Origin: Catenuloplanes niger
GTDB taxonomy: Bacteria; Actinomycetota; Actinomycetes; Mycobacteriales; Micromonosporaceae
Direction: 5' to 3'
DNA length: 64,000 nucleotides
Assembly: GCF_031458255.1 (NCBI RefSeq)
Contig: NZ_JAVDYC010000001.1
Coordinates: 6,829,001-6,893,000 of the forward strand
In this document: positions 1-64,000 of the stretch, piece by piece
How positions within the stretch are numbered: position 1 is the first letter of the stretch
Layout: each line of letters opens with the position of its first letter
Program-made: the position numbers and the translations under genes
The notes under the pieces: model-generated
Seen by the model: the letters and a program-made list of their open reading frames with translations, nothing else
The model's database searches: none
What the model was told of the DNA's origin: nothing

Positions 1-894
1 GTCGGCCGGCCGGCGCGGCAGCGGCTGGCGACCTGGCGCGGCGGATACCACGGCGACACCTGGCACCCGATGAGCGTGACCGATCCGGACGGCGGCATGC
101 ACGCGCTGTGGACCGGCGTGCTGCCGCGGCAGGTCTTCGCGCCGCCACCACCGGGTGGTTTCGACTCCCCGGTCGATGGGTCCTACGCGGACTCACTCGT
201 TCGCATGGTGGCGGAGAACGCGGACGAGCTGGCCGCGGTGATCGTCGAACCGGTGGTGCAGGGCGCCGGCGGGATGCGCTTCCACAACCCGGGCTACCTG
301 CGGATCCTGCGGGAGGTCACGGCGCGGCACGGAATCCTGCTGATCTTCGACGAGATCGCGACCGGCTTCGGCCGGACCGGCGCGTTCTTCGCCGCCGAGC
401 ACGCGGGTGTCACGCCGGACGTGATGTGCGTGGGCAAGGCGCTGACCGGCGGCTACCTGACGCTGGCCGCCACGCTGTGCACGACCGAGGTGGCCCGGGC
501 CGTCTCGGACGGCGAGGGCGGCGGGCTGGCGCACGGGCCGACGTTCATGGGCAACCCGCTGGCCTGTGCGGTCGCGAACGCCTCCATCGCGCTGCTGCGG
601 AGTCAGGACTGGTCAGGACGGGTGCACACCCTGGAAAAGGGGCTCACGGCCGTTCTGGAGCCTCTCAGCGGGTTTACAGCGGTTCGTGACGTGCGCGTGC
701 TTGGCGCGATCGGCGTGGTGCAACTCGACCGCCCGGTGGACATGCGGGTCGCCACGGAGGCGGCCGCGGCGGAGGGCGTCTGGCTGCGTCCGTTCCGCGA
801 CCTGATCTACACGATGCCGCCGTACATCAGCACGGACGCGCAGATCGTCCAGATCGGACGCGGCATCGCGGCCGCCGTCCAGGCGCTGTCCTAG
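1..894 (+). CDS. bioA: Adenosylmethionine-8-amino-7-oxononanoate aminotransferase, 5'-truncated by the window edge
   Basis: The frame is open from base 1, so the N-terminus lies outside the window; 297 residues are visible and roughly the first third is missing. This is a PLP-dependent class III aminotransferase. BioA transfers the amino group of S-adenosylmethionine to KAPA, giving DAPA in biotin synthesis in the cytosol. The visible part opens with [20 protein letters not shown], the BioA-specific form of the YHG region. It is followed by [14 protein letters not shown] (the PLP-binding Asp and its flank) and VGKALTGGY (the Schiff-base Lys), then [15 protein letters not shown]. The MSVTDP and MHALW context favours BioA over ornithine or GABA aminotransferases. 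No other biotin gene is in the window, so the rest of the pathway would lie upstream or elsewhere. Confidence 0.9.
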
Positions 895-910
895 CCGGAT
901 CCGGGGCGCC

Positions 911-943
911 CGAGCGCGCTCCGGAGCCCGGCCGGACGGCCGG
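911..943 (+). terminator. Tandem hairpins after bioA
   Basis: A palindrome GAGCGCGCTC (912-921) is followed by the arms CCGGCCG (928-934) and CGGCCGG (937-943). There is no T-tract. This is a plausible U-less terminator of bioA, as is common in actinomycetes, but it is unproven. Confidence 0.35.
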
Positions 944-999
944 CGAACGCGCGCCTGCACGTGCCGATGGGCGTGCAGCAGCAATCGCAGAAAATCAAG

Positions 1000-1015
1000 A
1001 CCCCCGATCGGGGGT
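1000..1015. promoter_or_regulatory. 16-bp perfect palindrome upstream of pyrF
   Basis: ACCCCCGATCGGGGGT is self-complementary over all 16 bases and lies about 100 bp before the pyrF start, in a more AT-rich stretch. It could be an operator or a hairpin. No known binding-site family is recognised. Confidence 0.35.
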
Positions 1016-1115
1016 ACGACGTCAGATCGTCCTGTCGGTTATCGGACTAAAACGCGATTTAGTAGCAGGAATGCCACGTGGCCGCTCGGTGCGGCCCGAG
1101 GAGAGGAGTGTGCCC

Positions 1116-1955
1116 GTGGAGAGCTTCGGGGTCCGGCTGGACCGGGTGACGGCCGCGCGCGGCCCGCTGTGCGTGGGGATCGACCCGCACGCGGGCCTGC
1201 TGGAGCGATGGGGTCTGAGCAACGACGTAGCGGGCCTGACCCGGTTCAGCGAGACCGTGGTGGAGGCGCTCGCGGACCGGGTGGCGGTGTTCAAGCCGCA
1301 ATCGGCCTTTTACGAGCAATTCGGATCTAAGGGACTCGCCGTCCTGGAGTCAATTATCCGACAGTTACGCGAGGCCGGAGCGCTTGTCCTGTTGGACGTG
1401 AAGCGTGGCGATATCGGCTCGACGGTCGCGGCGTACGCGGCGGCGTACCTCGACCCATCCAGCCCGCTCTATGTCGACGCGATCACCGCCAGCCCGTTCC
1501 TCGGCGTCGGATCGCTGGCTCCGATGTTCGACCTGGCGGCGAAGAATGGCGGCGGCGTTTTCGTTCTCGCGCTCACGTCAAATCCGGAAGGCGGTTCCGT
1601 TCAGCGCGCGGTCGCCGCGGACGGCCGGACCGTCGCGCAAACCGTGATTGACGAGATTTCCCAGCTCAACGCGGGTGCGACGCCGATCGGCAGCATGGGT
1701 CTCGTGGTGGGCGCCACGGTGGGTGACACCGGACATGATCTTTCTCGGGTGAACGGTCCGCTGCTCGCGCCGGGTCTCGGGGCCCAGGGTGGTACCGCTC
1801 AGGACCTACGCACCGTGTTCGGCTCCGCGATCGGCTCGGTGCTTCCGTCGTACTCGCGCGAAGTTCTCGGAAAGGGTCCGGAAATCGCCGGGCTGCGGGC
1901 CGCCGCGGACCGGGCGCTGGACGACGTCCGGGCGGCATTGTCCGCCGCGAGCTGA
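1116..1955 (+). CDS. pyrF: Orotidine 5'-phosphate decarboxylase (type 2)
   Basis: Decarboxylates OMP to UMP, the last step of de novo pyrimidine synthesis, in the cytosol. The core DVKRGDIGST with its catalytic D-x-K follows GALVLL, and the N-terminal substrate motif CVGIDPHAG is present. The length (279 aa) and the KPQSAFYEQFG segment match the mycobacterial/myxococcal PyrF type. An upstream in-frame ATG exists at 1071. The GTG at 1116 is preferred because AGGAG sits 7 bp before it and homology starts at about that point (ESFGVRLDRV). It heads the conserved pyrF-mihF-gmk-rpoZ-coaBC-metK block. Nothing about it looks unusual. Confidence 0.93.
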   Translation: MESFGVRLDRVTAARGPLCVGIDPHAGLLERWGLSNDVAGLTRFSETVVEALADRVAVFKPQSAFYEQFGSKGLAVLESIIRQLREAGALVLLDVKRGDIGSTVAAYAAAYLDPSSPLYVDAITASPFLGVGSLAPMFDLAAKNGGGVFVLALTSNPEGGSVQRAVAADGRTVAQTVIDEISQLNAGATPIGSMGLVVGATVGDTGHDLSRVNGPLLAPGLGAQGGTAQDLRTVFGSAIGSVLPSYSREVLGKGPEIAGLRAAADRALDDVRAALSAAS

Positions 1956-1984
1956 GTAATTGCCTAGTCACGCTTTGTCGATCA

Positions 1985-2072
1985 TGGTGTGCCCACGTTG
2001 CCGAATGCGGCGCTGACCGCTAGTTTTCCCCGCGCTGGGAACCACATGCCCCTTTGGTTCCTGGTCACACCA
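1985..2072 (+). promoter_or_regulatory. Structured leader region of mihF
   Basis: The pyrF-mihF gap contains nested inverted repeats. GGAACCA (2038-2044) pairs with TGGTTCC (2055-2061), and the outer arms TGGTGTG (1985-1991) and CACACCA (2066-2072) also match. It probably holds the mihF promoter and 5' UTR. No Rfam family is recognised. Confidence 0.35.
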
Positions 2073-2128
2073 CGTTTCACAGAGCGCCGGTAGTGGATGC
2101 CGGCGCGTAAGGGACCTGAGGAGAACTG

Positions 2129-2446
2129 GTGCCGCTCCCGTCACTGAGCCCCGAACAGCGTGCTGCCGCGCTGGAGAAGGCTGCTGAGATCCGTAAGGCT
2201 CGTGCTCAGCTCAAGGAGGAGCTCAAGCAGGGCAAGACGACCCTTGCGTCCGTGCTCGACCGTGCGGAGGGCGACGACGTCGTCGGCAAGCTGAAGGTTT
2301 CGGCCGTCCTCCAGGCGCTGCCGGGCATCGGCAAGATCCGGGCCACCCAGATCATGGAGAAGCTCAAGATCGCCGAGAGCCGTCGCCTTCGTGGCCTCGG
2401 CGAGCAGCAGCGTAAGGCTCTGCTCGCGGAGTTCGCGTCGAACTGA
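2129..2446 (+). CDS. mihF: Actinobacterial integration host factor, MihF type
   Basis: A 105-aa basic nucleoid-associated protein, unrelated in fold to proteobacterial IHF. Members bind DNA non-specifically, bend it and influence replication, condensation and recombination. The signature is complete: an N-terminal helix rich in Lys/Glu (RAAALEKAAEIRKARAQLKE), then LKVSAVLQALPGIGKIRA with the H2TH-like LPGIGK turn, then MEKLKIAESRRLRGLG. It starts at GTG 2129 with a GAGGAG ribosome-binding site 5 bp upstream. The position between pyrF and gmk is the usual one in actinobacteria. Confidence 0.93.
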   Translation: MPLPSLSPEQRAAALEKAAEIRKARAQLKEELKQGKTTLASVLDRAEGDDVVGKLKVSAVLQALPGIGKIRATQIMEKLKIAESRRLRGLGEQQRKALLAEFASN

Positions 2447-2536
2447 CCGCGGAATTCGCTCCGTGCGGGGCTGCTCGACGCCGGGAATCCGGGGTTCGCT
2501 GCAGGCCCGCACGGGGCACCGTGTAGGAATTAGCTT

Positions 2537-3145
2537 GTGAGCATGAGTGACGACGCCCGCCCGCCAGCCCGGCTCACCGTCCTCTCCGGCCCGTCAGGGG
2601 TCGGCAAGGACAGCGTGATCGAGCTGATCCGGCTGCGTGCGCCCTGGATCTGGCTGTCGGTCTCGGCCACCACCCGGCGCATGCGTGACTACGAGGTCGA
2701 GGGCGAGCACTACTTCTTCGTCGACCGCCCCGAGTTCGAACGGCTGCGCGTCGGCGACCAGCTGCTGGAGTGGGCTGAGTTCGCCGGCAACCTCTACGGC
2801 ACGCCCCGCGGCCCGGTCGAGGCCCGGCTGCGCGAGGGCGCACCCGTGCTGCTGAAGATCGATCTCCAGGGCGCCCGGCAGGTCAAGGCCGCGATGCCCG
2901 ACGCCCAACTGGTCTTCCTCGCCCCGCCCTCGGTCGAGGAGCTGCGCCGCCGCCTGATCGGGCGCGGCACGGACGACGAGGAGACGATCCGCCGCCGGCT
3001 GGCGCACGCGGACGAGGAGCTGGCCGCGCAGTCGATGTTCGACGTGACCATCGTCAACGACTACGTCGAGCATGCCGCGGACGAGCTGGTAGGGTTGCTC
3101 AGTTCGCCGGTCTTGACGCCGGCGCAGCCACAGCCTCAAGCTTGA
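2537..3145 (+). CDS. gmk: Guanylate kinase
   Basis: Phosphorylates GMP to GDP with ATP. The P-loop [10 protein letters not shown] is at the N-terminus, followed by the GMP-binding region [20 protein letters not shown] and the lid-region sequence [13 protein letters not shown]. The 202-aa length is normal. GTG 2537 is used here; ATG 2543, two codons later, is equally possible, with TAGGAA 8-14 bp upstream. It sits between mihF and rpoZ as in other actinomycetes. The 3' end contains the 12-bp palindrome CTCAAGCTTGAG overlapping the stop codon. Confidence 0.95.
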
Positions 3146-3201
3146 GCGTTCCAGCCTCGAGCCTGATCGTTTTATCGTCGACGTAGGGGTTTGAAGACAC
3201 C

Positions 3202-3465
3202 GTGGGAATCATCGCTGACCCGCAAGGCATCACCAGCCCGCCCATCGACGAGCTGCTGGAGAAGACGACCTCCAAGTACGCGCTCGTCATCTTCGCCGCG
3301 AAGCGTGCCCGCCAGGTGAACGCGTACTACAGCCAGCTCGGCGAGGGCCTGCTGGAGTACGTCGGGCCGCTGGTCGAGACCACGCCGCAGGAGAAGCCGC
3401 TCTCCATCGCGATGCGCGAGATCAACTCCGGCCTGCTCACGGCCGAGCCGACCGACCAGCCGTAA
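3202..3465 (+). CDS. rpoZ: RNA polymerase omega subunit
   Basis: 87-aa small RNAP subunit that helps fold and assemble beta'. The diagnostic stretch [20 protein letters not shown] is followed by [12 protein letters not shown], a tyrosine-rich linker and PLSIAMREI. It starts at GTG 3202. It ends 5 bp before coaBC and is presumably co-transcribed with it. Confidence 0.95.
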
Positions 3466-3470
3466 GACCG

Positions 3471-4727
3471 ATGGGTGGTCCGCAGGTCGTCCTCGGAGTC
3501 GGGGGCGGAATCGCCGCGTACAAGGCGTGTGAGCTCCTGCGGCTCCTCACCGAGTCCGGTCACCGGGTCCGGGTGGTGCCCACCGCTTCCGCGCTGCGGT
3601 TCGTGGGCGCCCCGACCTGGGCCGCGCTCTCCGGGCAGCCGGTCTCCGACGAGGTCTGGGACGGCGTGCACGAGGTCCCGCACGTGCGCATCGGCAAGTC
3701 CGCCGACCTGGTCGTGGTCGCACCGGCCACCGCGGACCTGTTGGCCAAGGCCGCGCACGGCCTCGCGGACGACCTGCTGACCAACACCCTGCTCACCGCG
3801 CGCTGTCCGGTGATCTTCGCGCCGGCGATGCACACCGAGATGTGGGAGCACCCGGCCACGGTGGCGAACGTGGCGCTGCTGCGCTCGCGCGGCAACCTGG
3901 TGATCGAGCCCGCGTCCGGCCGGCTCACCGGCGCGGACACCGGCAAGGGGCGGCTGCCCGACCCCGCGGCCATCTTCGCGTTCGCCCGCCGGGTGCTGTC
4001 CCGCGGCGTCCCCGCCGCGGCCCTCACCGGACCGCCCCCGCCCGGGCTGCGGACCGAGTTCGCCGATCTTGCCGGTAGGCACGTCGTGGTGACCGCGGGT
4101 GGCACGCGTGAACCGCTCGACCCGGTCCGGTTCCTGGGCAACCGGTCGTCCGGCAAGCAGGGCTACGCCTTCGCGGTGGCCGCCGCCGCACGCGGTGCCC
4201 GGGTGACGCTCGTCTCAGCCAACGTCTCGTTGCCCGACCCGGCCGGCGCCGAGGTGATCCGGGTCGGCACCACGGAGGAGCTCCGGCGCGCGGTCGTCGC
4301 GGCCGCGGACGGCGCCGACGTGGTCGTGATGGCGGCCGCGCCCGCGGACTTCCGGCCCGCCACCGTCGTCGACCAGAAGATCAAGAAAGCCGACGACGGT
4401 ACGGCCCCGGTCATCGAGCTGGTCACCAACCCGGACATCGCGGCCGAACTCGGGGCACGCAAGGCGCCCGGGCAGGTGCTGGTCGCGTTCGCGGCCGAGA
4501 CGCACGACACCGTCGAGAACGCGCGCGGCAAGCTGCTGCGCAAGCGCGCCGACCTGATCGTGGCGAACGAGGTCGGCACGGACAAGGTTTTCGGCGCGAA
4601 TTCTAATGAAGCCACTGTTTTGGCTGCTGACGGTTCCGTGACAGAGTTGGGCGAGCAGCCCAAGGAAGATCTGGCGGACGCCGTACTGGATCTGGTAGTC
4701 AGGCAGCTAAGCTCGACCACCGCATAG
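3471..4727 (+). CDS. coaBC: Bifunctional phosphopantothenoylcysteine decarboxylase / phosphopantothenate-cysteine ligase
   Basis: Carries out two steps of coenzyme A synthesis: CTP-dependent coupling of 4'-phosphopantothenate to cysteine (CoaB) and FMN-dependent decarboxylation (CoaC). The N-terminal flavoprotein half (about residues 1-180) has GVGGGIAAYKACELLRLL and the active-site loop PAMHTEMWEHPA. The actinobacterial His version replaces the Asn of the classical PAMNxxMW motif. The C-terminal CoaB half has VTAGGTREPLDPVRFLGNRS and the Lys-rich DQKIKKADDG. At 418 aa it is full length. It lies directly behind rpoZ and before metK. Confidence 0.95.
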   Translation: MGGPQVVLGVGGGIAAYKACELLRLLTESGHRVRVVPTASALRFVGAPTWAALSGQPVSDEVWDGVHEVPHVRIGKSADLVVVAPATADLLAKAAHGLADDLLTNTLLTARCPVIFAPAMHTEMWEHPATVANVALLRSRGNLVIEPASGRLTGADTGKGRLPDPAAIFAFARRVLSRGVPAAALTGPPPPGLRTEFADLAGRHVVVTAGGTREPLDPVRFLGNRSSGKQGYAFAVAAAARGARVTLVSANVSLPDPAGAEVIRVGTTEELRRAVVAAADGADVVVMAAAPADFRPATVVDQKIKKADDGTAPVIELVTNPDIAAELGARKAPGQVLVAFAAETHDTVENARGKLLRKRADLIVANEVGTDKVFGANSNEATVLAADGSVTELGEQPKEDLADAVLDLVVRQLSSTTA

Positions 4728-4755
4728 GGTTTGCCCCCCAAACCCAGGGGTTTGG
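4727..4755 (+). promoter_or_regulatory. Mutually exclusive hairpin arms in the metK leader
   Basis: Starting in the coaBC stop codon, the run is GGGTTT (4727-4732), AAACCC (4740-4745), GGGTTT (4748-4753). The middle arm can pair with either flank: a 6-bp stem over a C-rich loop, or the tight CCAAACCC/GGGTTTGG hairpin (4738-4755). This resembles an attenuator or anti-terminator. It is much too small for a SAM riboswitch aptamer. Confidence 0.4.
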
Positions 4756-4808
4756 TAGACAACTAGGCTGCATCCGCAGTTTCAATTCGACTTACCTTGA
4801 GGAGCACC

Positions 4809-6002
4809 GTGGCACGCCGTCTGTTCACCTCCGAATCGGTCACGGAGGGCCACCCAGACAAGATCGCTGACCAGATCAGCGACGGCATTCTGGACGCGCT
4901 GCTCGCGCAGGACCCGGCCTCCCGGGTCGCCGTGGAGACGCTCATCACCACCGGTCAGGTGCACGTCGCCGGCGAGGTGACCACGAAGGCGTACGCCGAC
5001 ATTCCGACGATCGTCCGCGACACGATCCTGAAGATCGGCTACGACTCCTCCAAGAAGGGCTTCGACGGCGCGTCCTGCGGCGTCAGCATCTCGATCGGCG
5101 CGCAGTCCCCCGACATCGCGCAGGGCGTCGACACCGCGATCGAGGCCCGCGAGGGCGAGTCCGACCACCTGCTCGACTCGCAGGGCGCCGGCGACCAGGG
5201 CATGATGTTCGGCTTCGCCTGCTCGGAGACGCCCGAGCTGATGCCGCTGCCGATCGCGCTGGCGCACCGGCTGGCCCGCCGCCTGTCCCAGGTCCGCAAG
5301 GACGGCACCGTGCCGTACCTGCGGCCGGACGGCAAGACCCAGGTCACCATCGAGTACGACGGGCTCCGCCCGGTCCGCCTCGACACGATCGTGGTCTCCA
5401 CCCAGCACGCCTCGGACATCTCGCTCGAGTCGCTGCTCACGCCGGACATCCGCGAGCACGTGATCGCGCCGGAGCTGGAGGGCCTCGGCATCGACACCGA
5501 GGGCTACCGCCTGCTGGTCAACCCGACCGGCCGCTTCGAGATCGGCGGCCCGATGGGCGACGCCGGCCTCACCGGCCGCAAGATCATCGTCGACACGTAC
5601 GGCGGCTACTCCCGCCACGGCGGCGGTGCGTTCTCCGGCAAGGACCCGTCGAAGGTCGACCGCTCCGCCGCGTACGCGACGCGCTGGGTCGCCAAGAACG
5701 TCGTGGCGGCCGGCCTGGCCGAGCGCTGCGAGGTCCAGGTGGCGTACGCGATCGGCAAGGCGCACCCGGTCAGCCTGTTCGTCGAGACGTTCGGCACCGA
5801 GAACGTGCCGGTCGAGCGGATCGAGAAGGCGATCTCCGAGGTCTTCGACCTCCGCCCGGCCGCGATCATCCGCGACCTCGACCTGAAGCGCCCGATCTAC
5901 CAGCAGACCGCCGCCTACGGCCACTTCGGCCGTGAGCTCCCCGAGCTGCGCTGGGAGTCCACCGACCGCGCCGCCGACCTGAAGTCGGCCGCGGGCGCCT
6001 GA
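4809..6002 (+). CDS. metK: S-adenosylmethionine synthetase
   Basis: Makes S-adenosylmethionine from methionine and ATP as a cytosolic tetramer. 397 aa, full length. Motifs: [17 protein letters not shown] at the N-terminus, [18 protein letters not shown] in the middle, and the glycine-rich [20 protein letters not shown] near the C-terminus. The start is GTG 4809 (giving [10 protein letters not shown], as in actinobacterial orthologues), preceded by GAGGAG. A TTG 12 bases upstream lies before the ribosome-binding site and is not used. The gene is followed by a strong intrinsic terminator. The SAM demand of the cell, and the paired arms in the leader, make autoregulation conceivable. Confidence 0.97.
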
Positions 6003-6014
6003 TCCCGCTCTGCG

Positions 6015-6048
6015 AGGCCCGGGAACGCCACGGCGTTCCCGGGCCTTT
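6015..6048 (+). terminator. Intrinsic terminator of metK
   Basis: Arms AGGCCCGGGAACGCC (6015-6029) and GGCGTTCCCGGGCCT (6032-6046) form a very stable stem, opening to a small loop, followed by TTTCT. It ends the core gene block. Confidence 0.85.
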
Positions 6049-6105
6049 CTCGTCCCGGCCGGGACCGGCGGGTGCCGTGGTCCGGACCGGCCGCGGCGAT
6101 GCCGG

Positions 6106-6960
6106 TCAGCAGTCGCGGGCCTCCAGGGCCTTGAGGGCGGCGGTGAAGTCGTCGGAGCCGTGGCCGAGAACGACGGTCTCCTCCATCAGGCGGTGCATGG
6201 TCTCGGTGAGCGGGGCGGAGACCCCGGCGGCGCGGGCCGCGCCGGCGACCAGCGTGAGGTTCTTCAGGACGTCGGCGGCGCCGCCCTGGATGGTGAAGTC
6301 GCGGGACTCCAGCTTGGTGGACTTGACGCGGGAGATGTCGCTCGTCATCTGGCTGTTGTCGACGATGCTGCGCAGCGTGTGCAGGTCGAGGTTGTTGCGG
6401 GCGGCGAAGTGGAACGCCTCCACCAGGCCCAGGACGCTGCTGAGCATGAAGATGTTGGTGGCCAGCTTCATGGTGAGCGCGTCCGGGACCGGGCCGCAGA
6501 CGATGGTCTCCCGGCACATCGGGGCGAGCAGCGGGCGTACCGTCTCGATCGTCTCGGGGTCGCCGGCCAGCATCGCGACGAGCGCGCCCTGCGCGGCCGG
6601 GACGCGGGAGCCGGAGACCGGGGCCTCGACGTAGGTGCCGCCGCCGGCCCGGACGGCCGACTCCAGGCGCTGGGAGTCCTCGGGCGCGACCGTTCCCATG
6701 TGGACGACGATCCGGCCGGTGACGTCGGCGTCCTCGAGGACGGCGTCGGCCGCGGCGGCGTTGGCGAGCATCAGAATGATCACCTGGGAGCCGGTGAAGA
6801 CCTCGGCGGCGGACCCGGCGACGCGCGCCCCGGCGTCGCGCAGCGGTTCGGCGCGCGACGCCGTGCGGTTCCAGACCACGAGGTCGGTGCCGGCCCGGGC
6901 CAGATTCAGCGCCATCAGCTGACCCATGGTGCCCAGCCCGATGAAACCCACGGTTGTCAC
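6106..6960 (-). CDS. NAD(P)-dependent beta-hydroxyacid dehydrogenase family oxidoreductase
   Basis: 284-aa member of the 3-hydroxyisobutyrate dehydrogenase / tartronate semialdehyde reductase superfamily. The N-terminal Rossmann fold has GFIGLGTMGQLMALNLARAG, followed by VVWNRT and the substrate-loop motif VEAPVSGS. The helix carrying the catalytic Lys reads TMKLATNIFM. The start is GTG 6960, with GGAGG 8 bp upstream. Substrate cannot be deduced from the sequence; glyoxylate/succinic semialdehyde reductases and imine reductases share these motifs. It is monocistronic and convergent with metK, whose terminator lies between them. Confidence 0.85.
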   Translation of the reverse strand: MTTVGFIGLGTMGQLMALNLARAGTDLVVWNRTASRAEPLRDAGARVAGSAAEVFTGSQVIILMLANAAAADAVLEDADVTGRIVVHMGTVAPEDSQRLESAVRAGGGTYVEAPVSGSRVPAAQGALVAMLAGDPETIETVRPLLAPMCRETIVCGPVPDALTMKLATNIFMLSSVLGLVEAFHFAARNNLDLHTLRSIVDNSQMTSDISRVKSTKLESRDFTIQGGAADVLKNLTLVAGAARAAGVSAPLTETMHRLMEETVVLGHGSDDFTAALKALEARDC

Positions 6961-7046
6961 AAGTGTCCTCCGATGTCACGTCAGGTCACCGAAGAAACGT
7001 TGTCGTAACCGTCACCGGTTCGACGGTTATGGCTCAGCTCACGCCG

Positions 7047-7463
7047 TCAGCCTACGAAGATGCAGAACGGGTGTCCGGCCGGGTCGGCGTAGACGCGCAG
7101 CGGCTCGTCGTCGTCCAGGCGCTCCAGCAGTGGCGTGCCGCCGAGCGCGAGCACCCGCGGATGCTGGGCGGTGAGCTCCGCGACGCTGCCGACGCAGAGA
7201 TCCAGATGCAGTTGCTGCGGGATCTCCCGCGAGGCCGGCCAGGTCGGCCGGGGCAGCTCGGCCACGTGCTGGAACGCGAGCCGGGGCGCGCCGCCGGGCT
7301 CGCACAGCACCAGCCAGTCGCGGCCCAGCGGGTCGTCCGCGCCGGGCGCGGGTGGCTCGTCGCCGGCGCGGTACTCGAGGCCCAGCAGCTCACGGTAGAA
7401 CTCGGCCAGCGCCCGCGGATCCGTGGTGTCCAGCACCGTCTGGCGCAGCTTCGGAACGGTCAT
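7047..7463 (-). CDS. VOC (glyoxalase/bleomycin-resistance) family protein
   Basis: Small single-domain vicinal-oxygen-chelate protein of 138 aa. It has the typical beta-alpha-beta-beta-beta start (VLDTTDPRALAEFYRELLGL), a central HLDLCVG strand and the C-terminal DPAGHPFCIF motif. Such proteins are dioxygenases, isomerases or resistance proteins; no specific substrate can be assigned. ATG 7463 is chosen because GGAAG precedes it by 10 bp, while the earlier ATG at 7472 abuts that ribosome-binding site. It follows the ABC-permease gene but is separated from it by a 16-bp stem hairpin, so it may be transcribed separately. Confidence 0.75.
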   Translation of the reverse strand: MTVPKLRQTVLDTTDPRALAEFYRELLGLEYRAGDEPPAPGADDPLGRDWLVLCEPGGAPRLAFQHVAELPRPTWPASREIPQQLHLDLCVGSVAELTAQHPRVLALGGTPLLERLDDDEPLRVYADPAGHPFCIFVG

Positions 7464-7476
7464 GTGGTGCATTCTT

Positions 7477-7520
7477 CCCCGTCGCCGGGCCGGGCCGGGC
7501 GGTCCGGCCCGGCGACGGGG
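7477..7520 (-). terminator. Strong hairpin between the ABC permease gene and the VOC gene
   Basis: 16-bp perfect arms (7477-7492 and 7505-7520, CCCCGTCGCCGGGCCG and its complement) flank a 12-nt loop. On the minus strand it lies just after the permease stop and is followed by AAGAA, with no U-tract. It probably terminates the PadR-ABC operon. Confidence 0.65.
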
Positions 7521-7526
7521 AACCGG

Positions 7527-10223
7527 TCAGGTCGGGCGGCGGCGTTCGATCGGCAGCCGCGACCGGGTGAGCAGGCCCGCGCCGAGCATCGCGACCAGCG
7601 GCACCACCAGGATCAACCCCAGGTTCGCCCACGGTACGGACAGCGGGTAGAGCGGGACCAACGGCCACGCGCCGGCGATCGCCTGGTTCCGCGCGGCCAG
7701 CACGGCGAACGCGGACCCGATGCCGGCCGCCACGCCGAGCAGCGACCCGAGCCCGGCGATCACACCGGACTGGCTCAGCGTCAGCAGCCGCCGGACGCGC
7801 GGCGCCGCACCGATCGCGGCCAGCGTGGACAGGTCCGCGCGCCCGTCCGCCGCGGCCAGGCCGGTCGCTATCCCGGCCGCGCCCAGCGTGATCAGCGTGG
7901 ACGCGGCGGCCAGCAGCCAGAGCATCGGCGATTCGTCGCCGGCCGGGCCGCGCTCGACGAACGCGGTGCCGCTGCCCGCCTCGGCCAGCGCCAGGTTGAG
8001 CCGGTCGAGCTCGCCGACGTCCGGTGCGGTGCCGGCAGCGACCACCAGACCGGCCGGCGCGGTGCCGAGACCGGCCTGCCGCACGACCTCGGGGGACAGC
8101 ACGGTGCCGGCGCCGAACCGGCCGGACTCCAGCAGGTAACCGGGCACCGCGATCTCCCGGGACTCCGCCTCGTCGGCGCCGGGCCGGGTGCGCAGCACCT
8201 GCAGCAGGGCCATGCCGTCGTCGAGCAGCGACGGATCGCCGACCACCACGCCGCCGCGGTCCAGCACGGCCACGGCCCGGTCGAGGTCCGGCCCGGACGC
8301 GCCGGTCAGCGCGACCAGCGTCTCCCGGCCGCCGACCGCGTCGCGGAACGTGGGGCCGCTGAAGTGCCAGGTCCGCTCGCACCGCGGGTCCTCGGCCAGC
8401 GCCAGGACCTGCTCCCGGGTGGCCGGTTCCCGTTCGTCGCCGGGGCACCGGGTGGCCGGTGGCCGGATCGCGACCAGGTTGCAGTTCTCGTACGTGGCCG
8501 GGTCCGCGCAGCCGGCCGCGGAGATCTCGGTGACGGCGGCGCCCGGGAGCAGGCGCTCGACCGCGGCGCGGGCCCGGTCCTCGGACGCCGGGTCGTAGTC
8601 GTCGCGGTAGTTCTCGTAGTCGACGCCGACGTAGCCGCGCGGAAGCCCGGCCAGGTAGCCCGCCTCGTCCTTCTCCGCCGTGCTGACCAGGTAGACACCG
8701 ATCGCGACCGTGCCCGCGACCGCGGCCATCACGGCGGAGACGGCCGGCGCGGACGACGACCGGTTGCGCGCGGTGTCGCGCAGCGCGATCCGCGGCGCCG
8801 GCGGCAGCACGCCGCCGAGCCGGGCGATCAACCCGACCAGCGACGGCGTGCACAGCACCAGGCCCAGCTGCGCCAGCACCAGGCCGGCCACGATCCGCTG
8901 GGCACCCCAGTCCGCGCTGTCCTGCGGGCCGAGCGCCGTGACGGCCGCGCCCGCGGCGGTCAGCACCAGCCCGGTGATCAGCCAGCGGCGCTTGGACCGG
9001 ACCACGCCGCGGCGCCCGGTGAACGCGGCCACCACGTCGGCGCGCGCGGCCGTGAACGCGGGCACGGTCGCGGCCAGCAGGCCGGTGACCACGGCCAGCA
9101 GCACGATCCCGGCGAGCATCGGCAGGTTGAAGCGGTATCCGCCGAACCGGGCGCCGGCGACCAGCTCCTCCGCGGCCGGGCGGGCCAGCACGGCGAGCAG
9201 CACCGCGGCGACCACGCCGACGACCGCGCCGGTGAAGCCGAGCGTCAGTCCGTCCGCGAGCACGATGCGGCGCAGGTGGGCGCGGGTGCCGCCGTTCGCG
9301 GCGACCAGCGCCAGCGACCGTTGCCGGCGCCGCGCGCCGACCGCGAACGCCGGCCCGGCCAGCAGGATGATCTCCAGCATGGCGAGACCGGAGACGACCG
9401 TCACGATGTTCAGGCCACGCTCCGGGGGAGCGGAGCCGTCCCAGGGCAGCGCCGTGATGGACGGGTCCGGCGGGTCGAGCAGCACGGCCCGGGAGGTGAC
9501 CGCGACGCCGCGCCGGTTGATCTGGTTGACCTGGACCCAGTCGATCGGCTCCGGCGTGTCCGCCAGCCACTGACCCGACCCCTCGACGCCGGGCTCCGGG
9601 AACGTGCCGGGCGGGAAGACCAAGAACTCGCCCAGGTCGGCGTGGAACTCCATGGTGCCGACCACGGTCCACGAGCGGTCCCGCTCGCGGGACTCGATCG
9701 TGTCGCCGAACCGGGCCCGGGCGGCCTCGGACATCGCGACCTCGCCGGGCGCGGACGGGGCGCGGCCGTCCAGCAGTTCGATCATGCCCTCGAAGATCGG
9801 GTCGGCCAGGTCCAGTTGCGCCGTCTCGGCCGGGGCCAACCCGCCGGTGGCGGTGCGGAACTCCGCCCCGCCGAACGACATCGGCACGACCCGGCTGCCG
9901 GCGGGCAGCACGTCGAGCGCCTCCGCCTCGGTCATGCCGGTGCGGCCGTCGCCGCTGCTGTCGGCCGCGGCGGGCATCCACTGCTCACCGTCGGCGCCCT
10001 GCACGATCGGTTCGTCGAGCCGCGGCAGCAGCAGTGCGTCGGCCGCGCCGAGCGTGCGGGTGGCGGTCTCCGGCGGCGTGAGCGTGAGCATGTCGTAGGA
10101 CGCGGCCGCGTAGCCCAGCGCGCAGACCGGCACCGCGATCATGGCCACCACCAGCGCGGACCGGCCCTTGGCGCGGCGCATCTCACGCCGGGAGATCCGC
10201 AGCGCGGTCAACCAGGACCTCAT
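7527..10223 (-). CDS. ABC transporter permease, FtsX/MacB type
   Basis: 898-aa membrane protein. The N-terminus has basic residues then a membrane anchor (ALVVAMIAVPVCALGYAA), followed by a large extracytoplasmic domain of about 250 residues. Next come multi-spanning FtsX-like segments (for example IVTVVSGLAMLEIILLAGPAF), a second extracytoplasmic insertion, and a final group of membrane helices (LWLLAAASTLITLGAAGIATG and the C-terminal hydrophobic stretch). This is the duplicated-FtsX architecture of actinobacterial exporters for peptides or lipids; the cargo is unknown. Its ATG overlaps the TGA of the ATPase gene (ATGA), so the two are translationally coupled. Confidence 0.88.
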   Translation of the reverse strand: MRSWLTALRISRREMRRAKGRSALVVAMIAVPVCALGYAAASYDMLTLTPPETATRTLGAADALLLPRLDEPIVQGADGEQWMPAAADSSGDGRTGMTEAEALDVLPAGSRVVPMSFGGAEFRTATGGLAPAETAQLDLADPIFEGMIELLDGRAPSAPGEVAMSEAARARFGDTIESRERDRSWTVVGTMEFHADLGEFLVFPPGTFPEPGVEGSGQWLADTPEPIDWVQVNQINRRGVAVTSRAVLLDPPDPSITALPWDGSAPPERGLNIVTVVSGLAMLEIILLAGPAFAVGARRRQRSLALVAANGGTRAHLRRIVLADGLTLGFTGAVVGVVAAVLLAVLARPAAEELVAGARFGGYRFNLPMLAGIVLLAVVTGLLAATVPAFTAARADVVAAFTGRRGVVRSKRRWLITGLVLTAAGAAVTALGPQDSADWGAQRIVAGLVLAQLGLVLCTPSLVGLIARLGGVLPPAPRIALRDTARNRSSSAPAVSAVMAAVAGTVAIGVYLVSTAEKDEAGYLAGLPRGYVGVDYENYRDDYDPASEDRARAAVERLLPGAAVTEISAAGCADPATYENCNLVAIRPPATRCPGDEREPATREQVLALAEDPRCERTWHFSGPTFRDAVGGRETLVALTGASGPDLDRAVAVLDRGGVVVGDPSLLDDGMALLQVLRTRPGADEAESREIAVPGYLLESGRFGAGTVLSPEVVRQAGLGTAPAGLVVAAGTAPDVGELDRLNLALAEAGSGTAFVERGPAGDESPMLWLLAAASTLITLGAAGIATGLAAADGRADLSTLAAIGAAPRVRRLLTLSQSGVIAGLGSLLGVAAGIGSAFAVLAARNQAIAGAWPLVPLYPLSVPWANLGLILVVPLVAMLGAGLLTRSRLPIERRRPT

Positions 10224-10942
10224 GTGGTGTGCTCCAGCAGGTCGTCCGCGCTGCCGAGCGGGCCGGACGAGTCGACGATGACGCCGTCGCGCAGGAAGAT
10301 CACCCGGTCGGCCCAGCCGGCGTGCCGGGCCTCGTGCGTGACCAGCAGGCCGGCCGCGCCCGCGTCGACGCGCTCCCGCAGCACCCGCAGCACGGCCTCG
10401 CCGGTCTGCGAGTCCAGCGCGCCGGTCGGTTCGTCCGCCAGCACCAGGCGGCGCTCGCCGACCAGCGCCCGGGCGATCGCGACGCGCTGCTGCTGACCGC
10501 CGGACATCTCGTCCGGGAAGCGGGCGGCCAGGTCCGCGAGCCCGACCTCGGACAGCGACGCGATCGCGGCGCGGCGGGCGGCCCGGATGCCGACGCCGTC
10601 GAGTTCGAGCGGGAGCGCCACGTTCTCCGCGGCGGTGAGGCTGGGCAGCAGGTTGAAGTCCTGGAACACGTAGCCGATCGTCCGGCGGCGTACCCGGGAC
10701 AGCTCGCGGTTGCTCAGCGTGCCGAGCGCCCGGCCCTCGACCAGGACCTCGCCGGCGGCCGGGCGATCCAGGCCGCCGGCCAGGTTGAGCAGCGTGGACT
10801 TGCCGGACCCGGACGGCCCCATGATCGCGACCAGCTCGCCGGGCCGGACCCGCAGCGTGACGCCGCGCAGCGCGTGCACCGCGGCCGCGCCGGTGCCGTG
10901 GGTGTGGTGGACGTCGGCGATCTCCAGTACCGCGTCGCTCAT
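10220..10942 (-). CDS. ABC transporter ATP-binding protein, LolD/MacB type
   Basis: 240-aa ATPase partner of the FtsX-type permease encoded next. Walker A GPSGSGKST, Q-loop FQDFNLLPSLTAAENV, signature MSGGQQQRVAIARA, Walker B LVLADEPTGALD and switch His (VTHEARHA) are all intact. The ATG at 10942 overlaps the stop of the PadR gene (ATGA), and its own stop overlaps the permease start in the same way. The upstream open frame is not coding, because homology begins exactly at this ATG (SDAVLEIADVHH). Confidence 0.95.
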   Translation of the reverse strand: MSDAVLEIADVHHTHGTGAAAVHALRGVTLRVRPGELVAIMGPSGSGKSTLLNLAGGLDRPAAGEVLVEGRALGTLSNRELSRVRRRTIGYVFQDFNLLPSLTAAENVALPLELDGVGIRAARRAAIASLSEVGLADLAARFPDEMSGGQQQRVAIARALVGERRLVLADEPTGALDSQTGEAVLRVLRERVDAGAAGLLVTHEARHAGWADRVIFLRDGVIVDSSGPLGSADDLLEHTT

Positions 10943-11517
10943 CGGCCGGCTCCTTCGCGGTCCTCGGCGCTCGCGTCCCGTTCCGCCGGCTTCACGGCCG
11001 GGGCCGGCCGGTAGCGCAGGACGGTCGCCTCGCAGTGGTCCAGCCAGCGGATCTCCGCCTCGCACTGGAAGATCATCGCGTCCAGGACCAGCCGCCAGGA
11101 GAGATCGCCGGTGTCCTGGCGGCGCTTCAGCCGGGTGTACTCCTGCAGGGCCCGGACCCCGGCGGTGCGCTGGCTCTGCACGACCGCGCCGACGTCCACC
11201 CCCGGCGTGGTCATCGCCAGCGCCAGCTTGATCGCGAGCTCGTCGCGGGGCCGGTCGGTGCGCTCCAGCGGGGTGGCGAACCAGCGTGCCAGCTCGGCCC
11301 GGCCGGTTCCGGTGATCTCGTACGGCCGCTGGCCGCCGTCGTTCTCCGGCAGCGGGTGCACGAGCTCGTCGCGTTCGAGCCGCGACAGCGTGGTGTAGAC
11401 CTGCCCGATGTTCAGCGACCAGGTGCCGCCCACGCTCTCCTCGAACGCGGCGCGCAACTGGTAGCCGTACATGGGTCCGCGCTCCAGGAGCGCCAGCAGG
11501 CCATGACGAATGGACAT
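10939..11517 (-). CDS. PadR-family transcriptional regulator
   Basis: 192-aa repressor-type regulator. The N-terminal winged helix reads MSIRHGLLALLERGPMYGYQLR, then GQVYTTLSRLERDELV and PYEITGTGRAELARWF. The C-terminal dimerisation helices are of the longer Vir/PadR-C type. ATG 11517 starts the conserved domain; the further upstream frame contains the operator region and is rejected. It is the first gene of a coupled three-gene unit with an ABC exporter, the usual layout in which PadR represses its own operon until an effector, often a drug or antimicrobial peptide, is present. Palindromes 10-80 bp upstream are likely operators. Confidence 0.92.
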   Translation of the reverse strand: MSIRHGLLALLERGPMYGYQLRAAFEESVGGTWSLNIGQVYTTLSRLERDELVHPLPENDGGQRPYEITGTGRAELARWFATPLERTDRPRDELAIKLALAMTTPGVDVGAVVQSQRTAGVRALQEYTRLKRRQDTGDLSWRLVLDAMIFQCEAEIRWLDHCEATVLRYRPAPAVKPAERDASAEDREGAGR

Positions 11518-11526
11518 GCCTACGGA

Positions 11527-11536
11527 GTATGCATAC
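11527..11536. promoter_or_regulatory. Probable PadR operator 1
   Basis: GTATGCATAC is a perfect 10-bp palindrome 9 bp upstream of the PadR start. It shares the half-site GTATGC with the second palindrome. PadR proteins typically bind such AT-containing dyads. Confidence 0.55.
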
Positions 11537-11573
11537 CGAGTATGTGGTGCGCAACAATTCATCCTCCGCGGAC

Positions 11574-11598
11574 CCGGTATGCGCCGACCGCATACCGG
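11574..11598. promoter_or_regulatory. Probable PadR operator 2
   Basis: CCGGTATGCG and CGCATACCGG form a perfect 10-bp inverted repeat with a 5-bp spacer. The half-site GTATGC recurs from operator 1, 47 bp away. It lies in the gap between the divergent padR and luxR-type genes and could serve either, with PadR autoregulation more likely. Confidence 0.55.
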
Positions 11599-11708
11599 CT
11601 CGACGGATGTCGCATCGGTGATCACCCGCGGCATTCCGCACAATTCTCCCGGCGGGGACCGGGCGCGGCGGAACGATCGGCCGGCGGTTCCCGGCGAGAG
11701 GCGGTGCC

Positions 11709-12140
11709 ATGTCAGAGGACGTTCGACGATCGCCTGTCCGCACCGCGGCAGCCGTCATCCGCGTCCTGCGGGGCGACCGGACCACCTCGAAGATCCAGAT
11801 CACCGTGGACCTCGACGACCGGGTGTACGAGGCGCTGCGGACCGGAACGGCCGATGTCGCACCCGGGTGTGCCGGGACCGGTGCGCCGAGCGGGTCCGCA
11901 CTCGACGCGCTCACCGGGCGCGAACGCGAGGTGCTGGTGCACATGGCCAGGGGCAGGTCCAACACGGAGATCTCGGCCGCGCTGTTCATCGCGGAGCACA
12001 CGACGAAGACCCACGTCCGGCGCATCCTGCGGAAGCTGGGCCTGCGCGACCGCGTGCACGCGGTCGTCTTCGCCTACGAGACCGGTCTCGTGGCACCGGG
12101 CTCCGCGGCCGACGCCGTGCCGGCGGAGGATGCCACCTGA
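11709..12140 (+). CDS. Short LuxR-type HTH regulator without receiver domain
   Basis: 143 aa. The C-terminal half is a clear LuxR/NarL DNA-binding domain: LTGREREVLVHMARGRSNTE, then ISAALFIAEHTTKTHVRRIL and KLGLRDRVHAVVFAYETGLV. The first 60 residues (KIQITVDLDDRVYEALRTG) are too short for a phosphoacceptor receiver and contain no DD/K pattern, so it is an orphan NarL-like regulator. The ATG at 11709 has GAGAGG upstream. It is divergent from the PadR operon. The target is unknown. Confidence 0.88.
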   Translation: MSEDVRRSPVRTAAAVIRVLRGDRTTSKIQITVDLDDRVYEALRTGTADVAPGCAGTGAPSGSALDALTGREREVLVHMARGRSNTEISAALFIAEHTTKTHVRRILRKLGLRDRVHAVVFAYETGLVAPGSAADAVPAEDAT

Positions 12141-12506
12141 CCCGCTCCACCGACACGAGGCCCGGTAGGACGGCCGCGGCCCTCGGTGCTGCCCAGCCGC
12201 GCCGCGCTGGTCATGATCGCTGTCTTCGCCGGGTTCGCCGCCGCGGGGAACCCGGCCCGGCCGCTCGGTGAGCCGGCCGCGCGTACCTCTGGCGAGGGAT
12301 GCGGACCCCTCCGCGGACTGATGGCGGAGATCAATGCCGCCCATACCGTGGCGTCAATGAAAATCCCACGTTGTCCGGCCGCCGACTCCGCGCCATCGCC
12401 GCGAGCCTCACGCGGGCGGTTCCGGGCATATGCCGAGCCGGGGACGGTCCGGTCCGGGGACGATCCGGGGGAATCCCGGACGCCGGCCGCGGAGCGGGAG
12501 CGTCGG
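12141..12506. other. 366-bp gap between the LuxR-type gene and ECF sigma gene 1
   Basis: No convincing gene. An open frame in phase with the sigma factor extends to an ATG at 12186 and would add a hydrophobic stretch. It has no sigma-factor homology, low complexity and no good ribosome-binding site. The sequence is the presumed promoter region of the sigma gene, but no ECF-type -35/-10 pair could be placed confidently. Confidence 0.4.
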
Positions 12507-12995
12507 ATGCGGACGCTCGTCCGGGCGAACGCCGACACGCTGCATCGTTACCTGCTGCGCATGGCGAACGGCCGGTGGGAGGCGGCCGAGGACATGCTGC
12601 AGGAGACGATGCTGCGGGCGTGGCACAGGATCGACGACCTGCCGGCCGAGGAGGAAGCGCTGCGCCGCTGGCTCTTCACGGTGGCCCGCAACGTGGCGAT
12701 CGACGCGTCGCGGGCTCAGTCGGTCCGGCCGACCGAGATCGTCGGCGTCGACGTCACGTGGATCCCGGCGGCCGGCAGCGTCGCGGACGCGGTGGTGGAA
12801 CGGCAGGCGCTGCTCGGCGCGCTGCAGGAGCTGAGTCCGGACCAGCGCACCGTGCTCCTGTCCCTCTACGTGCGGGACGTCTCCGTGGCGGAGGCCGCGG
12901 ACGTCATCGGCGTACCCGAGGGCACGGTCCGCTCCCGCTCGTTCTATGCGTTGCGCAGAATGCGGGAACTCCTCGGGCCGGGCTTCCGGCGGTGA
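12507..12995 (+). CDS. ECF RNA polymerase sigma factor 1
   Basis: 162-aa extracytoplasmic-function sigma-70. Region 2 covers DTLHRYLLRMANGRWEAAED and MLQETMLRAWHRIDDLP. Region 4 covers LQELSPDQRTVLLSLYVRDV followed by the HTH SVAEAADVIGVPEGTVRSRS. ATG 12507 has GGGAG 6 bp upstream and matches where region 2 begins; longer in-frame starts exist upstream. No anti-sigma gene is adjacent. The TGA stop is part of a TGAAC-N17-CGT promoter-like pair leading into the secreted chorismate mutase gene, which is a candidate target. Confidence 0.9.
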   Translation: MRTLVRANADTLHRYLLRMANGRWEAAEDMLQETMLRAWHRIDDLPAEEEALRRWLFTVARNVAIDASRAQSVRPTEIVGVDVTWIPAAGSVADAVVERQALLGALQELSPDQRTVLLSLYVRDVSVAEAADVIGVPEGTVRSRSFYALRRMRELLGPGFRR

Positions 12996-13017
12996 ACACG
13001 ACGGGCCCGCCGTGCGT
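12993..13017 (+). promoter_or_regulatory. ECF-type promoter candidate for the chorismate mutase gene
   Basis: TGAAC (12993-12997), a 17-bp spacer, then CGT (13015-13017), 24 bp before the ATG. Element sequence and spacing are identical to the three giant-operon promoters in this window. A single site could arise by chance, because CGT is common here and the TGA doubles as the sigma-gene stop codon. Confidence 0.45.
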
Positions 13018-13040
13018 CGTGAGAGGGCGTGGAGAACACA

Positions 13041-13661
13041 ATGGAAACGGCGTCCGGGCGACGCCGGATGTCAGCGACGACGGCGTGGTCATGGCGGCTG
13101 GCGAGCGTCTGCACGGTCGCGGTGGCGGGCCTGGTCACCTCCGCCCTGCCCGCGCAGGCGGCGAGCGTACCGGCCGGTGGGCTGACCGCCCTGGTCGGTC
13201 TCTCCGCCGAGCGGATCCTGCTGGCGGACAAGGTGGCTGCCGCGAAGTTCGGCACCACCGCACCGATCGAGGACCCGGTCCGCGAGCAGCAGGTGCTGGA
13301 CCAGGCCGCCGCGCTCGCGGTGCAGGCCGGCATCGACCCGGTGGACACGGTGGAGTTCTTCCGGGCGCAGATCGAGTCGAGCAAGGTGGTGCAGCGCGGC
13401 CTGTTCGACCTGTGGACGCGGCGCCCGGAGCTGGCGCCGACCGAGCGCCCGGACCTGGCGACCGAGGTCCGCCCGGAGCTGGACCGCATCACCGTGCAGT
13501 TCATCGGGGAGCTGGCGGCCTCGGAGAGCCTGCGCGGCCCGACACCGCGGTGCGTCGTCTCGCTGGTCGTCGCCGGGACGAAGGCGGAGCGCCAGTACCG
13601 GCTCGACCGGCTGCACGAGCGGGCGCTGCGCGGCGCGGTCACCCCGGTGTGCGCCCGCTGA
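13041..13661 (+). CDS. Secreted chorismate mutase, AroQ gamma class
   Basis: 206 aa with a signal peptide (Arg-rich start, TVAVAGLVTSALPAQA with cleavage after AQA). The mature part follows the exported mycobacterial *MtCM type: LVGLSAERILLADKVAAAKF supplies the catalytic Arg/Lys helix, then DPVREQQVLDQAA, VEFFRAQIESSKVVQ and LDRITVQFIGELA. Two Cys in the mature chain near the C-terminus (PRCVVS and TPVCAR) fit the disulfide of the family. It converts chorismate to prephenate outside the cytoplasm; the physiological role of secreted forms is unsettled. ATG 13041 has GGAG 6 bp upstream. It lies right behind ECF sigma gene 1 and is probably controlled by an ECF promoter. Confidence 0.88.
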   Translation: METASGRRRMSATTAWSWRLASVCTVAVAGLVTSALPAQAASVPAGGLTALVGLSAERILLADKVAAAKFGTTAPIEDPVREQQVLDQAAALAVQAGIDPVDTVEFFRAQIESSKVVQRGLFDLWTRRPELAPTERPDLATEVRPELDRITVQFIGELAASESLRGPTPRCVVSLVVAGTKAERQYRLDRLHERALRGAVTPVCAR

Positions 13662-13677
13662 TCGAAACCTTGCCCAC

Positions 13678-13707
13678 GGCCGGCTCGACCGGTTGGTCGA
13701 GCCGGCC
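13678..13707 (+). terminator. Hairpin terminator after the chorismate mutase gene
   Basis: 13-bp perfect arms GGCCGGCTCGACC and GGTCGAGCCGGCC enclose the tetraloop GGTT, 17 bp after the stop codon. There is no T-tract, as is usual in this genome class. Confidence 0.7.
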
Positions 13708-13754
13708 CCGTGTCCGGACCGGTCGAGTGCGGAACAGGATGCATGTGACGACGC

Positions 13755-15166
13755 GTGAAGGACCAAGCCTTGAGTGAGTACGACGTGTTGAGGGCGGTGC
13801 TCGACGCGCAGCGGGCGGCCTTCCTGCGCGAGGGTCCGCCATCGGCCGAGGTCCGGCGTAACCGGCTCGACCGGTTTCAGGTCGCCGTCCTGGGGGCCGC
13901 GGACTTCGGTCACCGGCCGGACGCGTTCAGCCTCATGCTGGAGATCATGACGGCGGTAGGTGGCATCGCCCACCTGCACGACAACCTCGAGGAGTGGATG
14001 GCGCCCGTTCCGGTACCCGGTTCCGAGCAGGCCGGCATGCCCACGACGATCGACACCGTGCCGCTCGGGGTGGTCGGCGTGGCCGGACCCTGGAACATTC
14101 CGGTCGGGCTGGTGATCCAACCGGCGGCCGAGGCACTCGCGGCCGGTAATCGCGTGATGATCAAGTTTTCGGACCTGGTCCCGCAGGCCGGCGCCGTCCT
14201 GGCCCGGGCCGTCGACGCCGAGTTCGACGCCGAGGAGCTGATGGTGGTCGACGGTGGAGTCGACACCGCCGTGGCGTTCTCCGACCTGCCGTTCGACCAT
14301 CTGCTCTTCACCGGTTCGACCGCGGTCGGCCGGGCTGTCCAGCGCGCGGCGGCCGCCAACCTCGTTCCGGTCACGCTGGAGCTGGGGGGCAAGAACCCGG
14401 CGCGGACCTCGGCCTGGCCGCTGAGCGGATCGCGGTCTCCCGCACGGCCAACGGTGGACAGGCGTGCCTCTGCCCGGACTACGTGTTCGTGCCGCGCGAC
14501 CGCCTTGCCGAGTTCGTCGAGTTGACCAGCGAGGCCTTCCGAAGGCTCTATCCGGATTTCGCCTCCGACCCGGCGGTCACTCCGATCATCGACGACCGGA
14601 ACGTCGCGCGGGTGACCGGACTGATCGGTGACGCCCGGGACAAGGGCGCCACGCTCGTCGAGGCAGGGACGTCGAACACCGCCGCCCGCCGGATCGCACC
14701 CACCCTCCTGCTGGAGGTCACCGAGGACATGGCCGTGACCCGGGAAGAGGTCTTCGGACCGGTGCTGACCGTCTACCCGTACGACGAGATCACCGAAGTG
14801 GTCGAATACGTCACGGCGCACCCGGCTCCCCTGACCGCCTACTGGTACGGCGAGGACTCGGCGGACTTCCGGTTCTTCCGCCACCGCACCACCTCCGGAG
14901 GCATCACCCGTAACGACTACGCCGCGTACATGCTGCTGCCCGACGTCCCCTTCGGTGGCGTGGGCCGCAGCGGAACGGGCTCGTACAACGGCAAGGCCGG
15001 GTTCGACACGTTCAGCCACCGGCGGGCCGTGGCGACCACGACCTTCCCCGGCGGTGTCGCCGGCATGCTGGGGCCCGCGTCCATGAGGACCCCGGCCGTG
15101 GCCGAGGGCATGCGGGCCCAGATCGCCGGGGCATACCGTGCCGCGCTCGACCGCCTCGGGCGGTGA
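13755..15166 (+). pseudogene. Aldehyde dehydrogenase (coniferyl-aldehyde type), frameshifted
   Basis: Two overlapping frames give one ALDH. The first (13755 to about 14402) runs from the N-terminus through GVAGPWNIPVG and FTGSTAVGRAVQRAAA to LELGGKNPA, which holds the catalytic Glu. Homology then resumes in another frame from about 14402 as ADLGLAAERIAVSRTANGGQ with the nucleophile Cys in QACLCPDYVFVP, and continues to the C-terminal PFGGVGRSGTGSYNGKAGFD. About five residues expected after GKNPA are also missing, so a small deletion (13-16 nt would fit) is more likely than a single-base error. General base and nucleophile end up in different frames, so no active enzyme is expected. The start may be GTG 13755 or TTG 13770. 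Confidence 0.85.
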
Positions 15167-15351
15167 AGCCGACCGGGCACGCCGCCTCCGGCGAACCGCT
15201 CCGCGATCGCCAGGTGGCGGATGATCGGGCACGAGGACGGCACCCGATCCGTAGCGCGGCCCGGGGTCACGGCCGCCCGGCACCGCCCGGTGCGCGTACC
15301 GCGGAAGCCGCCCGCCGAGTCGCCAGGCCGTCCACGGCCGCCGCGGCACCC

Positions 15352-16656
15352 TCAGCCGTCTCGTCGCGGGCGCGTGTCCTCGGCTGCCTTGATCAGCTCG
15401 GCCAGATCGGTGTGCCCCGGGCCGGCCGGTCGATCGGGGCGCCAGCCACCGCGATAGATCGCCTTGGCGGCGGGTTCGATGGTGGCCAGCTCCGCCGGCA
15501 GCGTCCGCATCGCCAGGAACCGCCCGATCACCGGTCGTAGATCCGCGGCCACGGCGGGCATCGCCTCCGCGATCCAGACGCTGGTCAGCGGCCGGTCCAG
15601 ATCGACGTCCGCGCCGCGGTAGCGGGCCAGCCGGTCCGGGTCGGTGCTGATGTGATCGTCGAACCACGGCCGGATGGCCGACTCGCAGTACGCGTCGAAC
15701 GAAGCGCACGCATCCCGCAGGTCATCGTGCTCGCTCAGGGCCGTGAGCAGGCTGCGGGCCTGCATCAGGGACGTGGCGATGCCCCGGCCGACAGTCGGAT
15801 TCGTGACGCAGACGGCGTCGCCGACATGGATCAGACCGGGTAATGTCCCCTGGCCGCGGTAGGTGTTGTGCAGGTTCGCGCCGACCATCGGTGCGCTGGT
15901 CGGCCGGGAGCGCTCCGGGTCGGTCCAGGCGGCGAGGGCGGGGATCGCCGCACAGGCCGCTTCGTAACCGGGTGCGTGCCGCAGCCCGGCCAGGTCATCA
16001 TCACTCGAATCCCGCGCGATCAGGGTTGAGAACGTCGCGGCGTCCTGCAGGAATGCCGCCACGAGGTACCCCCGGTGCTGCTGGAGGTAGCCCAGCCCGC
16101 TGGACATCGGTCCGGGTGTGGCACCCGGCAGCAGTACGTGCTGCCGTGAGACGTACGCCAGCCCGCAGTCCTGGTCCTCCGTATCCGGACGCAGCTCGGC
16201 GCCGATTCTGGAGTTACGGCCACCGGCGTCGAGCACCAGATCGGCAGCGAGCGGCTGTCCGTCCACCAGGACGCCGGTGGCTCGCCCACCGCCGCGGGGT
16301 ACGTCGTCGCCGACGTTGCCGGTGAGCAGCGTGACGCCGGGTTCCGCGGCAGCCGCCGAGCGGAGCGCCCGCTCGAACGTCGATCGACGGCACAACAGGC
16401 CGCCGGTGACGACGTCGACGGCGCCCACGGCGAGCAGTGCTTCGTGCACGTCCGGCATCTCGGCGTCGAGCGCGTCGATCGCCTGCTGGCGGATGCCATG
16501 GGGGTGGTGGAACTGCATCACCCCGCGGCGCTTCCAGCCGGTTGCGGAGGGCCCGGAGTCACGGTCGACGACGGTCACGCGGTAGCCGCGCCGACCGAGC
16601 CCGACCGCCAGGAACAGCCCGGTCACACCGGCTCCCACCACAACGACGTGCTCCAT
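15352..16656 (-). CDS. FAD-dependent oxidoreductase (PHBH-fold monooxygenase-like)
   Basis: 434 aa. The N-terminal dinucleotide fold EHVVVVGAGVTGLFLAVGLG is followed by VTVVDRD. A second FAD motif, LIHVGDAVCVTNPTVGRGIA, contains the GD pair of group A flavoprotein monooxygenases and related halogenase/reductase folds. In between are VLDAGGRNSRIG and a long substrate domain; the C-terminus is hydrophilic. The substrate is unknown. ATG 16656 begins the conserved fold, and an ATG at 16692 would add 12 residues. It is convergent with the broken aldehyde dehydrogenase and divergent from the anti-sigma gene. Confidence 0.82.
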   Translation of the reverse strand: MEHVVVVGAGVTGLFLAVGLGRRGYRVTVVDRDSGPSATGWKRRGVMQFHHPHGIRQQAIDALDAEMPDVHEALLAVGAVDVVTGGLLCRRSTFERALRSAAAAEPGVTLLTGNVGDDVPRGGGRATGVLVDGQPLAADLVLDAGGRNSRIGAELRPDTEDQDCGLAYVSRQHVLLPGATPGPMSSGLGYLQQHRGYLVAAFLQDAATFSTLIARDSSDDDLAGLRHAPGYEAACAAIPALAAWTDPERSRPTSAPMVGANLHNTYRGQGTLPGLIHVGDAVCVTNPTVGRGIATSLMQARSLLTALSEHDDLRDACASFDAYCESAIRPWFDDHISTDPDRLARYRGADVDLDRPLTSVWIAEAMPAVAADLRPVIGRFLAMRTLPAELATIEPAAKAIYRGGWRPDRPAGPGHTDLAELIKAAEDTRPRRDG

Positions 16657-16883
16657 GTCCTGAACGACGACGGCGATCGCCGTCACGTTCATCCGGTGAT
16701 CCGGCCCGTCGACTTCGATCCGGGGTACCCGCCATGACCGGTTCGAGTCGCACGGGACAGGTGGACGGACACCTCGCCCGGACGGTGGTGCCGGGTATCG
16801 AAGGTCACCGGTGTTGCTCCATCGGCCACAGTGGTGGGAGCATCGTGAGTCGCGGTTCCTGCCCCGAAGACCCGAGGTTCAAC

Positions 16884-17786
16884 GTGCTGATGGACGACAC
16901 GGATCGGCATCCGGTCACCGAGCTGCTCGGTGCGTACTACATGGATGCGTTGCCGATCGAGCAAGGTGACGAGATCGAGCGTCACCTCGCCGAGTGTGCC
17001 CGTTGCCGGGAGACCGCGGACGAGGTCATCGAGCTGGTCGCGACGCTCGCGCTGGTCGAGGGGGAGGGCCGGCAGGAGGTCATCGACGAGTTCGGTGCGG
17101 TGCCGGCCGCGGCCTCGACCGTGGCCGAGGCCGCGCCCGAGGTCGTGCCGGTCGTCTCGGTGACGCGCCCGGACGGGCCGGCGGAGCAGAACCCGGAGCG
17201 GCCGGCACGGGGGAGCCGGGACCGGGCGACCTCACCGGGAAACCAACGGCCGGCCGGAAGCCAGCGACCGGCCGGAGGTCGGGGGCCGGGCGGAAGTCGG
17301 GGGCCGGGCGGGAGTCAGGGGCCGGGCGGGAGTCAGCGGCCGCCGCGCAACCGGCGCCGGGCGCTGATGGTGACCGGCGCGCTCTTCGCCGTGGCCGTCG
17401 TCGCGGCCGGGCTGGCCGGGGTGGCGCTGTTCCGCGGGTTGGCCGGCCCGCCCGCGGACGGGTACGAGACGGTCGCGGCCGCCGGCCGGCAGGGCGCGGC
17501 CTCGCTCTCCGTGGTGGTGAGCGAGCAGGAGGAGGGCGACGTGCTCGTCGAGGCGACGGTGTCCGGTCTGACCGCCGGCACCGGTTACCGCCTCTACGCC
17601 ACCACGGCCGACGGGGAAATCGACCTGGTCGCGAGCTGGACGGACACCGGGCAGGCGCAGAGCCAGTCCGGCCGGCTGGACGTCGCGATCGCCGACCTCG
17701 TGTCGTTCACCGTGACCGGGCCGGGTGGCGGCCCGGTGGTGACGGCCGACTTCCGCACGGCGCCCAGCAGCACGCCGCCGCGCTGA
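16884..17786 (+). CDS. Membrane anti-sigma factor, zf-HC2 / RskA-like
   Basis: About 300 aa. The cytoplasmic N-terminus has the zinc-binding anti-sigma motif IERHLAECARCRETADEV (His34, Cys38, Cys41 from the GTG start). A Gly/Pro/Gln/Arg-rich linker with an 18-bp tandem repeat follows, then one membrane helix from about residue 160 (ALMVTGALFAVAVVAAGLAG). The extracytoplasmic RskA-type domain (TVSGLTAGTGYRLYATTADG and onward) ends the protein. It should hold an ECF sigma factor inactive until regulated proteolysis; the partner is most likely the sigma factor encoded 79 bp downstream. The order anti-sigma then sigma is the reverse of the common one. GTG 16884 has GAGG 6 bp upstream; ATG 16890 is an alternative. 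Confidence 0.85.
   Translation: MLMDDTDRHPVTELLGAYYMDALPIEQGDEIERHLAECARCRETADEVIELVATLALVEGEGRQEVIDEFGAVPAAASTVAEAAPEVVPVVSVTRPDGPAEQNPERPARGSRDRATSPGNQRPAGSQRPAGGRGPGGSRGPGGSQGPGGSQRPPRNRRRALMVTGALFAVAVVAAGLAGVALFRGLAGPPADGYETVAAAGRQGAASLSVVVSEQEEGDVLVEATVSGLTAGTGYRLYATTADGEIDLVASWTDTGQAQSQSGRLDVAIADLVSFTVTGPGGGPVVTADFRTAPSSTPPR
17274..17342 (+). repeat. 18-bp in-frame tandem repeat in the anti-sigma linker
   Basis: Three full units of the form GGAAGTCGGGGGCCGGGC (17274-17291, 17292-17309, 17310-17327) and a partial fourth. They encode GGRGPGGSRGPGGSQGPGGS. The repeat extends the flexible spacer between zinc domain and membrane helix and is likely to vary in copy number. Confidence 0.8.
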
Positions 17787-17865
17787 CCCGCGAGCGGCGC
17801 ACGGATCACGCAATCAGTTGACGGACATGCCCACACGCGCGTCCACCTGATCTCCTTGGTGGTGA

Positions 17866-18447
17866 ATGGTGAACAGCACGTCCTCGATCCCTCGCAAGGA
17901 CGCCGGGGACTCCGAAGCGACGGGTGAGACGCCGGAGGCGGCGCTCGAACATCTGCAGCGGGTGCACCGGCCGGTGCTGCTCGCCTACGTCCGGCAACTC
18001 GTCAAGGGCGATCTTCACTGGGCCGAGGACGTGGTCCAGGAGACGATGGTGCGCGCCTGGAAGAACCCGGACGCCCGGATGAAGGACGGCCGGTGGAGCC
18101 GCGGCTGGCTGTGCACGGTCGCCCGGCGGATCGTGATCGACAACATCCGCGCGGCCGCGGCGCGCCCGGCGGAGGCGCCGGACGAGTTGATGCCGGAGGT
18201 GGCCGCGGCCGAGATCGACCTGGCGGCCCGGCTCGACGACCGGGAGGTCCGGGCCGCGATCGCGGTGCTGCCGGAGCGGCTCCGGACGGTCCTGGTGGAG
18301 ATCTTCTACCAGGAGCGGACCGTCGCGGAGGCGGCCGAGGTGCTGGACGTGCCGGCCGGGACCGTGAAGTCGCGGACGTTCTACGCGTTGCGGGCGCTGC
18401 GGGGTGCGCTGGACGAGCGGGGCTACAAGCGGCATGACCAGGACTGA
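17866..18447 (+). CDS. ECF RNA polymerase sigma factor 2
   Basis: 193-aa ECF sigma-70. Region 2: VLLAYVRQLVKGDLHWAEDV followed by VQETMVRAWKNPD; then WLCTVARRIVIDNIRAA. Region 4: LPERLRTVLVEIFYQERTVA with the HTH EAAEVLDVPAGTVKSRTFYA. The ATG at 17866 lacks a strong ribosome-binding site; a GTG lies directly after it. It is preceded by its likely anti-sigma factor gene, and its last 14 bases overlap the gene for a LysM/pseudo-subtilisin protein. The three genes probably form one envelope-signalling unit. It is a candidate for driving the TGAAC-N17-CGT promoters of the giant operons. Confidence 0.92.
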   Translation: MVNSTSSIPRKDAGDSEATGETPEAALEHLQRVHRPVLLAYVRQLVKGDLHWAEDVVQETMVRAWKNPDARMKDGRWSRGWLCTVARRIVIDNIRAAAARPAEAPDELMPEVAAAEIDLAARLDDREVRAAIAVLPERLRTVLVEIFYQERTVAEAAEVLDVPAGTVKSRTFYALRALRGALDERGYKRHDQD

Positions 18448-19786
18448 CCGGCTGACCCGGGCGGCGGCGGCCGTGCTGGTCGTGCTGGCCCTGGCCGGGG
18501 CGCCGGCCGGTGCCGCGCCGCCGGAGCAGAGCTTCGTGAAGTACTACGTGGTCCGGGACGGCGGCGAGACGCTGTACGACCTGGCGGACCGGCTGCTCCA
18601 CGACCGCGCCCGGTACTCCCAGATCATGCACCTGAACACCGGGCGCGCGCAGCCGGACGGCACGGTGCTGACCGATCCGGGGCGCCTGCGGGCCGGGTGG
18701 GTGCTGGTGCTGCCGTGGGACGCGTACGGCGAGGGCGTGACCTACGGGCTGCCGCCGGCGAGCGAGCCGGAGCGCCCGGATCCGCCGGCGGACGCGTGCG
18801 CGCGCGACGGTGCCGGGGCCGACCCGGACTGGGCCGTCCTGCGGATGGCCGCGAACCAGGCCTGGGGGCGCAGCCGCGGCGAGGAGCAGGTCGTGGCCGT
18901 GGTCGGCTCCGGCGTCGACGGCACGCTCCCGGAGCTGGCCGGCCGGGTCGAGCCGGGCGTGAACGCGACCGGCACGAAGGACCGGGCCGACGCCGACTGC
19001 CTGGGGCCCGGCACCGCGATGGCGGCGATCATCGCGGGCCGCGCGACCGGGGACGGCGGGTTCAGCGGTGTGGCGCCGGACGCGACCGTGCTGCCGGTGC
19101 GGATCCTGACCACCGCGCCGGACGCGCCGCCCGAGGTGCAGGCCGCCGGCGTCGAGGCGGCGGCGGAGGCGGACGTGGCCGTGCTGGCGCTGAGCGCGGC
19201 GGTGGACGTCACGCGGGCCGACGTGGCCGAGGCGGTCGCGTCCGCCGTCGAGGGCGGCGCGGTCGTGGTGACGACCGCACCGGACGGCCCGCCGGCCGGG
19301 CCGACGCTGTCGGACGGCGTCATCCGGGTGGCCGGCGTCGGCGCGGACGGCCGAACCGCGGCGGACTACCGGGCCGGCGCGGTGGACGTCTCGGCGCCCG
19401 GTGTGAACGTCGTCACTCCCGGCGTCGACGGGCCGGTCAGCGGCGGTGACTACGCGGTCGCCTACGTGGCCGGCACGGTGGCGCTGGTCCGCGCGGCCCA
19501 CCCGGAGCTGACCGTGACGGAGGTCCGGCAGCGGGTGCTGGACACCGCGGAGCCGATGACCGACGAGCGGCGCCCGGACGCGCGGTACGGCTGGGGAATG
19601 GTCGACCCGGCCGAGGCGGTGGGCCGGGACCTGCCGGGCGGGGCCGGCGACGACCCGGGTGCGCCGCTGTCCGCCGGCGGGCGGCCCGGCGGGGACGGCT
19701 CGGTCGCGCTGGTGATCGTCGTGCTCGTGGCGCTGGTCTCGGCCGCGCTGCTCGGGCTGCGGTTCCGGCGTCTCTGGCAGGAGTGA
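18434..19786 (+). CDS. LysM protein fused to a catalytically degenerate mycosin/subtilisin-like domain
   Basis: 450 aa. Signal peptide (AAAAVLVVLALAGAPAGA). A LysM-like module lies at about residues 36-100 (YVVRDGGETLYDLADRLLHD ... LRAGWVLVLPW). An S8 fold of the type VII-associated mycosin kind follows, then a C-terminal membrane helix (VALVIVVLVALVSAALLGL). The scaffold is well kept (SGVAPDATVLPVRIL, DVSAPGVNVVTPG, YVAGTVALVRAAHPELT, YGWGMVDPAEAV). All three catalytic positions are replaced: VVGSGVDG has Gly158 for the Asp, CLGPGTAMAA has Pro192 for the His of GHGT, and SGGDYAVAY has Asp339 for the Ser of GTS. It is therefore a pseudoprotease that may bind peptidoglycan and peptides. ATG 18434 overlaps the sigma gene, implying coupling. 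Confidence 0.85.
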   Translation: MTRTDRLTRAAAAVLVVLALAGAPAGAAPPEQSFVKYYVVRDGGETLYDLADRLLHDRARYSQIMHLNTGRAQPDGTVLTDPGRLRAGWVLVLPWDAYGEGVTYGLPPASEPERPDPPADACARDGAGADPDWAVLRMAANQAWGRSRGEEQVVAVVGSGVDGTLPELAGRVEPGVNATGTKDRADADCLGPGTAMAAIIAGRATGDGGFSGVAPDATVLPVRILTTAPDAPPEVQAAGVEAAAEADVAVLALSAAVDVTRADVAEAVASAVEGGAVVVTTAPDGPPAGPTLSDGVIRVAGVGADGRTAADYRAGAVDVSAPGVNVVTPGVDGPVSGGDYAVAYVAGTVALVRAAHPELTVTEVRQRVLDTAEPMTDERRPDARYGWGMVDPAEAVGRDLPGGAGDDPGAPLSAGGRPGGDGSVALVIVVLVALVSAALLGLRFRRLWQE

Positions 19787-19995
19787 CGTCGAGCTACAGT
19801 TCGTCGCACCATTGCCGATAACGAACCGGACATCGGGCGTTCCCGGGCGGTCGGGACACGAATGATGCGTACAATCCGCGTCTGCGGACCGGCGATGTCG
19901 TGAACCCGCCCGGGACATCTCACCTTCGCGGTTTCGCCGCCGACCGTAGGGGTCGGCCGGAATTCGAGCACGGGGCAGGACGGGAGGACACGCTG

Positions 19996-21546
19996 GTGCG
20001 TAGTGACCGCCTGCCGGTGCCCGTGTCTCCGTACGGTCCGTTTCCCGGCCTCGCGCTGCACGTGCACGACCTGACCATCCGCGGTCACCACACCGAGGGG
20101 CTCGCCGCGGCGGACGAGTCCGAGGCGATCCTGCTGATCCTCGGTGACCAGCGCACCTGGCGGGTGGCCCGGCTCGGCCGGATGTACGCGTTGGCCGCGC
20201 TGGGCCGGCACGAGGAGGCGCTGGGCATCGGCGAGGCGCTGATCGCGGACACCTACTACGGCGGACCGCGGGCGACCGACGCCAAGATCATGGCGGACAC
20301 CGCGCGGGCGTACATCAGCATCGCCCGGATCGACGAGGGCCTGAACTACATCGCGCGCGCCACGCTGGTGCTGGACACCGTGCCGACCGGCGGACCGCGC
20401 TACTTCTCCGCGATGGCGTCGCTGTGCGAGGCCGCCAAGTACGCGGAGCTGTTCGAGCTGGCCGACGACATCATGCGGCGGACGCTGAGCGCGTCCGAGG
20501 CGCCGGAGCTGTGGCGTACCTCCGCGGAGCTGCAGTACGTGGAGCTGCTGCTGGAGTGGGCGGTCCGGCTGGAGCAGGTGGACCGGGCCGAGGAGGCCGC
20601 GGTCGAGGTCGCCAAGGCGGTGACGCTGGTCCGCCGGTGGACCGACCTGGGCATCGACTCGCCGCTGGCGTTCGCGCTGCTCGCGCTGGGCTCGGCCAAG
20701 CAGGGCGACCACGCGGAGGCGATGAAGCAGGTCGATCGGCTGCTGCTGAGCATGCGCGCGGCCGGGCAGAGCCACGAGGCCCGGCTGTTGCACCTCGCGC
20801 ACGGTATCGTGCTGCGCGACCAGGGCGACCTGCGCGGCGCGCGCCGGGAGTTCCAGGCCGGCCTGGAACTGGCCGTGCTGGCGTCGCAGCGGCTGCTCTA
20901 CCGGTACGAGCTGGCCCGGCTCGCGCTGCGCGAGTCGCCCGGCGAGGCCACCGCGACCGTGTTCGCCGCGCTGCGCGTGCACGTCGAGTCGCTGTGGCGG
21001 CTGCGGCTGGACCGGCGCACCATGCTCCGTCAGGCGATGCGCCGGGTGGAGCTGGAGGCGGCCCGGTTCCGCGCGGACCTGGCGGCCAGCTCGGACGCGC
21101 TCACCGGGCTCGGCAACCGGCGCATGTTCGACCGCCGGATGGAGCACCTGAACGACGTCGGCTCGCTGCTGCTGATCGACGTGGACGAGTTCAAGGGCAT
21201 CAACGACCGGTACTCGCACGGCGTCGGTGACCGGGTGCTCGGCGAGATCGCGGCCGTGCTGCGCGCGCACTGCCGCGCGGACGAGGTCGCGATCCGCTTC
21301 GGCGGCGACGAGTTCGCCATGTTCCTCGCGGTCGGTGAGCGCGAGGCCCGGGTGGTCGCGGAGCGCATCCGTCAGGTGATCCTGACCCGCGACTGGCACC
21401 AGATCGCGCCCGGTCTGCGGGTGACGCTGTCGATGGGCCTGGCCCAGTGCGTGGCCGGCGAGTCCGGGCGCGACCTCTACGACCGTGCGGACGCCCGGCT
21501 CTACCTCGCCAAGCGCGGCGGCCGGAACCAGCTCGCGGCCGCCTGA
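19996..21546 (+). CDS. Diguanylate cyclase with TPR-like sensor region
   Basis: 516 aa. Residues 1 to about 350 are helical with TPR-like pairs (GRMYALAALGRHEEALGIGE, GSAKQGDHAEAMKQVDRLLL, LRDQGDLRGARREFQAGLEL). The C-terminal GGDEF domain contains DALTGLGNRRMFD, LLLIDVDEFKGINDRYSHGV and an intact RFGGDEFAMFL (GGDEF at 436-440), so c-di-GMP synthesis from GTP is expected. No RxxD inhibitory site stands before GGDEF. There are no membrane segments, so it is cytosolic. GTG 19996 has GGGAGG 8 bp upstream; an earlier in-frame start at 19900 has no ribosome-binding site. It is the gene immediately before the giant-protein locus. Confidence 0.88.
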   Translation: MRSDRLPVPVSPYGPFPGLALHVHDLTIRGHHTEGLAAADESEAILLILGDQRTWRVARLGRMYALAALGRHEEALGIGEALIADTYYGGPRATDAKIMADTARAYISIARIDEGLNYIARATLVLDTVPTGGPRYFSAMASLCEAAKYAELFELADDIMRRTLSASEAPELWRTSAELQYVELLLEWAVRLEQVDRAEEAAVEVAKAVTLVRRWTDLGIDSPLAFALLALGSAKQGDHAEAMKQVDRLLLSMRAAGQSHEARLLHLAHGIVLRDQGDLRGARREFQAGLELAVLASQRLLYRYELARLALRESPGEATATVFAALRVHVESLWRLRLDRRTMLRQAMRRVELEAARFRADLAASSDALTGLGNRRMFDRRMEHLNDVGSLLLIDVDEFKGINDRYSHGVGDRVLGEIAAVLRAHCRADEVAIRFGGDEFAMFLAVGEREARVVAERIRQVILTRDWHQIAPGLRVTLSMGLAQCVAGESGRDLYDRADARLYLAKRGGRNQLAAA

Positions 21547-21579
21547 ACCCGCCGCACGGCAACCTCTCCTTAACCACGT

Positions 21580-21604
21580 CCGAGCCGCTGACCAGCGGTC
21601 TCGG
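21580..21604 (+). terminator. Hairpin after the diguanylate cyclase gene
   Basis: CCGAGCCGCT (21580-21589) pairs with AGCGG-T-CTCGG (21594-21604) with a single bulged T and the loop GACC. It separates the cyclase gene from giant operon 1. Confidence 0.55.
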
Positions 21605-21656
21605 CAGCACAACACGTCGGACACATTGGAGCACTGAACAATTAACAAACCGGGGA

Positions 21657-21681
21657 TGAACTGGCCCTGAGCGACTCCCGT
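21657..21681 (+). promoter_or_regulatory. ECF-type promoter of giant operon 1
   Basis: TGAAC (21657-21661), 17 bp, CGT (21679-21681), 57 bp before the ATG. An AT-rich element TTAACAAAC (21642-21650) sits 6 bp upstream of the -35, and CTGA (21667-21670) lies inside the spacer. All of this is repeated with identical spacing at operon 2, and the -35/spacer/-10 also at operon 3. GAAC/CGT with 16-17 bp spacing is the canonical ECF pattern. Confidence 0.7.
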
Positions 21682-21737
21682 AGTCGAGCTGCGACGGCGC
21701 GTGCACGATCCGGCGGCAGCATGAGGGGGAGAACGAC

Positions 21738-24700
21738 ATGGCCGATACGGGGTCCCTGTCGAGCCTGTGCCCGGACGGGCGGCTCATCGTCACCGGGAAC
21801 GGCGCGCTGTTCCACCCGTACCCGATGGACGTGCCGGTCGACATGGTGGCCGTGGTCCGGGCGCTGCAGGCCCGGCGGGAGAACGGCCCGGCCTTCTTCC
21901 TCTCGCACGAGGCGCTGACCGACCCGGCCGCACTCGGCGCGGTCGAGCGCGTCGCCAGTGACCTGCTGCCCGGCCAGCAGGCGCGGATCGCCGCGTATCC
22001 GGTGGCGGGCACCGAGAAGACCGCGGTGCAGACCTGGCTGACCGCGGCGGACACGGTCGGCGTGCCGATCAGCGTGCCGTACGAGTCGTGGATGGACCTC
22101 TCCCCGCGGGTGATCCGGGTGAACCGGGACGGCCACCCGGCGCCGCGGGGCGAGTTCGTCCGCGTGCTGCCGAAGGGGCTGACGCTGATGCGGGCCGCGC
22201 TCGGCACCGCGGTCACGCTCGCCGCCGATCCGGGCCGGACGCCCTGGCAGCGGCTCGGGGAGCTGGTCGCGAGCGTCGCCGCGCGCCGCGAGGAACTGCG
22301 GGTGCCGCGCTCCGGCGCGATCGCCGGCGCCAAGCGCTGGCAGGCCGGGTTCCAGCTCGCGGCCGGCGTCGCGCTCGGCCTCCCCGGCACGTCCGCCCGG
22401 GACCCGCTCACCGCGGACGACCTGCTCCGGCTGTGGAACCACCCGGCGCCGGTGACCGACGCCGAGATCGTGCCCGAGGCGCTGCTGGGACGGCCCGGGC
22501 AGATCGCGCTGGTCCGGCAGGCGGACCAGGTGCACTGGCTGGTGTCGCACGACGGCGCGCTGTGGTGGGTGAACCTGGCCGCGGACGGCGACCCGATCCG
22601 CCGGTTCGATCCGGCGAACCCCCTGGACCGGGCCGAGCTGACCGCGACCGGCACGTCCGTGCGCCTGCTCGACCCGGCGGCCGTGCCGCGGCCCGCCGCG
22701 GTCGGCCGGCCCGACATGTCGGGCTGGCAGCCGATCGGCGACCCGACCGCGGTGGACCAGCTGCGCACGCAGTTCCCGCAGCTCGCGGGCCTGAACCAGG
22801 ATCGGACCACGGCCGACGAGGACTGGCTCACGAACTGCGTCATCTCGTCGGTCGCCGCGGTCTCGCAGATGCTGGATCCCGGCCAGCAGTACCTGTCCGT
22901 GCCGATGGGACTGAGCGACGTGGACGTCCTGTCGTTCGTCCTCGACGGCGGCACGCTGAAGGACACCGACCGGATGGCGACGATCGCGGCGTCGCTGCCG
23001 GTCGAGGGCGCGACCGGATTCGTCATCGTCGGCGCCGAGCAGGGCAAACCCGGTCACGCCTTCGTGGCCCGGCGGGTGCGTCCGGTGCGGGCCGGGGCGA
23101 CCGACCCGTTCGACGGGATCGCGTTCTACGACAGTCAGACGCACCGGCAGGCGGCGGTGCCGGCCGACCCGACGCGTCTGCGGTTCGCCGGCGTCCCCGG
23201 CACCGGCGTGGACACCGCGCCGATCGACGCGGCCCCGAAACAGACCCCGGCGGCGGTACGCCAGAAGGCGTGGACCGGCGGCCCGGAGATCGCGGACGTC
23301 GCCGGTGCCGGGAGCGACCCGCTCGCGACCGTCCCGGACCAGGCACGGCCCGCCACCCGGTTCAACGGGCTGACCGCGGCCGCGAACCAGCTCTCGAACC
23401 CCGGGCCGCCGGTCGCGGTGCCGCCGGTGATGCCCGGCCCGTTGAGCCTGAACGGGTTCATCGCGTCGTACCGCACCGCGCTGAACGACATGATCACCCG
23501 GCGAGCGGCCGCGGAGAACGCGGCTCAGGCGCTTCGCGACGCCTGGGACGTCGTCGACGACCACGAGCAGCGCCTCGCCGACGGCCGCCAGGCGATCCGC
23601 GACCTGGAGCGCCGGCTCGCCGCGGCCGACCTGGCGATCCACCGGGCGCAGGGCGAGGCGCGACTGGCCGAGGCGGACACCACCCCGGCCGCGCCGCAGC
23701 GGCGGGCCGAGGCCGAGACCGCGCTGGCGCAGCGCACGGCGCAGCGGCGGGACCTGGCGACCAGGCACGACGACGCGATGCGGGCCCAGCGGGACCTCGG
23801 GACCGCCTTCTCCGCCGCCCTGCGGCAGCTCTCCCCGCTCGACCAGGCGTTCCGGCAGGCGGACACGGCGCTCACCCGGGCCCGCAACCACGCCGAACAA
23901 CTGCGGATCCTGACCGACAACGCACAGAACTTCCCGGTCGAGGGCACCCGGATGACGTCCGCCCAGGCGTCGTCGATCCGGCGCGAGGCCCGGCGGCTGG
24001 TCGACACCGTGCTCGCGCCGCAGGAACGGACCGCGGCCGACACGGTCACCAGCACCGCCGGGCGGATGACCAGCCTCCGCGACCCGGCCGGCGGCGGCAC
24101 CCAGCCCTCGCTCGCGGACGCGGAGCGGGCCGCCCGGCTCGTCGACGACGCGGGCCGGACCGTCCAGGCCCGACACCAGGAACGCCAGGACGCGGCGGTC
24201 CGGCTGGCCGAGGCGATCGGCCGGCTCACCGACGCGCGGGTCACGGCGCAGGCCAAGGAGGATGCCGCGACGGAGTTGCGGGCCGCGGCCACCGCCGCCG
24301 CCGAAGCGCTGAAGGCGGCGAAGGACGGACACCAGGCGCTGGACAAGAAGCTCACCGAAGCCCGGGATGAGCTGGCGAAGCTGCTGCAGGCACACCGGGC
24401 GAAGCCGGTCGGGCCGGAGCCGTCCGACCCCGAGATCGCCCGCATCGAGCGCGCGATGAAGGAGAACACGGACGCGCGGCCGATGCTCGAGTCCAAGGTG
24501 GCCGGCGCGAACAACCGGCTCAGGGCCGCGGAGCGGGAGGTCGGGACGGCGACCGAGGCGCTTCGCCGGGCGCAGGACGCGTATGCCGACGCCGACGCCG
24601 CGCACACCGCCGCGGTGGCCGCGGAGACCGCGGCGGAGGGCGCGCTGGCCGGCGCCCGGACCGCGCTGCGGAACCACCCGGCCCCCGGCGAGATGCTGCA

Positions 24701-27700
24701 GCGGCTCTTCGCCACCGGCTGGGATCTGCAGCAGGCACGGGCCGAGCAGCGGGCGGCGGCGCAGCGGCTCGAGGTGGCGCGCGCCCGGCTCGCCGCGCTC
24801 GACACCCGGGTCACGGCGCAGGAGGACCTGACCCGGTTCGGCGACCGGGACGACCCCGGCGGCGACAGCGCGCACAGCTACCTGAGCGTCGGCTCGGAGC
24901 TGTCGATGACCCCGGCGGACGCCGACGCGGTCCGGCGGATGGTGCACCAGCGGGTCGATCCGAGCGTGCACCACACCCAGCGCGAACAGATGCTGGAGGA
25001 GATCGACTGGCTCACCACGCAGCTCGCGCTGACCGGGGACCTGCCGTCCGCGACCGGCAAGTCGGGCAGCATCCACGTGATCGGCACCGGCGACCACGCG
25101 CTGCGCGTGACGATCCGGGCCAAGCTGATCCGCAACGAGGAGCCGGACGCGCTGCCGGACTACCCGACGCCGATGACGAACCACGGCGAGAACCGCAAGT
25201 ACCACGCGTCGTCGAACACGACCGGGCAGCAGACGTCGACGGTCGGTGAGTACCCGGTCAGCATGCAGCCGTTCCTGCCGATCAACTGGGGTCCGTTCCG
25301 GATCTTCAACCTCGCCGGGACGCTGCGCCTGACGCACAACAAGTACACCCGGATCACCAACACGGACCTCGGCGCGGGACAGGGCACGGTCGAGCGGCTG
25401 CGCGGTCCCGGGTACGCGCACTCGTACACGGTCGAGTGGACCGCGTCGGCCGAGTCGGCGCACGCGCCGCTGCCCGACCCCACGGTGCCGGTCCCGGCAC
25501 CGCCGGGGCCCCCGATCCCGCTGACCACCGGCACGAACGTGCCGGTCCGCACCGGGCTGACGGTCAACTTCCCGGAGCACATGGCGATGCCGGAGCGGCC
25601 GGCGAACACGAGGCCGCCGGGCGAGGCGCAGCTGGCGAACGAACTGATGTCGCTGGACACGTTCCACGACCCGGCCGGCGTCGGCAAGCACATCCTCGGC
25701 GTGCTGCCCCGCCTCGCCGGATTCACCGGCGCGCGGCGCGCGTCGTTCCGGCTCAGCCCGGAGTCGCAGCGCGAGGTGCTGGAGTTCAGCAGCTTCGGCA
25801 ACACCCACAGCAGCCTCTCCCGTCTGCGCCGGGACGGGCTGCTCTCCAACACGCTGCGCGACGCGAACGGCCGGGAGATCGGGATCCTGCGGCTGAAGGC
25901 GGTGCCGGCACCGGGCCAGGACAACCGGATCGTCACTCAGACCACCAACAACACGCTCGAGTTCTACCACCAGATCCGGGTGCAGGAGCGCGGTTCGGCC
26001 CGGCTGCGCAGCGGTGCCGAGGGCAGCGTGAACGCGGGCCTGACAAGCATCCTCGCGCCGATCGAGAAGACCACGGTGGCCGGTACCTACGGCTCGGTGA
26101 GCGCGTCGGTCACCGGCGCGGCCGGACACGGCGTCACGGTCGGCACGAACACCGGCACCAGCTCGGAGATGGGCCGTGGCCTGCGGTCCGCGAAGGACGC
26201 GACGCCCGGCTACCCGGGCGGCATCACCCGCGGCATGGTCGCCGACCTGGACACCCGGTTCACCGTGGAGCTGCTGGTCGACGGCCGCACCGACGCGGCC
26301 CCGGCGCAGCGCGAGACCTGGACCGGGCGCGCCGCGGACCAGGAGGGCATGCGCGCCCGCTGGGTGCCGTACGCGCTGACCAACGCGGGCGGCATGCACC
26401 TGACGCACGGCATGGCGGACGGTGACGCACCGGGCCTGGTCATCTACGAGAACCTGCGGATCGAGGGACGTGACTACCCCTCGCCGCTGCCGGCCGGCAG
26501 CGCCCGCCCGCAGTCGGTGGACGACTGGGTCCTCGCCCAGCTGCGCATCAACAAGTTCCTGGCGGCCGAGGGCGCGGGTGACGCGAAACAGGCGCTCAAC
26601 CACCGCCGGCTGCTGGACACCGCCTCGAACTTCTACCGCGAGGCGATGGCCGACGACCTGCGCGGTGACGGCATCTGGGTACCGTTCGAGAAGACCACCA
26701 AAACCGGCATCGAGCGGCTGTGGGTGCGGTACTTCGCGCGGCAGGTGGCCGGGACCACGCCGGTGCACCACGGCAGCACCACCGAGATGCGGATGAACAC
26801 GTCGGTGGACTCGTTCTTCCGCAGCGAGCGGGTCCGGTCGCACTTCACCACCAAGCGGTGGGCGGCGAACGTCAACGGCAACATCCCGCTCAAGAAGATG
26901 CCGGACGTCCCGGACGGCACGCCCACGGCCGACGTGCCCGCGATCATCGAGGACAAGGCGGCCAAACACCCCTGGAACAGCTTCACCATCAGCGGTACGC
27001 CGATCGGTCACTCGGTGGAGAACTCGGTCTCCACGGTGAACGGTCAGGTGACGTCCCGGTCGGTGATCCTGTCCAGCAGCGCGGGCCAGCCGGTGCACAA
27101 GTTCACCGTGGACATGCAGCTGGACGCGGAGATCTTCCACGAGGGCACGTTCACCCCGTGGAAGACGTACTCCCGGGAGGCCGGCACGACCGAGCGGGCC
27201 ACCATGGACATCTGGGCGCCGGACATGCGCGTCACCGCGACCCCGCAGACCCGCCCGCCGCTGCCGACCGGGTCGCGTCCGGCCACGTCGGCCGACCAGG
27301 CGCGGCTGCGGTCCGGGCCGGTGCTGCCCAACCTCTCCGGCGTGACCGGCGTGCGCGGCTCCGCGGCGCTCAACATCGCGTTCCGGCAGGACACCCGGGG
27401 CCTGTTCGGCGAACGCCGCCACGCGGGTCTGATCGGCCACCACCCGGGCAGTGACGCGACGCTGACCGGGCAGGCCCGGCGCGCGTTCCTGACCGAGGCG
27501 CGGCTGATCGCGGCGATCGACCCGATCATGCGCAGCTCGCACTCGACCGAGCAGGCGTTCGAGGACGGTGCGATCTCCGTCCCGGAGGGACGCTACGAGC
27601 TGCAGGCGTACGTCAACGCGGTGCCCCGCCTGATCCCGGCCCGCCCGGGCGCGCAGAACAGCACGTACGTCGAGGACGGCAACCAGCTCTTCGACAGCCA

Positions 27701-30700
27701 CGAGCTGATCCGGCAGGGCAACACCGACCGCAACCACAGCGTCGGGCCGGGCGTCGTGTTCCGCTACGGCAACGCCGGCGGGCAGGTCCGGGCCGGCCGC
27801 GGGCACCGGGAGAACGCGTCGGTCACGCACACCGGCATCGACTACCGGATCAACAACTACGAGCTGCCGGTCCACTCGGTCGCGATCCCGGTCACGTTCG
27901 TCGGCACGTCCACGTTCGCGGCCCGCAACGTGGCGAGCAGCACGTTGTCCGTGTTCGGCGGCAACCCGTCGCAGAAGAGCACGTTCGCGCTCGACGTGGC
28001 GGACGCGATCGAGTCGCTGGTCAGCGTTAACGACCTGGCCACGCTCTGGCACAGCCTGGAGACGACCTGGCCGCACGACGCCACCCGCCCGGTGGACACC
28101 GGCCGGACACTGGCGGACGGCACCCGGGTCGGCCCGGAGTTCGTCAGCGGCCTCGACGACACACTGCTCGGTCAGGTGCTGGACGCGAAGCGGAGCCTGT
28201 TCCGCGCGCCCGGGACCGCCCCGGACGCGGGCGAGGAGGTCTACTACCTGCCGCGGCGGATCTCCGGCCGGCAGGGCCTCGGCGACGCCTCCGTGCTCGA
28301 CGTGCAGCTCGAACCGGCCCCGGTCCCGGCACCGCCGCCACCCGCCGCCGGTGCCCCGCCGGCCGCCCCGCCCCCGCCGCCGGTGCTGGCCCGGGCGCTG
28401 TTCGACGAGGCCGTGTCGCAGCTGAACGCGAAGCTGCCCGGCGTGCTCGAGCCGGGCTCGACCACCTACAAGGCCGGTCTCTACGAGGCGGTCGGCGTGC
28501 TCACCTCCTCGGTCGGCAGCCGCACCGGGGTCCGCCGGTTCTTCAGCGCCGGGGACACCGGCGAACCGGTCCGGCTCGGCCGGGTCTCGCAGGTCACCAC
28601 CGTGCACGCCACGGCCGGCGCGATGGTCGTCGAGGTGGAGACGCTGGCCCGGCCCGCGGACCGGTACACCGCCACGCCGCCGGCCGGCGACCCGACCGAA
28701 CTCTTCGGCGTGCCGCACCGGGGTGCGGACCTGGAGATGCACGGCATGTCCGGCAAGCACAAGCAGCGCAGCCAGAACGACAGCGACTACAGCTGGGCGC
28801 TGCGGGTGGCCGGCACCGGGCACCCGGTGCCGAGCAGGAGCGACAACGTCCGGCTGACCGGCGCGACCGGGGCCGGTGACGCGTACCGGCAGCACAACAA
28901 GGGCAGCCGGCACCGGGAGCAGCAGGTGCACCGGTTCGTCACCAAGTCCAGCGGCAACCTGGCCCGCACCACCGTGCCGCTGGAGCTCGGCGTGCAGGTC
29001 ACGGTGACGCCGCTCAAGGAGTGGGTGATGTCCTCGGCCACGTCCCGGCTGAGCGCCGCGTGGAACGAGGGCGCCCGCCGGCTGAACTGGGTGCGCACGT
29101 CGCCGGGCGTGACCTGGCACCGGGCGAACGTGTCGCTGGAGTTCATGAAGGAGGACGGCAGCACCGACCGGCTGACCACCGCGCCACCGGCGAACCAGAA
29201 CCGCCCGGCCACGCTGTTCGACGCGCAGCCGGGCGGCGCCGTCACCCCGGCCGCGACGCAGCCGATGACCGGCACGGCCGCGCAGCCGCACTTCACCGCG
29301 GCCGAGGTCGGCACGTGGGCGCCGTTCGACGGGCTGAACGAGCGGTTCCGGATCAGCCGGTTCGGCGCGGCACACCTGATGGCGGACGCGGTCGGGACGG
29401 TGCTGCCCGGCGCGGACCCGGCGGAGCTGCAGGAACTGCTGGACAACGAGGTCGGCGGCGCCAACACGTACGCGCTGATGAGCCGTGGTGGCGTGGACCT
29501 GACCGTGCTGAACAACGTCGCCGGTCTCGCGCACGAGCTGGACCTGGAGGTCAAGCCGGTGAAGGCGAGCGCGTGGCGGTCGCCGCTGGACACGTACGTG
29601 GACGCGAGCGGGACGCCGCAGCAGTTCAGCCCGGGCGAGCTGACGCCGGGCGTGTTCGAGTACTTCCCGATCTACGCGACCAGCACCACGACCACGGCCA
29701 GCACCGCGCAGGTCTACAGCCTCACGCTGTCGATGATCCAGTCGTACAACCTCGGGTCCCGGGCACCGGCCGCCGAGCAGCAGAGCGGCGTCGAGCGCCG
29801 GCAGGCCGTGCTCCCCGGTGGCGTGCCGACCGCGCCGACCAACCCGAGCGGTGGCGGCTACTACAACATCCGCCCGGAGTACGGCGCCGCGCCCGGCAAC
29901 CAGACGTTCATGAACGTCACCTATCCCGGCATCACCGTCCCGGGTGGCAAGAAGACCAGCTCCGCGGCCACCGTCTCGCACGTCGACCGGCGCGGCCAGC
30001 GCATCGTGCCGCACGCGGCCGGCGGCACGGACCAGACCCGGGTGCCGTACGTGCTGCGCGAACGGGACGTGCTGTTCGAGGTGAAGGGCACGACGCCGCG
30101 CGACTTCCACGAGCTCGGCGAGCTGATCCAGATGGCCGGTGACAAGGTCGGCGAGATGGCCAGCGACGGCCGGATCACCCGGGCCGCGGTGCGGGTGGGC
30201 GCCAGCCAGGGGCTCGCGGACCGGATCGGCGAGAAGATCAAGGAGATCGCCACCACGGCCCGCGGCGCGGTGGACCCGGCGCCGGTGGTCAGGACCGTCT
30301 ACGTCGCCTCCACCGTGCAGGTGCGCATCCCGCTGGCCGAGCTGCAGCCGTCCCGGCCGGTCCCGGACGCACGGCACCTGGGCAGCGACCGCACCGACGA
30401 GGCGGACGGCAGGGCCGCCGCGCTGCCGGACGCGATCCCGGGCTGGACCGCGCTGGTCGGAGAGTCCACCACGCTCCAGACCGGCAGCCTGGTCGGCGGC
30501 CGCACCACGTCCGTGATCATGCAGGAGCTGGACGCGATCCGGTCGGACCCGGCCGCCGGCACGGCCCCGCGCCCCGCCAACGTGGTGCTGATCGGCGGCG
30601 ACCACCGGCGGGCCGGCGCGGACCTCTCCCGGGCCACCGGTGGCTGGGTGCTGGCCCAGGCCCAGCACATCGACCGGTACGCCGGACTCACCGACCCGAT

Positions 30701-32279
30701 CGCGGGCGAGCGGCACCGGTACCAGCGGGCGATGGGCGAGCCCACCGCCTGGGAGCTGTTCGAGAACGGCCGTAGTCACGGCCCGGTGCCCGGCCTCAAC
30801 CTCACCGACGCGATCAACCAGGCGGTCGCGGTCGCCAACCGGGGGACGGCGGCCGCGCCGGGCGGCCCGGCCACGACGGCCGCCACCACCGGGGGCGACG
30901 TGGCCGGCCGGGCACCCGGCGGCTGGGCGGCCTTCGGCATGGCGCCGCCCGCGGACCCGCCCGTCGCACCGAAGCCGAAGCCGAACCTGAACCCGTTCTC
31001 CATCGGCAAGCCCACCCTCGACCCGTTCACCGTCACGGCGCCGGACCCGTTCGCGAGCCGGCCGGCGCGATCCGCACCGCCCGCCCGGACCGCACCGACG
31101 GACCCGGCGACGCTCCCCGGCCGGGACCGTCCGATCCGGACGCTGGGGGACTTCTCCAAGAAGACCGACGCGGAGGCGCTGAAGCAGATCATCGAGGGGG
31201 TACGCCAGTCGGCCGGCGGACCGGTCGTCGCGATCAGCCTCGGCGGCCCGCCGGCCACCGTGACCGAGGCGGTCCGGCAGCTCGACGAGATGCTCCGGCA
31301 CGACGGCTGGCTGGGCGAGCCGCCGATCGTGGCCGCCACCATGGGCGTCAACCAGGCGCTCGCCGAGTTCACCCGGGTCCGCCTGGCCCACGGCGCGGTG
31401 ACCGTGCTGCAGGACATGGCCGGGTTCGACCGGGTGTGGCAGCTGCTCAAGCCGGGCGACGTGAACCCGTCCAAGATGGACAGCCGGCCGGACGGCACAC
31501 TGTTCGAGGACGCCGCCAAGGCGGTCCGGGCCACCGGGCGCACGCTCGCCCGCCCGCTGGCCGAGTGGCTGCGGATCCCGGACTGGGCCGAGGCGGAGGC
31601 GTACCAGCGGGCGAACGACGCGCGGCTGCGCACCCCCGACATCCTCGGCGAACTCCGCGCGGTCGTCGCGGAGCACCCCGGCGACCCGCGGCTGCAGGCG
31701 TTCCTGACCGCGCTGTCGGTGGCGGAGCGGGCCGGGGGCTTCCCGGCCGAGACCGCACCCCGGCTCGCGCCGGTCGCGACGTCGTTCCTGGACGTGGAAC
31801 CGCCGTACGACCCGGCCGCGGGCCCGATGCCGGCCACGTTCGTCTACGACTACCTGCGCTCCGCCGGCGGCACGCGCCGGAACCGGTACGCGCTGGACGG
31901 CACGCTCTTCCAGCTGATGGTGGCCGGCCAGCTCACCGGTCCGGAGACCGCCGCGCTGTCCCGGGCCACCGCCACGCACCGGCTGGACCGGGCGAACGCC
32001 AAGGTCTTCGACCTGGTCCTGGACCTGCGGGAGATCTCCGGCGAGCGACTGCTGACGGACTCGGACGCGGTGCTCCGCGAGTTCCTGGAACGCGCCGGCC
32101 GGCTCGCCAGCACGCTCAACGGCGCGCTGCCGGAGGACTGCCTGGACCCGATCGACCGGACCGCCTGGGTGGCCCGGCTCGACTTCCTGCGCGACCTGTG
32201 GCGGGAGTCCGGCGGCCGGATCGGGGAGCTGCGCGCCGACATCCTCGACTCGATCACGTACACGCTGTCGAACTGCTGA
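21738..32279 (+). CDS. Giant protein 1 with N-terminal Tox-PL (papain-like) domain
   Basis: 3513 aa, function unknown. Seen in order: an N-module (1 to about 345) beginning with CPDGRLI and ending near VSHDGALWWVNLA; a papain-fold toxin / glutamine-deamidase-like domain (about 355-490) with Cys367 (WLTNCVISS), His440 (KPGHAFVARRV) and Asp465 (AFYDSQTH); a long Ala/Arg/Glu helical or coiled-coil segment (about 570-1040); a very large body that reads as mainly beta (about 1060-2190); a polyproline linker (about 2195-2216); a second body; a Pro/Lys linker (about 3070-3120); and a C-module (about 3128-3513) ending YTLSNC. Only four Cys are seen: 11, 367, 3468 and 3513. No signal peptide or clear membrane helix is present. 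GAGGGGGAG precedes ATG 21738. Tox-PL domains in other polymorphic toxins deamidate glutamine or cleave proteins; here activity is inferred only from the triad. A companion gene follows 12 bp later. Confidence 0.85.
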   Translation: MADTGSLSSLCPDGRLIVTGNGALFHPYPMDVPVDMVAVVRALQARRENGPAFFLSHEALTDPAALGAVERVASDLLPGQQARIAAYPVAGTEKTAVQTWLTAADTVGVPISVPYESWMDLSPRVIRVNRDGHPAPRGEFVRVLPKGLTLMRAALGTAVTLAADPGRTPWQRLGELVASVAARREELRVPRSGAIAGAKRWQAGFQLAAGVALGLPGTSARDPLTADDLLRLWNHPAPVTDAEIVPEALLGRPGQIALVRQADQVHWLVSHDGALWWVNLAADGDPIRRFDPANPLDRAELTATGTSVRLLDPAAVPRPAAVGRPDMSGWQPIGDPTAVDQLRTQFPQLAGLNQDRTTADEDWLTNCVISSVAAVSQMLDPGQQYLSVPMGLSDVDVLSFVLDGGTLKDTDRMATIAASLPVEGATGFVIVGAEQGKPGHAFVARRVRPVRAGATDPFDGIAFYDSQTHRQAAVPADPTRLRFAGVPGTGVDTAPIDAAPKQTPAAVRQKAWTGGPEIADVAGAGSDPLATVPDQARPATRFNGLTAAANQLSNPGPPVAVPPVMPGPLSLNGFIASYRTALNDMITRRAAAENAAQALRDAWDVVDDHEQRLADGRQAIRDLERRLAAADLAIHRAQGEARLAEADTTPAAPQRRAEAETALAQRTAQRRDLATRHDDAMRAQRDLGTAFSAALRQLSPLDQAFRQADTALTRARNHAEQLRILTDNAQNFPVEGTRMTSAQASSIRREARRLVDTVLAPQERTAADTVTSTAGRMTSLRDPAGGGTQPSLADAERAARLVDDAGRTVQARHQERQDAAVRLAEAIGRLTDARVTAQAKEDAATELRAAATAAAEALKAAKDGHQALDKKLTEARDELAKLLQAHRAKPVGPEPSDPEIARIERAMKENTDARPMLESKVAGANNRLRAAEREVGTATEALRRAQDAYADADAAHTAAVAAETAAEGALAGARTALRNHPAPGEMLQRLFATGWDLQQARAEQRAAAQRLEVARARLAALDTRVTAQEDLTRFGDRDDPGGDSAHSYLSVGSELSMTPADADAVRRMVHQRVDPSVHHTQREQMLEEIDWLTTQLALTGDLPSATGKSGSIHVIGTGDHALRVTIRAKLIRNEEPDALPDYPTPMTNHGENRKYHASSNTTGQQTSTVGEYPVSMQPFLPINWGPFRIFNLAGTLRLTHNKYTRITNTDLGAGQGTVERLRGPGYAHSYTVEWTASAESAHAPLPDPTVPVPAPPGPPIPLTTGTNVPVRTGLTVNFPEHMAMPERPANTRPPGEAQLANELMSLDTFHDPAGVGKHILGVLPRLAGFTGARRASFRLSPESQREVLEFSSFGNTHSSLSRLRRDGLLSNTLRDANGREIGILRLKAVPAPGQDNRIVTQTTNNTLEFYHQIRVQERGSARLRSGAEGSVNAGLTSILAPIEKTTVAGTYGSVSASVTGAAGHGVTVGTNTGTSSEMGRGLRSAKDATPGYPGGITRGMVADLDTRFTVELLVDGRTDAAPAQRETWTGRAADQEGMRARWVPYALTNAGGMHLTHGMADGDAPGLVIYENLRIEGRDYPSPLPAGSARPQSVDDWVLAQLRINKFLAAEGAGDAKQALNHRRLLDTASNFYREAMADDLRGDGIWVPFEKTTKTGIERLWVRYFARQVAGTTPVHHGSTTEMRMNTSVDSFFRSERVRSHFTTKRWAANVNGNIPLKKMPDVPDGTPTADVPAIIEDKAAKHPWNSFTISGTPIGHSVENSVSTVNGQVTSRSVILSSSAGQPVHKFTVDMQLDAEIFHEGTFTPWKTYSREAGTTERATMDIWAPDMRVTATPQTRPPLPTGSRPATSADQARLRSGPVLPNLSGVTGVRGSAALNIAFRQDTRGLFGERRHAGLIGHHPGSDATLTGQARRAFLTEARLIAAIDPIMRSSHSTEQAFEDGAISVPEGRYELQAYVNAVPRLIPARPGAQNSTYVEDGNQLFDSHELIRQGNTDRNHSVGPGVVFRYGNAGGQVRAGRGHRENASVTHTGIDYRINNYELPVHSVAIPVTFVGTSTFAARNVASSTLSVFGGNPSQKSTFALDVADAIESLVSVNDLATLWHSLETTWPHDATRPVDTGRTLADGTRVGPEFVSGLDDTLLGQVLDAKRSLFRAPGTAPDAGEEVYYLPRRISGRQGLGDASVLDVQLEPAPVPAPPPPAAGAPPAAPPPPPVLARALFDEAVSQLNAKLPGVLEPGSTTYKAGLYEAVGVLTSSVGSRTGVRRFFSAGDTGEPVRLGRVSQVTTVHATAGAMVVEVETLARPADRYTATPPAGDPTELFGVPHRGADLEMHGMSGKHKQRSQNDSDYSWALRVAGTGHPVPSRSDNVRLTGATGAGDAYRQHNKGSRHREQQVHRFVTKSSGNLARTTVPLELGVQVTVTPLKEWVMSSATSRLSAAWNEGARRLNWVRTSPGVTWHRANVSLEFMKEDGSTDRLTTAPPANQNRPATLFDAQPGGAVTPAATQPMTGTAAQPHFTAAEVGTWAPFDGLNERFRISRFGAAHLMADAVGTVLPGADPAELQELLDNEVGGANTYALMSRGGVDLTVLNNVAGLAHELDLEVKPVKASAWRSPLDTYVDASGTPQQFSPGELTPGVFEYFPIYATSTTTTASTAQVYSLTLSMIQSYNLGSRAPAAEQQSGVERRQAVLPGGVPTAPTNPSGGGYYNIRPEYGAAPGNQTFMNVTYPGITVPGGKKTSSAATVSHVDRRGQRIVPHAAGGTDQTRVPYVLRERDVLFEVKGTTPRDFHELGELIQMAGDKVGEMASDGRITRAAVRVGASQGLADRIGEKIKEIATTARGAVDPAPVVRTVYVASTVQVRIPLAELQPSRPVPDARHLGSDRTDEADGRAAALPDAIPGWTALVGESTTLQTGSLVGGRTTSVIMQELDAIRSDPAAGTAPRPANVVLIGGDHRRAGADLSRATGGWVLAQAQHIDRYAGLTDPIAGERHRYQRAMGEPTAWELFENGRSHGPVPGLNLTDAINQAVAVANRGTAAAPGGPATTAATTGGDVAGRAPGGWAAFGMAPPADPPVAPKPKPNLNPFSIGKPTLDPFTVTAPDPFASRPARSAPPARTAPTDPATLPGRDRPIRTLGDFSKKTDAEALKQIIEGVRQSAGGPVVAISLGGPPATVTEAVRQLDEMLRHDGWLGEPPIVAATMGVNQALAEFTRVRLAHGAVTVLQDMAGFDRVWQLLKPGDVNPSKMDSRPDGTLFEDAAKAVRATGRTLARPLAEWLRIPDWAEAEAYQRANDARLRTPDILGELRAVVAEHPGDPRLQAFLTALSVAERAGGFPAETAPRLAPVATSFLDVEPPYDPAAGPMPATFVYDYLRSAGGTRRNRYALDGTLFQLMVAGQLTGPETAALSRATATHRLDRANAKVFDLVLDLREISGERLLTDSDAVLREFLERAGRLASTLNGALPEDCLDPIDRTAWVARLDFLRDLWRESGGRIGELRADILDSITYTLSNC

Positions 32280-32291
32280 TACGGGGGATCC

Positions 32292-34319
32292 ATGAACCTG
32301 CCGCTGACCGCGAACCATCTCAGCGCGATCTGCATCGACCACGTGCTGCCCACGCTGACCGGCGCGCACGTGCACACCGAGCCGATCTCCGCGCGCAACG
32401 GCGACCCGCGCGTCCGGGCGCTCGCCACGCTGCCGGGCCGGGACGGGCACGTCTACCTCTCCTTCGGTACGGAGATCGACGGCGCGATGACCGCGGCCGG
32501 CGCGCCCGGTGCGGCACGCGGCCGGGCCGTGCTGTTCCAGTTCCTGCACCAGACGCCGGCGGAGGTCGTCGACCGGGCCGTGCTGCGCCCGCTGGACCCG
32601 ACCGGGCTGACGCTCAGCGACGTCGCGGCGCGCGCCGACGCGTCCGGCCTGCCGGTCGAGATCCGCCGGTCCGACCTGGCCGACCCGCGACCGGGCGAGC
32701 CACCGGTCGCCCCGACCCGGCTGCTCGGCTTCACCGCGGAGATGGAGCTGACCACGGTCGCGGACGCGGACGTGCTGTGGGTCGCGCCGCTGCGGCACTG
32801 GGCGCCCGGGGCGTACACCGGAGCGGGTCCTGAGGTGCTGGCCGCGGCGCTGACCACGCCGTACCCGATCGCGAGCATGGTCTTCGACGGCCCGAACGGC
32901 GTCCGGCTCGGCATGCCGGCCGCGCTCGCGGAGTTCGTGCACGGCACCGCGCTGGCCGCGGTCGGCCGCCAGCTCGGCACCGAGGACCTGCCGCCGGTCC
33001 CGGGACAGTGGCTCGGCGGGTACGGCGACCTGCTCGCCGCGATGGCGAAGCCGGACTCCCGGGCGCTGGTCCGGGTCGACTCCGCCTCCGGGATCAGCTC
33101 CGTCTTCATGGCCGTGCACGACCAGCACGGCCTGGCGTTCCTGGACCCGGCCACCGGCAGCGCGGCGAGCTTCCCGCCGGTGCCGGCCGGGATCGAGCTG
33201 CACCCGGTCGACGCGACCGGTGACCTCACCACCTGGCTGGCGGAGCCGGCCGCCGCGCCGGTGCCCACGCCGCCGGTGCGCGCCGTCAACCGGTCGTCCC
33301 GCGTGCACCTGGTCCCGCTCGGCGACACCGGCCGCGCGATGGACGTGATCGGCTCGCCGAGCGACCGGAACGCACGGTTCCTGGACGAGGCCGCGGCCGC
33401 GGCCGCGCAGGTGGACGCGCCGGTCATCGCGTTCGCCAACGACCGGCCGGGCGCGCCGCCGTCCCGCCGCGACCTGTTCGACCTCGAGTTCGCGCTCATC
33501 CAGCAGCAGCGCAACGTGCTGGCCGGCGGCGCCACCCCGATCGTGGTGGTCCGCGGGGACGCGCCGGCCGCCTTCTCCGCGCTGCTGGAGAAGTACGACT
33601 TCGCGGTGGTACGGCAGGGCCGGCCCGGTGGGCTCGGCATCAACCTGGACAACTCGTGGATCGGCCGGAACGCGGACGGCACCCAGGCCACCGCGCCGTC
33701 CCGGACGCTCACCGGCGACCTGCTGCGCTCCGTCGGCGCCCGCCCGGCCCAGGCCAAGACGCTGCCGGTGGACGACGCGGTGCTCGACTTCGTGTCCACG
33801 CCGCTCGAGGACGTGGCCGCGGTCAAGGGCCTACTGACGTCGTCGCTGCGGGGCCTGGCACCGCAGATCCGGTCGCTCGGCGCGCAGCCGGACATGTTCG
33901 CGGCGTGGGAGGCGATCCTGCGCATCGACGGGCGGCGGGACGAGGCCCTGTCCGGCGCCGCGTTCGACTACCTCGGCGCCACGGCCGAGGCGGAGCGCAA
34001 GCAGAAGGCGCTGTCGTTCGTACCGTCGCTGATCGAGAAGGACCCGGCCGCGCGCGGCGAGGGCTTCACTGACCTGATCGACCTGACCAAGGGGCCGCTG
34101 GACGACGGCGCCAGCCGGGCCGTGCTGGCCGCGATCCAGCTCGGCCTGGAGGGCGGGTCGCTGGACGCGATGAAGCAGGCCATCTACCAGCACTCCGTGT
34201 ACCTGCCGGAGACCGGCCGCACGGACTGGATCCGTGAGCTGCGCGGCCTGATGCAGCGGATGCCGGAGCACGGCGCGCTGTTCGAGCAGGTGGCGGTCTA
34301 TGTGGAGACGTGTCCGTAG
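32292..34319 (+). CDS. Companion protein 1 of the giant locus
   Basis: 675 aa, no recognised family. It starts at ATG 32292 with GGGGGA upstream, 12 bp after giant 1, so it is co-transcribed. The N-half begins AICIDHVLPTLTGAHVH and matches the giants' N-module at several landmarks: C-x-D-x-x-L-(x)-P-T-x-x-G-x-x-x-H-x-x-P, ADxxG[VL]P[IV], and a strand pair ending VHDQHGLAFLDPATG. The C-half (about 340-675) matches the giants' C-module, with a Rossmann-like DVIGSP / APVIAFAND / TPIVVVRGD pattern and the closing GRTDWIREL and VYVETCP. Only two Cys are seen, Cys14 and the penultimate residue. No signal peptide. The role is unknown; partner, chaperone or immunity function are all possible. Confidence 0.8.
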   Translation: MNLPLTANHLSAICIDHVLPTLTGAHVHTEPISARNGDPRVRALATLPGRDGHVYLSFGTEIDGAMTAAGAPGAARGRAVLFQFLHQTPAEVVDRAVLRPLDPTGLTLSDVAARADASGLPVEIRRSDLADPRPGEPPVAPTRLLGFTAEMELTTVADADVLWVAPLRHWAPGAYTGAGPEVLAAALTTPYPIASMVFDGPNGVRLGMPAALAEFVHGTALAAVGRQLGTEDLPPVPGQWLGGYGDLLAAMAKPDSRALVRVDSASGISSVFMAVHDQHGLAFLDPATGSAASFPPVPAGIELHPVDATGDLTTWLAEPAAAPVPTPPVRAVNRSSRVHLVPLGDTGRAMDVIGSPSDRNARFLDEAAAAAAQVDAPVIAFANDRPGAPPSRRDLFDLEFALIQQQRNVLAGGATPIVVVRGDAPAAFSALLEKYDFAVVRQGRPGGLGINLDNSWIGRNADGTQATAPSRTLTGDLLRSVGARPAQAKTLPVDDAVLDFVSTPLEDVAAVKGLLTSSLRGLAPQIRSLGAQPDMFAAWEAILRIDGRRDEALSGAAFDYLGATAEAERKQKALSFVPSLIEKDPAARGEGFTDLIDLTKGPLDDGASRAVLAAIQLGLEGGSLDAMKQAIYQHSVYLPETGRTDWIRELRGLMQRMPEHGALFEQVAVYVETCP

Positions 34320-34359
34320 CGCCGTTAACCATTGAATCGACTTTTTAACAAACTGATCG

Positions 34360-34384
34360 TGAACCGATACTGACGGGGAGTCGT
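34360..34384 (+). promoter_or_regulatory. ECF-type promoter of giant operon 2
   Basis: TGAAC (34360-34364), 17 bp, CGT (34382-34384), 57 bp before the ATG. The upstream TTAACAAAC (34345-34353) and the in-spacer CTGA (34370-34373) stand at the same distances as at operon 1. The gap from companion gene 1 is 121 bp with no evident terminator. Confidence 0.7.
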
Positions 34385-34440
34385 AAACCGGCGTTGCGTG
34401 GCGCGTCAGCACGCGGACGATCCGGCGAGGGGAAAAGTGC

Positions 34441-37400
34441 ATGTCCGGTCCGGCGGTTCTCGATCCTTCCCGGCTGTGCCCGGACGGACGGCTCATCCCG
34501 ACCGGGAACGGCGGCGTGTTCTTCCATCCGTACCCGATGGACACGCCGGTCGACCTCGTCGGCCTGGTGCACGCGATGAACTCGCCGCGCGAGGCCGGGC
34601 CGGCGTTCCACATGAGCCACGAGGGGCTGCGCGACGTGGGCGCGCTGGCCACCGCGCAACGCGTGCTGCGCGACCTGGGTCCCGGCGCACGGATCACCAC
34701 GATCCCGGTCGACGGCACCGAGCACACCGCGGTCGCGGACTGGTCGGCGGCCGCGGACATGGTCGGCGTACCGGTCGGCGTGGCCTACCGCCCCTGGATG
34801 GAGCTGTCGCCGCGGGTGGTGCGGGTGGACGTCGCGGGCCGGCCCGACCCGGACGGCGCGTTCGCCCGGGTGCTGCCGAAGGGGCTGGCCGCGATGCGGG
34901 CGGCGCTGGACATCGCGCGCGGGCCCGCGCCGGCCGCGGCGGCGTCACCGATGGACCGCCTGCGGGCGCTGGTGGCCGGGCTCGACGCGGCGCGGGACGA
35001 GTTGCGGGTGCCGCGCTCCGGGCCGGTCGCGGGCGCGCCGCTGTGGCAGGCGGGATACCAGCTCGCGGCCGGCGTGGCGCTGGGACTGCCCGGGCCGGGC
35101 GTCCTGCCGGTGGCACCGGTGCCGGCCGCGGAGCTGGAGCGGCTCTGGGGCGCCGCGGAGCGGGTGCCGGCCGACGCGGTCCGGGCGGAGGCGCCGGGAA
35201 CGGTGCTGGTGGTGCGGCACGAGCCGCGGACCGGCGACGGCGAACTGCGGCTGCTGGTGTCGCACGACGACGCGCTGTGGTGGGTCGACCTCGCGGCGCC
35301 GGCGGACCGGGCGATCATCCGGTTCGACCCGGCGGACCCGCGGCACACCGGCGCGGTGAGCGCGCTCGGCACGACCGTGCGGCGGCTCTCGCCACCACCG
35401 GCGACGTCACCGGCCGCGACCACCGGCGCGCCGCCGTCGTCACCACCGGCCACGCCGCGGCTCTCGCCGCTGACGGAACCGCCTACGTCGTCACCGGCCA
35501 CGCGGCCGGTGACGTCACCGGCCATGCCACCGGCCATGCCGGCGTCCGCGCCGTCGGCCGAACCGCCGGTCGTGCGCCCGGTGGTGCGGCCGGTGGTGCG
35601 GCCGTTGTCGCTGTCGGCGGAGTCGCCGGCCGTGCTGCCGTTGTCGTCACCGGCCACGCCGCCGCTCTCTCCGTTGGTGAAGCCGCCGGTCGATCCGACG
35701 ACTGCACCGCCGGGCGCGCGGCCGGCGCCGGGGGAGTCGTCGGCAACGCTGCCGATGTCGCCGGCGGTCACGCCGCCGCGTTCGCCGGAGGCGACACCGC
35801 CGGCCGGCCCGGAGCGGTCGGCACCGGCCGCGCCACCGGCGCGGTCCGCCGAGTCACCGGCCGGTGACCGCAGATCGACGGCCCCCGAGGGGACGCCGGA
35901 GGTGGTCGCCGCTGCCCCGCCGGGGGACGCGCGAGAGGACGACCCGGACGACGAGCCGTCCTTCGTGCCGCGGTCCGGGCTGGTGGACGCGCTCCTCGAC
36001 CCGGAACCGGGGCGCCGGGCCGCCGGTGCCCTGCAACCCACGCGACCCCGGCCCCGGCTCGCGCCGGGCAGCGGCGTCACCGAGGGCGACGCCGGGCCGG
36101 AGGCGCTGATCCAGGCCGCGTTCGACGCGGTCGCGGCCGATCTGCGGGACGACGACGTGTCGCGCCAGTTCGGCGCGGTCGACGACCTGCTGGACACCCG
36201 GCTCACGGCGATCCGGGACCGCTTCGCGCGCGAGCGGGAGCGGCACGAGACGGCGCGCACGGACGCGGTGACCGCGATCGCCGGGCACGACGCCCGGATC
36301 GCCGAGCTGGGCGCCGCCCTCTCCGCCGCCCGGGACGAGCTGCGGACCAGTGAGGAGACCGCGGCCGCGATCGCCGAGCGGCGGGCGGCGGCCGAGGGGA
36401 CGCTGCGGCTCCACCGGGCCGAGCACGAGGCCGCGATCACCGCCCGCGACCGGGCGCGGCGGGCCGTGGCCGAGGCCGGCGCGCTGCCCGCGGCGGACCG
36501 GGTCCGGCTGGCCGGGGAGGCGGAGGCCGCGGCGCGCGAGGCGAGCCGGATCGGCGGCCGGATCGTCACGGTGGAGCGCCGCCTCGCACCGCTGCGGACG
36601 GCCGAGCGCGCGGCCGCGGACGAGATCGCCGAGCACCACCGCGCGATCGCGCGGGACAGCGCCGCCCGTACCCGCGAACAGGGTCTTCGGGAGCTGCGGA
36701 TCCAGGACCGGGACCGGGCGGCCACGGACCGGTACCGGGCGCGGGCCGACGAACGGCTGGTCGAGATACACCTCGACTACCTTCGCTCGCTGGCCGCGGA
36801 CTGGGCCGGGCTGGAGCTCGGCGACGCGCGGCGGACCGCCGACCGGGTCGACGCGGTGCAGGCGCCCGGCTCGGCGTTCGACGACGGGGCCGCCGAGGTG
36901 ACCGCGCTGCTCGGCCGCCGCGACGCGTGGACGCCCGCGGACGTGGGCCGGCTCGCCTACCTGGCTCACCTGGACACGGTCCGGGATCGGGTGGAGACCG
37001 CGCACCGGGACGGCCTGACCGCGCTGCGGACCGGGCTGCGCACGCACCTCCGGCGGATGGCCGCGTACGCGCGCGCCCAGATCGCGGATCCTGAGCTGGA
37101 CCGGCTGGTCGACCGCGCCGCCACGCTGAGCCTCTGGACCACGCTGTCGGACGCGTTCGACGCGGCCCGGCCCGCCGCCGAGACGGCCCGCGCGGCCGCG
37201 GCCGACCGCGCCCGGTTGCTGCTCGACGGCCCGAACCCGGATCTGGGCGCGCTGGCCGACGGGTTGGCCGACCCGGCGACCCGGGCGGCCCGGCTGCCGC
37301 TGACCGGCGGTCACGACGCCGGCCTCGCTGCCCGGATCGACCTGGTCCGCGCGCCGTCCGCGGCCTGGTTCCTGCGGCAGCAGGGTTTGCTCGGTGACGG

Positions 37401-40400
37401 GTTCCTGCGACAGGTCAACGAGCGGGCCGACATCGACGGCCTCAGCGCCACGCTGGCCGGTGACGCGGCCGCCGCGCTCGGCACCTCGCGGCTGCCCTGG
37501 CGGTCCGCGCGTGGCCGGGTCGAGTCCTGGCTGACCAGGCAGCTGGGCAACCGGGACACCAAGCACTGGAGGAGGCTCGTCGACGTCGGCGTCAGCCGCG
37601 AGTTCAACGGCCGCACCGTGCGGCTGCGCGTGCGCCCGGGCCGCTCGGTCTACCAGCACGTGCCCGGGCCCGGGCTGGCGGCCGGCGACTCCGACATGCA
37701 CATCAAGGGCGGCGACATCTCGTACTCGCGGAGCGTCGAGGGCGGCTCCGGCTGGGGGTTGCCGTTCTACGCCGCGGTCTTCTTCGGGACCGCGAACGAG
37801 CTGGTCCGGTTCGCCATCGGGCCGATCGTCCGGTTCTTCGCCGGTGGCTCGCGGCACTGGTCCGAGTCGAGCGGCGGCGGCGTGTCGGCAGAGAACATGA
37901 TCTTCACTGGTGACTTCGCCACCCACCGGTTCGGCACGGACGTGACGGTGGAGCTGGAGATCAACGGCAAGCCGGTGGCCGCCCTGCCGCTCGACGGCCA
38001 CCTGACGGTGGACATGCCGCAGATCCTGTCCAGCACGCGCGACGCCGTGGATCCGACCTCGGTCGGCATGCCCATCCGGGTGACCGATCCGGCCGCGCTC
38101 GGCCGGCAGGACTTCGCGCTCAGCGCCGCCACCTTCGAGGACCCGCTCCAGGAACTCCAGGAACAGCTCCAGCAGCACGCGGACTTCGGGCTCTCCGGGA
38201 AGCACGCGGCCAGGGTGGTCGACACGCTGCGCCGCGAGATGATGAACCCGCAGGGCGCCAAGGACGCCGGCGCGTGGTGGACCTCGAACAGCTGGCTGTC
38301 GCCGCACGTGTCGATGCGGGTGGGCAGGTGGCGACGGCTGGAGGGCCACCTGCGGACCGGTGGCCGGCTCGTCGAACTGCGCCGGATCACCGACACCAAG
38401 GGCCTGGTCCGCAACGACATGTCCGCGTCCGCCTCCCGTGGCGCGGCCCGCGGCGGCGGCTCGGTGGCCGGGCGCCGGCTGGGCGCGGAGCCGCCGGTGA
38501 TGGCCGGTGAGCACCTGGTGCTGCCGCGCTGGGACGTGGCGTTCCTGAACACCAGCCGGCAGGTGAACCGGTCGGTCGGCATCGAGGCGACGGCCCGGTC
38601 GATGCCGACCCGCAAGACCGCGCTGATCCGGTACCACGCGACGGTGTCGGCCGGCCTGACGTTCGACACCAACCGGGGGCAGCTCGACGTACGGCGGAAC
38701 ACCACGGTCGAGATCGCGATCCCGGCGGCGTACGCGGACGCGTTCGAGGAACAGGTGATGGCCACGCCGATGCTGCGCGAGGTGTTCGTGCCGCCGGACG
38801 AACCGGTGGTCGGGACGCCGAAGCGGGGCCGGGCCGGGCGGCCGTTCCCGAGGCGGGGCGCGGCCGCCCCGGACGATCTGCGGGCGATCGCCGACCGGCA
38901 CCGGATCGAGGTGTCGTTCGCCGGCGCGGTCAACCCCGGCGGCCGGTGGGCGTGGCTGGACGACCACCCGAACGCGACGGTCCGCGATCTGGACGCGGCC
39001 GACCACGACTACCCGGACCCGGACGCGGTGCCGGCCTTCCGCTACCTGGTCGACGCCGCGAACCCGGAGCTGATCGACGGTGCGGTCGTCTTCACCCGTG
39101 GCAGCGTGCACGTACCGGGCGAGACGCCGAGGCCCGGGATCGTCTCGGCCGAGTTCGTCCGCAATCCGGCGCGGCGGGGTTCCACCGGGCCGGCGTCGCC
39201 GGGTTCCGCCGGGCGGGAGGCGCCGGAAGCGGCCGGGTCGCCGCCGTTCCGCAGCGCCGGCGTGCGGGACGTGACCGACCTGATGTTCCTCGCCCGGATC
39301 CACCCGATCGAGGTGGCGGTGGCCGGGCGGTCCGGCGGGGACACCCCGGCGCTGATCGAGGACCTGCCGGCGTCGCTGCACCCGCTGTGGCCGGTGCGCG
39401 ACCGGATCCTGCTGCGCGGCGACGGCGACTACACCTATCCGCCCGGCACGCCGACCGTGGCCCGGTACCGGTACCTGATCGACGACCGGGGCGCGGTCAC
39501 CGGCGCGGTCCCGCTGGGCGACCCGGCCGGTACCGGCCCGCTGCGCACGCGTACCCCCGGCGACGTGCGGGTGAATCCGGCGCTCTACCGGCCCGCCCGC
39601 CCGGCCGGGGAGGTGTCGGCGGACCGGGCGCTGCGCGAGGTCCGGGCCTATCTGGACACGCTCACGGCGGACACCCAGGTGCAGCTCTCCGTCGGCGTGC
39701 CGGCCGAGGTGGCGGCGGCGCTGGCGGATCATCCACGGGTCGAGCTGCTGGACGGGACCGGCGCGCGGGTGCCCGGGCAGACGCTGCCCGGCACGCCGCT
39801 GCCACCCGCTGCCACCCGCGGCGTGGTCCGGCCGGACGGCTCGCTCAGCGTCGGGCTGCCGCCGCTGAGCGGGCCGACCCGGGAGCCGTGGGCGCTGGCC
39901 AGCCGTGCCGGGCTCGGCCCCGGCACGATGAAGGAGATGCCGGGCGCGGAGCTGATCTTCGCTGATCTGCTGCTCCTGGTGGAGCAGCAGATGCGGGCCG
40001 TCGGCCGGGAGCTCGAGGGCGAGGCGCGGCAGGAGCGGTTCTACGAGCTGGCCGCGAAGTTCGCGGTGCCGGGCATGGGCGGCGGCCAGCGTGCGCTCTT
40101 CGACGGTGGCGTCACCGACGTGTTCCGGGTCGGCCGCTACACGTTCCGCGTCAACCTGACCGGCGCGCTCGGCGACCTGCTCGACATCGACCGGGTGCCG
40201 GACTACTGGATCGACAACCGGGTGATCGGCAAGTCCGGGGCCGCGATGAGCGAGCGGCTGACCCGGCGCTGGGGTACCCGGCTGGACATCTCCGCCCGCC
40301 TCGGCATCCAGGACTTCTTCGGCATGCAGGTGCGCTTCGCCGACCTGCAGTACGCCTGGGACCGGTCGCAGGGCCGCAACGCCGCCATGAACACGGCCGG

Positions 40401-43400
40401 CGGGCGGCGGCGGAAGGTCGGCGGCGTCGTCACGGAGTTCCGCTACGGGGCGTCGTACCAGCTGAGCGTGTCGGTGACGGACGAGGACGGTGCGCTGGTC
40501 CGGCCGGCCAGCTCCCGGGCGTACGGCGGCGCGGGTTTCGAGACTCCGGTGCACGTGGCCGACGAGGACCTGGCGCCGGTCCCGGCCCCGCCACCGGCCG
40601 ATCACGGCATCCTGCCGGCCGAGCCGCCGCCCACCGGGCCACCCCCGCTGCTCACCGACGACGAGGCGGTACGGCGGCTGACCGTCGCCGAGGAGGCCGA
40701 CCTGCGCCGCTGGCTGGCCGGCGAGGACGTCCGCGACGGCGCCGGCGAGCTGGTGCAGAACGTGCGGGACGGCATCGACGGCGTGTACGTCTGGCTGAAC
40801 CGGGTCGGGAAGCTCGCCGAGCAGGCGCAGCTCTTCGTCGACGTGGTCGACGGGCGGCTCGGCACGCCGGCGCGGGGCAGCCTCGACGAGTTGTTGCGCG
40901 ACCTCGCGCCGGGCGGCGGCCGGGTCGCCCTCGAGTCGGGGGTGGCCACCGGCGTCACCGCGGACTTCCTGGAGCCGCTGGCCGCCGAGATGATGAGCCG
41001 GACCGGCGCGATCGTGCCGCTGGACCGGCGGGACGACGAGATCCGCCAGCTGCGCATCCACCTGGTCCCGGCGCACGCGCGGTACAGCCACCCGACCGAC
41101 GCGCCGTCGACCAAGGAGTACGCGCAGGCCGGTGTCGGCGCCGGTGCGGTCAGCGGGAAGGGCCGGCGGGTGCGCGGGCGGCTCGGCCCGTCGCTGTTCT
41201 TCCAGACCGGTAAGGGCGCGGCCGCGATGGACCTGCCGGACCGCGACGTCCCGGCGTCCACCCGGCTGGCCGACCACATCAACGTCCACCTGCTCAGTGC
41301 GGCGGCCAGCCGGCGGACCGGCGAGTCCGGGTCGATCGTGCGCGGCGGCCGGGAGGGGACCCGGGCGTCGTACGAGGGACGCAGCTTCACCCACTCCGCG
41401 GACGCGCTCTTCCTGATCACCTACGAGCGGTACGTGGACGGCGCGCTCTGGTCCACCTCCGTGGACCTGAAGATCCGAGGTGGGGTGGAGACCTCCACGC
41501 CGTACGCCCGCGCCGTGGCGCTCGGCCTGCCGGTGCCGGCCGCGGACATGCCGGTCATGCCGGTGGAGACGCGCGACGTCCGGCCGATCCACCCGGAGAT
41601 CGCCTACGCCACCTCGCACGTGGAGAAGCTCACCGCGTCGCTGGACACGGCGGAGCGGCGGACCGGCATCGTGCTGCGCGACGACCGGCCGTCCCGGGTG
41701 TTCCAGGACACCCCGGTCCGCAAGGACGTGCTCCGGGTGGTGCTGGACAACCTGACGGCGCTGGCGGTCGACGTCAAGGACCCGACCATCTCCAACGCGG
41801 TGACCGCGCTGTTCCGGGACGCGGCGCTGAAACGCCACTACCGCACCATCCGCAAGGAGGGCGTGACGCAGGTGATCACGCTCAACCACAGGTCCGGTGC
41901 CGTGCGGCGGGTCGGCGTCCGGGTCACCGCGGCCGACGGCGAGCTGGAGTACGAGCGTCCCCGCCCGGACGTGAAGACCACGGTCTACGCCGCCGGCACC
42001 ACGGCGGACAGCCGGACCGAGAGCGTCGACACGTCGCTGGCGGCCGGCTCCGGCGTGGACTCCCGGTTCCTCGCCGAGAGTGCCCGGCTCGCCCTCGGGG
42101 GCGCCGCCGGCTACGAGCGGGACTCCGGGCAGTCGGTCACCCGGTCGGAGGCGGCGGTGCGCAAGCGGCGCGGCGGCCCGCTGGAGCACGGCAGTCAGCA
42201 GTTCGACGCGGACACCCGGTTCACGCTGGAGTTCTTCGAGTCGTCGGCCGCGCCGCAGTTCCTGCGCTCCGTGGTGGACGCCGCGAGCTGGACCGTCAAG
42301 GTGGTCGACACGATCGCCGACGGCCGGCTCCGCAAGCAGCTGCAGACGTTCTTCCCGGCCGCGAAGACCCCGATCCGGTCCGCCACCGTGGCCGGGCGGC
42401 TCAGTCTGCTCACCCCGGCGCGGCTGACCCGGATCGGCCCGGCACGGCTGCCGGCGGGCGTGGATCCGCTGCCGGAGACGCTCGCCGACCTGCCGCCGGC
42501 CACGGTGCGGATCCTCGACGGCCCCGGCGGCGTGCCCACGGAGCTGGCCGGGGACGTGACCCGCACCGAGGCGATCGCGCCGCACCTGCACGGCCTGGAG
42601 ACCTACAACTTCGACCCGTTCATCGCCTGGTTGCCCGCCACCCGGCAGGCCGGCGCGGAGCGGTTCGACACCACCCGCCCGGCGCCCCGGATCGCCGACT
42701 ACGGGCAGCTCTCCACGGTCTCGGCCGAGATGTCCGCGGCGCTCGGCGGCGTTAACGCGGCCACCCACATCGAAGAGCTGCTGACCGGCCGGTACGTGGT
42801 GAAGGGCGACGGCGGCGACGAGTTCACGGTCCGCGCGGTGCTGCGCCGGGGGCGGTGGCTGACCCGCGGCGGCTACGACGCCTCGAACGCGTGGCTGCAC
42901 GCGGAGGAGCAGGAGAACGAGCACGAGAAGGCGTCCGGCTTCGCGTTCTCCCCGTTCAGCGTCGGCGCCGGGCCGGTGACCGGCGAGGACCGGATGTTCA
43001 GCGGCACCGCGCTCGGTGTGGCCGGGGAGAGCGGAACCGGCGGCGCGAGCGGCGTCGGCGCGTTCGCCATCGACATCGAGCGGCGCAAGGGCGATCAGGA
43101 CTACCTGTGGTTCGACGTCACGCTGATCGGCACGTCCCGCAACGGCCGGTCCTGGATCCGCAGCGAGGTGCCGTACGGCCTGCTCGCCCGGATCCCGTCG
43201 GCGAAGGCCGCGGAGGTCTTCGCGCCGCGGCCGGGCACGCTCGGCGTGGTGGACCAGGCGCTGCTGACCGGCCTGGCCGACGACGTGGTGGTGGCCTACC
43301 CGGACCGCCGGTTCCTGGTCGAACAGCTCGCCCGGCAGCGGGCCACGGCCGCGCCGAACCTGCTGCGGCCGATCGAGTTGCACGCCGCGGTCCGGCGCGC

Positions 43401-45291
43401 GCTGGACTGGACCACCGCGGTGGAGTTGCCGCCGGGCGGCTCGACCACGGCACCGGAGGACTGCGTGGAGCGCGCGTTCGGGCTGTTCGTGGCCGTGCAC
43501 CGGCGCACCACGAACGTCACCACGGACGCCGGCGAGATCGGCCACCGGACCGCGGACGACCTGGCCCGCGCGCTCGGCGGCGACTTCGCCCGGCTGCGCG
43601 ACCCGGACACGCTCCGGGAGTACCTGACCGGCCGGCCCGGCGCGATGGTGGCGCTGCGCACGCCGCCACCGTCGGGCGGGATGTCGCACCTGTTCTGGGT
43701 GATGTCCACCGGCCACGGCCGCCTGCGGATCTTCGACGGCCAGCGCCACGGCGTGTCCCGCGCGGACGCCGACCTCGGCACCCGGCGGCAGGCGCTGACC
43801 GGCGGGCTCGCCACCGAGCACGCGCGGTTGTTCCACCGGGCCGGCACGGAGGCGCTGCTGATCGACGAGCGCGGCCGGCCGGTGGACCTGCGGACGGTGC
43901 CCGGCGCGGTGACGACGCGGCAGTCCGGCGACCGGCTCGGCCGCCGCGAGTCCGGCCGCATGCCGTTCACCGGCGCGTTCACCGTGCCGGACCACCTGCC
44001 CCGCAGCACCCCGGCCAAGCAACCGCCGGAGCACCGGCCTGGCACGTCACCGGAGCACCGGAACGGCACGTCGCGGGAGCCGGAGCCGGAGCCGGGGTCG
44101 CGCACGTCGCCGGCGGCACCGCCGGGCGGGGCGAACGCCGGGCGGGACCGCACGATCCGGACGCTCGGTGACTTCTCCGGCCCGGACGCGCGGCGGACGC
44201 TGACCGTGGTCCGGGACGCGGTGCGGGCGACCGCCGGCGGCCCGGTGGTGGTGGTCGACCTGGGCGGCCCGCCGGAGACCGCGCTCGCGGCCGTGCGGGC
44301 GCTGGACCAGCTGCTCCGGCACGACGCCTGGCGCGGCGAGCCACCGATCGTGGTCGCCACCATGGGCATCCCGAAGGTGCTCGACGCGTTCGAGGCGGTC
44401 CGGCGCGACCGCGGCCCGGTCACCGTGCGCGAGGACATGAACCGCTTCGACCGGGTCTGGCTGCTGCTGGAGCCCGGTGCCACGGACCCGGCCACGGTCG
44501 CGGCCGCACCGGACGCGGCCCTGTTCCGGACGGCCGGCGATGTCCCGCCCCGGCCCACCCGCACGCTGACCCGGGTGCTGGCCGACTGGATCGCGCACAC
44601 CGACTGGGCCGAGGCCGAGGCGTTCCAGCGCGCGCACGACGCGGAGCTGCGCACCACCGCGGTCCGCGACGAGCTGCGTGCCGTGGTCGCGGACCACCCC
44701 GGCGACCTGCGGCTGCGTGCGTTCCTGACCGTGCTGTCCGCGGCCGGTGGCCTGCCCGCGGCCGGCGTGCCCCGGCTGGCCCCGGCGGCCACGTCGTTCC
44801 TGTCCGTGGAGCCGCCCTGGGACGCCGGGCGCGGCCCGATGCCGGCCACGTTCGTCTACGACTACCTGCGGTCGGCCGGCCGGGCCCGCCGGGACCGGTA
44901 CGCACTCGACGGCCTGCTGTTCGTGCTGATGGTGGCCGGGCAGCTCGACGCGGCGGACGCCACGTCGCTGGCCCGGGCCACGGCGGTGCACCGGGTGGAC
45001 CACGCGAACGTCCGGCTCCTCGAGGTGCTCGCGGAGCTCTCCCGGGTGCCGGACGCGCAGCTGCTGGCCGACCCGGCCGCGGTCACCGCCCGGTTCACCG
45101 AGCTGGTCCGCCCGCTCGCGAGCGGGGCGCCGGGCGGGTCACCGGCGGACTGCCTCGACCCGGTGGACCGGACCACCTGGGTGGGCCGGCTGGACGCGCA
45201 CCGGGACCGGCTGCGGGCGCACGGCGGCGCGGCCGAGGGGCGGCGCGCCGAGGTCCTGGACGCGATCACCTACACGCTGTCGAACTGCTGA
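34441..45291 (+). CDS. Giant protein 2 with C-terminal Tox-PL (papain-like) domain
   Basis: 3616 aa. The N-module (1 to about 315) opens with LCPDGRLIPTGNG. A Pro/Ser/Thr/Ala-rich tract follows (about 317-515, including VVRP three times in a row). Then come a helical coiled-coil segment (about 585-935), a moderately hydrophobic stretch (about 1104-1136, GLPFYAAVFFGTANELVRFA) and a huge mixed/beta body shared with giant 3. The papain-like domain has Cys3008 (APEDCVERAFG), His3083 (GGMSHLFWVM) and Asp3099 (RIFDGQRHG). The C-module (about 3234-3616) has TIRTLGDFS, GGPVVVVDLGG and the end YTLSNC. Four Cys are seen: 13, 3008, 3571 and 3616. No signal peptide. GAGGGG lies 9 bp before the ATG. It is closer to giant 3 than to giant 1. 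A toxin-like or host-modifying function is inferred only from the Tox-PL triad. Confidence 0.85.
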   Translation: MSGPAVLDPSRLCPDGRLIPTGNGGVFFHPYPMDTPVDLVGLVHAMNSPREAGPAFHMSHEGLRDVGALATAQRVLRDLGPGARITTIPVDGTEHTAVADWSAAADMVGVPVGVAYRPWMELSPRVVRVDVAGRPDPDGAFARVLPKGLAAMRAALDIARGPAPAAAASPMDRLRALVAGLDAARDELRVPRSGPVAGAPLWQAGYQLAAGVALGLPGPGVLPVAPVPAAELERLWGAAERVPADAVRAEAPGTVLVVRHEPRTGDGELRLLVSHDDALWWVDLAAPADRAIIRFDPADPRHTGAVSALGTTVRRLSPPPATSPAATTGAPPSSPPATPRLSPLTEPPTSSPATRPVTSPAMPPAMPASAPSAEPPVVRPVVRPVVRPLSLSAESPAVLPLSSPATPPLSPLVKPPVDPTTAPPGARPAPGESSATLPMSPAVTPPRSPEATPPAGPERSAPAAPPARSAESPAGDRRSTAPEGTPEVVAAAPPGDAREDDPDDEPSFVPRSGLVDALLDPEPGRRAAGALQPTRPRPRLAPGSGVTEGDAGPEALIQAAFDAVAADLRDDDVSRQFGAVDDLLDTRLTAIRDRFARERERHETARTDAVTAIAGHDARIAELGAALSAARDELRTSEETAAAIAERRAAAEGTLRLHRAEHEAAITARDRARRAVAEAGALPAADRVRLAGEAEAAAREASRIGGRIVTVERRLAPLRTAERAAADEIAEHHRAIARDSAARTREQGLRELRIQDRDRAATDRYRARADERLVEIHLDYLRSLAADWAGLELGDARRTADRVDAVQAPGSAFDDGAAEVTALLGRRDAWTPADVGRLAYLAHLDTVRDRVETAHRDGLTALRTGLRTHLRRMAAYARAQIADPELDRLVDRAATLSLWTTLSDAFDAARPAAETARAAAADRARLLLDGPNPDLGALADGLADPATRAARLPLTGGHDAGLAARIDLVRAPSAAWFLRQQGLLGDGFLRQVNERADIDGLSATLAGDAAAALGTSRLPWRSARGRVESWLTRQLGNRDTKHWRRLVDVGVSREFNGRTVRLRVRPGRSVYQHVPGPGLAAGDSDMHIKGGDISYSRSVEGGSGWGLPFYAAVFFGTANELVRFAIGPIVRFFAGGSRHWSESSGGGVSAENMIFTGDFATHRFGTDVTVELEINGKPVAALPLDGHLTVDMPQILSSTRDAVDPTSVGMPIRVTDPAALGRQDFALSAATFEDPLQELQEQLQQHADFGLSGKHAARVVDTLRREMMNPQGAKDAGAWWTSNSWLSPHVSMRVGRWRRLEGHLRTGGRLVELRRITDTKGLVRNDMSASASRGAARGGGSVAGRRLGAEPPVMAGEHLVLPRWDVAFLNTSRQVNRSVGIEATARSMPTRKTALIRYHATVSAGLTFDTNRGQLDVRRNTTVEIAIPAAYADAFEEQVMATPMLREVFVPPDEPVVGTPKRGRAGRPFPRRGAAAPDDLRAIADRHRIEVSFAGAVNPGGRWAWLDDHPNATVRDLDAADHDYPDPDAVPAFRYLVDAANPELIDGAVVFTRGSVHVPGETPRPGIVSAEFVRNPARRGSTGPASPGSAGREAPEAAGSPPFRSAGVRDVTDLMFLARIHPIEVAVAGRSGGDTPALIEDLPASLHPLWPVRDRILLRGDGDYTYPPGTPTVARYRYLIDDRGAVTGAVPLGDPAGTGPLRTRTPGDVRVNPALYRPARPAGEVSADRALREVRAYLDTLTADTQVQLSVGVPAEVAAALADHPRVELLDGTGARVPGQTLPGTPLPPAATRGVVRPDGSLSVGLPPLSGPTREPWALASRAGLGPGTMKEMPGAELIFADLLLLVEQQMRAVGRELEGEARQERFYELAAKFAVPGMGGGQRALFDGGVTDVFRVGRYTFRVNLTGALGDLLDIDRVPDYWIDNRVIGKSGAAMSERLTRRWGTRLDISARLGIQDFFGMQVRFADLQYAWDRSQGRNAAMNTAGGRRRKVGGVVTEFRYGASYQLSVSVTDEDGALVRPASSRAYGGAGFETPVHVADEDLAPVPAPPPADHGILPAEPPPTGPPPLLTDDEAVRRLTVAEEADLRRWLAGEDVRDGAGELVQNVRDGIDGVYVWLNRVGKLAEQAQLFVDVVDGRLGTPARGSLDELLRDLAPGGGRVALESGVATGVTADFLEPLAAEMMSRTGAIVPLDRRDDEIRQLRIHLVPAHARYSHPTDAPSTKEYAQAGVGAGAVSGKGRRVRGRLGPSLFFQTGKGAAAMDLPDRDVPASTRLADHINVHLLSAAASRRTGESGSIVRGGREGTRASYEGRSFTHSADALFLITYERYVDGALWSTSVDLKIRGGVETSTPYARAVALGLPVPAADMPVMPVETRDVRPIHPEIAYATSHVEKLTASLDTAERRTGIVLRDDRPSRVFQDTPVRKDVLRVVLDNLTALAVDVKDPTISNAVTALFRDAALKRHYRTIRKEGVTQVITLNHRSGAVRRVGVRVTAADGELEYERPRPDVKTTVYAAGTTADSRTESVDTSLAAGSGVDSRFLAESARLALGGAAGYERDSGQSVTRSEAAVRKRRGGPLEHGSQQFDADTRFTLEFFESSAAPQFLRSVVDAASWTVKVVDTIADGRLRKQLQTFFPAAKTPIRSATVAGRLSLLTPARLTRIGPARLPAGVDPLPETLADLPPATVRILDGPGGVPTELAGDVTRTEAIAPHLHGLETYNFDPFIAWLPATRQAGAERFDTTRPAPRIADYGQLSTVSAEMSAALGGVNAATHIEELLTGRYVVKGDGGDEFTVRAVLRRGRWLTRGGYDASNAWLHAEEQENEHEKASGFAFSPFSVGAGPVTGEDRMFSGTALGVAGESGTGGASGVGAFAIDIERRKGDQDYLWFDVTLIGTSRNGRSWIRSEVPYGLLARIPSAKAAEVFAPRPGTLGVVDQALLTGLADDVVVAYPDRRFLVEQLARQRATAAPNLLRPIELHAAVRRALDWTTAVELPPGGSTTAPEDCVERAFGLFVAVHRRTTNVTTDAGEIGHRTADDLARALGGDFARLRDPDTLREYLTGRPGAMVALRTPPPSGGMSHLFWVMSTGHGRLRIFDGQRHGVSRADADLGTRRQALTGGLATEHARLFHRAGTEALLIDERGRPVDLRTVPGAVTTRQSGDRLGRRESGRMPFTGAFTVPDHLPRSTPAKQPPEHRPGTSPEHRNGTSREPEPEPGSRTSPAAPPGGANAGRDRTIRTLGDFSGPDARRTLTVVRDAVRATAGGPVVVVDLGGPPETALAAVRALDQLLRHDAWRGEPPIVVATMGIPKVLDAFEAVRRDRGPVTVREDMNRFDRVWLLLEPGATDPATVAAAPDAALFRTAGDVPPRPTRTLTRVLADWIAHTDWAEAEAFQRAHDAELRTTAVRDELRAVVADHPGDLRLRAFLTVLSAAGGLPAAGVPRLAPAATSFLSVEPPWDAGRGPMPATFVYDYLRSAGRARRDRYALDGLLFVLMVAGQLDAADATSLARATAVHRVDHANVRLLEVLAELSRVPDAQLLADPAAVTARFTELVRPLASGAPGGSPADCLDPVDRTTWVGRLDAHRDRLRAHGGAAEGRRAEVLDAITYTLSNC

Positions 45292-45302
45292 CCGGGGGAG
45301 AC

Positions 45303-47267
45303 ATGAACCTGCCGCTGATCGCGCCGCACCCGAACGCGGTCTGCATCGACCACGTGCTCCCGACGCGGGCCGGGGCGCACGTGCACACCGAGCCGATCTC
45401 GGTGCGCGACGAGGACCCGGGGGTGCGGCGGCTCGCCGGCCTGCCCGGCCGGGACGGGCACATCTACCTGTCGTTCGGCACGGAGATCGACGCCGCGCTG
45501 GACGCGTCCGGGGGCGGGCGCGGCAAGGCCGTGCTCTACCAGTTCCTGCGCGGGCTGCCGGCCGAGGTGACCGACCGGGCGGTGGTGCGCCCGCGGGAGG
45601 CGGGCGGGCTCACGCCGGCCGGCGTGGTGGCGCGCGCGGACCTGGCCGGGCTGCCGGTCGAGGTCCCACGCGCCGCGCTGGCATCGGGCGGGGCGTTGGA
45701 CCCGGGGCGGCTGATCGGCTTCGACGCGGCGATGCGGCTCACGCCGGTCGCGGACGCGGAGACCGTGTGGGTGGTGCCGGCCCGGCACTGGGCGCCGGAC
45801 GCCTACGCCGGTGCGGGGCCGGCGGCGCTGGCCGCCGCGCTGCGCACGCCGTACCCGACGGCTCGCCTGGTCCTCGACGGTGAGGGCGGCGTGCACCTGG
45901 GCCTGCCGGCCGCGCTCGTGACGCACGCCCACGGTGCCGCGCTGGCGGCGTTGCGGCGCCCGCTCGGCCCCCGCGACCTGCCCGGCACGACCGGAACGAC
46001 GCTCGGCGGGTACGGCGACCTGCTCGCCGCGACGGCCGAGCCGGGCACCCGGGCGTTCGTCACGGTGCGGGCCGCGGCCGGCGCGCAGCTGACCGTGCTG
46101 GCACTGCACGACCGGCACGGGCTGTCCTTCCTGGACCCGGCGACCGGGACCGCGGCCGTGTTCCCGGCCGAACCGGCCGCGATCACGCTGTTCCCGGTCG
46201 AGGGCGCCGCGGAGCTCACGGACTGGCTGGCGGAGCTGCGCACGGCACCGGTGATCAACCACTCGTCCACCGTGCACGCGGTCCCGGCCGGCGCGCACGG
46301 GCGCACGATCGACGTGGTCGGTTCACCCGGCGCGCTGAGCGAGCTGTTCCGCGCCGAGCTCACGGCCGCGGCCGAGGGCGTGGACGCGCCGGTCGTGGTG
46401 GTCGCGACCGAGAAGCAGTCCACCGCGCCGTCCACCGGCCAGCTGCTCGGCCTGGAGTGGCTGCTGCTCCAGCACCGGTTCGCGGGTGGCGCGCCGCCGA
46501 TCGTGGTGATCCGCGGCGACACCACGCCCACGGTCTCGGACGTGCTCGGCCGGTACGGCGTCCCGGTGGTGCACCAGCCGCGGACGACCGGCGGCGGGTT
46601 CGGCCTGAACCTGGACAACCTGTGGGCGGGCCGGGACGCGGCCGGCAACCCGGTCGCCGCGCCGGTCCGGGCGCTCACGCCGGACTTCCTGCGCGCGGTC
46701 GGCGCGACCCGCCCGCGCGCCGCGCGGACCGCCCGGCCGGTGGACGAGCGGCTGCGGTCGTTCCTGTTCACGCCGCTGGAGGACGTGCCGGCGATCCGCT
46801 CGGCGGTGGCCGCACACGGGTCGGCGCTGCGGACGCTGCTGCCGCGGATCAGCGACCTGGGCCTGGTGCAGGCGGACCTGTTCGCCGGCTGGGAGGCGAT
46901 CCTGCGCATCGAGGAGCGCGCCGACCCGGTGGTGACCGAGGCCGCGTACGCCTCGCTCGGCACCGGCTCGCTGGCGTTCGTGCCGTCGGTGCTGGACAAG
47001 GGCCCGGACGTGCTCACCGACCTGGCCGACCTGACGAAGGGGCCGCTCGACGACGGTGCCCGCCGGGCGATCCTGGGCGCACTGGCCAAGGGCGTCGGGG
47101 GAGCACCGCTGGCGGAGGTGCGGCAGGAGATCTACCGCCATTCCGTTTACCTCCCCGAAACCGGACGCACCGACCTGATCCGCGAGTTGCAGGGCTTCGC
47201 CGCACGCGCGCCGGAGCACAGTGCGCTGTTCGAGCAGGTGGCGATCTATGTGGAGACATGCCCCTAG
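45303..47267 (+). CDS. Companion protein 2 of the giant locus
   Basis: 654 aa, paralogue of companion 1. ATG 45303 has GGGGGAG upstream and lies 11 bp after giant 2. N-terminus AVCIDHVLPTRAGAHVHTEP; middle RADLAGLPVEVP and LHDRHGLSFLDPATG; C-half with DVVGSPGALSELFRAEL, PIVVIRGDT, GLNLDNLWAG, FAGWEAILRIEE and VYLPETGRTDLIREL; end VETCP. Two Cys are seen (14 and the penultimate residue). No signal peptide or membrane segment. It shares both halves with the terminal modules of the giants. The function is unknown. Confidence 0.8.
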   Translation: MNLPLIAPHPNAVCIDHVLPTRAGAHVHTEPISVRDEDPGVRRLAGLPGRDGHIYLSFGTEIDAALDASGGGRGKAVLYQFLRGLPAEVTDRAVVRPREAGGLTPAGVVARADLAGLPVEVPRAALASGGALDPGRLIGFDAAMRLTPVADAETVWVVPARHWAPDAYAGAGPAALAAALRTPYPTARLVLDGEGGVHLGLPAALVTHAHGAALAALRRPLGPRDLPGTTGTTLGGYGDLLAATAEPGTRAFVTVRAAAGAQLTVLALHDRHGLSFLDPATGTAAVFPAEPAAITLFPVEGAAELTDWLAELRTAPVINHSSTVHAVPAGAHGRTIDVVGSPGALSELFRAELTAAAEGVDAPVVVVATEKQSTAPSTGQLLGLEWLLLQHRFAGGAPPIVVIRGDTTPTVSDVLGRYGVPVVHQPRTTGGGFGLNLDNLWAGRDAAGNPVAAPVRALTPDFLRAVGATRPRAARTARPVDERLRSFLFTPLEDVPAIRSAVAAHGSALRTLLPRISDLGLVQADLFAGWEAILRIEERADPVVTEAAYASLGTGSLAFVPSVLDKGPDVLTDLADLTKGPLDDGARRAILGALAKGVGGAPLAEVRQEIYRHSVYLPETGRTDLIRELQGFAARAPEHSALFEQVAIYVETCP

Positions 47268-47324
47268 GGTTTTCGGACACATCGTACAAACCGTGAGGGC
47301 CATGAAGTGTTTGTAAAACCTGTG

Positions 47325-47349
47325 TGAACCAGCCGCGCTGACGAGACGT
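47325..47349 (+). promoter_or_regulatory. ECF-type promoter of giant operon 3
   Basis: TGAAC (47325-47329), 17 bp, CGT (47347-47349), 43 bp before the ATG at 47392. The upstream element is looser (TTTGTAAAAC at 47310-47319) than at operons 1 and 2, and the leader is 14 bp shorter, but -35, spacer length and -10 are the same. Confidence 0.65.
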
Positions 47350-47391
47350 TAAGCAGGATCCGTACGCCTCGCAGCACAGTTGGGAGACGGC

Positions 47392-50300
47392 ATGTCCGGA
47401 ACCGGCACACTTGATGCTTTCGCGGCGCTGTGTCCGGACGGGCGGCTGATCCCGATCGACAACGGCGTCTACTTCCACCCCTACCCGATGGGTACGCCGG
47501 TCGACCTGCTCGAGCTGCAGCGCGCCATGAACGTGGGCACGCGGGCCGGCGGGCCGGCGTTCTTCATGGACCCGCGCGGGCTGAGCGACGTGGCCGCGCT
47601 GGAGACCGTCCAGCGGGTGACCCGGGACCTGCTCGGCGACCTCGGTGCCGGCGCGCGGATCACCACGGTCTCGGCCGGCGGCGCGGAGCGGACCTGGCTG
47701 ACCGCCGCGGACCTGGTCGGCGTGCCGATCACGGTGCTGGACGCGCCGGCCGCGCAGACGTCGGCGCGCCTGGTCCGCGACGGCGACCTGCTGCACGTGC
47801 TGCCGAAGGGACTGGCCGCGATGCGCGCGGTGCTGTCCACCGCCGCGGAGCTGGCCAGGGACCGGCGCACCCCGCTCTGGACCCGGCTGGAGCGGCTGGC
47901 CGAGCGGGTGGCCGAGGCCCGCGAGGAGCACCGGGTGCCGCGTTCCGGCTCGGTCTCCGGTGCCGCGATGTGGCAGGCCGGATATCAGCTCGCGGCCGGG
48001 CTGGTGCTCGGCGCGCCCCCCGGGACGAACCTCGCGGCGCTGGCCGGAGCGGTGCAGCCGATCTCCGAGGCGGCGCTGCTCGGCCTGTTCGGCGGCGAGC
48101 CCCGCACGCCCGGGTCGCTGACCGGGGCGCCGCTGGATGCGCCCGCGCTGGTGCACGTGCCGGGTCCGGACGGCGGTCCGGGCACGGTGCGCTGGCTGGT
48201 GCCGCGCGACGGTGCACTGTGGTGGGTCGACCTCGCGGCCGACCCGGCGGACGCGTTCCGCCGGTTCGACCCGGCCGACGCGGCCAACCCGCCGGCCGGC
48301 ACCACGGTCCGGGTGCTGAGCCCGGCACCGGCGACGCCCGCGACGTCCGTGCTGGACACCCCGACCAGCCTGGTGGACGCGCTGATCGACGCGCCGCTCG
48401 GCCGGGCCGCCGCCGGGGCCCTGCAACCGACCCGGCCCGCGCCCCGGCCGGACACCACCGGCGTCACGCCCGGCGCGGAGGGCCCGGAGGAACTGGTCCG
48501 GGCGCAGGTCGAGGCGGTCGGCGACGCGTTGCGGAACGGCGCCCCCGAGCAGCAGTTCGCCGCGCTCGACGAGCTGCTGACCCACCGGCTGCCACCGATC
48601 CGGGACCGGTTCGAGACGGCCCGGGCCGGCCACGACGCCACCGTACGGTCGGCCGGCACCGCGATCGACGCGCACGACGCCCGGATCGCCGAGCTGGACA
48701 CCCGGATCCCGGCCGAGGAGGCGCGCGTCGCCGCCGCGGACACCGCGTTCACCACGGCGCGGGACGCCCGGGTCGCGGCGGAGCAGGCACGGGCCGCGCT
48801 GACCGCCCAGATCGAGGCCGCGCGGGTGACGCGTGGCCGGGCCTTCGAGGCGTTGTCCCGGGCCACGCCGGCCGACCACGCGGAGCTGAGCCGGGCCTCC
48901 GTCGCGGCGAGCCGGTACGTGGACCACCTCGCCCGGCAGGCCGTCGCCGGCGACGCGGACGTCGTCCGGCGGCGCGCGGCCGAGGAGGCGGCCCGGGTGC
49001 GCGCCGCGGACCTCCGGGCCGGCGTCGCCACGCTGCGCGCGGAGCACGGCCGGATCCCCGCGCTGCGCGCCGAGGAGGTGCGGCGCCGGACGGACGCGGC
49101 CGCGGCCCGGGACACCGCGGCCGCGAACCGGGACCTGCTCGACGTGCACCTCGCCCACCTGCGGGACGTCGCCGCGGACTGGGCCCGGCTCGAACTCGGC
49201 GACGCGCGCCGGCTGGACGACCGGATGGCGGCGGTCGAGGCGGACGGTTCCGCGCTGCGGCAGGCCCACCGCGACGCGTCGGCCGAGATCGACGTGATCG
49301 CGGCGCGCGGTGCCGCGATCACCGTCGAGGACGTCGGCCGGCTCGCCTACCTGCACCACCTGGCCGGGGTACGGGCGGCCGCGCGCGCCGGCCACGCCGA
49401 GACCGCCGACGAGCTGGCGGAGGCGTACGGCGGCTACCTGGGCACGCTGACCCGCTACTCCGGCGCGCCGGCGGTGGACGGCGAGGCCGATCGGCTGGCC
49501 GGCCGGCAGTTGACGCTGGCGCTCTGGACCACGCTCGCGGACCGCTTCGACGCCGCGCAGCCCGCGGCGGAGACGGCACGCACGGAGGCGATGAACCTCG
49601 CCCGGAGCGAGATCGAGGGCGCGCGCCGCACCGGACGGTCACCGGACCTGGCCGGGCTGATCACCCGCCTGATGGACCCGGACGGCCGGCTGCCCGGCGA
49701 GTCGTGGCACGCCGCGTCCGAGACGGCCGGCGGGCTCCGGCGCACGCTCTCCGCGACCGCCGGCGACGTGGCCACGCTGCGCGCCCGGATCGAGGCCGCG
49801 ACCGCGCCGTCCGCGCCCTGGTTCCTGCGGGAGCGGAACATGCTCGGCGACAGTCACCTCCGCGAGATCGCGGCGCTCGACCCGGCCGACGTGCGGACGC
49901 TCACCGCACAGGTCCGGCCGTCCGTGGGCGACTCCGCGCGGCCGTGGCGGGCCGACGGCGCGGACATCGAGTCCTGGCTGACCGAGACGCTCGGCTCGCG
50001 GAAGGCCGAGGACTGGGAGAAGCTGATCGACGGCGGCGGCGTGACCGGCGAGTTCAACGGCAAGCACGTCCGGGTCGCCGTCACTCTGGTCAACGAGCGC
50101 TTCCGCCGGGCCCGCCCGGTCCGTCCGGGCCGGACCGGTCAGGACGTGGAGCTGCAGCTGCGGTTCGGCGAGAAGTCCTACAGCCGGTCGCGCGGCGGCT
50201 CCCGCTCCTGGAACCTGCCGCTCGGCCTGATCACCGTGCTGGCCGTCGCGGACGAGGTGCTGCAGGGCGTGGTCGGCCCGGTGCTGCGGTTGTTCACCGG

Positions 50301-53300
50301 CGGCTCGCGGCGCTGGGCCGAGGTGGCCGGCGGCCGGGCCAACTCGGAGAACTTCGCGTTCACCGGTGACTGGGCGATGAACGAGTACGACTGGGACGCC
50401 CGGGTGATCGTGCAGGTCGACGGCCAGCCGGTCGCCGCGCACGACCTCGGCCGGCACGTGATGGCCCTGTCGCCGCAGCTGGTCTCCACGCACCGGGACG
50501 CGGTGGACCCGATGACCGTGGGCGAGGCGACGCGGGTGCGGAACCCGCACGCGCTGCTCGCCCAGGACTACGTGGTCACCGCGGCCGACTTCGACGACCC
50601 GCTCGTCGAGCTCGGCAACCGGCTGCGCAGCGACCCGGCGTTCAAGCTCGACGCCACCCAGTCCGCGCGGGTGGTCGACAAGATCCGGCAGGACTTCCTC
50701 AACCCGCGGGCGGTCAAACAGCAGAACCAGTGGTGGACCGCGGACGCCGGGGTGTCGCCGCACATCTCGATGGGGCTCGGTAGGGGCCGGCACCTCGAGG
50801 GGCACCTGCGGACCGGCGGCAAGCTGATCGACCTGCGCCGGATCGTCGAGACGCCGGACGCGATGATCCGTAACGACGCGGGCGGCACCACCAGCCGGGC
50901 GGCCGGGCGCGGCGGCGGCTCCGTGGTGGGCGGCCGGCTCGGCGCCGAGTTCCCGCTCAGCATCGGCGACCACCTGGTGCTGCCCCGGCTGGACGTCCTC
51001 ACGCTCAAGATGAACCGGGACGTGGACCGCTCCGCCAGCATCGAGTCGTCCGCGGCGTACCTGCTGGTCCGCGGCGACAAGCTGATCCGGTACGCGGCCA
51101 CGGTCGCCGCCGAGATGACGCTGGACTCCAACCGCGGCCAGCTCACCGTGCGGCACCCCACGGTCATCGAGCTGGCCGTGCCCGCGAAGTACGCGGCCGC
51201 GTTCGAGGAGCAGCTGATGGCGAACCCGCTGCTGCGCGACGCGGTGGTGCTGCCGGAGGGCACGCTGACGCTCACCGGGAAGGGCACCAAGCGGATCAGG
51301 CCGTTCCCGCGCGGCGGCGTCACCTCGCCGGCCGAGCTGCGGAGGCTCACGGCGACCCACCGGATCGAGGTCATGCTGCCCGAGGGCCGGAACCTGGACG
51401 GGACCTGGCAGTGGGCGGCGGGCGCGGGCGTGCCCGTCTCCCGGCCCGGTGACGCCTACCAGAGCGTGAACGACGTGCCGGACATCCGCTACCAGGTGGA
51501 CCCGGCGAACGCGGACCGGATCCTGGGCGCCACCGTCTTCACCCGCTCCGCCGATCCGGCGCACCCGGAGCCGGTCTCGGCCGAGTACGTGCCGAACCCG
51601 GCGTACGCGCCCGGCGGCCCGGCCGGGCGCGCGGCGGCGGGCGCGGACCCGTGGGGTGCGCACGGCGTCCGGGACGCGGTCGACCTGTTCGCGCTGGCCC
51701 GGAAGGGACCGATCGAGCTGGCCGTCCGCGGCCGGGCCGCCGCGCCCGTGTTCGCCGACCTCACCGAGGGCCTGCGGAGCCTGTCCGTGCTGGCCGGCCG
51801 GGTGCGGCTGCGCGGCGACGGTGACCCGGTGACGCCCGGCGGGCCCGCGTTCCGCTACCTGGTCGACGACCGCGGCCTGGTGCTCGGCGCGATCCCGCTG
51901 GGCGCCGGCGGGCCCGGCACGCTGGTGCCGAACCCGGCGCTGTACCTGCCGGCGCAGCAGCTCACCACCGTACCGGCGGACGACGCCCTGGCATCGGTGC
52001 GGAACTTCCTGGACGGGCTGGACGTGCCCGAGTACGCGCAGGTCCAGCTGGCCGACGGGGTGCCACCGGCGATCGTCGCGGCGCTGTCCGCGCACCCGCG
52101 GGTGGAGGTGATCGACCACGACGGCACCCGGCTGGCCGGGCAGACGCTGCCGGCCGCGGTACGGGAGGGCCGGACACCGGCCGGGATCCGGCGGCACGTC
52201 GTGTCCACGGACGGCTGGGTGAACGGCGACCTGAAGCCGCTGGACGGGCCGACCCGGGAACCGTGGGCGATGGCCGCCCGGACCGGCCTGGGTCCCGGCG
52301 TGATGAAGGAGATGCCGGGCGCGGAACTGATCTTCGGGGACGCGCTGCGGCTGCTCCAGCACCAGATGAAGAAGGTCGGCCGGACACTGAAGCGGGAGAA
52401 CCGCACCAAGCGGTTCGCGGAGCTGGCCGCGAAGCTCGGCGTGCCCGGGCTGCGCGGGTTCCAGCGGTCCATCTTCGACGGCGGGATCTCCGACTCGTAC
52501 ACGATCGGCGATCTGACGTTCCGGGTGAACCTGACCGGCTCGCTGGGCGACCTCCGCGAGATCCGCACCGTGCCGGACTACCTGCTCGACACGAAGCGCA
52601 CCGGCCGGTCCGGGCTCACCGTCCGGGAACTGCTCGGGTACCAGATCGGCGCGCGCGTGGACGGCTCCGGCCGGGCCAGCATCAAGGACTTCTTCGGCCT
52701 GCGGGTCCGGGTCGTCGACCTCCAGGCCGCGTTCGACCGCGAGTACGCGAACCTGGTCGGCCTGACCCAGGCCGGCGCGCGGCGGCGCAAGGTCCGCGGC
52801 ACGCTCACCGAGTTCGACTACGACGTGCGGTACCAGCTGACCGTGTCGGTGACGGACAAGAAGGGCAAGGTGCTCACCGACGTCAGCACCCGCACGTACG
52901 GCGGCGAGGGGTTCCATGCCCCGGTCCGGGTCGCGGAGGAGGACCTCGCGCCCGCGCCCGGCTCCGCGTACAGCCAGGAACCGCTGCCCGGCGAGCGGGC
53001 CCCGGTCAGCCGGCTGACCGCGGACGAGTCGCGCGCGGCCCGCTCCTGGCTGGCCGGCGGCGAACCGGACGGCTACCTGTCCACCGTGGACGGCAACACC
53101 GAGGGCATGTACGTCTGGCTGAACCAGGTCGGTGCGCTGGCGGAGTCGGTGCAGGCGTTCATCGACGCGGTCGACGACGTGCCCCGGGACACGTCCGCGA
53201 CCACCGCCCTGCTGCGCGACCTCACCCCCGGCGGAAGCCGGCTGTCGATGGAGAGCGGCGTCGCGGACGGCATCCGGCCCGACTACCTGGAGCCGCGGGC

Positions 53301-56300
53301 CAGCGACCTGATGACCCGCCTGGGCATCGTGGTGCCGCTCAGCCGGGGCCGGGACGGCGCGGTCCGCCAGCTCCGGGTCCGCCTGCTGCCGGCGAACGCG
53401 CGGTTCACCCGGCCCACCGACGGCGCCACCAACCGCGACTACCAGGACTCCGGCGTGCAGAGCGGCGGCAGTGAGGGCAACGCGTTCGGCGCGACGGCCA
53501 CGGCCGGCGTCGGTGGCATCTTCCAGTGGGGGCCCGGCGCCGCCGCGGTGCCGGACGACGGCGACGGCGCCAAGGGCAGCAGCTACGTGCCCGGCATCGA
53601 GCCGGGACCGGGCCAGCAGGTGCCCGCGGCGAGCCGGGGCGCCGACCACGTCAACCTCGGGCTCGACGCCGCCGCGTCCGGCCGCTGGGGGGTGACCACG
53701 TCCGCGCTGGACGGCGGCACCTCCACCACCCGCGCCGGGTACGAGGGCCGCTCCTACAACCACTCGGCGGACGCGATCTACCTGATCACCTACGAGCGCT
53801 GGTCGCGCGGCGGGAAACTCACCAGGCACGAGCACGACCTGCGCGTCGCGCACGGGCTGGACGCGTCCACGCCGCACGTGACCGCGAAGGAGCTGGGACT
53901 GCCGATCCCGGCCGCGGACGAGCGGGTGATGCCGGACAAGACGGCCGAGCTGATGCCGATCCACAAGGAGCTGGCGTTCGCCGCTTCCCCGGTGGAGAAA
54001 CTGACCGCGTTCCGGACCAGGAACGGTACCGAGCGGCAGGACGTCCTCGCCGTGGTCAAGGACCGCCTCCGCCGGATGGACGTGGCGATCGACGACCCGA
54101 CGCTCTCGCTGGCCGTGGAGAACCTCTTCCGGACCAGCGCGATCAAGGCGCACTACCGGGCCATCCGCCGGGACGGCCTGGAGGCGCTGATCACGTTCAA
54201 CCGTGCGATGGGCGGCGTCAAGCGGATCGGCATCCGGCTCACCGCGGAGGACGGGCCGCTCAGTTACCGGCGGCCGCGCCCGGACGTGAAGGGCACGATC
54301 AGCAAGGGCGGCCTCGACCAGCAGGGCCGGTCCAGGACGGTGGACCGGGGCATCAAGGTGGGGCCGGCCGGCGACGCGCGGTTCGGTCCCGGCGAGGCGC
54401 GGATTGCGATCGGCGCCGGCGCGGAGGCGGAGTGGGGCCGGACCACCGCGGAGAACCGCACCACGTCCGACCAGCCGTACCTGCGCGTGTCGCCGACCAA
54501 CCCGGACAGCCAGGAGTTCGGCGCGCACACCGTGCTCAAGCTGGAGTTCTTCGAGGCCTCCGACCTGCCGCAGGCGATCGAGTCGGTGATCGCGCTGGGG
54601 TCGGCCACGGTCAAGATGTTCGACACCGTCTCGGACGGCTGGCTGCGCACGCTGCTCCAGGACACGGTGACCGGGACGCGGAAGCCGAAGCACACCGAGA
54701 CGGTGCCGGGCCGGTTGCGGCTGATCACGCCGAGCCACCTGACCCAGGAGCGGCCGGCCTTCGAGAACGTGCCGCACCTGCGCAGCGAGCTGCCGGAGAC
54801 GGTCGCGGACATCCGGCCGGCCAGTGTGGAGGTGTTCAACCGCAACCCACCGGCGGACGGGCCGGCCGACCTCCGGGCCGACCTGGCCACGACCGCCCGG
54901 CTGGCCCAGCACGTGCAGGGGCTGGAGATCTTCGGCTTCGACCGGTTCACGAACTGGCTGCCGACCACCCGCATGCCCGGTGCGGAACGCTACGACACCG
55001 GCAAGACGCCGCCGCGGGTGCCCGGCTACGCGTCGCTGTCCACCGCGCTCACCTCCGTGAAGGCGGCACTGAACAGCACGAACGTCACCACGAACATCAC
55101 CCGGCTGCTGACCGGCAGCTACACCATCAAGGGCGAGGGCGCGGACGAGTTCACGGTCCGGGCCGTGCTGCGCGGCGCCACCTGGCTGTCCCGCGGCGAC
55201 TACCGCGCGACGAACATGCCGATCAAGGTGTCGTCGCGGGCACAGCAGAACAACGAGCGGTCCGGCCTGAACATCCGGCCGGTCGAGGTGGAGGCGGGCC
55301 CGCGGGAGGGCGACCAGAAGCTGATCGCCGGCACCGGGCCGGCCGTCGGCGTGGGCCGCAGCGGCGGGGCCTCGAGCGGGGCCGGTGACGTGGCGATCAC
55401 CTACGAGAAGAAGGCCGGCGACTACGACTACTTCTGGTTCGACCTGACGCTGATCGGCACGTCGGCCAACGGCCGGGCCTGGGTGCGCAGCGACGTCCCG
55501 CACGGGCTGATCGCGCGCATCCCGTCGGAGAAGGCCGCCGAGGTCTTCGGCCCGCGGCCCACGCTCGGGATCATCGACCAGGCACTGGTCCAGGCGATCG
55601 CGGACGACGCGCCGCCGGCCTTCGTCGCGGACCGGCGGTTCATGGCCGAACGGCTGGCCGGCAACCGGCCGGCCGCGCCGAACCTGATCCGGCGGGCGGA
55701 GCTGGACGCGGCCGTGCAGCGGCTGCGCGACTGGATCGCGGCGACCGAGATGCCGGCGCCGGTCCCCGGCGCGCCACGGCCCGCGGTGACGCCGGAGGAC
55801 TGCGTGATCCGCGCGTTCGGCGCGTTCATCGCGGTGCACCGCCGCACCGCCAACGGCACCACCGACACCGACCGCGTCGGGCACGGCGCGGCCGAGGACC
55901 TGGCCACCTCGCTGCGCGGCGACTTCGCCCGGCTGACCGACCCGGACATGCTCTGGCAGTACGCGGTGAGCCGGCCCGGCAGCATGATCGCGGTCCGGGT
56001 GCCGCCGCCGTCCGGGGGCATGTCGCACCTGTTCTGGGTGATGTCGATCGGCGGCGGCCGGATGATGTGGGTGGACGGCCAGCGGCACGGCGCCGCCGGC
56101 CGGACCGCGTCGATCGGTACGCCGCTGGACAACCTGCGCGGGCTGGTCACCGACCAGCACGCGCAGATGTTCCGGAAGAACGGCACCGAGGTGCTGATGC
56201 TCGACGAGCGCGGCCGGGCGGTCGACCTGCGGGCCGCGCTGCCCGGCGCGCTGACCAACCGGGCCTCCGGCGACCGGGTGGGCCGGCGCGCGTCCGGCGA

Positions 56301-57543
56301 GTTGCCGCAGCAGCGCGTCGTACCGTCGCTGGATCTCGCGGCCGTCCCGGTCCCGAAGATCAAGCCACCGGTCCCGCCGGTCCGGCAGGCCGCTCCCGCG
56401 GTCGTCGCCCCGGACCGGGAGATCATGCCGGTCGGTGACGTCGGGACGGCATCCGCCCGGAGGCTGCTGGAGACGATCACCACGGTGGCGCGCGGTGTCG
56501 CCGGCCCGCCGCTGCGGGTGGTCAACCTGGACGGTCCGGCGGAGACCGCGCTGGAGGCCGTCCGGCGGCTCGACGAGACGCTGCGCAACGACGCGTGGCG
56601 CGGTGTCGCGCCGATCGTGGTCGCGAACATGGGCACCGGCCCGGTCGAGCGCGCGTTCGCACTCGTCCGCCGTGCACGGGGCGTGGTCACCGTGCAGGAG
56701 ACGATGGCCGGCTACGACCGGGTCTGGCAGCTGCTCGGACCGGGCGCGATGCAGGCGGACACCATGGTGGCCGAGCCGACCGTGCGGCTGTTCTCGACGG
56801 CCGGCGAGCTGGTCCGCCCGGCCCAGGGCATGCTCACGCCGGAGCTGGCCGAGTGGATCAGCGCGCCGGACTGGGCCGCGACCGAGGCGTACCACCGGGA
56901 GCGGGTGTCGGCGCTGCACACGCCGGCCGTCGTGGCCGAGCTGCGCCGGGTGATCGCGGAGAACCCGGCCGACCGCCGCCTGCCCGGCCTGCTGCTCGCG
57001 CTGGAGACCGGGCGGCGGGCCGGCGGCGTCCCGGACACCCGGCTGACGCCGCGCGCGGTCTCGTTCCTGGAGTCGGAGCCGGCCTACGCCGGGGGCCCGG
57101 TGCCGCCCACGTTCGTCTACGACTACCTGGCGGGTGCCGGGCGTGGCCGCCGTGATCGCTTCACCATGGACGGTCTGCTCTTCCAGCTCATGCTGGCCGG
57201 GCAGCTGAGCCCGGACGAGACGCTGTCGCTCGCGCGCACCGGCGCGGCGAACCGGCTCGACCGGGCCAACGTGACCGTCTTCGAGATGGTGGCGGACCTG
57301 CTCGCGGTCGCGCCCGACCGGTTGCGCACCGACTCGGGCGCGGTCACCACGGAGTTCGTGGCCCGGGCCGGCCGGGTGGCCAGCACGCAGACCGGCGTGC
57401 GGCCGGAGGAGTGCCTCGACCCGGTCGACCGGACCGCCTGGGTCGGCCGGCTGGACGGGCTCCGCGACGGCCTTCGGGCCCGCGGTGACACGTCGCGCGC
57501 GGAGATCCTCGACGCCATCACCTACGCACTGTCGAACTGCTGA
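47392..57543 (+). CDS. Giant protein 3 with C-terminal Tox-PL (papain-like) domain
   Basis: 3383 aa, start ATG 47392 with GGGAG 5 bp upstream (a TTG 12 bases earlier is dismissed). The layout follows giant 2 but lacks its long proline-rich tract. N-module 1 to about 310 (LCPDGRLIPIDNG); short linker; helical segment about 400-740; hydrophobic stretch about 940-972 (LPLGLITVLAVADEVLQG); and a large body. The papain-like domain has Cys2804 (TPEDCVIRAFG), His2879 (GGMSHLFWVM) and Asp2895 (MWVDGQRHG). The C-module is about 3007-3383 and ends YALSNC. Four Cys by eye: 14, 2804, 3341 and 3383. Shared landmarks with giant 2 include LGPGVMKEMPGAELIF and GADEFTVRAVLR, so the two arose by duplication. 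No secretion signal is visible. Confidence 0.85.
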   Translation: MSGTGTLDAFAALCPDGRLIPIDNGVYFHPYPMGTPVDLLELQRAMNVGTRAGGPAFFMDPRGLSDVAALETVQRVTRDLLGDLGAGARITTVSAGGAERTWLTAADLVGVPITVLDAPAAQTSARLVRDGDLLHVLPKGLAAMRAVLSTAAELARDRRTPLWTRLERLAERVAEAREEHRVPRSGSVSGAAMWQAGYQLAAGLVLGAPPGTNLAALAGAVQPISEAALLGLFGGEPRTPGSLTGAPLDAPALVHVPGPDGGPGTVRWLVPRDGALWWVDLAADPADAFRRFDPADAANPPAGTTVRVLSPAPATPATSVLDTPTSLVDALIDAPLGRAAAGALQPTRPAPRPDTTGVTPGAEGPEELVRAQVEAVGDALRNGAPEQQFAALDELLTHRLPPIRDRFETARAGHDATVRSAGTAIDAHDARIAELDTRIPAEEARVAAADTAFTTARDARVAAEQARAALTAQIEAARVTRGRAFEALSRATPADHAELSRASVAASRYVDHLARQAVAGDADVVRRRAAEEAARVRAADLRAGVATLRAEHGRIPALRAEEVRRRTDAAAARDTAAANRDLLDVHLAHLRDVAADWARLELGDARRLDDRMAAVEADGSALRQAHRDASAEIDVIAARGAAITVEDVGRLAYLHHLAGVRAAARAGHAETADELAEAYGGYLGTLTRYSGAPAVDGEADRLAGRQLTLALWTTLADRFDAAQPAAETARTEAMNLARSEIEGARRTGRSPDLAGLITRLMDPDGRLPGESWHAASETAGGLRRTLSATAGDVATLRARIEAATAPSAPWFLRERNMLGDSHLREIAALDPADVRTLTAQVRPSVGDSARPWRADGADIESWLTETLGSRKAEDWEKLIDGGGVTGEFNGKHVRVAVTLVNERFRRARPVRPGRTGQDVELQLRFGEKSYSRSRGGSRSWNLPLGLITVLAVADEVLQGVVGPVLRLFTGGSRRWAEVAGGRANSENFAFTGDWAMNEYDWDARVIVQVDGQPVAAHDLGRHVMALSPQLVSTHRDAVDPMTVGEATRVRNPHALLAQDYVVTAADFDDPLVELGNRLRSDPAFKLDATQSARVVDKIRQDFLNPRAVKQQNQWWTADAGVSPHISMGLGRGRHLEGHLRTGGKLIDLRRIVETPDAMIRNDAGGTTSRAAGRGGGSVVGGRLGAEFPLSIGDHLVLPRLDVLTLKMNRDVDRSASIESSAAYLLVRGDKLIRYAATVAAEMTLDSNRGQLTVRHPTVIELAVPAKYAAAFEEQLMANPLLRDAVVLPEGTLTLTGKGTKRIRPFPRGGVTSPAELRRLTATHRIEVMLPEGRNLDGTWQWAAGAGVPVSRPGDAYQSVNDVPDIRYQVDPANADRILGATVFTRSADPAHPEPVSAEYVPNPAYAPGGPAGRAAAGADPWGAHGVRDAVDLFALARKGPIELAVRGRAAAPVFADLTEGLRSLSVLAGRVRLRGDGDPVTPGGPAFRYLVDDRGLVLGAIPLGAGGPGTLVPNPALYLPAQQLTTVPADDALASVRNFLDGLDVPEYAQVQLADGVPPAIVAALSAHPRVEVIDHDGTRLAGQTLPAAVREGRTPAGIRRHVVSTDGWVNGDLKPLDGPTREPWAMAARTGLGPGVMKEMPGAELIFGDALRLLQHQMKKVGRTLKRENRTKRFAELAAKLGVPGLRGFQRSIFDGGISDSYTIGDLTFRVNLTGSLGDLREIRTVPDYLLDTKRTGRSGLTVRELLGYQIGARVDGSGRASIKDFFGLRVRVVDLQAAFDREYANLVGLTQAGARRRKVRGTLTEFDYDVRYQLTVSVTDKKGKVLTDVSTRTYGGEGFHAPVRVAEEDLAPAPGSAYSQEPLPGERAPVSRLTADESRAARSWLAGGEPDGYLSTVDGNTEGMYVWLNQVGALAESVQAFIDAVDDVPRDTSATTALLRDLTPGGSRLSMESGVADGIRPDYLEPRASDLMTRLGIVVPLSRGRDGAVRQLRVRLLPANARFTRPTDGATNRDYQDSGVQSGGSEGNAFGATATAGVGGIFQWGPGAAAVPDDGDGAKGSSYVPGIEPGPGQQVPAASRGADHVNLGLDAAASGRWGVTTSALDGGTSTTRAGYEGRSYNHSADAIYLITYERWSRGGKLTRHEHDLRVAHGLDASTPHVTAKELGLPIPAADERVMPDKTAELMPIHKELAFAASPVEKLTAFRTRNGTERQDVLAVVKDRLRRMDVAIDDPTLSLAVENLFRTSAIKAHYRAIRRDGLEALITFNRAMGGVKRIGIRLTAEDGPLSYRRPRPDVKGTISKGGLDQQGRSRTVDRGIKVGPAGDARFGPGEARIAIGAGAEAEWGRTTAENRTTSDQPYLRVSPTNPDSQEFGAHTVLKLEFFEASDLPQAIESVIALGSATVKMFDTVSDGWLRTLLQDTVTGTRKPKHTETVPGRLRLITPSHLTQERPAFENVPHLRSELPETVADIRPASVEVFNRNPPADGPADLRADLATTARLAQHVQGLEIFGFDRFTNWLPTTRMPGAERYDTGKTPPRVPGYASLSTALTSVKAALNSTNVTTNITRLLTGSYTIKGEGADEFTVRAVLRGATWLSRGDYRATNMPIKVSSRAQQNNERSGLNIRPVEVEAGPREGDQKLIAGTGPAVGVGRSGGASSGAGDVAITYEKKAGDYDYFWFDLTLIGTSANGRAWVRSDVPHGLIARIPSEKAAEVFGPRPTLGIIDQALVQAIADDAPPAFVADRRFMAERLAGNRPAAPNLIRRAELDAAVQRLRDWIAATEMPAPVPGAPRPAVTPEDCVIRAFGAFIAVHRRTANGTTDTDRVGHGAAEDLATSLRGDFARLTDPDMLWQYAVSRPGSMIAVRVPPPSGGMSHLFWVMSIGGGRMMWVDGQRHGAAGRTASIGTPLDNLRGLVTDQHAQMFRKNGTEVLMLDERGRAVDLRAALPGALTNRASGDRVGRRASGELPQQRVVPSLDLAAVPVPKIKPPVPPVRQAAPAVVAPDREIMPVGDVGTASARRLLETITTVARGVAGPPLRVVNLDGPAETALEAVRRLDETLRNDAWRGVAPIVVANMGTGPVERAFALVRRARGVVTVQETMAGYDRVWQLLGPGAMQADTMVAEPTVRLFSTAGELVRPAQGMLTPELAEWISAPDWAATEAYHRERVSALHTPAVVAELRRVIAENPADRRLPGLLLALETGRRAGGVPDTRLTPRAVSFLESEPAYAGGPVPPTFVYDYLAGAGRGRRDRFTMDGLLFQLMLAGQLSPDETLSLARTGAANRLDRANVTVFEMVADLLAVAPDRLRTDSGAVTTEFVARAGRVASTQTGVRPEECLDPVDRTAWVGRLDGLRDGLRARGDTSRAEILDAITYALSNC

Positions 57544-57557
57544 ACCGGGGGAGAACC

Positions 57558-59579
57558 GTGGAGCTACCGCTCACCATCAAGAACTCGGAAGCGATCTGCA
57601 TCGACCACATGTTGCCGACCGCGACCGGTGCCCACCTGCACACCGAGTCGATCTCCACCCGGAACCGGGACACCCGGCTGCGGGGGATCATGAACCTGCC
57701 GGCGATGGACCGGTTCGCCTACCTGACGTTCGGCAAGGAGATCTCGGACGCGCTGGGCGACGCCACCGCGCTGGGCGCCGACCGGGCGCGCGCCGTGCTG
57801 CGCCAGTTCCTGGAGGGTGTCCCGATCGAGTCCGCGGACCGGTACGTGGTGCGCCTCGACCCGGACGGGCTGTCCCTGGCCGACGTCGCGGCCCGCGCCG
57901 ACCGGATCGGCCTGCCGGTCGAGGTGGCCCGGGCCGGGCTGCGCGCCGGCCCGCCGGTGGACCCGCACCGGCTGCTCGGCGTGGACGGCGGCATGCGGCC
58001 GGCCCCGGTCGACGGTGCGGAGTTCGTGCGCGTGATGCCGTCCCGGCACCGCGCGGCGGACGCCTACGCGGACGTTCCGCCGGAGATGCGCGACCTGGCG
58101 CTGCGCACGCCGTACCCGTGGGCGCGGATGATCTTCGGCGCGGACGGCGTGCGGCTCGGCGTGCCCGCGCCGCTGGTCCGGCACGCGTACGCGGACACGC
58201 TGCGGCGCCTGCCCCGGCCGCTGCGGCCCGCGGACGTCACCGGCGCACCGGCCCGGGACCTCGCCGGGTACGGCGACCTGCTCGCCGCGATGGCGGCGCC
58301 CGGCACGCGCGCGTTCGTCACCGTCACCGCGCCGTCCGGGGGTACGCGGACCGTGCTCGCGCTGCACGACGAGCACGGCGTGTCCGTGGTGGACCCCGGC
58401 ACCGGCGACGCCGCGCTGCTGCCGGCCGCGCCGGACCGGATCGCGTTCACCCCGGCCGAGGGCGCCGCGGACCTGGCGTCCTGGCTGGACGAGATCCGGG
58501 CCGCCGGACCGGCCGCGCCCGCCCGGCCGATCCACCGCACACCCGCCATCCACGCGCTGCCGATCGTCGGCACCGGCCGCAGCGTCGACGTGGTCGGCGC
58601 GCCCGGCGCGCTGAGCGAGCGGTTCCGGTCCGAGATCGCGGCCGCGGCCGAGGGCGTCGACGCGCCGGTGGTGGTCGTCGCCACGGACCGGAGGTTGCGC
58701 GGGCCGTCCACCCGGCAGCTCGCCAACCTCGAGTGGCTGCTGTTCCAGCACCGGCAGAACCAGCTCGCCGGCGGCGACGCGCCGATCGTGGTGATCCACG
58801 GCGACGCGCCGCCGGGCGTCACCGGCCTGCTCGGCGGGTACGACTTCGCGATGGTGCACCAGCCGCGCACCTCCGGCGGGCAGGGCCTGAACCTGGACAA
58901 CCTGTGGTCGGCCCGGGACGCGGCCGGCAACACGGTCGCCGCGCCGGTCCGGACGATCACCTCCGACCTGCTGCGCAAGGCGGGTGCGGCGCGGCCCCCG
59001 GTCACCTCCGCCGGTCCGCCGGCCGACGAGCGGCTGATCACGTTCCTCACCACGCCGGTCAGCGACGTGAGCGCGATCCGGCAGGTGCTGGACGAGCACG
59101 GGTCCGCGCTGAAGACGCTGCTGCCGCAGATCGGCGCGCTCGACACGGTGCAGAAGGACCTGTTCGCGGCGTGGCAGGCGATCCTGCGCATCGAGCAGCG
59201 CGGCGACACCGCGCTGGCCGGCAGCGCGTTCGACTACCTCGGCGCGGGTGAGCAGCGGCAGCTGCGGGCGCTCGCGGTGGTGCCGTCGGTGCTGGAGAAG
59301 GACCCGGAGACGCGGGGCGGCGCGCTGACCGACCTGATCGACCTGACCCGGGGGACGCTCGACGACGGCGCCAGCCGGGCGATCCTGGACGCGATCCGGC
59401 GCGGCGTCGACGGAGCGCCGGACGAGGAGCTGAAGCACCTCATCTACCAGCACTCCGTCTACCTGCCCGAGCACGGCCGCACGGACTGGATCAGGCAGCT
59501 GCGCGAGCTGGCCGCGCAGCAGCCCGACCGGACCGCGCTGTTCGAGAAGATCGCGGTCTACGTGGAGACCTGTCCCTGA
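57558..59579 (+). CDS. Companion protein 3 of the giant locus
   Basis: 673 aa, GTG start with GGGGGAG upstream, 14 bp after giant 3. N-terminus AICIDHMLPTATGAHLHTES; RADRIGLPVEVA; LHDEHGVSVVDPGTG; C-half DVVGAPGALSERFRSEI, APIVVIHGDA, GLNLDNLWSA, FAAWQAILRIEQ, VYLPEHGRTDWIRQL; end VETCP. Two Cys by eye, at 14 and the penultimate residue. It is the last gene of the tandem locus. Its TGA directly abuts the stop codon of the opposing transporter gene (TGATCA), leaving no room for a terminator between them. Confidence 0.8.
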   Translation: MELPLTIKNSEAICIDHMLPTATGAHLHTESISTRNRDTRLRGIMNLPAMDRFAYLTFGKEISDALGDATALGADRARAVLRQFLEGVPIESADRYVVRLDPDGLSLADVAARADRIGLPVEVARAGLRAGPPVDPHRLLGVDGGMRPAPVDGAEFVRVMPSRHRAADAYADVPPEMRDLALRTPYPWARMIFGADGVRLGVPAPLVRHAYADTLRRLPRPLRPADVTGAPARDLAGYGDLLAAMAAPGTRAFVTVTAPSGGTRTVLALHDEHGVSVVDPGTGDAALLPAAPDRIAFTPAEGAADLASWLDEIRAAGPAAPARPIHRTPAIHALPIVGTGRSVDVVGAPGALSERFRSEIAAAAEGVDAPVVVVATDRRLRGPSTRQLANLEWLLFQHRQNQLAGGDAPIVVIHGDAPPGVTGLLGGYDFAMVHQPRTSGGQGLNLDNLWSARDAAGNTVAAPVRTITSDLLRKAGAARPPVTSAGPPADERLITFLTTPVSDVSAIRQVLDEHGSALKTLLPQIGALDTVQKDLFAAWQAILRIEQRGDTALAGSAFDYLGAGEQRQLRALAVVPSVLEKDPETRGGALTDLIDLTRGTLDDGASRAILDAIRRGVDGAPDEELKHLIYQHSVYLPEHGRTDWIRQLRELAAQQPDRTALFEKIAVYVETCP

Positions 59580-61559
59580 TCAGCCGACGTGGATGCCGGG
59601 CCGGCGGGACGCGTCCTTCTCGGTCTGGCGGATGATCTCGCGGACCACCGGCGCGGTGTCGCCGCGCCCGAGCAGCAGGTAGCGCAGCAGGTGCACGACC
59701 GGGCTGCCCTCGGCCCACTCGAAGTAGCAGTGCGGGCGGACGCCGGTCGCGTCGCGCAGCGCGAGCAGCACGGCCGCGATCGCGTTCGGCGCGGCCGGGC
59801 TGCTGGTGCGCAGGATCCGGTACGGCCCGACCGCCACGCCGCGCACCCGCAGCACGCCGCTGAACGCGGACGGGTCGGCCACGTCAACCTCCAGGAACAG
59901 CACGTCGGCGCGGCCCGGGACCGGGTTCATGCCGCGCTGCTCGCCCTCCTTCTCCGCGTACTCCGCCACGTCGTCGTCCCGGTGGCGGTGCGCGATCAGG
60001 TTCAGCGCGCCGTCGTGCGTGATCGAGTCGGCGATGAACCGCCGGGCCACGTCGTCGAACTCGATCCGGTCCGCGCGCAGCTCCGTGGTGCGCGTCACCC
60101 GGGAGATCAGCGACACCACGATGATGCCGGCGATGAACAGCGCGGAGATCGCGATGCCGTCCGGCTTCGCGATGATGTTCTCCGCCATCGCGTACACCAG
60201 CACCAGCGTGAGCACGGTGAACCCGACGCTCGCCCAGCGCTTGCGGTGCCGGATCGCGAACACGGTGACCGCGACCGCGCCGGAGACCATCATCGCCAGG
60301 ATGCCGGTCGCGTACGCGCCGGCCTGCGCGTTCACGTCCGCGCCGAACGCGATCGTCAGCACCACGCTGATCAGCGTGTAGACCAGCACCACCGGGCGGA
60401 CTGCGCGCGACCACTCCGGCGCCATGCCGTAGCTCGGCAGGTAGCGCGGCACGATGTTGATCAGACCGGCCATCGCGGACGCGCCGGCGAACCACAAGAT
60501 CAAGATCGTGCTGATGTCGTACGCCGTGCCGAACGCCTCGCCGAGCCGCTCGTGCGCCAGGTAGGCCAGCGCCCGGCCGTTCGCCGGCCCGCCCTCCTGG
60601 AAGGCCTCCGCCGGGATCAGCACGCTGGTCACGAAGCTGGTCGCGATCAGGTAGAAGCTCATGATCACGGCGGCAGCGGTGAGCAGCCGGCGCGTGTTGC
60701 GCACCCGGTCCTCCAGGCGCTGCCGCGCGTCCGCGCCTTTCGCCGCGACCAGCGGCATCATGCTCACGCCGGTCTCGAAGCCGGACAGGCCCAGCACCAG
60801 CAGCGGGAACGCGATGACCGCGGTGGTCAGCACGCCGAAGAAGCCGTCCTGCCCGGTGGTCAGCGCGGTCGTCCAGCCCTGGAGGGCGCCCGGCGTGGTG
60901 AACACGTCGGTCAGGCCCACGCCGACCACGACCAGGTTGAGCCCGAGGAACACCGCGACCAGCGGGATCGCGACGCCCACCGCCTCACTGAAGCCGAGCA
61001 GGAACACGCCGCCGAGGATCAGCAGCATCACCACGGTGATCAGCACGGCCTGTCCGTGGAACGCGCTCGGCAGGTACGGGTTCTCCAGCAGGTGCACGGA
61101 CGCGTCCGCGGCGGAGAGCGTGATCGTGACGATCCACGACGTGGCCACGAAGCCGAGCAGGATCAGCACGAACAGCTTGCCCCACCAGAACGGCAGCAGA
61201 TTCTCCAGCATCGCGACCGAGCCCTGGCCGTGCGGGCTCTCCCGGGCGACCCTGCGGTACATCGGCAGCATGCCGAGCAGCGTCAGCGCCACGATCAGCA
61301 GCGTGGCCAGCGGCGACAGCACGCCCGCGGCCAGCGCCGCGATGCCGGGCAGGTAGGCGAGCGTGGAGAAGTAGTCCACGCCGGTCAGGCACATCACCTT
61401 CCACCAGGCCTGCGGCCGCGCGTGCGACTCGGCTGTCTCCGGCCCGGCCGGCTGCACCCGGTCCTTCAGCAGCCACCGCCCCAGCGGCGTGCCCGGCGGT
61501 CGTTCCCGTGCCGGGCTGTCCACGTACGCCGGTATCGCCGGCTCCGGGCTGCCGCCCAT
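59580..61559 (-). CDS. APC-superfamily amino-acid permease-like transporter with C-terminal soluble domain
   Basis: 659 aa. After a hydrophilic N-terminus, about twelve hydrophobic segments follow, beginning [20 protein letters not shown] and [19 protein letters not shown], with the APC-like helix-break regions ([24 protein letters not shown]). The last roughly 170 residues are soluble ([20 protein letters not shown] to the C-terminus) and could be regulatory. The substrate is unknown; amino acid or polyamine-type cation are likely. ATG 61559 is preceded by GAGGGGGAG; an open frame further upstream has no ribosome-binding site. It is convergent with the giant locus and divergent from the esterase gene. 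Confidence 0.82.
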
Positions 61560-61653
61560 GTTCTCCCCCTCGTTCGAGATCACCGCAGGGCACGGTACCC
61601 GCCCGTCGCCGCCCGTCAACGTGGTGTCGATGTTCGCGTGATCCACTGGGAGC

Positions 61654-62607
61654 ATGCGACCTCCCTACGACGCCGCCGTCGAGGCGGTGCTCGCCGCCGC
61701 CGGCCTGGTCCACGACGCCCCGGTGCCGTCCACCGACTCGCTGATCGCGGGGCTGCGCGCCGGGAACCACGAGGACCTGAGCGTCTTCGACGTGGCGCGG
61801 CGGGACATCACCGTCGACGGCTACCGGGGCGCCCCGCTGACCGGCACCGTGTTCAGCCGGCCGGGCCACACCGGGTCCGGGCCGGGCCTGTTCGTGCTGC
61901 ACGGCGGCGGGATGGTCGGCGGCACCCGGTTCACCGGCCTGTCGCTGATCCTGCCGCTGCTGGCCGCGCACGACCTGGTCGTGGTCTCGGTCGACTACCG
62001 GCTGGCACCGGAGCACCCGGATCCGTACCCGGTGGAGGACGCGTACGCGGCGCTGACCTGGACCGCGCGCAACGGCGGGGACCTGGGCATCGACCCGGGC
62101 CGGCTGGTCGTGGCCGGCCTCAGCTCCGGCGGCGCCCTGGCCGCCGCCGCCGCGCTGCTGGCCCGCGACCGCGGCGGCCCCGCGCTGCTCGGCCAGCTGC
62201 TGATCTGCCCGATGCTGGACGACCGGGACCGGACCGTGTCGGCGCGGCAGTTCGACCGCAGCGGCACCTGGACCCGGGCGCACAACCGGCTGGCCTGGTC
62301 CGCGCTGCTCGGCGCGCGGGCCGGCACGTTCGACGTCTCCGCCTACGCCGCGCCGGCCCGGGCCGCCGACCTGTCCGGGCTGCCGCCCGCGTTCGTCGAC
62401 GTCGGGTCGGCCGACGTGCTGCGGGACGAGGCGGTGACGTACGCGAGCCGGATCTGGGCCGACGGCGGCGCGGCCGAGCTGCACGTCTGGCCCGGCGGCA
62501 CGCACGCGTGGGACGCGCTGGTCCCGGACTCGCCGATGGCCCGCGCCGCGGCGGAGGCCCGGTCGCACTGGCTGGGACGGCTGATCGCCGCCCCGGCCCT
62601 GGTCTGA
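61654..62607 (+). CDS. Alpha/beta hydrolase, hormone-sensitive-lipase family esterase
   Basis: 317 aa. The oxyanion-hole motif HGGGMVGG is followed by [20 protein letters not shown]. The nucleophile elbow [11 protein letters not shown] is a GLSSGG variant of the usual GDSAGG. The acid is probably in [13 protein letters not shown] and the catalytic His in GTHAWDAL. It is an intracellular carboxylesterase with no signal peptide; the natural substrate is unknown. The ATG at 61654 has GGGAG just upstream. It is divergent from the transporter gene. Confidence 0.88.
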
Positions 62608-62672
62608 GGCGGCGGTCGCCCCCGGCTCTCGTCTGAGGCGGCGGTCGCCGCGGGTCCCCGTCGACCGGTAGA

Positions 62673-63137
62673 TCAGTCGCCGCCCCCACCGTCGCCGCCC
62701 CCACCGTCGCCGCCCCCACCGTCGCCGCCCCCACCGTCGCCGCCCCCACCGTCGCCGCCCCCACCGTCACCGCCGTCGCCGCCGGACGACCACCGGCCGC
62801 GCCGGGAGAAGATGAGGAACAGGCCGGCGAGCACGAACAGCAGCGGTGTGCAGTAGAGGAGCAGCGTGGTGGTGTCGGTGAGCACGACGGCGGTGCCGCC
62901 GTCGACGCGCGCGGCCACCCGCTCGCCCGCCGCCAGCCCGTGACCGCGCACCTCACCGCGGACCTCGGCGCCGTCGCGCGTCCACGAGGCGGCGCAGACC
63001 CGCTCCGAATCGTTCGTGCCCGGACCGCACGGCTCGGCGACGGTCACCGTGCTCTCCGGGTGGAGATGCGCGGTCAGGTACGGCCAGCCGATCTGCGCGA
63101 ACACGAAGACGCCGACGGCGCCGAAGGTCAGCCCCAT
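62673..63137 (-). CDS. Small two-helix membrane protein with (GGGGD)n tail
   Basis: 154 aa, no recognised family. An N-terminal membrane helix (LTFGAVGVFVFAQIGWPYL) is followed by an extracytoplasmic stretch of about 60 residues with two Cys (AEPCGPG and RVCAASW), a second helix (LLLYCTPLLFVLAGLFLIF), a basic RRGRW stop-transfer segment and a cytoplasmic tail made of GGGGD repeats. The tail is encoded by a 15-bp tandem array, so its length is likely to vary between strains. The external part resembles the DUF3592-like topology of small actinobacterial membrane proteins, but this is tentative. ATG 63137 has only a weak ribosome-binding site. Confidence 0.6.
   Translation of the reverse strand: MGLTFGAVGVFVFAQIGWPYLTAHLHPESTVTVAEPCGPGTNDSERVCAASWTRDGAEVRGEVRGHGLAAGERVAARVDGGTAVVLTDTTTLLLYCTPLLFVLAGLFLIFSRRGRWSSGGDGGDGGGGDGGGGDGGGGDGGGGDGGGGDGGGGD
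62676..62765. repeat. 15-bp tandem repeat, six perfect copies
   Basis: GTCGCCGCCCCCACC repeated six times without a mismatch, followed by degenerate copies to about 62785. On the minus strand it encodes GGGGD units at the C-terminus of the small membrane protein. It is a coding minisatellite. Confidence 0.95.
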
Positions 63138-63225
63138 CAGGATTCGGACGACGGCCGACAGAAGGTGCCCATAGGCCGCAGACTATCGGCAGTCGTCCAC
63201 CTTTATCGAGCTATGTCGGGGTTCG

Positions 63226-63951
63226 TTACCCGGCCGTACCCGCGTGGAAGCGATTGCCCTCCGGGTCCTCCAGCAGCCAGCCGTCCTCGTCGGCGTCCGG
63301 CCCGGCGATCAGCCGCGCGCCATGCTTGATCAACTCCTTCGGCGTCTCGTCCCGCAGCGTCACGTGCCAGTGCATGTGCGGCCGGACCGGGCGCGGGTCC
63401 GGCACCGGATCGAACACCATGAAGTCCCACGGGAACTCGGGCGCGCCGGTCACCGACACCGCCTCGCCCTCCTGTTCGACCCGCCCGCCGAGCACCGTGC
63501 CCCACCACTTCGCGAGGTCGTGTGCCACCTGACACTTCACCACCAGCTCGAAGATCCCCGGCGGGCGGTCGTCGACCGCCGGGTACGCGCAGAACTGGTT
63601 GCCCTCCGGGTCGGCCAGCACGAACCACGGGTCGTCGCCCGGCTTCCGGAGCACGGTCGCGCCGGACTCGACGAGCGCGTCCGGCGTGTCACCGGCCAAC
63701 CGCAGATCGAGGTGGACGCGGGCGCCGTCCGGTGACAGGTTCGGCACCTGCCGCAGCCGGAGGATCTCCGCGTCCGGGCGCTGCGGTATCCGGTCGATCC
63801 GAGCACGCCCCGGGCCCTCCTGCCGGAGCGTGCCGCCGCCGAGCGCGGCATGCCAGAAGGCGGCCTGCGCGTCCAGATCCCTGACGTCGAGGGACAGCCC
63901 GTCGAATCGCACCATCGGGTGTGTCGCCTTGATCAAATCTTCCTTTTTCAT
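63226..63951 (-). CDS. Two-domain VOC family protein
   Basis: 241 aa with two consecutive glyoxalase-like halves. The first has FDGLSLDVRDLDAQAAFWHA and LADPEGNQFCAYP. The second has FELVVKCQVAHDLAKWWGTV and LEDPEGNRFHAG. The metal-ligand positions His/Glu are only partly kept, so enzyme activity is uncertain. ATG 63951 is preceded by GAGGAA about 10 bp upstream; a GTG at 63975 lies closer to a hairpin. Similar proteins in actinomycetes are uncharacterised. Confidence 0.8.
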   Translation of the reverse strand: MKKEDLIKATHPMVRFDGLSLDVRDLDAQAAFWHAALGGGTLRQEGPGRARIDRIPQRPDAEILRLRQVPNLSPDGARVHLDLRLAGDTPDALVESGATVLRKPGDDPWFVLADPEGNQFCAYPAVDDRPPGIFELVVKCQVAHDLAKWWGTVLGGRVEQEGEAVSVTGAPEFPWDFMVFDPVPDPRPVRPHMHWHVTLRDETPKELIKHGARLIAGPDADEDGWLLEDPEGNRFHAGTAG

Positions 63952-63973
63952 GGCCCGGGATTCCTCATCGGAC

Positions 63974-63990
63974 ACCCCGGTAAACGGGGT
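63974..63990. promoter_or_regulatory. Inverted repeat upstream of the two-domain VOC gene
   Basis: ACCCCG and CGGGGT arms separated by GTAAA, about 25 bp upstream of the chosen ATG on the minus strand. It could be an operator or a leader hairpin. Confidence 0.35.
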
Positions 63991-64000
63991 TCACGAAAGA

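Follow-up and report, generated by a model that had tools for sequence, protein, structure and literature searches.

How giant proteins exit Gram-positive cells is an open question, and it is raised anew by a locus of the soil genus Catenuloplanes, in which three genes for proteins of about 3,500 residues each have a smaller companion gene directly behind them. The locus lies in a stretch of 64,000 nucleotides, hereafter the window (bases 6829001-6893000 of the 9.74-Mb single-contig genome of Catenuloplanes niger). What do such units encode, and how would their products reach the place where they act? Because giant and companion are paralogous, because the genes are linked to a type VII secretion system (T7SS) and because of their cysteine content, we consider it moderately probable that each unit is an A-B pair of effectors belonging to a dedicated and divergent T7SS by which both partners would be co-exported.

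Organization and promoters of the units

All features of the window described here lie on the forward strand. Giant 1 (A type, 3513 aa; 21738-32279, with head at 21738-22697 and tail at 31107-32276) carries a papain-like C367-H-DxQ motif region at about 22800-23205, after which the cargo follows, and is succeeded by companion 1 (B type, 675 aa; 32292-34319), a cargo-less paralogue of the giants, with Cys only at residues 14 and 674. In giant 2 (A type, 3616 aa; 34441-45291, head 34441-35400, tail 44119-45288) the corresponding C3008-H-DxQ region (about 43438-43770) stands after the cargo and before the tail, and companion 2 (B type, 654 aa; 45303-47267) has Cys only at 14 and 653. Giant 3 (A type; 47392-57543, head 47392-48351, tail 56371-57540) comprises 3383 aa if read from the ATG at 47392, which is a more likely start than position 47380; its C2804-H-DxQ region lies at about 55777-56106, its cargo is homologous to that of giant 2, and companion 3 (B type, 673 aa; 57558-59579) has Cys only at 14 and 672. 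The six large genes thus run head to tail from 21738 to 59579 with giant-companion gaps of 12, 11 and 14 bp, and their GC3 of 0.96-0.98 indicates that all six frames are real coding sequence. Sizes and spacing of the three units are hence as originally predicted.

The same is true for the ECF-type promoter postulated in front of each unit, as motif matches were found at 21658-21681 (GAACT-N16-CGT) and at 34361-34384 and 47326-47349 (both GAACC-N16-CGT), i.e., 80, 80 and 66 bp upstream of giants 1, 2 and 3. In the wider stretch, genes were called with a simple GC3 script, and start codons are therefore uncertain. Among the 123 genes called in 264 kb, with the starts of four giants first moved to a later start codon, GAAC[CT]-N16-CGT occurs within 200 bp upstream of 8/8 giants versus 3/115 other genes (Fisher 1.6e-10). 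The strict form TGAACC-N16-CGTC is present 37 times genome-wide, eight of the sites falling in a 61-kb part of the island for which the expectation is 0.23; this part was picked after the hits were known, and all eight are outside the window, where the three sites deviate from the strict form by a base. Six of ten giants tested in other genomes also have the motif (all six in G203, G201 and G202), while it is absent upstream of the remaining four, in G200, G437 and G448. A candidate regulator is the ECF-type sigma factor encoded within the window (17866-18447; Pfam Sigma70_r2/r4), an orthologue of which (97% identity) lies beside the array in G203, and relatives of which (54-62% identity) are located within about 20 kb of A or giant genes in G451 and G422. 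Sigma-70 promoters were considered as another explanation and rejected on the basis of a scan of positions 46000-60500, which returned none, together with two terminators (1.5 expected).

Constant ends and variable middles

The original prediction treated the array as complete with three full-length paralogous copies. It actually forms one end of a stretch of about 210 kb that holds eight giants (2,031-8,053 aa) with a common head (about 320 aa) and tail (about 390 aa). The five giants downstream of the window, g75 (4952 aa), g95 (8053 aa), g96 (2378 aa), g98 (2578 aa) and g111 (2031 aa), lie among ordinary genes and have head and tail in common with the window giants. Further companions are encoded by g76 and g97, and in total five of the eight giants are directly followed by a small gene, whereas three have no full companion there; g94 and g99 are small genes that encode the tail end alone. 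An additional giant of about 7,400 residues, g86, ends in a companion-type tail (30%, 2e-8). Its head looks WXG-like by eye only, with no match in Pfam and an E-value of 0.024, below the cut-off, for its G210 relative in NCBIfam.

Rather than full-length copies, the giants are constant ends that carry different cargo. Giants 2 and 3 are indeed homologous throughout (46% identity) and have their middle in common with g75, but what links giant 1 to them is confined to head and tail. Homology of giant 1 over its whole length was considered and rejected, as the profiles align at a probability of 100 via the ends alone and the middles are unrelated (probability 0.7). A similarity to the middle of giant 1 (27%, 3e-67) was found instead over about 1,100 residues of a giant of 11,794 aa in G448. 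Judged by these comparisons, the middles are exchangeable between a constant head and a constant tail.

As for the nature of the cargo, the papain-like triad suggested for all three giants is readable by eye as a C...H...DxQ motif, its Cys being one of the four in each protein, although no profile matched there and an automatic alignment of the regions lined up H and D but not Cys. Against Pfam and NCBIfam (giant 3: Pfam only), the window proteins gave only coiled-coil or chance matches; in particular, giants and companions showed no trafficking domain (WXG, LXG, PAAR and others) in Pfam and none above chance in NCBIfam, and PDB profile searches with A2, A3 and A4 yielded no match at E up to 1. 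Head and companion were also considered as degenerate papain folds (HD...D without Cys); comparison of the giant 2 head with the papain region of the same protein gave a probability of only 9.6. The profile search proposed at the outset, which was to include the 'lonely Cys' and toxin glutamine deamidase families, accordingly found neither in the window proteins scanned, but it did detect Gln_amidase in two sibling giants: g95 (1.7e-10, together with Gly_transf_sug at 6.1e-5, both over the cut-off) and g96 (3.2e-6, over the cut-off). Genome-wide, PF15644 was found at three places, namely g95, g96 and one distant site, and in none of the window giants. The claim that nothing typical of toxin systems is present therefore does not hold for the siblings; cargo changes between constant ends, with Gln_amidase and Gly_transf_sug in siblings only. 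Between the three units no immunity gene was seen, the companion and the tail-only g94 and g99 being conceivable candidates at most.

Giant and companion as paralogues with one cargo joint

Profiles built from 24 A proteins and 12 companions show how the two partners are related. The companion profile aligns over positions 10-323 with the A head (probability 96.9, E 1.5e-10) and over positions 367-689 with the A tail (probability 97.9, E 5.6e-13), versus a best probability of 0.4 when it is reversed as a control. By profile comparison, then, B is a paralogue of A that lacks the cargo, with the head of the giant corresponding to the N-terminal and the tail to the C-terminal half of the companion.

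A forms without cargo exist as well. They measure 704-752 aa in G193, G234, G306, G330, G388 and G422, all six of which belong to other genera, and such a frame of 706 aa is also present inside the genus (G200). In three of these cases a giant follows the small A gene closely: 3231 aa, 21 bp behind an A of 747 aa (G422); 2791 aa, 12 bp behind an A of 704 aa (G330); and 2657 aa, 24 bp behind an A of 736 aa (G193). By BLAST, the G422 giant is homologous to the companion at its two ends (to companion residues 85-310 and 367-674) and the G330 giant at its head, and no such homology was detected in the G193 giant; a G234 giant, which is convergent with its A gene, matches a companion tail. G437, G448 and G210, also outside the genus, carry the giant in A as the present genome does. 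Since companion homology flanks the G422 giant, the cargo joint of B in this case coincides with that of A, and since the cargo has its place in B, next to a small A, in some genomes outside the genus, the conserved unit is the A-B pair with one insertion joint.

Whether companions mostly occur without giants, which would have spoken against a paired system, was followed up within the genus (five genomes in the searched set), where 18 of the 22 companion loci are immediately preceded by a giant tail (exceptions L043, L047, L055 and L057). A scripted measurement of the gaps agreed with this, apart from L036, where it took a wrong frame. This count leaves out tail-only and short matches, second halves of split loci, and G203:C1:5472425. 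The last is a partial companion-like match beside another giant.

A divergent type VII secretion locus

In contrast to the statement that neither a secretion apparatus nor a WXG protein is present, both were found in the same stretch. The window itself encodes a mycosin-like subtilase, a T7SS component (18404-19786; Peptidase_S8 3.4e-21), and a T7SS locus is situated at window-relative 118.9-129.5 kb, about 60-70 kb beyond the three units. The latter comprises a fusion of a beta-helix with an EccA-like AAA ATPase, EccC (g82, 1356 aa; FtsK/SpoIIIE PF01580 in three stretches, 2.7e-82), a WXG100 protein (g83; PF06013 2.8e-10) with its neighbour g84, which has no Pfam match but whose relatives adjoin those of g83 in other genomes, and a YukD/EccD protein (g85; YukD 3.4e-18, EccD transmembrane domain 25.5 bits, below the cut-off of 30). 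EccB was not found in the island, the two copies that PF05108 detects in the genome both being more than 1 Mb away. Judged by sequence against the canonical mycosin triad motifs, Asp, His and Ser are all replaced in the window mycosin-like protein, and among ten aligned mycosin-like proteins in or beside these T7SS loci the catalytic Ser is lost in all and the His in eight.

Within the genus, the EccC has counterparts of 97, 96, 87 and 84% identity in the four remaining genomes, and outside it in G437 (80%), G448 (58%) and G210 (57%). The distance between the island-type EccC and the closest A or B gene is 6-21 kb in 9/9 giant-bearing genomes, which were selected for having giants and include the fragmentary G033. 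For a broader view, 250 genomes of the family, which judging from their handles form a subset of the 300 searched for tails, were examined by scoring the two best EccC candidates in each and assigning to the lineage those with at least 50% identity and more than 1290 bits (next best score about 1017). The lineage was present in 22 genomes, i.e., in 9/12 tail-positive versus 13/238 tail-negative ones (Fisher 1e-8, uncorrected for common descent), and was not found in the tail-positive G306, G377 and G388. About 20 kb around EccC were viewed in seven of the 13 EccC-positive, tail-negative genomes; a giant of 2909 aa in G392 includes a companion-like segment, G232 shows a frame of 3914 aa whose last residue is Cys, and in the other five nothing of this kind was recognised.

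Few cysteines at fixed places

The window giants contain four Cys each in about 3,500 residues, versus about 26 expected at the rate of 0.75% in non-giant called genes (P <2e-7); twelve chosen non-giant genes of the stretch, with 0.60% Cys, would give an expectation of about 21. The four are placed at residue 11-14, at the presumed papain-like nucleophile (367, 3008 and 2804), about 45 residues from the end, and at the last residue. Across the 24 A proteins, the head Cys and a Cys in the last three residues are invariant (24/24 each) and the Cys about 45 before the end is found in 21. Eleven of the 12 aligned companions have two Cys, at residue 13-16 and at or up to three residues from the end; the twelfth, from G448, has five. 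Of nine giants in the g86 class, three (in G422, G210 and G448) have a single Cys, which is the very last residue, g86 itself has two, and the others have more, with some starts doubtful and one giant, in G437, cut by the fetched stretch. The 11,794-aa giant has three.

Cysteine depletion is common in exported proteins. A single terminal Cys, as in the three g86-class giants, makes an internal disulfide impossible, so that the shared terminal Cys must serve either an intermolecular role or something other than a disulfide. The terminal cysteines may couple chains by disulfide outside the cell.

Distribution and selection

The tails are patchily distributed. They were found in 16/300 genomes of the family; a class-wide search with two candidates scored per genome was positive in 1/394, the own genome only, and an order-wide search with five candidates each in 5/200, namely the own genome, G033 and three weak single-domain matches. 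A first contig search with a single companion as query found nothing, and one with A3 found one locus, in Catenuloplanes japonicus, in which the companion is split and no giant tail lies upstream.

Within the genus, the array is syntenic in the sister genome G203. Giants 1-3 have pairwise omega values of 0.52, 0.59 and 0.48 and companions 1 and 3 of 0.43 and 0.60, versus 0.15 (sigma factor), 0.07 (GGDEF) and 0.36 (mycosin-like) for neighbouring genes, which agrees with the functional multi-copy system that had been proposed. Species of the genus have orthologous, colinear cargo, a pattern that fits stable proteins as well as effectors. Between species the giant 3 tail is only 63% identical versus 87% for the cargo, a sign of tail exchange.

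Alternative explanations

From our point of view, three other explanations have to be weighed. It is conceivable, though rather unlikely, that the giants are structural or surface proteins exported by the T7SS, e.g., fibres of a sporangium, spore or hyphal coat, which are cross-linked via their terminal Cys and matured by the papain-like domain, with no killing involved. Cysteines almost only at the ends would suit end-to-end cross-linking, and colinear cargo under purifying selection, a syntenic array in G203 and the immunity gene that was not found also speak for such proteins, whereas cargo that differs wholly between paralogues with the same ends, toxin-type domains in siblings, the patchy tails and omega values well above those of the sigma factor and the GGDEF gene speak against them. 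We regard it as very improbable that the companion is an immunity or inhibitor protein of its giant. Its gene is small, lies directly downstream of five of the eight giants here and comes after a giant tail at most companion loci of the genus; yet the companion is a colinear paralogue of the constant ends and not of any recogniser of variable cargo, the roles are swapped in some other genomes, and companion-type tails also end g86-class giants.

Action of the giants inside the producing cell, in defence, stress or as a giant enzyme complex, with the T7SS genes as mere neighbours, would be in line with the lack of a classical export signal, the lack of any T7SS domain found in A or B, and the three tail-positive genomes without the EccC lineage. 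We consider it improbable in view of the T7SS linkage with the same accessory genes across several genera, the tail in common with the g86 class, and the depletion of Cys down to three in 11,794 residues. With regard to the reading we prefer, co-exported A-B effector pairs, several points count against it as well, since no known T7SS signal matched the heads of A and B, the island yielded no EccB, the EccC lineage and the promoter motif are missing in the cases given above, no immunity gene was found, and three of the eight giants are without a full companion downstream.

If the units are such effector pairs, head and tail would fold into one body that is recognised by the T7SS, and B would leave the cell with A as its obligate partner. 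The cargo would be the working part, represented by the papain-like motif in the window giants and by Gln_amidase and glycosyltransferase-type domains in the siblings. As the mycosin cannot, we propose that the papain-like domain cuts the giant after export, whereupon the C-terminal Cys could couple chains by disulfide outside the cell. One could go further and speculate, although we think it unlikely in this complete form, that this is a new export architecture, in which a paralogous A-B head-tail clasp with a single joint loads cargo ranging from 1,000 to over 11,000 residues in either partner, the T7SS has a dead mycosin, the cargo is self-cut by the papain domain, and A, B and g86 chains are covalently joined via their C-terminal Cys and released by the reducing cytosol of the target.

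Relation to known systems

T7SS substrates are usually seen as small helical hairpins or as toxins behind a WXG or LXG head. The 'lonely Cys' proteins of NCBIfam are giant actinomycete proteins and resemble those described here in the Cys near the C-terminus, which is sometimes the sole one; no NCBIfam model of this name matched the scanned proteins (giant 3 being outside that scan), and the phrase was not found in the open-access literature searched. That the paired system is apparently undescribed agrees with this literature, where no described match was found, which is not proof of absence.

In the parts of Zhang et al. (2012, PMC3482391) that concern such proteins, actinobacterial giant multi-toxin proteins are noted, Tox-PL1 and Tox-Glycosyltransferase are listed with T7SS, and internal copies of Tox-PL1, with the signature NC-H-DxQ, are read as toxins or auto-processing peptidases. 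Like these, the window giants are actinobacterial giants with an internal C-H-DxQ order. The T7SS polymorphic toxins treated there usually have an N-terminal WXG domain and variable C-terminal toxin domains (PMC3482391), whereas the giants described here vary in the middle between two constant ends, no WXG model matched their heads or those of the companions, the cargo is absent from or borne by a paralogous partner, and a search for an immunity gene found none.

With mycobacterial ESX systems (T7SSa), as far as the excerpts cited here describe them, the island shares an FtsK-type EccC, EccD, WXG100 and a mycosin-like protein; it differs in that no EccB was found, in the mycosin-like proteins without catalytic residues, in the fusion of the EccA-like ATPase to a beta-helix, and in putative substrates of 2,000-12,000 aa. 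The mycobacterial mycosin is described as needed for secretion with its protease activity dispensable (PMC5082899, in part), and EspA, a substrate of ESX-1, as a disulfide dimer after secretion (PMC2891827, in part), which is a precedent for the use of disulfides that we infer here. The Giant1-5 surface proteins of Apilactobacillus kunkeei are likewise encoded by five consecutive genes (3,000-8,000 aa), and are set apart by their description, which in the portion cited includes neither A-B pairs nor a T7SS (PMC12863079).

Overall, a modular pair that takes thousands of residues at one joint and has few fixed Cys would offer a way to test what a T7SS recognises, and this is feasible in Catenuloplanes, which is not known to include pathogens. 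The system further bears on why a mycosin can be dead and on whether substrates join covalently outside the cell.

The divergent type VII locus of the giant stretch, whose script-called genes (g-numbers) are given in coordinates relative to the window and running beyond its end, is accompanied by mycosin-like subtilases that have lost catalytic residues. Such proteins are found at 18404-19786 of the window, as g89 and as relatives in seven other genomes, and the catalytic serine is absent from 10 of the 10 aligned. The EccA-like AAA ATPase g81 (120444-123191) is fused to a beta-helix domain and has near-full-length relatives in eight other genomes (G437, G448, G200, G193, G222, G313, G392 and G213), where they reside in the EccC neighbourhood. 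The 3400-aa protein g78 (108602-118804), in which YD-like repeats were recognized by eye, gave no match when searched against Pfam; it is adjoined by a WXG-like gene on the opposite strand, and relatives occur at equivalent loci in other genera.

Among the compared genomes, G234 carries two giants of 3047 and 2917 aa in tandem (G234:C1:3023333-3041330), which are identical in their last eight residues and convergent with a cargo-free gene of the giant (A) type. Two ORFs from another bacterial family (L025, 2,733 aa; L027, 2,250 aa) each contain companion positions about 236-323 twice, and from this we conclude that the segment is a mobile domain.

Very long open frames were also encountered, namely of 14,755 aa (G200:C1 near 1259767), 12,360 aa (G202:C12 near 183933) and about 11,800 aa (G448:C1:62438-97822). 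On contig 24 of G210 (165392-284138, loci L146-L153), a frame of 39,582 aa proceeds without stop or N; its N-terminus appears WXG-like by eye, a PF15644 (Gln_amidase/Tox-PL1) match is located close to its C-terminal end, and 60 cysteines are observed versus about 297 expected. It possibly ranks among the longest bacterial proteins.

Lastly, two small proteins, g94 (167811-168191) and g99 (209606-209950), consist of the giants' tail only, each with a cysteine near its end and a strict copy of the giants' ECF-like promoter motif (TGAACC-N16-CGTC) nearby. They may act as chain caps or inhibitors.
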